A DNA stretch of 34,034 bases from Magnetococcales bacterium DCbin2. Its GTDB lineage: Bacteria; Pseudomonadota; Magnetococcia; Magnetococcales; UBA8363. Numbering within the stretch: the stretch's first letter is position 1; each line of letters starts with the position of its first letter. The notes beneath the pieces were generated by a model. The model made no database searches, was not told the DNA's origin, and worked only from the letters and a program-made list of their open reading frames with translations. A program made the translations under genes and the position numbers. This document shows positions 1 to 34,034 of this stretch, in pieces. The DNA lies in the NCBI GenBank assembly GCA_002753615.1, contig PEAO01000029.1, positions 1 through 34,034 on the forward strand, in the 5' to 3' direction.

Positions 1-129
1 GCAATCCCCCAGACCCCTTTTTTCTTTTAATAATTTATTCTTTCCGAGGCATTTGGACGTGCCAATTTTAAATGTGATTGCCCTGGGGAGTCCATCCACG
101 CACGCCCCTCTGGGCACATCGGTTCCACG

Positions 130-161
130 AAAAAAGAACAGCCACATCCAAAGGGTGGCTG
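130..161 (-). terminator. Rho-independent terminator after the 90-residue gene
   Basis: Read on the minus strand there is a perfect 7-bp stem (CAGCCAC / GTGGCTG, bases 161-155 and 145-139) with a 9-base loop, followed directly by a T-rich run (bases 138-130). It lies about 45 bases past the stop codon of the small minus-strand gene at 207-479, the right place to end that transcript. Confidence 0.75.
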
Positions 162-206
162 TAAATTGCTCCGACTCGGCAGCCCTTCCCGTACTCCAGG
201 GTGGAA

Positions 207-479
207 TCAAGACTGTTCGGAACGCTGCCGGACCTCCTGAGCAGAATTCTCGCCAGCGGCACCGCCTTGAGACTTCTTCAGAGCGGTCACCGAAAGATCC
301 ACATAGACAGCCGTGTCATTTTTTCCATTCCGGGCCATCCGTTCGTTGGTTGTCTCCTGGCGTTCCATGGTTTGCGTTTCTTCTTTTTTATTAGCACCGG
401 TCGGATCACCGACGTTGCGATAAGCGGACAACATGGCCTGCAAGGAATCGCTGGCGGTGGCATCAACGGCAGTGGCCAT
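207..479 (-). CDS. Small hypothetical protein, 90 residues
   Basis: I do not recognise the family. The protein is hydrophilic, rich in Ala, Thr, Glu and Gln, with no signal peptide, membrane segment or cysteine. It has the motif-like stretch AVYVDLSVTALKK in the second half and a charged, probably disordered C-terminus. The gene is supported by a strong Shine-Dalgarno sequence (AAAGGGAG) a few bases before the ATG, a plausible -10 box upstream and a clean terminator downstream, so it looks like a monocistronic unit. Longer open frames on the opposite strand across the same bases lack such signals. It lies about 120 bases downstream of the CobC-like gene on the same strand. Function unknown. 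Confidence 0.6.
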   Translation of the reverse strand: MATAVDATASDSLQAMLSAYRNVGDPTGANKKEETQTMERQETTNERMARNGKNDTAVYVDLSVTALKKSQGGAAGENSAQEVRQRSEQS

Positions 480-527
480 GAAAGTCTCCCTTTAAAATGG
501 CACGTTAATCTACGATGTTTGACCTTG

Positions 528-556
528 AGTATATCGCATTTTTCCGAGGGAAAAAA
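528..556 (-). promoter_or_regulatory. Possible sigma-70 promoter for the 90-residue gene
   Basis: On the minus strand a good -10 box (TATACT, bases 533-528) lies about 50 bases before the ATG of the small gene. The matching -35 position, 17 bases upstream, is only a T-run; TTGTTT lies slightly too far away (20-base spacer). The call rests mainly on the -10 box. Confidence 0.3.
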
Positions 557-600
557 CAAGCATTTTGCAAATCATCAAGAAATTCTTTTTCTTAAAAAGT

Positions 601-1599
601 TCACCGCGAATGAGCCATATCGGGAGTAATGGAAGTCAGGACCGTGGACAAACGGTGCCATTGCGATTCGTCTCCAGGAAGTCCAAAACGTAACCCTCTA
701 GGGTGATCAAAGCGGCGCACCAAGACACCAGATCGCGCCATCCGTTCCCACCATGACATGGCGTCATGATTTGGAACCCATTGAAACAACGCCGTCTTTG
801 CCGCAACAATCAACCCATGTTCCCCCAATAAATGTGTCAGGCGTTGGGCTTTATGCGCCAGACTATTCCTGGTTTCGATATGCCAATGATGGTCAGTCAG
901 GGCCGCCGTGGCCACCCACCGGGCAGGACCAGCGACGTTCCATGGCCCCAGATATTCCTGGGCCGCTTCCAAAACGGTCCTGGAACCCAACAAAAATCCA
1001 ACCCGCGCCCCCGCCAATCCAAAAAATTTACCAATACTGCGCAAAACCAAGAGTCCCTCACCACCGGTATCGCCGGATAAACTTTCCCCAGCATCCGCGT
1101 CCATAAACGCTTCATCGACAACTAACCAACCACCGTGAGCCTGCAAACGCCGCCACCAGGAGAGCAGCGTCGCTTTTGGGATTAGCCTAGCGGTGGGATT
1201 GTTGGGGTTGACCACCACAAGGACGGACAATTGATCCAAAATGCTCAAGGAAACATCCTCCAGTTCCACCACATCAAACCCTTCCTTACGCCAAGCATGG
1301 GCATGTTCCGCATAGGTCGGTGCCACAATACCAACGGACCCCCCCCTCCGAAGCCGAGGGAGCGTTTGAATAATGGCTTGAGAACCTGCCGCCGGGAGTA
1401 GGTGACGACAGCCATAAAATAATTTGGCCGCGTCTTCCAAACCATCCTCATTTTCCGGGAGCCGGTTCCACACCAAAGCCGGGATTTCCGGCACACGCCA
1501 GCCCAAAGGATTGATCCCCGTGGATAAATCCAACCAGTTTTTCGGATCGACGCCCAATTCCCTGGCAACCTTGCGAACACTTCCTCCATGTTCCAACAC
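601..1599 (-). CDS. cobC: CobC/CobD-type PLP aminotransferase homologue (threonine-phosphate decarboxylase-like)
   Basis: A fold-type I PLP enzyme of the cobalamin CobC/CobD group. CobD makes (R)-1-amino-2-propanol phosphate from L-threonine phosphate for attachment to cobyric acid in late B12 synthesis. Seen: the family N-terminus HGG at residues 4-6, DLSTGINPLG at 24-33, NPNNPT at 131-136, DEAFMD at 162-167, and the PLP lysine K191 in SIGKFFGLAGARVG. I chose the GTG start at 1599 because an AAAGGA site precedes it and the 332-residue product matches the usual length. A longer reading to 1815 would run antisense through the start of the neighbouring cbiA gene. It is divergent from cbiA, leaving about 97 bases for both promoters. 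The PLP family is certain; decarboxylase activity is inferred from the cob neighbours. Confidence 0.88.
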   Translation of the reverse strand: MLEHGGSVRKVARELGVDPKNWLDLSTGINPLGWRVPEIPALVWNRLPENEDGLEDAAKLFYGCRHLLPAAGSQAIIQTLPRLRRGGSVGIVAPTYAEHAHAWRKEGFDVVELEDVSLSILDQLSVLVVVNPNNPTARLIPKATLLSWWRRLQAHGGWLVVDEAFMDADAGESLSGDTGGEGLLVLRSIGKFFGLAGARVGFLLGSRTVLEAAQEYLGPWNVAGPARWVATAALTDHHWHIETRNSLAHKAQRLTHLLGEHGLIVAAKTALFQWVPNHDAMSWWERMARSGVLVRRFDHPRGLRFGLPGDESQWHRLSTVLTSITPDMAHSR

Positions 1600-1696
1600 T
1601 GGTTTTTCCTTTACTCCGATGCATGATGATTCGTACCCTATAACCCGATGGTGACGCAAACACCGCCCACACCCTTCAAGAGAACCTAGCCTTTCC

Positions 1697-2992
1697 ATGC
1701 GTGTTTCACCAGGATTTATCATCGCCGCAACGCAATCCCGATCCGGGAAGACCACCATGACCATGGCCTTGATGGCACGCCTGGTCCGCGACCACCATGC
1801 CATCGCCCCCTTCAAGGCCGGCCCCGACTATCTGGATCCCGCCTGGCATCGGGAGATTGCCAAAAGGCCATCCTATAACCTGGATACCTTCATGGTCGGA
1901 CCCCACGCCTGTCGTTCCCTGTTCCATGAAAAACGGGGCGACGCCTTGGGAATCGTGGAAGGGGTCATGGGTCTGTACGATGGTAAAACCGGCGTCGGAG
2001 GGGTTGGATCAACCGCCGATCTGGCACGGGTTTTGGACTTGCCGGTGTTATTGGTTGTCAACGTCAGAGGGATGGCGGGATCCTTGATCCCATTGGTCAA
2101 AGGGTTTGTTGATGCGGCCGATGGCTTTGTCATTGCCGGTATTCTGGCCAATCAGGTCGGCAGCAAACACCATGCACAACGGCTGGCCGATTGGCTGCTG
2201 GATCACAACCTCCCCCCGTTGATCGGCTGGATGGGGCGGGAAGAAAGTCTCATCCTTCAGGAACGACACCTGGGGTTGACCCTTCCTGGGGAGACGATCC
2301 CCCCGGATTTCCACCGTCTGGCAGATGCCTTGAATCTGGACTGGCAACTTTTTTCCCAACGATTCAGCCCCACGCCAGCACAGGGTCCCGTTGAATCGAA
2401 CAAGATAGAGCCTCTCCTCTGTGGTAGAACCGTTGCGGTCGCGCAAGATGCCGCCTTTAACTTCATCTATCCGGCCAACGTGGAATGTCTCCAGCAAATG
2501 GGGGGCCATGTGATTTTTTTCTCTCCCCTTGCGGGAGACCCCCTGCCCGCTTCCTCTCATGCGGTTTGGCTTCCTGGCGGCTACCCGGAATTGTTCGCCG
2601 AACGACTTTCAACCAGCCCAACCCTCACCGACATCCGGGAGTTTGGTCTGCGCGGCGGGGTCATTCTCGCCGAATGCGGCGGTATGATGGCCCTGGGAAG
2701 TCAATTGGTGGATCACCACGGAACATCCTGGCCCATGGCGGGACTTCTCCCCATACGGACAACCATGACGCCACGGTTGGCCGGTCTGGGATATCGTGAA
2801 GAGGTCTCTGGGGTACGTGGCCATGAATTTCATCACTCGATCCGAGAACCGTGTTCACTTCCCCCCGCCTTTGTCATGGAGCGTGGTGATTTGGGACTGC
2901 GTTTGGGCAATGTACGCGCATCCTACGTCCATTGGTATTTTCCTTCAGCACCCAAAGTTATCGCGGATTGGCTGGGAGCATCGAAGACTTGA
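1697..2992 (+). CDS. cbiA: Cobyrinate a,c-diamide synthase (CobB/CbiA)
   Basis: An ATP- and glutamine-dependent enzyme that amidates the a and c side chains of (hydrogeno)cobyrinic acid, cytoplasmic, in the corrin ring pathway. The 431 residues show the two expected halves. The N-terminal dethiobiotin-synthetase-like ATPase has a P-loop (SRSGKTT, 14-20) and the KAGPDYLDP substrate motif at 40-48. The C-terminal class I glutamine amidotransferase domain has LPGGYPE (292-298), nucleophile C327 in AECGGMM, and a late GHEFHHS histidine motif. The length is slightly shorter than the usual 450-480 residues but all domains are present. No strong Shine-Dalgarno precedes the ATG at 1697. No cobalamin riboswitch is evident in the short gap upstream. 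cobM follows 54 bases later, so the two probably form an operon. CobB and CbiA (aerobic and anaerobic pathway names) cannot be told apart here. Confidence 0.93.
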   Translation: MRVSPGFIIAATQSRSGKTTMTMALMARLVRDHHAIAPFKAGPDYLDPAWHREIAKRPSYNLDTFMVGPHACRSLFHEKRGDALGIVEGVMGLYDGKTGVGGVGSTADLARVLDLPVLLVVNVRGMAGSLIPLVKGFVDAADGFVIAGILANQVGSKHHAQRLADWLLDHNLPPLIGWMGREESLILQERHLGLTLPGETIPPDFHRLADALNLDWQLFSQRFSPTPAQGPVESNKIEPLLCGRTVAVAQDAAFNFIYPANVECLQQMGGHVIFFSPLAGDPLPASSHAVWLPGGYPELFAERLSTSPTLTDIREFGLRGGVILAECGGMMALGSQLVDHHGTSWPMAGLLPIRTTMTPRLAGLGYREEVSGVRGHEFHHSIREPCSLPPAFVMERGDLGLRLGNVRASYVHWYFPSAPKVIADWLGASKT

Positions 2993-3046
2993 TCTCCCTG
3001 AAATACACCCCCTAAATCACCAACAATGCCACAAGGAGATTTGCAT

Positions 3047-3832
3047 ATGGGTAAACTTTGGATCGTCGGTGCCGGACCGGGGGCCGTAGACCTGATCACG
3101 GTTCGCGGACGGGAGATCATCGCCCGGGCCGATGCCATCCTCTATGCCGGGTCCTTGGTGAGTACCGAGCATCTGACCTTTGCCCCCCCCAACTGCGAAA
3201 TCGCCGATTCCAGCGGTATGACCTTGGAGGAGATGTTACAATGGCTCGGCGAACGGATCCGCCGTTTGGAGATTGTGGTCCGATTGCAAACCGGGGATCC
3301 CTCTCTGTATGGTGCCTTGACCGAATTGACGACCCCGATGCGCCAACAAGGAGTGGTGATAGAGGTCATCCCAGGGGTATCTTCGGCGTTTGCCTCGGCG
3401 GCCACAGCCATCGAAAGCCTAACCCTGCCCGAAGTGACCCAAACCGTCATCCTGACCCGGACGGAGGGACGCACCCCTATGCCCGAGCGGGAACAATTGC
3501 GTCACCTGGCAGCCCATGGGGCCACCCTGTGCATTTTTCTATCGGCAACATTGCTCGGTAAGGTGACCCAAGAACTGTATCAGGCGGGATGGTCCGAAGA
3601 TCAGCCGGTGTTGGTTGTCCACAAAGCCAGTTGGCCCGGTGAGGAAAAAATCATTCGCGGTCGTTTGGCCGATATTGCGCAACAATGCAAAGAGGCAGGA
3701 ATCGGTAGTCAGGCCATGATCATCACCGGCCCCTCACTGGAGGCGTCCCAGCGGATGAACAATCCTGTTTCGCGTCTTTATGCCCCGGAGTTTTCCCACC
3801 AATTCAGAAAATCCGGTCCATCTTCACCGTAG
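3047..3832 (+). CDS. cobM: Precorrin-4 C11-methyltransferase (CobM/CbiF)
   Basis: An SAM-dependent methyltransferase of the uroporphyrinogen/precorrin (tetrapyrrole methylase) family that methylates C11 of precorrin-4 or cobalt-precorrin-4. Seen in 261 residues: VGAGPG at 7-12 at the very N-terminus, the YAGSLV segment at 33-38, GDPSLYG at 83-89 and IPGVSS at 108-113, all hallmark positions. The start is the ATG at 3047 rather than one 7 codons upstream, because AAGGAG lies 8 bases before it and the family begins just ahead of VGAGPG. It follows cbiA on the same strand. The gene is convergent with the restriction endonuclease gene, and no obvious terminator hairpin is visible in the 53 bases between them. 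Only part of the B12 pathway is in the window, so the other genes must lie elsewhere. Confidence 0.93.
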   Translation: MGKLWIVGAGPGAVDLITVRGREIIARADAILYAGSLVSTEHLTFAPPNCEIADSSGMTLEEMLQWLGERIRRLEIVVRLQTGDPSLYGALTELTTPMRQQGVVIEVIPGVSSAFASAATAIESLTLPEVTQTVILTRTEGRTPMPEREQLRHLAAHGATLCIFLSATLLGKVTQELYQAGWSEDQPVLVVHKASWPGEEKIIRGRLADIAQQCKEAGIGSQAMIITGPSLEASQRMNNPVSRLYAPEFSHQFRKSGPSSP

Positions 3833-3885
3833 AATCGGTATTCCAATCTGCGCGTATAGAGAACCATTACCAGCGTTCAGTCTCG

Positions 3886-4827
3886 CTATTTCCCATAGGG
3901 ACCAAGAAACCGCTTGCCGTTGAAGTGTATGAGGTGGCTTGGATTGTCGGCCACCCACACCTCAGTTTCCCATGCAATATCTGTCAGAAATCGCGCCATC
4001 AGGGAGCGATTGGGAAAGGCAGTTACAAAAATTGGCCCGGCCCTTGATGTGGCGAAGATGTGAAGAAGTTCGGCGTGACGTTTTCCATCCACAGGCCCAA
4101 CGCTGGTCACAGATTCGACAAGAATAAGCCAGTCCCGTTTTTCATCGTGCATGACGACATCCGGCATTTTGCCGCGCTCATGAATGACAACACCAAGCCT
4201 TGCAAGATGATCCTCGTCGAAAACAACACCCTTATTACCTGTGTCTCCGACATAGACAAGACGTGCCCCAGGAACAAAACGGGGTGCAAACTGCTCGATA
4301 ACATCCCTGATCAGTTCGCTATGAGATCCAGGTGACAACCTCAGTGTCTCACCGCTGGGAAGGATACATGGCACCCTATTCATCTCCCGTTCCCATTTGT
4401 ATTTCTCTGCCAGAGTAACCGATTTCGCTAAATAGGTGGCAATGGCATTGTCCCATACAGCAGTCCCATAACTTTCCAGCATGATCTTGACGTCTGGAGC
4501 AATCTGATAACACCACTTTGGACTGTTCGGAGCACGACCGGGTTCGTCAGGATTTTGGAGAGCAAGACCACCCGCCACAAATTGGTGCATGGTTTCCTTG
4601 CGGAAAGACTCACGCGAATTCTCAGCATAAGGCTTTCCGTAATCGTTGCGACAAAAATCCAAAATGGCTCGAATACCGAGTTTCGGATTAGAAAATTTTT
4701 GCCATGAACCATCCTCGCGAAGTTGGACCAAAGCGAGCAGCGAAAGGGCCGACCGCTCGTTCTGTTGTCCCCTTGGAAACCCAAGGGCAACGATAATTTC
4801 CATGGCTTCATCTATTTTACTTGGCAC
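3886..4827 (-). CDS. Type II restriction endonuclease, BsuBI/PstI family
   Basis: The 313-residue protein matches the BsuBI/PstI endonuclease family, whose characterised members cut CTGCAG. The N-terminal half (about 1-150) is helical and typical of the family. The C-terminal catalytic domain shows MPDVVMHD (D223), then ILVESVTSVGPV (E238) followed by KRHAEL, the acidic metal-binding arrangement of the family. It starts with GTG at 4827, 11 bases inside the end of the methyltransferase gene, with GGAGGA about 8 bases before the start. The endonuclease is therefore made only after methyltransferase translation, a sensible order for self-protection. CTGCAG specificity is inferred from the family and not proven. 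Confidence 0.9.
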   Translation of the reverse strand: MPSKIDEAMEIIVALGFPRGQQNERSALSLLALVQLREDGSWQKFSNPKLGIRAILDFCRNDYGKPYAENSRESFRKETMHQFVAGGLALQNPDEPGRAPNSPKWCYQIAPDVKIMLESYGTAVWDNAIATYLAKSVTLAEKYKWEREMNRVPCILPSGETLRLSPGSHSELIRDVIEQFAPRFVPGARLVYVGDTGNKGVVFDEDHLARLGVVIHERGKMPDVVMHDEKRDWLILVESVTSVGPVDGKRHAELLHIFATSRAGPIFVTAFPNRSLMARFLTDIAWETEVWVADNPSHLIHFNGKRFLGPYGK

Positions 4828-6295
4828 GAACTGTTTCCTCCACCATGTAATCTATTTCCTCCTGGGAGGGGAAAACCATACCAACACGCTTACCCCATTT
4901 CACCAGGATATCCCTATCGGGATAACGAAGCACCCGTAAGTCTCCCGCATTAACCTGGGTGTGTCCGTTGAAACGTCGCAACCACTTATCCGCCAATGTC
5001 GATCCGAGGTAAACCGCAAGACCCTGGGCAACCTCTGGTCGCAGCCCCCTCTTTCCTTCGTGAAGGACATTCAAGTGGTTCTCGAAACCGACCTTACCAC
5101 CGGGACATGCTACGCGATTGGGATCAAACAAAGCCGGAACAATCCGGCGTTTTTCCTCCTTCGAGGATAGCCTACGAGTCACGACATAATGTCCTGCTGG
5201 CAACAACCATTTGGCTGTTTCGGCGTTATCCTCAATGGCGTTGGCTTTTTTAGATCCTACTTTAGGGTGTTCCACAAATCCTCTGGAAAAGTGAAGCGGA
5301 TAGACAAGAGGAACACAACCCATACCAACAAACCTCCGTAAATGGCTTTTCAGCCTGAAATCGACAATCGGACCCGTGGCTACACCAACGCCAAGATCCG
5401 CCAGCGTGTTTGTAAAGGCCGCCATTTGCGGCCTCATATCCTCGCTACTTCCGTCGGTTACAAGATGGAAAATCGATTCGGCGTCTCCAGGCATAACGAC
5501 CTCGGAAAAGTCCGTCGCCCACTTCCTGACATCAGAAAACGATGCATCGATACTCGTCGAGATCATCACCGAAGATTGGATAGCACCCTTGATGATGTGA
5601 AAAATAACCGTTTCCTGTAACACATCATCGCCCCGAAAGGCTTGGTCTCTCGTATCGAATACATGAACTCGGCATAATGCAGCGTGTTTGAGCAAAAGTT
5701 GACGAAAATGCCTAAAATAAGGACCGTTGCAAAAACTACGCGGAGTAATGGCCAGCATTTCCCCGCCGTTTTCCAATAAAAGAAGGGAGAGTGCCACAAA
5801 AGCTGAATAAAGATTTCCGGTCTCAATGCCTACCATCCGCAAAAACTGCCTGTGGGCAGAGGCCGAATGAATTTTCTTATAGGGTGGATTGAGGATTGCG
5901 TGCGTAAACCCTGAAACCTTACCGCTCAAGACAAAACGGCTTGCAGCATCAATAAAATCTCCATGTTCGATTCTGTGGTCGAACTGGACCCCATGATATC
6001 GGCTCAAAGCTGCGATATCGCCAAGCCTTTCCGCCAGAGACTGGAGCATTCCAGCGTCAATCTCCCAGGCCGTTGCCCGGATCGATGCAGCACCATCCTG
6101 GATGGACTTCATGGCAAATGCCGACGTTAAAGATCCAGTCCCAGCACCCGCATCCAGCAGGCTTACGTCACGTCCTGCGGTACTAGAAAACATGGATGCC
6201 ATAAAATCGGCAATGCCAAGCGGTGTCATAAACTGGCCGAGTTCAGACTTTTTCTCAGCAGTGTATGTCATGATTCGGCGTGAATCCAACTTCAT
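4817..6295 (-). CDS. Adenine-specific DNA methyltransferase of the PstI/Eco57I type
   Basis: The SAM-dependent N6-adenine methyltransferase partner of the adjacent endonuclease, protecting host sites from cutting. In 492 residues: SELGQFMTP near the N-terminus (17-25), motif I LLDAGAGTGSL (46-56), and the catalytic motif IV NPPY (136-139). The target-recognition region lies in the second half. The start at 6295 is favoured because its ATG overlaps the hypB stop (ATGA). A second ATG at 6271 (MTYTAEKK) is also possible, and neither has a convincing Shine-Dalgarno. Lying directly behind hypB with a 4-base overlap is odd for a restriction-modification pair and suggests insertion into a hyp operon. 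Confidence 0.9.
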   Translation of the reverse strand: MKLDSRRIMTYTAEKKSELGQFMTPLGIADFMASMFSSTAGRDVSLLDAGAGTGSLTSAFAMKSIQDGAASIRATAWEIDAGMLQSLAERLGDIAALSRYHGVQFDHRIEHGDFIDAASRFVLSGKVSGFTHAILNPPYKKIHSASAHRQFLRMVGIETGNLYSAFVALSLLLLENGGEMLAITPRSFCNGPYFRHFRQLLLKHAALCRVHVFDTRDQAFRGDDVLQETVIFHIIKGAIQSSVMISTSIDASFSDVRKWATDFSEVVMPGDAESIFHLVTDGSSEDMRPQMAAFTNTLADLGVGVATGPIVDFRLKSHLRRFVGMGCVPLVYPLHFSRGFVEHPKVGSKKANAIEDNAETAKWLLPAGHYVVTRRLSSKEEKRRIVPALFDPNRVACPGGKVGFENHLNVLHEGKRGLRPEVAQGLAVYLGSTLADKWLRRFNGHTQVNAGDLRVLRYPDRDILVKWGKRVGMVFPSQEEIDYMVEETVRAK

Positions 6296-7038
6296 GGATG
6301 GTGGTGGTCGTGAGGTAGGTTGGTTTGGGAACAGGATTTGCGGAAAGCTTGGTAGCGTTGTTCCAACCAGTGTAACCAATCATCCATTCCTTGACCGCTC
6401 CGAACAGAAATGGGAATGATAGGGGCGCGGTTGGCCAATTTGCGTAAACAGTTTTCCGCCCGATCCACCTTAAAATCATCCAAATAGGGCAACAGATCCG
6501 TTTTTGAAACCAGCAGCAGGTCCGCCACACGAAACATGACCGGGTATTTGGCCGGTTTATCATCCCCTTCCGTGACCGAAAGCAGGATGACGTTGGCCTC
6601 TTGTCCCAGGTCATACACAGCGGGACATACCAAATTACCGATGTTTTCGATAAACAAAATATCGATGGTGTCAAGATTGAGTTGATGCATGGCGGTGTGA
6701 ATCAGAGAGGCGTCCAGATGACAGGCTGAGCCGGTATTGATCTGGATTGCGGGAATCCCTTTGGCCCGAATCCGTTGCGCATCATTCTCCGTCTCCAAGT
6801 CCCCTTCGATGACGCCCAACCGATATTTCTTTCCCAAAGTATCGATGACAGCCTCAAGAAGTGCCGTCTTTCCCGCTCCCGGAGAAGACATCAGGTTGAC
6901 AGCCAATACCCCGTGAGAGCCAAGGTGCAAACGATTATGCGCCGCAGCACGATCATTGGCGGCAAACACCGCCGAAAGGACTTCCACAGTCTGGGTATTC
7001 GCCGATAATGCCGGGGTACAACCACAAGTTTCACACAT
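6292..7038 (-). CDS. hypB: Hydrogenase nickel-incorporation GTPase HypB
   Basis: HypB is a SIMIBI GTPase that works with HypA to load nickel into [NiFe] hydrogenase large subunits in the cytoplasm. Seen in 248 residues: the N-terminal CETCGC metal-binding motif right at the start, the P-loop SSPGAGKT (51-58), EGDLETENDA, the GSACHLD metal/dimer motif, the IENIGNLVCPA segment and SKTDLL (guanine specificity). The start is ATG 7038 with AGAGG just upstream. A TTG 27 bases earlier overlaps the hypA stop but is less likely, since the family begins at the MCxxCGC motif. Odd point: a short histidine cluster (HDHHH) ends the protein, whereas histidine-rich stretches in HypB are usually N-terminal. 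No hydrogenase structural genes are in the window. Confidence 0.95.
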   Translation of the reverse strand: MCETCGCTPALSANTQTVEVLSAVFAANDRAAAHNRLHLGSHGVLAVNLMSSPGAGKTALLEAVIDTLGKKYRLGVIEGDLETENDAQRIRAKGIPAIQINTGSACHLDASLIHTAMHQLNLDTIDILFIENIGNLVCPAVYDLGQEANVILLSVTEGDDKPAKYPVMFRVADLLLVSKTDLLPYLDDFKVDRAENCLRKLANRAPIIPISVRSGQGMDDWLHWLEQRYQAFRKSCSQTNLPHDHHHP

Positions 7039-7061
7039 GAACGGCCTCTTTGTATCAAGAT

Positions 7062-7409
7062 TCAAGGAAAATCAAGTTGGAGACGGGCCAAAATCAGCGC
7101 ATCACCCCCGACGGCCTCGGTCGCCAACGAAGCGCAATGGGGACAAGTCCAATCATTGGCGGGTACCTCGTTGTCATGGAGACAGTCCCGGCAATGAATC
7201 GACAAGGGACGATCCTCAATGGTCAACACCGCCTCAGCGGCCACCGTATCTTTTTTACATAATTCAACCGCGTGATGCAATAATGTTGAGTCAACCCCGG
7301 AAAGTGGGCCGTTAACCAGCAGAATACCAACGATCTTCCCCCCTGGGTGCTGATTAGCAAGATGAGTGAGTTGGCCCAAAAGTGCCTGACATACGGAGAA
7401 TTCATGCAT
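7062..7409 (-). CDS. hypA: Hydrogenase maturation nickel metallochaperone HypA
   Basis: A small nickel and zinc protein that delivers Ni to hydrogenase precursors together with HypB. Seen in 115 residues: the N-terminal MHE nickel site (M1-H2-E3) and the structural zinc site, two CxxC pairs (C73/C76 and C89/C92) twelve residues apart, as in the family. I placed the start at ATG 7409 because the nickel site needs MHE at the N-terminus. An upstream ATG at 7457 would add 16 hydrophobic residues that do not belong to the family. GAGGG lies about 10 bases before the chosen ATG. It is followed by hypB with a 23-base gap, so one operon. Confidence 0.95.
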   Translation of the reverse strand: MHEFSVCQALLGQLTHLANQHPGGKIVGILLVNGPLSGVDSTLLHHAVELCKKDTVAAEAVLTIEDRPLSIHCRDCLHDNEVPANDWTCPHCASLATEAVGGDALILARLQLDFP

Positions 7410-7478
7410 GACGATGGCACCCTCATTCAGGTGAAAGATAACCAGAAAGATGAACATGCAATAGATGTTACTGTGTTT

Positions 7479-8195
7479 TCACATATTCCGGTCACCCATG
7501 GGAATTATTTCAGGCCCACCAGAATCTTTTTTGTAACGGTTTCGATGCTCACTAACCACCACATTCACCGTAGGAATAATGATTTCGGCATTGGGAGGGG
7601 GATCACCATAAATCCAGATTTCCTGACTCATCAAAAACGTAAATTTATCGTAATGACCCGTCGGTGGGCCTTCCGGTGGATCCTGTTTGGCCATCCGCCG
7701 TGCATAGATACGCACAAAATCACTCCGGGGATGAAAACCAATGGCAACATCATCACCCTGAATCTGAACAATCTTGTAGCAGGTATCCTTCACCCGATGG
7801 TCGATGATAACTTGAATCAATTCATCGTACTGAAGTAGAAGGTTCGACCGTTCCAGTTCCTTGCGTAAGTGTCTGCATAAACGCCGAATATCCTGTAGTG
7901 GGGAATATTTTCTACGACTGTTGCCATGGTGGCAGGAGCAGGTGAGACGATAGAGATTGACCTTGTGTTCCTTTTGGTTTTTCCTTCGACTGGGTATCCG
8001 TCTGGGATGATCGAAGCTTTTCTCAAACCTTGGCAAAATGATGGAGGGGCAGTACGATAAGGAAAGCTTGGCTTTCCACGACTTCCATAAAGGTACCAGG
8101 ATAAACCGGATAACCGCCCATAAGCCTGTTAGAACCAGTACCCAATCCATAAGCAGGTTTCCGGTCGAGGGTGAGAGGCTGACTTCTTCCCACAT
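7479..8195 (-). CDS. Membrane-anchored protein with SWIM-like zinc-finger pattern
   Basis: Not assignable to a named family. The 238 residues have one hydrophobic segment near the N-terminus (about 16-37), a basic stretch (about 57-78), then a C-x-C-x(18)-C-x-H pattern (C86, C88, C107, H109) that fits the SWIM zinc-finger consensus CxCx(n)CxH. The finger's second half reads DIRRLCRHL. The rest (115-238) is soluble, with probable beta strands (CYKIVQIQGDDVAIGF) and a charged tail. SWIM fingers are known to bind DNA or protein; attachment to a single membrane helix is unusual. It lies 69 bases upstream of hypA on the same strand, so co-transcription is possible. The start ATG at 8195 has only a weak Shine-Dalgarno; M16 is a possible alternative. 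Confidence 0.6.
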   Translation of the reverse strand: MWEEVSLSPSTGNLLMDWVLVLTGLWAVIRFILVPLWKSWKAKLSLSYCPSIILPRFEKSFDHPRRIPSRRKNQKEHKVNLYRLTCSCHHGNSRRKYSPLQDIRRLCRHLRKELERSNLLLQYDELIQVIIDHRVKDTCYKIVQIQGDDVAIGFHPRSDFVRIYARRMAKQDPPEGPPTGHYDKFTFLMSQEIWIYGDPPPNAEIIIPTVNVVVSEHRNRYKKDSGGPEIIPMGDRNM

Positions 8196-8205
8196 GATTT
8201 TTCCG

Positions 8206-8235
8206 TTTCATTGGGCTAGGGTTGTTCGCTATAAC
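8206..8235 (+). promoter_or_regulatory. Possible promoter for the LolA-like gene
   Basis: In the 103-base gap between two divergent genes a TATAAC box (8230-8235) is preceded at an 18-base spacing by TTTCAT (8206-8211). This is a weak sigma-70-like match. The position, about 60 bases before the ATG at 8299, is reasonable. Confidence 0.25.
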
Positions 8236-8298
8236 ACAAACAGGTCGCTGTATGGGTGCCGTGGGGAGTCCAACACGTCAAAGCAAGGATAGATTGTC

Positions 8299-9057
8299 AT
8301 GCCTGACATAAAAATAGTGTTAAAAATCCTCATTGTTACTTTGTGCTTTGGGTTGATTCACAAATCATGGGCTTTCGTCGATGCAGAGGGCGAGAGCATA
8401 CTGTTGCAAGTAGACCAGACCATGTTCCCAGAAGCCTTCGTCAATTATTTTACGATTGAAAACACCGCGCCAAATATGAAAAAGGATAGCATCTCACTGT
8501 TTTCCGCGCAAAATAAAACAGGACAATCGGTTATTTTAATCGTGGATCCCCCCGCATTGCTTGGACGCAGTGCATTTTGGGATGGCAAAGAAATCTGGAT
8601 ACACACACCAGGGGAACTGGAAGCCAGAAAAAGCGGGTTGCAACAATCCTTTGTCGGCGGTGTTTTCAATAACATGGATTTGATGATGGGCCCCTATCAC
8701 ACACACCACCGTGCGCAACTGGAGGGGGAAGATAAGGACTTTCAATACCTGAAGCTTATTCCAAAAACAGATGGTCTGCCCTATATCTTTATGAAGATGA
8801 AAATCAACAAACACGCCCAAGTCGTCGCAGAATTATCGCAATATGTCCGAGAAGATACATTATTCAAACGGATCATTTTTGAGGATGTCAAAGAGGTGTC
8901 GCGCAATAGCCACCGCCCAACATCCATGGCAACCTCCTCGGAACTCAACCCCTTATATCGGTCCAAGTGGCGCCTGGGGGTGCAAAAAGAAGAACACGTC
9001 GCGCCAGAGGCGTTCAGCGTTGAATTCCTCCCCAAGTTGGGACAACTCCTCAAGTAG
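8299..9057 (+). CDS. LolA-like exported protein (outer-membrane lipoprotein-sorting-like domain)
   Basis: A 252-residue protein with a clear Sec signal peptide (positive start, hydrophobic 6-20, probable cleavage after SWA at residue 25). The mature part contains features of the LolA-like sorting-protein domain: a strand-rich half with GRSAFWDGKEIWIHTPGEL, then SFVGGVFNNMDLMMG. The latter resembles the S-(hydrophobic)-G-x-x-F-(S/T)-N-x-D-(L/M) signature of that superfamily. Known members are periplasmic lipid or lipoprotein carriers, often next to RND-type exporters; no exporter lies beside this one. AAGGA is 9 bases before the ATG. RecQ starts 9 bases after the stop, so the two are probably co-transcribed although functionally unrelated. 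The carrier role is inferred from the fold. Confidence 0.7.
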   Translation: MPDIKIVLKILIVTLCFGLIHKSWAFVDAEGESILLQVDQTMFPEAFVNYFTIENTAPNMKKDSISLFSAQNKTGQSVILIVDPPALLGRSAFWDGKEIWIHTPGELEARKSGLQQSFVGGVFNNMDLMMGPYHTHHRAQLEGEDKDFQYLKLIPKTDGLPYIFMKMKINKHAQVVAELSQYVREDTLFKRIIFEDVKEVSRNSHRPTSMATSSELNPLYRSKWRLGVQKEEHVAPEAFSVEFLPKLGQLLK

Positions 9058-9066
9058 CACGCGCGT

Positions 9067-10965
9067 ATGATCCCCGTGATGGCGGAACAAGCACCCCCTT
9101 TTCCTGAGTCCGATCCCGCTAAGGCAATTTTACGGCGGTATTTTGGGTTTGAAACCTTTCGCGGATTCCAACGTGAAGTCATCGACCATGTAATGCAGGG
9201 AGGAGACGCCGTCGTGTTGATGCCCACGGGGGGCGGCAAGTCGTTATGTTATCAAATCCCCGCTATGCTGCGCCGAGGCGTTGGAATCGTCGTTTCGCCA
9301 CTGATTGCCTTGATGCAGGACCAGGTAGGTGCCCTACGCCAGAATGGAATTCGTGCCGCATTCATCAACTCCAGTCTCAACAGTGGAGAAGTGTCGCAGG
9401 TGATCAACCAAGCGCGAATGGGGACACTGGATTTATTATACATGGCCCCGGAACGGTTGTTGATGGAATCCTCGTTGGGATTGCTTTCCCAGATGAATAT
9501 TGCACTGTTTGCCATTGACGAAGCCCACTGTGTTTCCCAATGGGGCCATGATTTTCGCCCTGATTATCTGGGTCTTACGGCATTGGCAGACCAATTTCCG
9601 GGGATTCCCCGGTTGGCCTTGACCGCAACCGCAGATGCCCCAACCCGATCTGAGATCATCCATCGGTTACGTCTGGAAAATTCGCGGTTATTCATCGCAG
9701 GATTCGATCGCCCGAACATACAGTATCGCGTCGCTATCAAAGATAATCCCAAAAAACAGTTGAAAACATTTTTAAAAAATGAACACGCTGGGAATGCGGG
9801 GATTGTTTATTGCCTGTCGCGCTCCAAAGTGGAAGAAACAGCCTATTGGCTAGTTGAACAAGGCTTCAATGCGCTGCCCTATCATGCCGGTCTGGACAAC
9901 GGGATACGCCGTCAAAATCAGGAACGCTTTTTGTTTGAAAGTGGAATTATTATTGTGGCAACCATTGCCTTTGGCATGGGAATCGATAAACCTGATGTCC
10001 GGTTTGTCGCCCACTTGGACCTGCCAAAAAGTCTAGAGTCTTATTACCAGGAGACCGGACGTGCTGGACGAGATGGACTACCCGCCGATGCATTCTTGAC
10101 CTATGGATTGGAAGACGTTGTCTTACTGCGAAAATTCATTGATGGTTCCAAGGCAGAAGAAAGAATCAAACAGATTGAGCATCGCAAATTGGATTCCTTG
10201 ATAGGATATTGCGAAAGTGCGGAATGTCGGCGTCGCATATTATTAACCTATTTTGGTGACAATCCCCCACCAACTTGCAATAACTGCGACACATGCCTCA
10301 CTCCGGTCGCTACCTGGGATGGATTGGTTGCAGCTCAGAAGGCGTTGTCGTGCGTCTATCGAACTGGACAGCGGTTTGGCACGGCCCATCTGATTGATGT
10401 GTTGACCGGAAAAATGTCTGAAAAAATAACACGCTTTAGCCACCATTCCATTAGCACTTTTGGCATTGGCAAAGAGTTGACAACCAACCAGTGGCGCTCC
10501 GTTTTTCGTCAGTTGATTGCCAGTGGATATTTGGAAATCGATGTGGAAGGCCACGGTGGTCTGCGTCTGTGTGAGGCCAGCCGTCCCCTGTTGCGTGGAG
10601 AAAAAACTATTTTCTTTCGGATGGATGCCGATGCACCCAAGCCTATGGCACAGAAAAAAGAAAAAAAGAAAGAACGGATAACCGACAAAAAAGAACCAAT
10701 AACTGACACGGCATCGTCACCGCTGACCTCGCGTGTCTACGCACAATCGGGTTTATGGAAAGCGTTGCGCAGCATGTGCGTGGAATTGGGGAAACAACAG
10801 GGCGTTCCCCCTTTTTTTATTTTCAATGATACAACGCTGCGGGAAATCGTTTCGGCCATGCCCACAACATTGGAACAATTAGGCCAGATTCATGGGGTGG
10901 GAACCAATAAACTCAAAAATTATGGCCAACAGGTATTGCAGTTGATTTCATCCTTCCGATCCTAG
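9067..10965 (+). CDS. recQ: ATP-dependent DNA helicase RecQ
   Basis: A 3'-5' superfamily 2 helicase of recombination repair (RecF pathway, fork restart). Seen in 632 residues: the motif 0 region with FRGFQ, Walker A PTGGGKS, DEAH in [16 protein letters not shown] (also the aromatic-rich loop), LTATA, the HAG motif, FGMGIDKP, and [10 protein letters not shown]. The RQC zinc site follows (CRRR...CNNCDTC), then the winged helix and a C-terminal HRDC domain (about 558-632, ending near [11 protein letters not shown]). A lysine-rich linker separates RQC from HRDC. Full family length. No good Shine-Dalgarno precedes the ATG at 9067 or a second ATG at 9079, so translation may be coupled to the LolA-like gene just upstream. 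Convergent with the AMIN-TolC gene, 16 bases apart. Confidence 0.97.
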
Positions 10966-10981
10966 AAATCCACAGGGCAAC

Positions 10982-13648
10982 TCAGAGCGCACGATTAGGA
11001 AGGTTGTGAGACTTTAATAAATTCTCCAGATCTTCAAGATCAACCCGGCTCAAAGTCCCTACCGCCTGCTTCAATCGCAATCGATTGACCAAATAGTCGT
11101 ACCGTGCCTGCAAATAGTCCCGTTTGGCGGAATAATAGAGCCGGTAGGCATCCATCACCGTGATGATATTGCCGATACCCGCCTTGAAACCTTCCAGACG
11201 TGCCTGCAGAGCGCCGTCCTGTGCCACTACCGCTTTGCGAAGTGCCGCAAGTGTTTGAGTGCTGACTTCGACGAGGTGATAGATTGATCGAACAGCCCGT
11301 TCCGTGCGCCGCACTTCCTGTTCACCTTCCTGAGATGCTTTCTCACGACGGGACAACGCCTCACGTACCAGGGAAGAGGTCATCCCCCCCTCAAAAATAG
11401 GGACATTTAGTTTGACCCCAACCTCCACATTATCAACCTTCTGTCCATCGCCATAGAGGGAACCATCGCTATCCTGACGGCTCAACGTACTCACAAAATT
11501 GACATTGGGCAGATACCCCGCCTGCTGACGCTGAATTTCAAGTCGTGCAATCTCCAGAGCCAAGTTACGAGATTGTACGGCCAGATTTTGTTCCAATGCC
11601 GCCTGCACCCACGCATCCACAGAAGCCGGTTGTGGCGGAGAAGCATCAAAATCAACACGGAAACCCTCGATGTCTCCCATATCGGTACCCACAATTTCCT
11701 TGATCCCCTGAAGGGCATCGTCAAACTTGTTATTTGCCTCAATCTCCCGCGCCTCAGTCAAGGCAAAACGGGCCTCCATGTCGTGTAGCTGGGTAATGGT
11801 ACCCAGCCCACTCTCAAGCCTTGCCTGGGCCAATTCAAATTGTTTCTTTGTCGCTTCCCGTTCTGCACGGGCCAGACCCTGGGCATCCTTAGCCGCCAGA
11901 AGATTGAGATAGCTACTGGCAAGACGCAAAATTAACTCCTGTTCTGCCGCAACCAAGTTGATATGAGCCTGCTCCACCGCTAGACTAGCCTGGTTCACCT
12001 TGACCAGCGATTGAACCTTAAAAATCGGCTGGGTGATGGTCAACGTCAGATTTCTGCTTGGATAGTCGGAACTCCCCGTGGAAAACGACGGATTGGATGC
12101 CCGCAAAATATGTTGGTAGGTACCGATATGCTGATAGTCAAAACTGGCCGTTGGCAGTTGTTCCGCACGTGCCTGAGGCAATGCCTCCTGATTGGCCCCA
12201 AAATCCGATTTGGCACTTTGATATTTGGGATCATTATTGAGGGCTTTCTTCAACAGCCCCATCAAACCTACAGCATCTTTTCCCCGCACTGTGGGTAATG
12301 CCTGTTTGACCCAATAGCCTTCATCTCCCAACTTCACCGGACGGATAATAACCACGGGACGGGCGCGATCATGCAATTCCCGCCTTTGATCGGGAACCGA
12401 GGCAAACAATCCCCCAGAACTCGAAGAACCTCCTTCCCCCTCAATCGGCTTGCGTAGTGCCAAAGTGAGTACCTGCTGTACAGACTTTCCTTCTTTGGAG
12501 GGGATAGCGTCGGTATTTTGGCTAAGCAACGGTGCCGAACCCGAAAGTTCGAAAACCAACCGACCCGAACCCAGGCGCGTCGATTCGACCCGCGCCGCGA
12601 TGACCGCCGGGTTGCCTGAAACGAACGAACCGGCTGCCGACTCCAATCGATCCGGTGTCCAACCCAGAAAATCGACCACCAACTGGGATGGATCATCCCG
12701 TGTGAAGGCATTGGCGCGACCGCCACCGATTCCCGGAAGGACAAACGTCAGTCGGCCCACCAATTCATCGACTTCGATCCGTTCCAGTTGTCCCACATCC
12801 CTAGATTGAACCAACGGGGGAGAATCGGGGGCCAGACCGATCAGTATCCGTCCAACATCCCCCTCCAGTGCCCCCGCCTCCACCACCAGATCGGCGGTTT
12901 CAGAAAGATTGAAAATCAATCGGCTGCTGCTTTTCGTCAAAGGCCGGGCAACAATGCCGGTCATCAACGGATCCTTCATCCGAAAGTTTTGAATCGCGGC
13001 AACCAATTCCCCATGAGCCACCCCTGGCAGATCAACCCATAACTGCGGAGGTTGGTCCTGAAATGAAACCTCGGCAACCAGACCACTGTTTCCCGTCAGA
13101 ATCAGGTCCACCCGTCCTTCCTGGGGCAATTGTCTGACCGAAGCGAGCGAAGCGGGCACAGACGCCGGTGTCTGGTCCCCGGCATTCGGACCCAATACCA
13201 GTTCCCACCGAGACCATTCCGGGCTTGATGCCACGATCGTTTCATTCAAAACTTCCGACGGGGCGATTATCTGGATGAGAACACGAAGGGCACCGTCCTG
13301 GCCGGGAAGAACATGAACTCCTTTCACTAAGGCCGTAGGTTTTGCCAAATTGGCAACCAGCCCACCAAGTTCCTTGGCATCGACATTTTTGAGTTCAATA
13401 ACAACTTCTCGACCTTGGTCGGACAACGATGCGCCACTGAACACCCCAACACGAGCCTCCAGCACCACCCGAAGCATCTCCCCTTCCGCCCGAAGATTGA
13501 ACTCCGAAATCCTGCTCTCGCCCGCCCATGACCTATCTAAAAAAAACCATGAAAGAAAAGCAACCGATAACACGCAGACCCATAGAACCAACTTAATAAA
13601 AGAATATGAGTCGTCCGAACTAATGATACGCGAAGAAATAAGCCTCAT
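10982..13648 (-). CDS. AMIN-like domains fused to a TolC-family outer-membrane protein
   Basis: An 888-residue fusion. Residues 1-43 hold a membrane/signal segment (hydrophobic 18-37, likely cleavage after SWA at 42). Residues about 45-155, 175-272 and 287-375 look like three AMIN-type beta domains, with repeated strands such as LRVVLEA, RLIFNLS and RLVFELS and paired VVIELKN, LWVDLPG and LVVDFLGW segments. After a Ser/Gly-rich linker, residues about 460-880 are TolC-like, with long alpha-helical repeats, an NLTLTITQPIF strand, and VEQAHINLVAAEQELILR. Known: AMIN domains bind or localise to peptidoglycan (AmiC, PilQ); TolC proteins form the outer-membrane duct of type I and RND exporters. The fusion would tie the duct to the cell wall. 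It lies downstream of the two-partner-secretion genes on the same strand with its own promoter. AAGGA is very close (2 bases) to the ATG. Confidence 0.85.
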   Translation of the reverse strand: MRLISSRIISSDDSYSFIKLVLWVCVLSVAFLSWFFLDRSWAGESRISEFNLRAEGEMLRVVLEARVGVFSGASLSDQGREVVIELKNVDAKELGGLVANLAKPTALVKGVHVLPGQDGALRVLIQIIAPSEVLNETIVASSPEWSRWELVLGPNAGDQTPASVPASLASVRQLPQEGRVDLILTGNSGLVAEVSFQDQPPQLWVDLPGVAHGELVAAIQNFRMKDPLMTGIVARPLTKSSSRLIFNLSETADLVVEAGALEGDVGRILIGLAPDSPPLVQSRDVGQLERIEVDELVGRLTFVLPGIGGGRANAFTRDDPSQLVVDFLGWTPDRLESAAGSFVSGNPAVIAARVESTRLGSGRLVFELSGSAPLLSQNTDAIPSKEGKSVQQVLTLALRKPIEGEGGSSSSGGLFASVPDQRRELHDRARPVVIIRPVKLGDEGYWVKQALPTVRGKDAVGLMGLLKKALNNDPKYQSAKSDFGANQEALPQARAEQLPTASFDYQHIGTYQHILRASNPSFSTGSSDYPSRNLTLTITQPIFKVQSLVKVNQASLAVEQAHINLVAAEQELILRLASSYLNLLAAKDAQGLARAEREATKKQFELAQARLESGLGTITQLHDMEARFALTEAREIEANNKFDDALQGIKEIVGTDMGDIEGFRVDFDASPPQPASVDAWVQAALEQNLAVQSRNLALEIARLEIQRQQAGYLPNVNFVSTLSRQDSDGSLYGDGQKVDNVEVGVKLNVPIFEGGMTSSLVREALSRREKASQEGEQEVRRTERAVRSIYHLVEVSTQTLAALRKAVVAQDGALQARLEGFKAGIGNIITVMDAYRLYYSAKRDYLQARYDYLVNRLRLKQAVGTLSRVDLEDLENLLKSHNLPNRAL

Positions 13649-14011
13649 AGTCCTTGGTAACTCAGTCTAAAATACCCAAAAATAATATACCCCTGCACCC
13701 GATAAGACCTCCCGTATGGGATCAGTACGCAGGAGCCATTATGTTGATAAGATATTAAGACAGCAATGGATTTTGTTATTAAAATTGTGCTATTTTTAAT
13801 AGAAATAACCAGAAATGGTTCTAAATTACCATAACAGTAAACTTTCAATAATAATTAAAACACATCCATGACAAACTAACATGCATTAATCAATCTGTTC
13901 TTCACGCACACCACACCGAACCATCCCCTATGATTCCGCTTTCTTAGGGCATGTTGATATGCGATCAAATGAGGCTTAACCTGGATTCCGAAGTCTTGAT
14001 GCGTGACTGCC
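13649..14011. other. AT-rich intergenic region between tpsA-like gene and AMIN-TolC gene
   Basis: 363 bases without a credible gene; markedly more AT-rich than its surroundings. It holds a good promoter for the AMIN-TolC gene, a long 5' untranslated region, and an inverted repeat (TAGGGCA at 13945-13951, TGCCCTA at 14008-14014) whose right arm overlaps the stop codon of the giant gene. No T-run follows the inverted repeat, so it is not a standard terminator. Nothing else recognised. Confidence 0.6.
13738..13766 (-). promoter_or_regulatory. Sigma-70-like promoter for the AMIN-TolC gene
   Basis: On the minus strand TTGCTG (13766-13761) and CATAAT (13743-13738) are separated by exactly 17 bases in an AT-rich stretch. 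This predicts a start near 13731 and an 80-base leader before the ATG at 13648. It suggests that the AMIN-TolC gene can be expressed independently of the upstream operon. Confidence 0.45.
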
Positions 14012-14014
14012 CTA
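13945..14014. repeat. Short inverted repeat flanking about 56 bases
   Basis: TAGGGCA (13945-13951) and its complement TGCCCTA (14008-14014) bracket about 56 bases. The right arm includes the TAG stop codon of the giant exoprotein gene. This could be a remnant of a small mobile element, a protein-binding site or chance. No target-site duplication or coding content is visible. Confidence 0.25.
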
Positions 14015-17000
14015 GGCTTCGCGGTTCAATGCATCTTCCTGGGCATTTTCCTGGGCCGGTTGCACGGTTACATCAATCGTTTGCGGTGCGTCCTGACCGG
14101 GAACGTTGACTGTGAGACGCAAACTGATCGGAGCCGATCCCGCCGGGGCGGTTCCAGACACGCTCATGGACTCAGGATCGACGCTCAACCAGGAAGGGAG
14201 CGGTTCCCCAGAGGTTGTTCCGATGGAGACGATATTTCCCTTGGGGACCAATGATGTCAAATCAGCGACAAAACGGGCGTCTGACTTAACCGGCAATACC
14301 AACGGAACGTTGTTCAACCCGGGCGTTATACTGGCACCAATTTCAAAGGCTGGCCGAACGGCAGGGGCCGATGGAAGCTGCACCGCAGGAGTCTGCAATC
14401 CCGCTGTCCCGTTCCCGACACTGGCCAGAGAAACCGCATTCGAACTGTTATTGCCGGTGGCCGTCGCCGAAGTCGAACCTCCCGCTTGACGGGCGTATTG
14501 CTCGGGATCGGGGACAATAGCCGTGGTGATATAACCATTCCCCGCTTCGGTCACGTCCCCTGGGAGATAATCGTCATACCAAGTATGCAGGCGCGTGAAC
14601 GTCCGTGTCAGCCCACCAAGACGCTCCTGATCCAATGCGGGATTATCGTCGTAAACCAACCAGCGTCCGTTGGGTGTCTTGACCGCATTGATTCCGGCCT
14701 TGTTCCAAAACGCCTGGGTAGCGGCCAGAACAACCGCCTCATTGCCATCTCCCTGCCCCGTCACCGCATCATTCACCGTCAGGTCACCCGCCGTGCGCAC
14801 CCAAACCTTGCCGCCAGCACTAACCCCTGTAATGCCTTCCACAGAACCTATCTGCGTACTCCCCGTGTCGTAATAACTCAAATCGCTACCCGTTTCCGCC
14901 GCCAGGGTGCTGACATGGTTGCCATTCACCAATCTAGCCGATTGTCCCGCAACCAGTTTCAGGGTAGAGCCGCTGACCGACGCCGTTCCCGATTCAGTAA
15001 TGGAACCTTGGGTGGAGGTCAAGACCACGGAACCATTTTGCGTCGTCACCCCAGAGCGGTCCCCCACCGTATCCAACGCATAATCACCCACATCGTTGAA
15101 AGACAATCCCTGTTCAATACCCGTCACATTGGCCGCCAGGAGTCCGACATCGTTGGCATCCTCCAGAACAACAGGCCCGGATGTGGTCATCCCAAGACCT
15201 TTATTGGCCGCCGTGAGAACTCCAGCTCCAGTCGTTTGACGCAATGAACCCGAAACGGTGAACAATAGATTGCCCGTAGTGGAAGCAAGACCCAGACTTG
15301 TACCCACGGCATCGGCACCATGAGTGGTCGTCACGCTTCCAACCACAAGGCTATTGTTGTTAATGACCGTAAAATCGCTGCCCGCAATACCGGCAATCGT
15401 CCCGATAGCATTGTCCATCCCATCAAGCGTAGCAAGTCCCCCTGCCGCGACGCGAAGCGAAGTTGTCTGAAGCTTGCCGATGCCCCCTTGGTTGATGGCG
15501 TTCCCGGCAAGCAATGTGACGGTCTGGCCGATTATCTCTGCCCCCAGGGTCTGGCTTCCCGCCACGTTCAACATCACATCACCCGAACCGGCGTTCAGTC
15601 CACGATCAAGGGTTAAATCGCCTGCGGCCAGGGTCAGACCCATGGTAGAATCGGTCGTTTTCAACCCGGAAATGGTGCCAATTGCATGGTCAAGGGTAGA
15701 GGCCCCATTCTGAGGACTGACTTGGCTCAACCGCAGATCGCCCGCCGATTGAAGCAACCATACGGGACCAGCCGACTCCGCAGCCAGCCTGGTAACTCCC
15801 CGCATCTCAATCCGATGGAGATCACTGCCAATAGAAGAATCGGCGAACAACAACACATCACCCCCCGTGGCAATCTCGGTAGCGGTCCCCGTCAAGCTCA
15901 AAGCCGTCAACGCTTTTCCCGCAACCATCTGTACCGTTCCCGTCGTACTCCCCACCGTGGCACTATGATCGATGATCATATCCCCACCATGACCCGCACC
16001 ATGGGTGCGAATGTCCACCCAACCACTGCCATGGGCGGTGATGTTCCGGGTAATCAACAGGTCTCCCCCCTGAGTGGTCAAGGTGATGCTACCATGATTG
16101 GCAGTCGTCGAGATCCCCTGGAGTGCCGTGGCCCGACCCGCAAAAATGGTCGTCTGTCCTTGCGCCGAAAGTGATTGATCCAAGGTACTTGCAGAATTTT
16201 GGAGAATCACATGACCCACATCAAGATGACTCGTACCACCCAGTTTACGCAACCACACGGAGCCGTCCGATCCATTGGATAAGGTACGGGCAGCAACCTT
16301 GGGGGTATTTCCCAATTCCAACCGGTTGCCATCGCTACCAATATTCCCTCCCGCTTCCAACAAAACATCCCCCAGCGTCGCAATCTCCGCCGCCGTCCCA
16401 TTAGCACTGTCGGTGGTGATGGTGTTGCCGGCCAACAATTGAACCGTACCGAGAATGCTTCCCACTGTGGCACCATTGTTGATGGCCATGTCACCCAGAT
16501 TACCGGCATTGGCGGTGCGCAAATCCACAGTGCCGCTGCCATGGGCCATCACATTCTGGGTGATGGTCAAATCGCCACCTTCGGTGGTCAGAGTTACGTG
16601 GCTATCGTTGGCGGTGGTGGAAAGCCCCTTCAACTGAACCACCTTGTCGGCAGACAAAACGACTTGCCCAAAATTTGCCACCGAATTATCCAAAGTGTTT
16701 GAACTATTCTGGACCGTGACGGCACCCAGTTCCACATTGCTCGTACTCCCCAACTTGCGTAGCCACAGGGCGTTGTTGGTGCCGACGGCAAGGGTGCGGG
16801 CAGCCAGAAGGCTTGCGTTACCCAGTTCCAACCGGTTGCTGTCGGTTCCGATACGCCCACCCGCTTCCAACAGCACGTTGCCACTCGTGGAAATTTCCGT
16901 GGAAGTTCCATTGGCACTACGGGTGGTGATGGTATTGCCCGCAATCATCTGCACGATGCCCGTGCCGCTTTGGATCGTCGCGCCATTGTCGATTACAATA

Positions 17001-20000
17001 TCACCCCAATTGCCGACACTGGCGGTGCGCAGATCAACCGCGCCGCTCCCATGGGCGGTAATCCCCTGGGTGATGGTCAGATCGCCCCCTTGAGTCGTCA
17101 GGGTGATCATGCCATTGTTGGCGATGGTGGAAAGCCCTTTCAACTCCGTGGCCACCCCCCCGGACACGGTGACCTGTCCCGTGGCGGAGATGGCATTATC
17201 GAGAACATTGGTCGGGTTTTGGACGGTGACCATTCCGATTTCCAAATCACCCGTTCTGGAAAGTTTGCGCAACCACAAATCACTGCCAGTACCATTAGAC
17301 AGAGTGCGCGCCGCCAGTTTCACATTATTGCCCAACTCAATCCGGTTGCTGTCACTACCCAAACTTAAACCTGCCTCCAACAACACTTGGCCTCCGGTCG
17401 CTATCTCCGTTGTCGTCCCACTCAGACTGTCGGTCGTCAGAGTATTTCCCGCAATCATCTGCACGAGGCCATCGGCACTGCTCACTGTGGCCCCGTTATT
17501 AATGGCGATATCCCCCAGATGGCCGCTGTTGGCGGTACGAATATCCACCGTCCCACGACCATGGGCCATCACGTGCTGGGTAATGGTCACGTCACCCCCC
17601 TGGGTCGTCAGGGTGATGCCGCTGTTGTTGGCGGTCGTGGAAAGCCCTTTCAATTCCACCGCCCTGCCGCCAAAAACCGTCGCGGCTCCCAGTGCCAAAA
17701 CCGCATTGTCCAGGAAATTGGCACTGTTTTGTACCGCGACGGTTCCCAACTCCAAATCGCTTGTGTTACCCAGTTTTCGCAACCACAACGAATTCTCCAA
17801 ACCATTGCCCAAGGTTCGCGCCGCTAATTTTCCCACCAAGCCCGTTTCAATCCGCTTCAAGTCACTCCCCACCCCCAAGCCTGCCTCCAAAAGGAGACTT
17901 CCGCTTGTGGAAATCTCCGTCGTCGTTCCGTTACTGCTATCGGTCGTGATGGCATTGCCGGCAATGATCTGAACCGCGCCGCTGGTGCTACCCACTGTTG
18001 CCCCATTGTTGATGGCGACATCCCCCAGATTTCCCGCATTGGCGGTACGAATATCGACATATCCGTCGCCATGGGCCATGACATTCTGGGTTACGGTGAG
18101 GTCACCACCCCGGGTCGTCACAGTGATATTGCCGTTGTTGGCCGTCGTGGACAAACCTTTCAGCGCGGTTGCCACCCCGTTGGCCAAAATCGTCTGCCCC
18201 GTGGCTGAAACCGCATTATCGAGAACGCTGCCACTATTTTGTACCGTGGCCGAACCTATCTCCAGATCGCTCCCCGGCCCCAGTTTACGCAACCAAAGAT
18301 GACTGCCGGCCCCATTGCCGAGAGTACGCGCCGCAAGCAAACTCACGGAACCCAACTCCACTCGGTGACCGTCGGTCCCAATACGCAAACCCGCTTCCAA
18401 CAATACTTGGCCACTCGTGGAAATCTCGGTAATGGTGCTGTTGGCACTGTCTGTCGTCACGGTGTTCCCCGCAATCACCTGAATGGTGCCGCTGGTGCTA
18501 GAGATAGTTGCGCCGTTATTGATGGCGATATCCCCCAAATTGCCCGTATTGGCGGTACGAATATCCACATACCCGCTGCCGTGGGCGGTGACCCCCTGAG
18601 TGATGGTTAGATCACCCCCTTGTGTGGTCAGGGTGATGTTGCCATTGTTAGCGGTCGTTGTTAAACCATTCAGATTGGATGGGCCAGCCACAAAAGTCAT
18701 CAACCCATTGAAATCCAACGCTCTGACCGAACCAATCTCCAAATCACTGGTAATCCCAAGCTTACGCAGAAAGATGGAATCACCGGCAATCCCCGCCAAC
18801 TTCGCGGCATTGGCAATTTCGATACGATTGGCGTCACTCCCCATCCCGGAGCCGGTTTGCAGAAGAATGTCTCCAGTGGTTCGTAATTCCGTCCCAGAAC
18901 CGTTGGCTGTGTTTGTCGTCAGACTACGACCGGCATAAAACTGAATGGTCCCGCCATGGCCCGAACTGACAGTGGCGGTTTGACCGCTGGCGGGGGTGAT
19001 GGCAATGTCGGATGCGGTTCCATTCGCCCGAAAATCTACCGTCCCCATCCCACCGGCGGTCACGTCGCGGGTCACGATGATACCACCATTCTGGGTTGCG
19101 ATGGCAATCCTCCCATTACTGGCGGTGGTAATCCCCGAAGTCCCATCGACGGTTCCGATACTCAGACCATCTTTTTCGTTTAAGGTATAATCCTGGCCGG
19201 CACCGCCCATCACCGACGACACAGTGCCGATTTCATTGGTATTGCCAAAACTGATGAGATTGAGAGCCACCTTGCCGGTATCCACATCGGTTTTAAGCTT
19301 TCCCGCCTTAACCAGTTGCGTTTGGGTTAAATGATTGGTGGTCGCGGCGTCCACAAGGGTCAGGATGACATCTCCCGTGATCGCCGTAATCCCACTCGTA
19401 GCCCCCACCCCGTGGGATGCGGTCACGGTCCCGATATCGGTGGAACGGGCGTTGCGAAATTTCAACCCTTGGCCGCTGCCGCTGATGCTAGCCGCAAGCG
19501 TTCCGGTGGTCGTCCCCACGGTGCTGTCATAAATCTCGTTAAGGTTGTCCAGGGATGATGTGGACACCCCGTCCAAAAGCAGCGACTTGGCCTTGACGAT
19601 GGCGGAACTGGATTCGGTAATGGCCCCTTTGCCAGAGGCCAACCGGGCAATCGCCCCACTGCCCATAGCACCTCCGTTGGTGGTATCGATGGAATGGGTC
19701 ATCACCACATCACCCGCGGTGCTTGTCGCGTGGGCGGAAGCCTTGAGGATAACATCGCCGATGTTGGTCGTGATACCGCTCACCGTCGTATTGGCCCCGG
19801 TCACCGCCGACGTGATGCTCCCCACGGTCAAACCGTCCAGATCCATCACACTCAACGTTTGACCTACCCCCGCTAAACTCGCCGCCAGAGTGCCGATTTG
19901 ATTGGTGGTATTATCCAAGGTGACGCTGCCGGAATCCACTTTCAAAGACAGTGTGAGGGCCTGGACATCACCCTGACGAACGAAACCGTTGGCGGTGATG

Positions 20001-23000
20001 TCTTGAGTCAGATGACCACTGGGAAGCCACAGGGATCCCGCCCCGGCGGTAACAAAACCATCCTTGTTCACCGCCGTCGTGGTAACGGTGCCGGAGGTGT
20101 CTGCGCTACGGGCACTGTAGGAGACCCGACCCGTCTGAATGCCACCACCGGCGGCCCCATTCTTGAACTCCAACCCTTTTGTCGCATTCACGGCAAGGAT
20201 CCCATCGCTTGCCGCCTGCTTGATCACATTGTCATTCCTGAGTTGAGACAAAACGCCCCCCGAACCGACGTACAGGCTACCGGCGGTAATGGTCGCCGCC
20301 CCCGTTTCCACCACACCGCCACTAATCGTATGGGTCGCATACAGGGCGGCAACCCCCTTGTTCCCGGTATTGATGGACTGGGCGATGGTCAAAGCACCAG
20401 AGGTCGTTCCCACAGTGACCTGATTGCTGGCGGTATTGCTATTGGCGGTAATCCCGGTCGCCGTCCGCGCCGTATTCAACCCCTCGCTGGTGATGGTTCC
20501 GATGGTGAGTGCCTGGGCATTATTGAACGTCAGATGGCCGGTGGTCGCCCCGGTCAGGCTGGCCGACAACGTACCGACGAGATTGCTTCCCGAAAACACA
20601 TAATTCCCTGTTCCCAAAAGCAATAACTGATCCGCCGTCATGGCACTCGCCCCAGCCCCACCCGCTGCGGTATCCATGGTGAGGATACGGGCGGTGGGTG
20701 CCGAGGATCCCTGCACCGTCACCGGTGCGTTCACCTTGATATTTCCCGTCGTCGCCCCCATCAGGAGGGTCGTATTGTCACGAAACGTCGTCGTATCCGC
20801 CACGGTCATCGTCCCGGATCCGTCCGTGCGGCCAATGGTTACCGCCCCGGTCGCCCCCGTCCCAGCGGTTCCATAGCCGGTATTGCCAAACCCCGCCTGG
20901 AACACACTGAGAGAACCGCCATTAAACCAGTTACTCCCTAGGTAAAGCTTCCCGACAATACTGCTGTCTTCATTCAGGTCCGGCGAGGAGGGGTCACCAT
21001 GAAACTGGATATCACGGCTCGCCGTTTCGGGAAGCACCCGAAGTTCCCCAGAACTGGCCACTTTCATGTGCAATGACGAAGAATTTTCAAACTCCATCAG
21101 ATCGGCGGTCAACGTCAGAATCCCTGAGGCACTGATTCCAGAGTTGGTATCACCGGCGTTGATGGCGGAATAGTGCGCCGTCCCCAGGTACATGGTTTGC
21201 CCTTTGGCCAGGATCCCATAACTGTTGCTACCGGTCGTAAAAGAGGTCTTGCCACCGGAGGTGCCGGTCAGAGAGATATTGCCGCTGGTAGAGGCAATAA
21301 CCGTGTAGGTGTCCTCGATGCGGATGCCGTGGTTTTCGCTCACAAAAGTTTTATCCCCGCCACCGCCTTTGCCGGTAATGGTGATGTCACCCGTTGCGGT
21401 CTTGATCAGGGCGGCACTGGAAATGATGACACCATCATAACGGGATCCCCCCGTGGGATTGACCCCAACCGATGAGCTGTCGCCATTCAGGGTGATCGTC
21501 CCCGCACCGGAAGCCTGAAGGGTGACCCGAGATGACCCACCTTCGCCAACGATGAGACCATCCTTGTTCCCGGCATTGGTCGCCACGGTGACACGGCCAT
21601 CCAACGACAGATTGCCGGTACCGGAATTTAAGTCAGTCTGGGCACCAGAGAGGCGGATCCCCGATCCGGCGTTACTGGTCAACGGTGCTTTTCCGTACAG
21701 ATAGATATTACCGGTGGTCGATATCAACTTGCCATTGAGCAGGTAGATCCCATCGGTCACCCCATCCTCATCGCTGCCATACCCGGTGGCATAAGCCTGA
21801 CTTTGACCCAGTTTGATATCGCCACCACTGTTTTGGATGGTCGCACTATTGAGGTAGATACCACCCCCTACGGCCCCGGCGGTTGCAACGAAGGGGTTCA
21901 GATTGACCGCCAGGGATCCCCCACCACCGCCACCGGCGACGGTGCTATCGATGGAACGATTTTTTATTTTGATGGAACGGTCGGCATTGATCGTCAGAGT
22001 ACGGGCGGTCCCATCGGGGGTCTTGAGATCAAAGGTTTCTTGCTTGTAATCGGCATAACCCGACACCCCAGCGCGCGTCCCTCCGGTCACATTGATGGTG
22101 GTATCGGTGGCGTTCATCTTGATGGCGGGCGTCCCCAAGGTGCTGGAGGCCACCAGGACATTGCCCGAAACATCCATCAGATTGATCGTGCTGGAATTGA
22201 GAGTAACGCTGGTGGGGCCTGTCAAAGTCAGGCTTTTCAACTGGGTATTGGCCGCCGCACCACCGATGCTATGATTGCCAGCCGCCGTCCCCAGGGTGAT
22301 GCTTCCTGGGGTATTGCCAGAAGTATCGACGGTCAATGCCTGCGACCACAATACGGCGGGATTGATGGGGGTGGAACTGGCGATATTCTTCTGAAAGTCG
22401 ATGGCACCACCATTCCCGGTATAGCTCCCCCCACTCTCTGGACCCGCCGAAGAAAGCGTCACCGCATAGCCAGGCGCAGCAAGAGAGACATTTTGATAAA
22501 AGGTCATATTCCCCGACGCGGCAATGCTCAGTTCGGTAATTTTCGTGGATACGGGGGTTGCATGTCCCAGAATGGTCGGTTTGTAGAAATTGACCGCGCC
22601 ACCATTGGTCGCCAAGGTTCCGCTCAGCGTAATGGTTCCGGTGGTCGTCGATACGGTACCAAAATCAAGGCTCAGGGCACCGACCGTCGAGGAAATATCC
22701 GCCCCTGAGGAAAGGGTGATATCATTGTCGGCAGCAAAGGTGATTTTTGCCGCCCCTCCCGCTGTTTTGGAAATATCGGCACTGATTGTGATATCACCCG
22801 ACTGCGCACCGCCGGCACTCGTACTCAAGGTCACGTTGGTTCCAGCGTTGATCGCTGCCTCGATGGTACTCGCCTGAACAACCGCACTATCACCATTGGC
22901 TGCGAAACCCGTCCCATCGACGTTGCTGCTGGCAGCCGTCGATACGGTCAGGTTATAGGGGTCAAGCAACCATGTACCGCCATCACCACCCGGCGTTGCC

Positions 23001-24247
23001 ACATCCACCCGTCCCGCTACCCCCAATACGCCGCGACTGGAGGTTTCCACCTGTCCTCCCCGACCCGTACCAGCCCCACGCGCCGAAATCATTCCATCAT
23101 GGCGTGTCGCCTCATTCGACCACAACACGACTGTCCCCCCACTCCCCGCATCCTCTGCATCCGCCTTGACCACCGCCCCCTTTTCCATCACCACCCGCCG
23201 GGGTTCGGGAATCGCCGGATCCCGGCCCTGCCAACCACCGCCAAGATGCACCTTTCCCCCATCCCCTTTGCCGGAGGCATCCACCCGGGCATTGAGAGGC
23301 ACGGTCACACGGTCACCCGTTGCGACAATTACCCCACCCGACTGGCCCGGTTCATTTCCTCGGGCCTCCGTCGTCCCCACCATGCTAACTTCGCCATTGC
23401 CCCCATCCAGCCAGATTTCCCCATTCTTCATCGCCAGCGTATTGGCACGGACCACACCCGATTGATTCACCGCCCCCGCCAAAGCGGGTGAGGCATTTTT
23501 CGCCGTCATCCAGACACGGCCACCGTCCGCGACGATCTTCCCGGAATTTTGAACACGGGCATGGTGACCTGCGGTATCCACTTTGACGCTCACCAATCCG
23601 TTGGGGGTCAAATCCATCGTAACCCCTTCCCCCGCCGCCAATGCCGCCTGACCGCCGTTGGCCCGGATCACCCCCGTATTATCGACACTAGCCCCCACCA
23701 AAGCGACAAATCCCCCCTCACGGGCAGAAATTTCCCCGGCGTTGACCACGCTGCCACCGTTGCCCCCGGAAAACCGATAACGACCGGCGTTAAAATCCTC
23801 ATTCGACATGTTTAGCGATGATGCCGCCAAGCCAGCCGCGTCAATTCGAGCCGAAGGGCCAAAAGTGACCCCCGATGGATTGATCAGAAAGACCCGTCCA
23901 TTGGCAGTCAGGTTGCCGTAGATCTGCGAAGGATCAGCGGAGCGGACCCGGTTGAGGGCAGCGGCTTCGGCGGAGGGTTGCACAAAATTGACGCTGGCAT
24001 CTTTGCCAATGTTGAATGTTTGCCAATCGGCGATCATCGACGGTGTATTCTGGTTGACCGTCATCCGCGTACCCGATTCCACAATATTTCCCTGGCCCGA
24101 AACAACCTGCCCTCCAGTGGGCAATTGATCGACGGCAGGAGGATCGGCATACAATCCTGGACCCACCAAGGCCAACACGATCACCACCAAAATGATCTGA
24201 AAGATGACTTGCGATAAACCGGAGGTCTTCATGAGTAATCTTTCCAT
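14012..24247 (-). CDS. Giant TpsA-type exoprotein (filamentous-haemagglutinin family)
   Basis: A 3411-residue secreted adhesin-like protein, the substrate of the TpsB transporter encoded just before it. Signal peptide at about 1-34 (hydrophobic 14-31). The N-terminal TPS secretion domain at about 38-270 shows NQNTPSMIADWQTFNIG, FLINPSGVTFGPSARIDA and GGFVALVGASV, all family hallmarks. A long right-handed beta-helix-type region follows, with at least six tandem copies of a repeat of about 170 residues (about 1863-2865). Near the C-terminus is the NGRWLVYDDNPA segment found in related adhesins, then a Pro-rich linker and an Ig-like putative domain (PSWLSVDPESMSVSGTAP). It starts 2 bases after the tpsB stop; an inner ATG at 24232 (MKTSG) is the alternative start. 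Secretion route: Sec, then the two-partner pore. The physiological role (adhesion, sheath or matrix) is unknown. Confidence 0.93.
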   Translation of the reverse strand: MERLLMKTSGLSQVIFQIILVVIVLALVGPGLYADPPAVDQLPTGGQVVSGQGNIVESGTRMTVNQNTPSMIADWQTFNIGKDASVNFVQPSAEAAALNRVRSADPSQIYGNLTANGRVFLINPSGVTFGPSARIDAAGLAASSLNMSNEDFNAGRYRFSGGNGGSVVNAGEISAREGGFVALVGASVDNTGVIRANGGQAALAAGEGVTMDLTPNGLVSVKVDTAGHHARVQNSGKIVADGGRVWMTAKNASPALAGAVNQSGVVRANTLAMKNGEIWLDGGNGEVSMVGTTEARGNEPGQSGGVIVATGDRVTVPLNARVDASGKGDGGKVHLGGGWQGRDPAIPEPRRVVMEKGAVVKADAEDAGSGGTVVLWSNEATRHDGMISARGAGTGRGGQVETSSRGVLGVAGRVDVATPGGDGGTWLLDPYNLTVSTAASSNVDGTGFAANGDSAVVQASTIEAAINAGTNVTLSTSAGGAQSGDITISADISKTAGGAAKITFAADNDITLSSGADISSTVGALSLDFGTVSTTTGTITLSGTLATNGGAVNFYKPTILGHATPVSTKITELSIAASGNMTFYQNVSLAAPGYAVTLSSAGPESGGSYTGNGGAIDFQKNIASSTPINPAVLWSQALTVDTSGNTPGSITLGTAAGNHSIGGAAANTQLKSLTLTGPTSVTLNSSTINLMDVSGNVLVASSTLGTPAIKMNATDTTINVTGGTRAGVSGYADYKQETFDLKTPDGTARTLTINADRSIKIKNRSIDSTVAGGGGGGSLAVNLNPFVATAGAVGGGIYLNSATIQNSGGDIKLGQSQAYATGYGSDEDGVTDGIYLLNGKLISTTGNIYLYGKAPLTSNAGSGIRLSGAQTDLNSGTGNLSLDGRVTVATNAGNKDGLIVGEGGSSRVTLQASGAGTITLNGDSSSVGVNPTGGSRYDGVIISSAALIKTATGDITITGKGGGGDKTFVSENHGIRIEDTYTVIASTSGNISLTGTSGGKTSFTTGSNSYGILAKGQTMYLGTAHYSAINAGDTNSGISASGILTLTADLMEFENSSSLHMKVASSGELRVLPETASRDIQFHGDPSSPDLNEDSSIVGKLYLGSNWFNGGSLSVFQAGFGNTGYGTAGTGATGAVTIGRTDGSGTMTVADTTTFRDNTTLLMGATTGNIKVNAPVTVQGSSAPTARILTMDTAAGGAGASAMTADQLLLLGTGNYVFSGSNLVGTLSASLTGATTGHLTFNNAQALTIGTITSEGLNTARTATGITANSNTASNQVTVGTTSGALTIAQSINTGNKGVAALYATHTISGGVVETGAATITAGSLYVGSGGVLSQLRNDNVIKQAASDGILAVNATKGLEFKNGAAGGGIQTGRVSYSARSADTSGTVTTTAVNKDGFVTAGAGSLWLPSGHLTQDITANGFVRQGDVQALTLSLKVDSGSVTLDNTTNQIGTLAASLAGVGQTLSVMDLDGLTVGSITSAVTGANTTVSGITTNIGDVILKASAHATSTAGDVVMTHSIDTTNGGAMGSGAIARLASGKGAITESSSAIVKAKSLLLDGVSTSSLDNLNEIYDSTVGTTTGTLAASISGSGQGLKFRNARSTDIGTVTASHGVGATSGITAITGDVILTLVDAATTNHLTQTQLVKAGKLKTDVDTGKVALNLISFGNTNEIGTVSSVMGGAGQDYTLNEKDGLSIGTVDGTSGITTASNGRIAIATQNGGIIVTRDVTAGGMGTVDFRANGTASDIAITPASGQTATVSSGHGGTIQFYAGRSLTTNTANGSGTELRTTGDILLQTGSGMGSDANRIEIANAAKLAGIAGDSIFLRKLGITSDLEIGSVRALDFNGLMTFVAGPSNLNGLTTTANNGNITLTTQGGDLTITQGVTAHGSGYVDIRTANTGNLGDIAINNGATISSTSGTIQVIAGNTVTTDSANSTITEISTSGQVLLEAGLRIGTDGHRVELGSVSLLAARTLGNGAGSHLWLRKLGPGSDLEIGSATVQNSGSVLDNAVSATGQTILANGVATALKGLSTTANNGNITVTTRGGDLTVTQNVMAHGDGYVDIRTANAGNLGDVAINNGATVGSTSGAVQIIAGNAITTDSSNGTTTEISTSGSLLLEAGLGVGSDLKRIETGLVGKLAARTLGNGLENSLWLRKLGNTSDLELGTVAVQNSANFLDNAVLALGAATVFGGRAVELKGLSTTANNSGITLTTQGGDVTITQHVMAHGRGTVDIRTANSGHLGDIAINNGATVSSADGLVQMIAGNTLTTDSLSGTTTEIATGGQVLLEAGLSLGSDSNRIELGNNVKLAARTLSNGTGSDLWLRKLSRTGDLEIGMVTVQNPTNVLDNAISATGQVTVSGGVATELKGLSTIANNGMITLTTQGGDLTITQGITAHGSGAVDLRTASVGNWGDIVIDNGATIQSGTGIVQMIAGNTITTRSANGTSTEISTSGNVLLEAGGRIGTDSNRLELGNASLLAARTLAVGTNNALWLRKLGSTSNVELGAVTVQNSSNTLDNSVANFGQVVLSADKVVQLKGLSTTANDSHVTLTTEGGDLTITQNVMAHGSGTVDLRTANAGNLGDMAINNGATVGSILGTVQLLAGNTITTDSANGTAAEIATLGDVLLEAGGNIGSDGNRLELGNTPKVAARTLSNGSDGSVWLRKLGGTSHLDVGHVILQNSASTLDQSLSAQGQTTIFAGRATALQGISTTANHGSITLTTQGGDLLITRNITAHGSGWVDIRTHGAGHGGDMIIDHSATVGSTTGTVQMVAGKALTALSLTGTATEIATGGDVLLFADSSIGSDLHRIEMRGVTRLAAESAGPVWLLQSAGDLRLSQVSPQNGASTLDHAIGTISGLKTTDSTMGLTLAAGDLTLDRGLNAGSGDVMLNVAGSQTLGAEIIGQTVTLLAGNAINQGGIGKLQTTSLRVAAGGLATLDGMDNAIGTIAGIAGSDFTVINNNSLVVGSVTTTHGADAVGTSLGLASTTGNLLFTVSGSLRQTTGAGVLTAANKGLGMTTSGPVVLEDANDVGLLAANVTGIEQGLSFNDVGDYALDTVGDRSGVTTQNGSVVLTSTQGSITESGTASVSGSTLKLVAGQSARLVNGNHVSTLAAETGSDLSYYDTGSTQIGSVEGITGVSAGGKVWVRTAGDLTVNDAVTGQGDGNEAVVLAATQAFWNKAGINAVKTPNGRWLVYDDNPALDQERLGGLTRTFTRLHTWYDDYLPGDVTEAGNGYITTAIVPDPEQYARQAGGSTSATATGNNSSNAVSLASVGNGTAGLQTPAVQLPSAPAVRPAFEIGASITPGLNNVPLVLPVKSDARFVADLTSLVPKGNIVSIGTTSGEPLPSWLSVDPESMSVSGTAPAGSAPISLRLTVNVPGQDAPQTIDVTVQPAQENAQEDALNREA
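16109..18658 (-). repeat. Five tandem in-frame 510-bp repeats inside the giant exoprotein gene
   Basis: Five consecutive units of exactly 510 bases (170 residues), with boundaries near 18658, 18148, 17638, 17128, 16618 and 16108. Each begins with L-x-G-(L/I)-(S/T)-T and contains GGDLTITQ-like, NNGATV-like, EISTSG-like, AARTL and LWLRKLG blocks. A shorter degenerate unit follows (to about 15655) and a more divergent one precedes (from about 19135). The strict period and lack of indels suggest duplication with selection on beta-helix register. Confidence 0.9.
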
Positions 24248-24249
24248 AG

Positions 24250-26325
24250 TTAAAACAGGATATTGCCAAATATCCAGATACGGGCATTCTTGCTGGTCCC
24301 ATCACTATCGGCACCGCTTGAAGTCGGATTGGGATTGCTACCCACCTTCTTCGCCCAGGTCAAGTTGACCCCCCCGCGTTCATCACTGACCAGGGCCGCC
24401 CCGACACCGACACCCGAAAGCCGATAATCATTGGGGGCACTGGCAGACAGGGCATTTTCCCAAAGATGATCATATTGGGTAATCCGACCGGTATCGAAAA
24501 AGGTGAAAAGCTGGGGTTCACCAAAATCGGTCTGGCCAAAACTGTAGCGCACTTCCGTCGTCCCCAGCCACCCCGAATCCCCCAACCCCTCCCCAATCGG
24601 GTAGGCACGAACGCCGGTGGGGCCACCCAGTTGAAATTTTTCTGCGCTGTCAAGATTTTTCGAACCAAACATCCCATTGGCCGCGACCGTCCACGACAAT
24701 GCGGAATCCAGTTGTTGTTTGCGCTGCAAGCTCCAGTTGAACTTACCAAAACGACCCTCCGTTCGGGAGGTACCAGCATCGGTAGCCTGATAGGCGGGGT
24801 TTCCCCCGAGGTCCAGGTCACCCAGGCCATAGCCGGCACTCCAACCCATCTGACCATCGAAGGTGTCGATAAGATCCCCGGATGCCCCCAGGGTATAAAG
24901 ATCAATCTTCCGATCATTCAAATCGTCACCATTGAAGCGATTTGCCACATGTTTGGCATCATAGTTGGCCGTCAACCAGACATTTTTCTTGCTGCTGCGG
25001 ACAAAGGGATAACTCCCGAAAAGAGAGGCGACGCTGGTTTCGCTGGAAAGACTCAACGGGACAATCTCTTCATCAATGTCCAGGACCAGTTGCGAATACG
25101 AAGTTCCCAATTTGGCTCCGGTACTCCCCAACGGTACTTGAACGGCGATTTTCCCGCTCATCATACCGCTGGCCTTGGCGGCATTGATGGAAACCCGTTC
25201 ACCGATGCCCGACAGGCTGTTGATGTTGATCTGGGCATTGAGGCGATTGGCTCCCGTATAACGACTCCCATAGTTATCACCCCAGACGGTCCCGGTAACC
25301 GGCCCGGTCTCCTCCACCTTGGCGACCACCTGGGTCGAGCCGGTGAGTGAACCTGGCTCCAGGGTCGTCTTGACCGATTTGATGCCGGGGAGGTCGTTGG
25401 CCAAAAGGACGGCGCGTTCCAGGTCATCCAAACGTAATGGCAAACCAGGGTTGACACCGCTGGCAAGTTGATCCGCGATCACCTCATTCTTGACAAGTGC
25501 CCCACCCCCTTCCACCCTGACCCCATAACTCCCATCCGATCCATCCACCACCCCTTCCTGCACGGCTATTTCAATCTGCCCGGAATCAATCTTCTGCGGT
25601 GGTAAAAACGCCTGAACCAGAGGATACCCCATAGCACGCAAATGGGAGGCAACCATTTCGGAAGCTTGTTTGATTTCATCTATGGATAGGGCTTTGCCGG
25701 TCATGGGCTTCAATAATTCATCAATTTCCTCCTGGCTGACGATGGTCACGCCGGTGACACGAAAGGCTTTCACTTCGATTCGGGGGACCACTTTTTCCCC
25801 TTCTGGTTTTAATGCCAACTGGGTCACAGGGACCGCCAAACCCTGGATGGCAACCGCCACTTTGCCGCCCCCTACCACCGCCCGCGATAATTTAACCTCC
25901 GCCTGGGGATGCCCATGGGCACGCAGGTAAGCGACCACGGCGTGGACCGCCTCCTCAAACTGTGGAAAAGTGATCTCCCGTCCCTTCCAGGGTTCTAGCA
26001 CTTGGCCGAGGGCATCGGCGGAAACTGCCGACAACCCTTCAATGCGAAAATCACCGATAGAAAGCTTCAAACGGGTCAAAGATGTAGACAACTTCGGCAT
26101 CGCGGCACGAATCACCGTTTTTCTCGACGGCGGCAGGCTTGCCGTTTGGACCGCCGTGTCGGCACGCCGTTGGATTTCACTTTGAACGCCACCGTCCAGG
26201 CTATCATCCGGCGCATTAGCGGTCGCCAGCCCGGCAGGTACCCCTATGAGCGACGCCAACACCACCGTTCCAAGCTGTTGTCGGGAATAGGGCGTTCGGA
26301 GGGGAGAAACCTTGTGCGTCATCAT
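24250..26325 (-). CDS. TpsB/FhaC-type two-partner secretion transporter with three POTRA domains
   Basis: An outer-membrane Omp85-family pore (691 residues) that exports the TpsA protein encoded next. Signal peptide at about 1-37. Three POTRA-like domains can be read: about 91-162 (GDFRIEGLSAVS), 184-257 (VKAFRVTGVTIVSQEEID) and 265-338 (YGVRVEGGGALVKNEVI). The beta-barrel runs from about 340 to 691 and holds the conserved motif GVRAYP (571-576, equivalent to VRGY of the family). It ends in phenylalanine, the usual signal for barrel insertion. FhaC has two POTRA domains, so the first copy here is extra. ATG at 26325 overlaps the stop of the adaptor gene (ATGA); a second ATG follows immediately. 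tpsA starts 2 bases after the stop. Family assignment is secure; partner specificity follows from the gene order. Confidence 0.93.
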   Translation of the reverse strand: MMTHKVSPLRTPYSRQQLGTVVLASLIGVPAGLATANAPDDSLDGGVQSEIQRRADTAVQTASLPPSRKTVIRAAMPKLSTSLTRLKLSIGDFRIEGLSAVSADALGQVLEPWKGREITFPQFEEAVHAVVAYLRAHGHPQAEVKLSRAVVGGGKVAVAIQGLAVPVTQLALKPEGEKVVPRIEVKAFRVTGVTIVSQEEIDELLKPMTGKALSIDEIKQASEMVASHLRAMGYPLVQAFLPPQKIDSGQIEIAVQEGVVDGSDGSYGVRVEGGGALVKNEVIADQLASGVNPGLPLRLDDLERAVLLANDLPGIKSVKTTLEPGSLTGSTQVVAKVEETGPVTGTVWGDNYGSRYTGANRLNAQININSLSGIGERVSINAAKASGMMSGKIAVQVPLGSTGAKLGTSYSQLVLDIDEEIVPLSLSSETSVASLFGSYPFVRSSKKNVWLTANYDAKHVANRFNGDDLNDRKIDLYTLGASGDLIDTFDGQMGWSAGYGLGDLDLGGNPAYQATDAGTSRTEGRFGKFNWSLQRKQQLDSALSWTVAANGMFGSKNLDSAEKFQLGGPTGVRAYPIGEGLGDSGWLGTTEVRYSFGQTDFGEPQLFTFFDTGRITQYDHLWENALSASAPNDYRLSGVGVGAALVSDERGGVNLTWAKKVGSNPNPTSSGADSDGTSKNARIWIFGNILF

Positions 26326-27119
26326 GGATCGGTGCCCACAGGCTTGAAGTTGATGGAACAGCGTTGGCCTGGTGTTATTTCAAACACGGGGTTGGCCACC
26401 AGGAGTCGAACACGAAACGTGGAACTGGCGGCGTCGATGACCCGATCGATGGCGGAAACCCGGGCAACAAACGGATGGCCGACAAGCTGCGGCAAAACCT
26501 CGAATTCCTGCCCCATGGCAACGCGGCCAAAAAAATTCGCTGGAAGGACGGTTTCCACATGCAGGGGATCCAGTTGGACGATACGGAATATTTTTTCCTG
26601 CTTGACCAAATCACCTCGATTCCGATAACGCTCCGCAACAATACCACGAATCGGGCTGAAAATGCTACGGAGACGTATCTGCTCCCGTCGTTCCTTGAGT
26701 TCAAGTTCCGCCAGTTTCTGTTCGGTGGCGATTTCGTCCAATTCTTGGTTGGAGATCAACTGCCGCTTTTGAAGATCCTCATTGCGTTCGAACCGGCGCG
26801 CCCCATAAGCCGCCTTGGCCGCCAAAACATTGGCCGCTGCCTCTTGCACCGCCGTATCCAGTTTGGCCAGCAGTTGGTCGCGTTGCACCAGATCCCCTCG
26901 GTCGGCATTGACCACCTTCAAAACGCCATCCGCAGGGGTTCCCACGTCCACTTCCATCGAGGGTTCAATCAAACAGATGGCGGCATGATCGGTACTCCCC
27001 AAGAGGGCGGATGAAACAGCGGGATCCTGAACGCCAAGGGGTTCTTCCGCCCATGCGCCACCCCCGACCATCGTTCCCACAATCACGATCCACCCAACGT
27101 TCCACCACGGTACTTTCAT
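26322..27119 (-). CDS. HlyD/RND-type periplasmic adaptor (membrane fusion protein)
   Basis: 265 residues with a signal peptide (about 1-24, cleavage after GAWA). A first lipoyl-like half (about 58-92, TPADGVLKVVNADRGDLV) is followed by an alpha-hairpin (about 93-147), the second lipoyl half (SPIRGIVAERYRNRGDLV) and a beta-barrel domain (about 186-265). This is the normal order of efflux adaptors, in a compact form. Adaptors of this type bridge an inner-membrane transporter to a TolC duct. No pump gene is adjacent, but an AMIN-TolC gene lies 13 kb downstream on the same strand. Both ends overlap neighbours by 4 bases (ATGA with the SecA-like gene and with tpsB), so translation is coupled. Confidence 0.88.
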   Translation of the reverse strand: MKVPWWNVGWIVIVGTMVGGGAWAEEPLGVQDPAVSSALLGSTDHAAICLIEPSMEVDVGTPADGVLKVVNADRGDLVQRDQLLAKLDTAVQEAAANVLAAKAAYGARRFERNEDLQKRQLISNQELDEIATEQKLAELELKERREQIRLRSIFSPIRGIVAERYRNRGDLVKQEKIFRIVQLDPLHVETVLPANFFGRVAMGQEFEVLPQLVGHPFVARVSAIDRVIDAASSTFRVRLLVANPVFEITPGQRCSINFKPVGTDP

Positions 27120-29110
27120 TCCATCGTCCCCGAAAAAGAGAGTGCTTGCCGCATTTGGAAATCATAGTCAAGCTGCCTGAGGCGAATACGGCGATGAGAT
27201 TTCTCGGTCCGTTTCTGGGCAAACCGATAAAAACCACGGGCCATGGCCTGAAAAAAAGCACTATTAGGGCTGTGCGCCAAGAAAAAACCCAAAGACCTGC
27301 GGACTTGGAAAGACATACCCATCACCAGTTCATCTTCGAGCGACAATAGATACTGGGCACTCCCTGGATCACCCTGACGGGCACAACGACCGATCATCTG
27401 ACGGTCAACACGGGCGTTGTCGTGGCCCTCAGTCAAGATCACATGCAAACCTCCAGCGTCCAACACCCCCGCATCGGGTTGAATATCGGTCCCCCGACCT
27501 GCCATGTTGGTGGCAATGGTGACGCGAGGGCCTTGGCCCGCCTGTTGAATCGTCTGCGCCTCGCTCGCGTCCTGTTTGGCATTTAAAACCAAGTGGTCGA
27601 TCCCTGCCGACGTAAGTCTTGCAGACAGGGCTTCGGATGTAGCCACAGTGCGTGTCCCCACCAGCACCGCCTGGCCCGCATCCCGACAGCGGAGGATCGC
27701 CGCCAACACCGCCAGCCAACGTGCTTCGGCGGTGGCGAAAATCCATGTCGGCAAAAGGCGGCGACGTGAAGCCTTCTGGGGTAAAATGCGCACCACACCC
27801 ACCCCATAAAGATCCACCAGTTCTCCCGCCACCTCCCGACAGGTTCCCGTCATACCGGAAAGCCTGAGATAACGCCGAAAAAACAGTTGATAACTGATGC
27901 GTGCCAAAATCTCTTTTTCGGGACTCACGGGAACATTCTCCTTGATCTCGATCAACTGCTGCAACCCGCGTTCCCAGGAACGGTCGGGCATAACCCTGCC
28001 GGTGTTTTCGTCCACGATCATCACCTTGGGAACCCCCTGATGATCACGGACGATATAGTGAATATCTCGGTGAAAACCATGGAGGGCTTGGAGGGCCTGA
28101 AGCACCGCCTCCTGGGAGCGAATGACCCCTTGCCAGAGGCCCGAAAGGTTGTCCGCCAATTCCCTCAGACGATTATGCCCGATATCGGTCAGATGGGGAA
28201 CCCGCCCATCCATCACATAATCCACATCCCTTTCCAACCGCCTTGCCAGAGCGATGGCCTCGGCATGAAATACCTCGGCATGGGGATCGCGGCGTTCCGC
28301 CGAGATGATCAGCGGCGTCCGGGCCTCATCGATGAAAACGCTGTCCGCTTCATCCACGATTGCAAACTGTAACCCGCGCAGCAAAACCTTGCCCTGCATC
28401 CGCCCGGTCAGCCGATCCATGGCCATGATCAATGGGCGCATATGATCACCCATGGCGATACGATCCCGCAGATAGTCGAATACCAATGTTTTATTGGTGC
28501 AATAGACGATATCTGCCTGGTATTCTCGCCCCTTCTCCTCCGGTTTGGACCCTTCCAACACCAATCCCGTCGTCAAACCAAATGCGGCGTACAACGGTGT
28601 CATCAGGGCGGCATCCCGACTCGCCAGATAATCGTTGACGGTTACCACATGAACCGCCATCCCGGACAAACCCGCCGTGGGGGGAGCCACAAGCGCCCTC
28701 AAAGGATTTCCTTCTCCGGTATCCATTTCCACCACCCGCCCATGCAGCAAATGATACCCCCCCCGCAGTTGTGCCGGAAAATGGCGCATACCGAGAATGT
28801 CTCCACTGCGCCGCCGGATCAGGGCAAACGTTTGCGCTACCGGAGAATCGACAAATCCCTGGCGGCGCATCTGGCGGGCCAGTGTTCCCTGAAGTCGCTC
28901 CATCTCCTCGCGGGACATGGCGTCGATCACAGCACTTTCTTCTTCCACCCGACGTAAAAAAGGTTCCACTCTGGCCGACTGCGCCGAAAACCGCGTTGCC
29001 AGGGTCAAACGGATCCGCTCGCCGACACGATCAAACCAGGGCATCTGCACCCAACTGCGCCGTTGCGGATAAAAATCGCCGATAAGCGTTTGCGCCGGAC
29101 TCGCACTCAT
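27116..29110 (-). CDS. Short SecA-like protein with altered Walker A motif
   Basis: A 664-residue relative of the SecA translocase ATPase, but not housekeeping SecA. NBD1 starts near residue 105. The Walker A region reads MDTGEGNPL at 129-137, where SecA has TGEGKT, so the ATP-binding lysine and threonine are replaced by N135 and P136. VHVVTVNDYLASRDA (153-167) and IVDEADSVFIDEARTPL (251-267, DEAD for DEVD) follow. The preprotein cross-linking region and NBD2 come next, with LSGMTGT (417-423), TNMAGRGTD (534-542) and QMIGRCARQGDPGS (571-584). The chain stops soon after the start of the helical scaffold, so most of the helical scaffold and wing domains and the zinc tail are missing. ATG 29110 overlaps the M50 gene stop (ATGA), which decides the start over an upstream ATG at 29155. 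Partial loss of ATPase activity is inferred. Confidence 0.88.
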   Translation of the reverse strand: MSASPAQTLIGDFYPQRRSWVQMPWFDRVGERIRLTLATRFSAQSARVEPFLRRVEEESAVIDAMSREEMERLQGTLARQMRRQGFVDSPVAQTFALIRRRSGDILGMRHFPAQLRGGYHLLHGRVVEMDTGEGNPLRALVAPPTAGLSGMAVHVVTVNDYLASRDAALMTPLYAAFGLTTGLVLEGSKPEEKGREYQADIVYCTNKTLVFDYLRDRIAMGDHMRPLIMAMDRLTGRMQGKVLLRGLQFAIVDEADSVFIDEARTPLIISAERRDPHAEVFHAEAIALARRLERDVDYVMDGRVPHLTDIGHNRLRELADNLSGLWQGVIRSQEAVLQALQALHGFHRDIHYIVRDHQGVPKVMIVDENTGRVMPDRSWERGLQQLIEIKENVPVSPEKEILARISYQLFFRRYLRLSGMTGTCREVAGELVDLYGVGVVRILPQKASRRRLLPTWIFATAEARWLAVLAAILRCRDAGQAVLVGTRTVATSEALSARLTSAGIDHLVLNAKQDASEAQTIQQAGQGPRVTIATNMAGRGTDIQPDAGVLDAGGLHVILTEGHDNARVDRQMIGRCARQGDPGSAQYLLSLEDELVMGMSFQVRRSLGFFLAHSPNSAFFQAMARGFYRFAQKRTEKSHRRIRLRQLDYDFQMRQALSFSGTME
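28703..28708 (-). other. Walker A Lys-Thr replaced by Asn-Pro in the SecA-like gene
   Basis: Bases 28708-28703 on the minus strand read AAT CCT (Asn-Pro) after GGA GAA GGA, in the place of the AA(A/G) AC(N) (Lys-Thr) codons of canonical SecA. The reading frame and similarity continue on both sides, so this is substitution in at least two codons and not a frameshift. Confidence 0.85.
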
Positions 29111-31251
29111 ACGGCAAACCGTTTCATGAAAAGCTGTCTCACACTGCGATACCATTGTGCAGCAAGAGGGGCCGGGTCGTGAATAAAGCGGACATGGATG
29201 CGATTACCCAACGCCCCAGGCTTTGCCCCCCCGGAAAAAGCCAGTTCAAATTGGAACAGTGGTGCCAAAGCCTTGGGTTGCGAAACATCCGGGTCAAGAC
29301 CGATCTGTCCCCCCCCCTGGAGCGAAAGGGCGAGGCTGGGGAGATCGCTGGTCGCCGCTGGAACTTCCCGGACGATGGTGGCGGTCAGCAGCTCCCAGAT
29401 ATTATCCACCGCACGCAGTTCCACCAACCGCGTATGACGGCGAACCAGATCGACATCCGATTGCGGCACGACGGTCAGCAGGGTAAACCGTTCTGGATCG
29501 AGGACATAACCCACCACATCCCCCCGTTTGAGATAGCGTCCGGGAAAATCCCCCGGAGAGGCCATGGCGAGGGTACCGGCATGGGGACTGGTCATGGTCA
29601 TCGCCTGACGGCGTGTGGCGATATCGGCCAACTGTTCATCGACATAGTTCAGTTCAAGGGCGGCAATCTGGGCCTGGAGGCGGTCGAACGTGGAGGCCAT
29701 ATCCAGGCGTGACCGAACTTCGCGTTGTTGATGAATCAACTGAACATAACGGGATTCCATCTCCGGGTCGGTACAGGTCAACAGATTATCCCCCCCTTTG
29801 ACGTATGTACCGGGAGGAATAAGAACTCTATCCCCAAAACAGGCCAACGACGCACGCAAACGGGATTCTTCCGGCATCCATATGACCCCCTCGGTGATGG
29901 TCCAGGCGGGAACGGGAACCCCAACGGCGACAAACACCAACACAGCACCGCCCATGCCCGCCGTGAAAAACGTCCGCAAACGACGACCTTCCAATGCGAC
30001 ATCCGTAGCCAGATAACGAAGATGACGCCACAACGGCTGCATCAACATGCCCCATGCGGACCAAAGGGCTAACAACACCCCGACAAAAAAATAACTTCCC
30101 GCCACAAGGAGGATGATGGCGACGGCGATAAACATGCGATAAATAAAAGATGCGATGGCATAAATCGCCAGCCAGGGGGCCTCACCGGGGGTCAGGCGGG
30201 GGGGTTCGGTCTTGGCAAGGCCCAGTAACCGCTTTTTGACAAAATAGGCGAGAAATTGATTGGATTTTTGGCTCAGATTGGGAATTTCCAACGCATCGGC
30301 CAGAATGTAATAACCATCGAAACGGATTAACGGGTTGGCATTGAAAATAAGTGTCGTCAATCCGGCTAGCAAGATGATTTCATGCAAGACCGCCCGGGTA
30401 AGACCAGGATCCAACCCGATCCAAAGCCAGAGTGCCACCGACGCGACCGCCAGTTCCACCATCATCCCCGCCGCACCTACGAGCATACGGCTCCGTTTGT
30501 CGGCAAAGGCGATGGTGGCGGAGGCATCGACATAGGGGACTGGGACCATGAGCAAAAACATCAATCCCGTTTCGTGGCAACTCCCATCTTGACACTTGAC
30601 CGCAAGTCCATGGCCAAGTTCATGGAGGGTTTTAAGAACCGGAAAGACAATCCACAATAACAGGATGTTTTCCGCACTGAAGGCACGGGCGGTGATATCG
30701 CCCGTCAACTCATCCCAATGCATGGAAGCCTGAATGACACCCGAAATAACCAGCAGCAACCACAGCCAAGGAAGCCACGCCAAAAACCAGCGCGGAATCA
30801 AGGAGGCCATGAGGGTCAGAATCCTGTCGGGATCGAAGAGGGGAATTTTTAGGGAGAGTGGATTGGCGATGTACTGTTTGAGTTTTTGCCAACGCACCTT
30901 GGACCGGCGTTCCCCCATCTCTTCCAGGTCGGGAGTACGGTCGGTGAGCAACACGTTGGCCTGATGGAGTTGGGTCAGCAGGTGGACGACTTCATCCTGG
31001 GTCGGGGCCTGATCGCCGTCGCGTTCACACAAAAGCGTCCAGATGTCATCGAGGCTTGCATGGCCGTCAAACATGGAGACCACGGCATAGGCCGCCGGAT
31101 TGATCCGCAGGAAACGACCGCTGGCGCGATCTTGAAGGACAAACCAACGTTCACCGCGATAAAAATGCCGCCACACCCGTGCCTGACTACGCAGCCGTGG
31201 CTTGAGCATGGCAACCCGGTACCAGGAGTTGGAAAAAATAGCGGAAGACAT
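29107..31251 (-). CDS. PqqD-like / M50 site-2-type metalloprotease / HlyD-like fusion protein
   Basis: A 714-residue polytopic membrane protein. Residues about 25-105 resemble a PqqD-type winged-helix domain, the peptide-leader recognition fold (GRFLRINPAAYAVVSMFDG, then a C-terminal helix pair). Residues about 150-450 form the membrane domain with the zinc protease motif HELGH (210-214) and the third-ligand motif NPLIRFDGYY (306-315) of family M50. Residues about 450-700 resemble a membrane-fusion (HlyD) module: GVIWMPEESRLRA, GTYVKGGDNLLT, a coiled-coil part, and SPHAGTLAM. The residues needed for proteolysis appear intact. It lies between the GAF-HlyD gene (107-base gap) and the SecA-like gene (ATGA overlap). 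The start ATG at 31251 has only a weak ribosome site. Substrate unknown; the exoprotein or a small leader-bearing protein is the natural guess. Confidence 0.87.
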   Translation of the reverse strand: MSSAIFSNSWYRVAMLKPRLRSQARVWRHFYRGERWFVLQDRASGRFLRINPAAYAVVSMFDGHASLDDIWTLLCERDGDQAPTQDEVVHLLTQLHQANVLLTDRTPDLEEMGERRSKVRWQKLKQYIANPLSLKIPLFDPDRILTLMASLIPRWFLAWLPWLWLLLVISGVIQASMHWDELTGDITARAFSAENILLLWIVFPVLKTLHELGHGLAVKCQDGSCHETGLMFLLMVPVPYVDASATIAFADKRSRMLVGAAGMMVELAVASVALWLWIGLDPGLTRAVLHEIILLAGLTTLIFNANPLIRFDGYYILADALEIPNLSQKSNQFLAYFVKKRLLGLAKTEPPRLTPGEAPWLAIYAIASFIYRMFIAVAIILLVAGSYFFVGVLLALWSAWGMLMQPLWRHLRYLATDVALEGRRLRTFFTAGMGGAVLVFVAVGVPVPAWTITEGVIWMPEESRLRASLACFGDRVLIPPGTYVKGGDNLLTCTDPEMESRYVQLIHQQREVRSRLDMASTFDRLQAQIAALELNYVDEQLADIATRRQAMTMTSPHAGTLAMASPGDFPGRYLKRGDVVGYVLDPERFTLLTVVPQSDVDLVRRHTRLVELRAVDNIWELLTATIVREVPAATSDLPSLALSLQGGGQIGLDPDVSQPKALAPLFQFELAFSGGAKPGALGNRIHVRFIHDPAPLAAQWYRSVRQLFMKRFAV

Positions 31252-31283
31252 GGAGACGACCCGCCCTTCAAAACCACTTGGGA

Positions 31284-31347
31284 ACCCGACCTGACCGTCG
31301 TTCGCCCCTCCCCCCGATGCTGCGGAATTCTATGGGGCTGGTCGGGT
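31284..31347. other. Long-range hairpin between the GAF-HlyD and M50 genes
   Basis: In the 107-base gap, ACCCGACC (31284-31291) and GGTCGGGT (31340-31347) form a perfect 8-bp stem around a 48-base GC-rich loop. On the transcribed (minus) direction no T-run follows, so it is not a terminator. It might set mRNA stability or the ratio between the two products. Confidence 0.25.
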
Positions 31348-31358
31348 AAAAAGCAACG

Positions 31359-33212
31359 TTAAATCCCGACCCACGACCAAATCTGAAGACGCAACCACTC
31401 GAAGAACCGATGGGTCCATATCCACACCAACAGTTTGCGGTTGACATCGATCTTGCCGACCCCTTCCATGCCAGGACGTAACGTTTTGCTGACGGAATCG
31501 AGATTGGCTTCCACACGGAAATGGTTACGTCCATCGGTGACGCTAGCGACCGGGGTGATCAGGGTGACGATGAATGGAAAGGTTTCTCCCGGCAAAGCCG
31601 CCACCATCAGATCGCCCCTCTGCCCCATGGCGATGCGACCGATATCATATTCTTCGACCTGCAAAACGACGCGATAGGCGTCCAACGGAGCGATTTCAAA
31701 CAGGGTTTGCCCTTTGCTCACCGTACCGCCAAGATGTTGCGAAAGGTCACCACTGACGATCACCCCATCGAACGGCGCAACAATCCGGGAGCGCGACAAC
31801 ATGCTTTCGGATAATTCCCGCTGTGCCGCCGCCTGTCTGGCCTGGGCCAGGGCGATTTGAATCTTGCTCAGGTCATGTTGCGCCTGGGCATCATCTGTTT
31901 GTTTTTGAAATTGCGCCTGCTGGCTCGCCCACCGCGACACCTCCAGGCGGATATCCCGATCATCCAGGCGGACCAGTTCGGTCCCCTCCTTGACCACATG
32001 ACCGGCACGAACCCTGGCCTCGGTAACGTAACCATCGAAGGGGGCCACGATGGCCCGGCGCACCCCCCCTTCCAACACCGCACTCGCCGAGAGCCGATAA
32101 TCCCCCTCGGTAGCGGACAAAAAAAACACCAACGCCAAGGCCAACAGGGCCAGCAACCTGCGACGGACACCCAACGAGCCAACGCCCCCCGGAGATCCTT
32201 CGGTGACCCCATCCAAAAGCTTTTGGTACCACCGGCGTTCGATCCAACGCCGGTGCAGCAAAACCCGGCCCAGGATCGGAGTCAACGCCTCGGCCTGACG
32301 CAAACGGACCTCCGCCACATCCGATTCAGGCCATTCAAAAACGAACACCCCAAGTCGGCGCGTTTCCTGTTCACCTGCCGCAAAAGGGACCGACAAAACC
32401 GTTTCGGCTCCAAAATCCCGCACCAAACGCTGATGGTCGCGTATGGTGATCCAGTCCGGTTGCCCGCCCCCCTGGCCACCACCGGCCTCAGTCTGCGGCG
32501 CATCATACAAACCAACGTGGATCGGGATTGATTGCTCCAGAGCCTCGTTCATTGCCGCTTCGATGGCGTGTGTAAGATCAATACGCCGGGCGACATCCAC
32601 CGCGTGCGACAACGCGGAAAAATGAACCTGAGATCCCTTGACGAACCCCACCGAAACCCGATCACACTGCAACCGAGAGGCCGCCTCGGTCACCAACGCA
32701 TGGATCGCCGCTTCGGCACGGGGAGCCTCAAGGGCAACCATGGTCAGATCCAAGGCAAGAAGAAGACGCTCCCGGAGTTCCGCCTCGTTTTCTTTTTCCC
32801 CCTGCCACCCACTCCGTTCCAACCAACCCTGCCCCCAGCGCAACCACGACATGGCGTTGCGCGGTACGGCACCGACAAAAGCGAGGGCCACCAAACCGCG
32901 CAAATCACCATCGATCATCACCAAGTGCGCCAGCATCCCACGACCGCGATACGCCGTCAGGGAGGTCCGTTTTTCCAGGGCCTGTTCGGAAAGTTGTGCC
33001 AAATCCGCGCTGACCGCCTCCCCCGGCCACATGGCCACCGGATGAAAATGGCCCGATGAGGGATCTGCCAAAAGCAACGTCCCCTCCCGCACCTCTCCAC
33101 CCATTCCCTGAACCAGACAGGCCAGCCAAGTTTGATGAAACTGGATATCCCCATCGCGGCCCAGGACAAGCCATGGATCGGAAACGTTGGCAGACAGTTC
33201 GGTCGTCGCCAT
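31359..33212 (-). CDS. GAF-like sensor fused to a membrane-anchored HlyD-type adaptor
   Basis: A 617-residue protein. The cytoplasmic N-terminal part (1-345) contains a GAF-like domain at about 155-325 (helices from ERLLLALDLTMVALE, strands CDRVSVGFV and AETVLSVPF). The region before it (about 15-115) may be a second, weaker sensor-like domain. One membrane helix follows at about 352-366. The periplasmic part is a HlyD adaptor: lipoyl-like half RAIVAPFDGYVTEARVRAGHVV (split around residues 386-408), coiled coil (420-475), the matching half SRIVAPFDGVIVSGDL, and a beta-barrel to about 595. This layout would couple a cytoplasmic signal or partner protein to the export channel. AAGGGA lies 7 bases before ATG 33212. 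The DUF3467 gene ends 19 bases upstream, so the two are co-transcribed. Confidence 0.85.
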   Translation of the reverse strand: MATTELSANVSDPWLVLGRDGDIQFHQTWLACLVQGMGGEVREGTLLLADPSSGHFHPVAMWPGEAVSADLAQLSEQALEKRTSLTAYRGRGMLAHLVMIDGDLRGLVALAFVGAVPRNAMSWLRWGQGWLERSGWQGEKENEAELRERLLLALDLTMVALEAPRAEAAIHALVTEAASRLQCDRVSVGFVKGSQVHFSALSHAVDVARRIDLTHAIEAAMNEALEQSIPIHVGLYDAPQTEAGGGQGGGQPDWITIRDHQRLVRDFGAETVLSVPFAAGEQETRRLGVFVFEWPESDVAEVRLRQAEALTPILGRVLLHRRWIERRWYQKLLDGVTEGSPGGVGSLGVRRRLLALLALALVFFLSATEGDYRLSASAVLEGGVRRAIVAPFDGYVTEARVRAGHVVKEGTELVRLDDRDIRLEVSRWASQQAQFQKQTDDAQAQHDLSKIQIALAQARQAAAQRELSESMLSRSRIVAPFDGVIVSGDLSQHLGGTVSKGQTLFEIAPLDAYRVVLQVEEYDIGRIAMGQRGDLMVAALPGETFPFIVTLITPVASVTDGRNHFRVEANLDSVSKTLRPGMEGVGKIDVNRKLLVWIWTHRFFEWLRLQIWSWVGI

Positions 33213-33231
33213 CGCAACGTCCCTTGATCAC

Positions 33232-33528
33232 TCAGAGCTTGAGTTCACCATAACGGGCCTCATATTCACGCAACCCCATCTCCAGCAGTGCCATAAGACG
33301 TTTGGCCGCATAAGGGTTTAAAACGATGCGATTGGACAGCATGACTTTGACCTCTTTTTGGTCCGCCTGCCACGCCTGATTGGCACCAAACAGCACCATG
33401 ATTTCCTCCCGCGTCCCCATGACATTGCAAACATTGGCATAGGTCGTCTGCATGTGGCTGTCATCCCAGACAATCTGCGTCGCTGGAATGGTGTTGGTAA
33501 CGCTCGTTTCTTCTGGTGGGGATGCCAT
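33232..33528 (-). CDS. DUF3467 family protein
   Basis: A 98-residue soluble protein that fits the DUF3467 pattern: a YAN motif near the start of the conserved part (TTYANVCNV), an acidic/hydrophobic strand (EIMVLFGAN), then KVMLSNRIVLNPYAAKRL and a C-terminal helix ending in YEARYGEL. The molecular function of the family is not established. The start is ATG 33528, because AAGGAG lies about 10 bases before it; a GTG 24 bases further upstream would include this ribosome site in the coding region. It is the second visible gene of the export cluster, 19 bases ahead of the GAF-HlyD gene. A regulatory or cytoplasmic accessory role is inference only. Confidence 0.82.
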   Translation of the reverse strand: MASPPEETSVTNTIPATQIVWDDSHMQTTYANVCNVMGTREEIMVLFGANQAWQADQKEVKVMLSNRIVLNPYAAKRLMALLEMGLREYEARYGELKL

Positions 33529-33592
33529 CGTCCTTTTTCTCCTTGAAAACACAATTGTTTGATTTAAAGATGCAGGGCTACATCAACCCATT

Positions 33593-34034
33593 CTAAATGG
33601 CTCGCGCTGTCCGTGAGCCGAGAGTGACCACACGCCGATGCGGCGTAGCGGACGGTGGTGGAAGTTTATCCCAAACGATACGCCCTCCGCCTTGTCCCGA
33701 AGCCATGACCGAACCAACCAGAAGACCCGTCATCGCATCGAAGGCCATCCCTTCGTGACCGTCATCCGATGAGATATCGGAAGGGTTCCCCTTGTTGGCC
33801 ATGCGACCATCCCCAGGTTGGGGGACTGTCTGAGCCTGGGGTTGTCCCTCGGCGGGTGGTTGTCCCTCGGCGGGTGGTTGTCCCTCTGCGGGTGATTGTC
33901 CCTCAGCGGGTGGTTGTCCCTCAGCGGGTGGTTGTCCCTCGGCGGGTGGTTGTCCCTCTGCGGGTGGTTGCCCCTCCGCAGGTGGTTGTCCCTCGGCGGG
34001 TGGTTGTCCCTCGGCGGGTGGTTGCCCCTCGGCT
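33593..34034 (-). CDS. Partial gene: protein with PPAEGQ hexapeptide repeats, runs off the window
   Basis: The frame ending in TAG at 33593 stays open to the window edge, so the start lies outside. The visible 147 residues are ten copies of a Pro-Pro-Ala-Glu-Gly-Gln hexapeptide (one with Ser for Pro), then a short [13 protein letters not shown] linker, and a C-terminal region of about 70 residues. That region contains [20 protein letters not shown] and a basic tail ending RTARAI. An internal ATG at 33802 could be mistaken for the start, but the continuous in-frame repeat argues that it is not. Family not recognised. The repeat resembles extended Pro-rich spacers that cross the periplasm or cell wall (TonB-like or adhesin linkers). 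It lies 64 bases upstream of the DUF3467 gene on the same strand, so probably in the same operon. Confidence 0.7.
33843..34034 (-). repeat. Tandem 18-bp repeat, about 10.6 copies
   Basis: Ten complete 18-base units and a 12-base partial unit in direct tandem array without spacers. Differences between units fall mostly in third codon positions (GCC/GCA/GCT/GCG for Ala), so the peptide PPAEGQ is kept. This silent variation argues for selection on the protein, and the array may vary in copy number between strains. Confidence 0.92.

Follow-up and report, generated by a model that had tools for sequence, protein, structure and literature searches.

The closest described counterpart of the locus examined here is the secondary SecA_DEAD/T1SS-like locus, in which a wing-less secondary SecA is encoded beside M50/HlyD, GAF/HlyD, and HlyD genes, sometimes with a TolC-type outer-membrane channel (OEP) and without an ABC transporter (Kamneva, Poudel and Ward 2015, PMC4452313). 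Kamneva et al. proposed that the SecA is the ATPase and the M50 protein the membrane part, reported a related SecA2 clade from Actinobacteria, and called the broader role of the machinery "completely unknown". The words LEPR, leader, cargo, giant, exoprotein, adhesin, hemagglutinin, and two-partner do not occur in their main text. The DNA analyzed in the present study (34,034 nucleotides, hereafter the window) is one contig of Magnetococcales bacterium DCbin2 in full, both ends being contig ends, and its features are given in Table 1. The window shares with the 2015 description a second wing-less SecA besides the housekeeping SecA, an adjacent M50 protein with an HlyD-type region (the Pfam M50 match is weak), and a nearby HlyD gene. 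Of the "GAF-HlyD" protein named in the initial annotation, Pfam detected the HlyD part and not the GAF domain in the window copy; a GAF domain was detected in 6/7 homologues scanned alongside it. The ATPase motifs of the window SecA are not intact, a difference that is not strictly defining. The machinery itself is already known, and what is added here is its linkage to a cargo, the covariation of leader and hub, the division of M50 clades into those that have SecA and those that lack it, SecA copies that have degenerated, and the capture of two-partner secretion (TPS) genes.

Table 1. Features of the window (positions on the forward strand)
Feature	Position	Strand	Evidence
AMIN + TolC-type outer-membrane channel (OEP), 888 aa	10982..13648	-	Pfam OEP 1.2e-48, AMIN; NCBIfam type_I_sec_TolC above cut-off
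TpsA, 3411 aa, TPS domain	14012..24247	-	PF05860 4.4e-32; TIGR01901; N-terminal signal-like hydrophobic stretch (hydropathy)
TpsB, 691 aa, ShlB barrel, extra N-terminal POTRA	24250..26325	-	PF08479 twice; PF03865 1.7e-23
Short HlyD/RND-type periplasmic adaptor, 265 aa	26322..27119	-	PF16576, PF13437, TIGR01730 above cut-off
Accessory SecA, 679 aa	27116..29155 (alternative start 29110)	-	Pfam, alignments, AF2 model, Foldseek
PqqD + M50 + HlyD hub, 714 aa	29107..31251	-	Pfam PqqD 6.2e-06; M50 5e-4, under cut-off
GAF-type sensor + HlyD adaptor, 617 aa, sensor-like half N-terminal (GAF from homologues only)	31359..33212	-	Pfam
DUF3467 protein, 106 aa	33232..33552	-	PF11950 3.6e-26
Repeat ORF (AEGQPP repeats), apparent C-terminal end of LEPR-XLL giant, contig-cut	33593..34034 (also given to 34033)	-	G004 giant ends near-identically

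Four other known systems overlap with the locus in part. With type I secretion and tripartite efflux it shares HlyD-type adaptors and a TolC-family channel; the T1SS signal is C-terminal, whereas the leader discussed below is N-terminal, and in place of an ABC transporter there is an M50 hub with a SecA-like protein. An earlier statement that no ABC or RND pump is encoded agrees with our scan of 19 window ORFs, which contained no ABC, RND, or MFS pump, but that reading had overlooked the TolC-type gene. With two-partner secretion (type Vb) the window shares a TPS-domain TpsA and a POTRA/Omp85-type TpsB in one operon, here fused to SecA, M50, and HlyD genes; canonical TpsB has two POTRA domains only, and the extra N-terminal POTRA of the window protein is a difference, if not a strictly defining one. 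The Gram-positive SecA2/SecY2 accessory Sec system likewise ties a second SecA to large surface proteins, but the wing domain is missing from the window SecA and no SecY or SecY2 was found among the 19 scanned ORFs. Finally, the LEPR-XLL leader (NCBIfam NF012209) starts very long frames; the NCBIfam records examined give a domain name alone with no machinery attached, and a literature search (with every bioRxiv preprint and most subscription papers outside its scope) found no paper tying LEPR proteins to this machinery.

The gene set and order on a single strand were confirmed, and the three ATGA overlaps and the 2-base TpsB–TpsA gap are visible directly in the DNA. Taking the start codon closest to the preceding stop, the M50–SecA joint spans -11 to +4 bases in other TPS-type loci (nine of ten have it) and the SecA–HlyD joint -4 to +16 bases (ten loci). 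An M50 gene was present in 35/35 Magnetococcales accessory-SecA loci examined (the window and L015 counted, some truncated by contig ends), adjoining SecA in the gene listings, and a same-strand M50 gene adjoins the accessory SecA in 30/31 cases, the remaining one lying at a contig end. Because order and tight spacing recur and M50 is found in all 35 loci, the arrangement is beyond chance.

The hub carries the motifs HExxH and NPxxxxDG, with H210, E211, H214, and D312 invariant in sets of 18 and of 31 sequences, and by Foldseek its modeled HlyD portion resembles MexA-type proteins. Its best NCBIfam matches, under cut-off, are peptide-maturation proteases; a daptide M50 family scored 5e-41. Such matches would suit a signaling or leader-maturation module that is a chance neighbor of giant genes and exports nothing, a reading we consider highly improbable given that three HlyD modules, a TolC-type protein, and the leader/hub covariation described below fit transport.

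The truncated ORF at the contig edge, at first called a hexapeptide-repeat protein, is actually the C-terminal fragment of a LEPR-XLL giant. In a genome of the same genus (G004), a 7126-aa LEPR frame has an end almost identical to that of the window ORF and is followed by the corresponding DUF3467 and HlyD genes; the LEPR leader (NF012209) is carried by this frame and by one elsewhere in the window's own genome (C189:25953). The giant of the window is thus deduced from relatives, its N-terminus and leader falling beyond the window. LEPR-bearing frames are very long, reaching 19,427 aa; to our knowledge, the bacterial export of proteins with 5,000 to 19,000 residues is largely an open question.

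LEPR and the M50 hub occur together. The hub was found in 30/30 LEPR genomes among 199 genomes (63 with M50; Fisher 2.5e-18), in 12/12 among 168 from outside the Magnetococcales, and in 26/28 among 377 (56 with M50; 2e-22). G603 and G709 have LEPR with the hub undetected when two candidates were scored per genome, and G013 and G014 have the SecA without LEPR. At the level of loci, a mechanical rule placed a giant ORF or LEPR start beside the machinery in 35 of the 42 named loci whose hub is flanked by 9 kb or more on each side, some long GC-rich frames being possibly spurious, and two further loci (L116 and L123) were judged by eye to have a giant or LEPR. Co-occurrence of the machinery with a large exoprotein, proposed earlier as a check, is hereby confirmed, and the idea of a dedicated inner-membrane and periplasmic assembly for a giant exoprotein gains support, except that the giant is mostly not TpsA. 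Judged from these sequences, the LEPR-XLL giant, rather than TpsA, is the usual neighbor of the machinery. Nothing strongly hydrophobic is seen at the N-termini of 22 giants (highest mean hydropathy over 15 residues 0.37–1.86), although the ranges overlap, TpsA values starting from 1.47.

The last residues of the leader differ from one hub clade to another: clade I is paired with S-A/G-D/E, clade II with D-A/G-A/G, and a third clade with (S/D)AN. In the exploratory set, clade I leaders had S in 32 and N in one of 33 cases and clade II leaders D in 9 of 9 (Fisher 2e-9 for 33 not-D versus 9 D). A second sample, in which hub and leader were often paired by genome and not by neighborhood, gave S in 18 and A in one of 19 for clade I, D in one of one for clade II, and SAN three times and DAN once for the third clade, omitting three repeats (L275 and L257, whose DNA is that of L216 and L220, respectively, in the first sample, and L272, identical to L171 of the named set). 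L081 and L231, being one gene, count once, and clade II leaders total only 10. G690 has an S-type leader and a clade II-like hub score, yet its hub groups with clade I in the tree (support 94/96, on a long branch). Both pairings coexist in G018 and in the window's own genome. Together with the LEPR link, this covariation offers a testable rule of cargo recognition.

The accessory SecA contains NBD1, PPXD, NBD2, the beginning of the scaffold helix, and a conserved tail (Pfam and alignments), and is without the wing and the two-helix finger; Pfam gave no SecA_SW match, and the AF2 model (mean pLDDT 88.6), which matches SecA by Foldseek, stops in the first scaffold helix. It separates in a tree from the housekeeping SecA tested, and a housekeeping-type SecA of 915 aa is present on contig C138 of the same genome. 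Walker A reads GEGNP in place of GEGK[ST], within a patch of 12 substitutions of mixed types and no indels (28680–28706); the motif is intact in the G004 gene, which is 93% identical to the window gene at the DNA level. The patch has no clear signature, and assembly error seems as likely a cause as mutation. Walker A is intact in 35/36 aligned sequences (the window and 35 from named loci, low-scoring copies excluded), and intact copies retain motifs III, V, and VI. Eight SecA-like genes from several lineages have neither Walker A nor a regular Walker B (among them, L082 and L126 are weakly SecA-like and L083 is cut), and some ATPase-degenerate copies still have the conserved tail. Of 40 loci retrieved from the second sample, 26 have a clade I hub with sufficient flanking sequence, and in 6 of these no SecA gene adjoins the hub (7/27 counting G690); the same holds for 3/73 named loci. 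The accessory SecA is usual, not universal, in M50-hub loci. Its E cut-off of 1e-165 is not clean in every group: in the class of G161, 4/6 SecA hits were housekeeping-like frames of 860–888 aa, and accessory SecA was found in 2/370 genomes sampled (three candidates scored per genome).

Because some loci are SecA-less and several lineages have ATPase-degenerate copies, the accessory SecA is perhaps not the sole motor, and the simple view that the window SecA is the energy source is set back by its broken Walker A patch and by the degenerate copies elsewhere. It is possible, if rather unlikely, that the SecA-like protein has a structural role or holds the substrate (as a PPXD clamp) and is no motor, with energy from the housekeeping SecA/SecYEG or the proton gradient; the degenerate copies, of which some retain the tail, SecA-less clade I loci, and the missing two-helix finger point that way, against the Walker A conservation in nearly all aligned sequences and the retained motifs of intact copies. 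A need for SecA in exporting longer giants was also considered. In the first sample SecA-linked giants were longer (4161–15434 aa, n=14) than SecA-less ones (2414–4504 aa, n=7; p 7e-5), and with later cases the comparison stood at 22 versus 10 (p 8e-4), all being hand-picked frames of shared ancestry with the hub on the same contig and contig-cut frames dropped; the later cases include giants of just 1243 and 1935 aa linked to SecA, leaving a tendency only.

TPS genes were found in 2/80 named loci, within the flanking DNA examined. In the Magnetococcales they are confined, beside accessory SecA, to the SecA clade of the window, and TPS loci overall form one SecA clade of Magnetococcales and Zoogloea (SH-aLRT 93 with Zoogloea). 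Since TPS genes accompany the machine in a single SecA clade, TpsA and TpsB look like a lineage-specific addition, and they are perhaps functionally coupled to it. The "three-POTRA" TpsB of the initial annotation has two recognizable POTRA_2 domains, the third being only inferred. The extra N-terminal one lies at about residues 90–159, and other Magnetococcales TpsBs align mostly only from about residue 140–190 onward. This form occurs solely with this SecA, in 11 genomes of 41 searched (10 adjacent, 1 at contig edges). M50, SecA, HlyD, and TpsB genes are contiguous in G002, G004, and G006, with the giant/GAF half on a separate contig in G004 and G006 and TpsA on a separate contig in G002 and G006.

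The initial proposal gave the machinery a dedicated role in the delivery, processing, or anchoring of TpsA by way of TpsB. Translational coupling as far as TpsA, the exclusive extra-POTRA TpsB, and the intact M50–SecA–HlyD–TpsB block are in its favor, but 78/80 named loci and other Magnetococcales loci have no TPS genes in the DNA examined, commonly having another giant, and TpsA has its own signal-like N-terminus; we regard this as improbable. The narrower candidate, TpsA as substrate of the SecA-like protein, is set back by the same rarity of TPS genes beside the machinery.

The AMIN-TolC gene lies 363 bases beyond TpsA. Its product is 38–57% identical to the OEPs whose genes precede the LEPR giant in G031, G040, G029, and G018, and does not match two further OEPs encoded in the same genome; on this evidence it is likely the dedicated channel of the export system. 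In non-TPS Magnetococcales loci the OEP gene adjoins the HlyD gene where both are present, and in TPS-type loci TpsB takes that place. This position, the extra POTRA, and the linkage to HlyD and SecA would suit a role for TpsB in place of TolC, as the outer-membrane exit of the entire machine for both giant and TpsA. Such an exit appears quite improbable, as a related OEP gene is retained beside the giant or after TpsA.

Our preferred reading, to which we give a probability of roughly 0.6, is that this operon represents a lineage-specific form of the secondary-SecA/T1SS-like locus, with the LEPR-XLL giant read by the hub as main cargo and the TPS pair added. PqqD folds are leader-peptide binders in peptide-maturation systems, and the giant, without a clear Sec signal peptide, would be bound by its N-terminal leader to the cytosolic PqqD domain of the hub. 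The hub would substitute for an ABC transporter and position the chain at the inner membrane, perhaps also cutting off the leader; an intact wing-less SecA, in loci that have one, would clamp the chain and push. The HlyD modules of the hub, the GAF-HlyD protein, and the small HlyD could then span to the AMIN-TolC channel. The clade of the window would have gained the TPS pair, TpsA passing through Sec and then TpsB, with docking of the extra POTRA to the adaptors as a possible way for giant and TpsA to be produced together. The sequences themselves show the gene set and its conservation, the linkage to the cargo, the covariation of leader and hub, and the association with TPS genes in one clade; leader binding and cleavage, the energy source, passage through TolC, and the docking of TpsB are proposals. 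If true, the TPS-type branch has one operon, possibly one assembly, common to two secretion types. More tentatively, and with somewhat less than even confidence, the whole may be an ABC-free Gram-negative route for giants, comprising a PqqD-M50 membrane hub that reads N-terminal leaders by clade-specific rules (SAD/SGE, SAN, DAA/DGA), a wing-less SecA as an optional motor, an exit through TolC, and a TPS pair with a modified TpsB that one lineage has wired into the machine.

A C-terminal "(I/V)xW" motif of the giants is retained as a lead and no more, having been found post hoc on the same sequences. It occurs in the last 70 residues of 24/39 giants versus 3.1 ± 1.5 for random windows (L142 and G040 are the same and were counted twice), and 5 of 14 separately read ends fit a loose pattern, of which L188 had already been part of the first set, G054 supplies both L186 and L203, and L194 and L208 are chance-like. 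The machinery is also present in named isolates, the loci including Marinobacterium, Roseovarius, Bradyrhizobium, and Zoogloea.

Open reading frames and Pfam matches confirm the gene set of the initial annotation, on the minus strand of the window, which is contig C39 (34,034 bases) of a 3.36-Mb genome in 201 contigs. In order, the genes encode the end of a repeat protein, a DUF3467 protein, an HlyD adaptor with a sensor-like half (GAF-HlyD), a PqqD-M50-HlyD protein (the hub), a SecA-like protein, HlyD, TpsB, TpsA and, beyond TpsA and absent from that annotation, an AMIN-TolC outer-membrane channel (OEP). All three ATGA overlaps and the gap of 2 bases can be read directly in the DNA, bearing out the tight coupling proposed for these genes, and the proposal of a dedicated exporter was likewise right. 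Elsewhere in the window (3886-6379) lie a BsuBI/PstI-type restriction endonuclease and an adjoining Eco57I-type methylase gene, surrounded by cobalamin-type, CobW and HypA genes.

Kamneva, Poudel and Ward (2015; PMC4452313) describe a secondary SecA_DEAD protein without wing-scaffold, place it in a locus with M50, GAF-HlyD and HlyD, interpret this as type I secretion system (T1SS)-like with SecA as the ATPase and M50 as the component in the membrane, and give the wider role of the locus as unknown. Since protein, locus and T1SS-like reading are all given there, the export machinery was already known. The literature searched gave no match for the cargo link, the covariation of leader and hub, the SecA-less and degenerate-SecA variants or the form coupled to two-partner secretion (TPS).

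All 35 Magnetococcales loci with this accessory SecA, counting the window and L015 and including some clipped by contig ends, have the M50 hub; GAF-HlyD is present in 28, HlyD in 30, OEP in 19 and TpsB in 10. We also compared 80 named loci kept of 550, a non-random sample because they were selected by similarity to the window's M50, that span Pseudomonadota, Nitrospirota, Thermodesulfobacteriota and Myxococcota. Among these, the SecA-like gene directly follows M50 in 70 of the 73 with at least 1 kb past M50, GAF-HlyD occurs in all 72 with at least 2 kb ahead of it, and HlyD in 49 of the 62 with at least 4 kb past it. Accessory SecA was found in just 2 of 370 genomes in one draw of another class (hits judged by our own reading), and the system is therefore patchy.

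The window's SecA-like protein matches SecA across NBD1, PPXD and NBD2 and ends within the first scaffold helix. Its predicted model (mean pLDDT 88.6, built from 36 sequences) has SecA as nearest structure, the top query-normalized TM-score among the matches listed being 0.78 to 6itc, SecA engaged with SecY. Shortness is conserved across the family, as all 36 aligned proteins, a set leaving out low-scoring copies, stop 76-83 residues beyond motif VI, and most of them carry a LAFSGxxE-like tail. A single branch (SH-aLRT 100) parts accessory from eight housekeeping SecAs in a 71-protein tree. Of these 36, 35 retain an intact Walker A, the sole exception being the window copy, which has 12 substitutions and no indels in 27 bases (28680-28706, minus strand) relative to the 93% DNA-identical copy of the same-genus genome G004, reflecting either an assembly error or a real cluster of mutations. 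In eight SecA-like relatives at the same gene position, Walker A is gone and Walker B is no longer normal, and the other ATPase motifs are missing too where covered (table). In G031 (L078, contig C26), the accessory SecA is in two frames and the rest of the export locus is whole.

Degenerate SecA-like genes occupying the position of the accessory SecA
Locus	Feature	Source	Remark
L080-L083	degenerate SecA-like genes	Magnetococcales	L083 truncated by contig edge; L082 below Pfam SecA cut-off
L098	degenerate SecA-like gene	gammaproteobacterial genome	tail kept
L116	degenerate SecA-like gene	Roseovarius	tail kept
L126	degenerate SecA-like gene	Parabeggiatoa	below Pfam SecA cut-off
L130	degenerate SecA-like gene	Seongchinamella	tail kept

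TpsA, initially viewed as the principal cargo, is probably not so; TPS genes occur in only 2 of the 80 selected loci, within the locus DNA examined. Window-type TpsB (at least 485 bits), which has an additional N-terminal POTRA domain, is found in 11 of 41 genomes, all 11 with accessory SecA, adjacent in 10 and at contig edges in G037. TPS loci form one SecA clade including Zoogloea (SH-aLRT 93), and their next relative, Marinobacterium (support 100), has no TPS genes in the locus DNA examined. A TPS pair has thus been joined to the machine, probably on a single occasion, and the TpsB involved is a modified form. G002 and G006 lack a TpsA after TpsB; the former has a TpsA on another contig, 80% identical to the window's across 1,820 aa.

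The proposed link to giant proteins led by the short N-terminal LEPR-XLL motif (NF012209) gives a testable cargo rule. In the TPS-type relatives G040, G031, G005, G029 and G018, a single LEPR-XLL-led frame, between 6,555 and about 14,900 aa long, lies upstream of DUF3467 or GAF-HlyD, with two further genes between in G005 and an OEP gene ahead of the giant in the other four. The window's supposed hexapeptide gene is actually the end of such a giant, because G004 (SecA 94% identical) has a 7,126-aa LEPR frame ending almost exactly alike before the same DUF3467 and HlyD genes, and the window's own genome carries a matching leader whose frame stays open to the end of contig C189. The window's OEP is related to, and likely orthologous with, the OEPs accompanying these giants (38-57% identity), and matches neither of two further OEPs from its own genome. 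The longest frame in the LEPR survey, 19,427 aa, opens with a LEPR leader on G005 contig C115 (L232, about 112865). A short (I/V)xW motif, a post hoc pattern, lies near the C-terminus of 24 of 39 giants upstream of DUF3467 (e.g., L201, L188, G040 and G018).

Across 199 genomes of the phylum, NF012209 was found in 30, the hub in 63 and accessory SecA in 23, and every one of the 30 with LEPR also has the hub. With at most five hub candidates scored per genome, a hub lies no more than 60 kb away on the contig of 24 of 42 LEPR starts, and 17 starts are on contigs with no hub. A second draw of 377 genomes of one class, sharing G054 and G101 with the first, gave the hub in 26 of 28 LEPR genomes, none being detected in G603 and G709 with two candidates scored per genome. 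The family searches found no LEPR in their 14 control genomes.

Hubs fall into clade I, mostly with SecA, clade II and a third clade; among 107 hub hits under 600 bits (clade II), not one lies within 1.5 kb of an accessory SecA hit. Leaders adjoining clade I hubs end with S-A/G-D/E or a near variant (32 S and one N of 33), and those adjoining clade II hubs D-A/G-A/G/T in nine of nine, one of these hubs (L021) being frame-broken. Fisher's test gives 2e-9 for this 33:9 split, a value that ignores shared ancestry; the within-genome contrast in G018 and the window's own genome is the stronger point for covariation. In the second draw, excluding repeats of earlier sequences and with pairing often by genome and score rather than adjacency, 19 leaders from clade I-hub genomes comprised 18 S and one A, the single new clade II leader was D, and third-clade leaders were SAN, SAN, SAN and DAN; G603 and G709 have SAS and STS. 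Leader counts leave out L274, which was unreadable, and additional second hits from G727, G753, G553 and G671. G690, a candidate exception with a low hub score and an S leader, has a hub that groups with clade I (94/96), on a long branch that makes its placement less sure. The third-clade hubs L294, L297, L298 and L303 have no nearby SecA hit, and their genomes carry the SAN and DAN leaders (L263, L266, L267 and L273).
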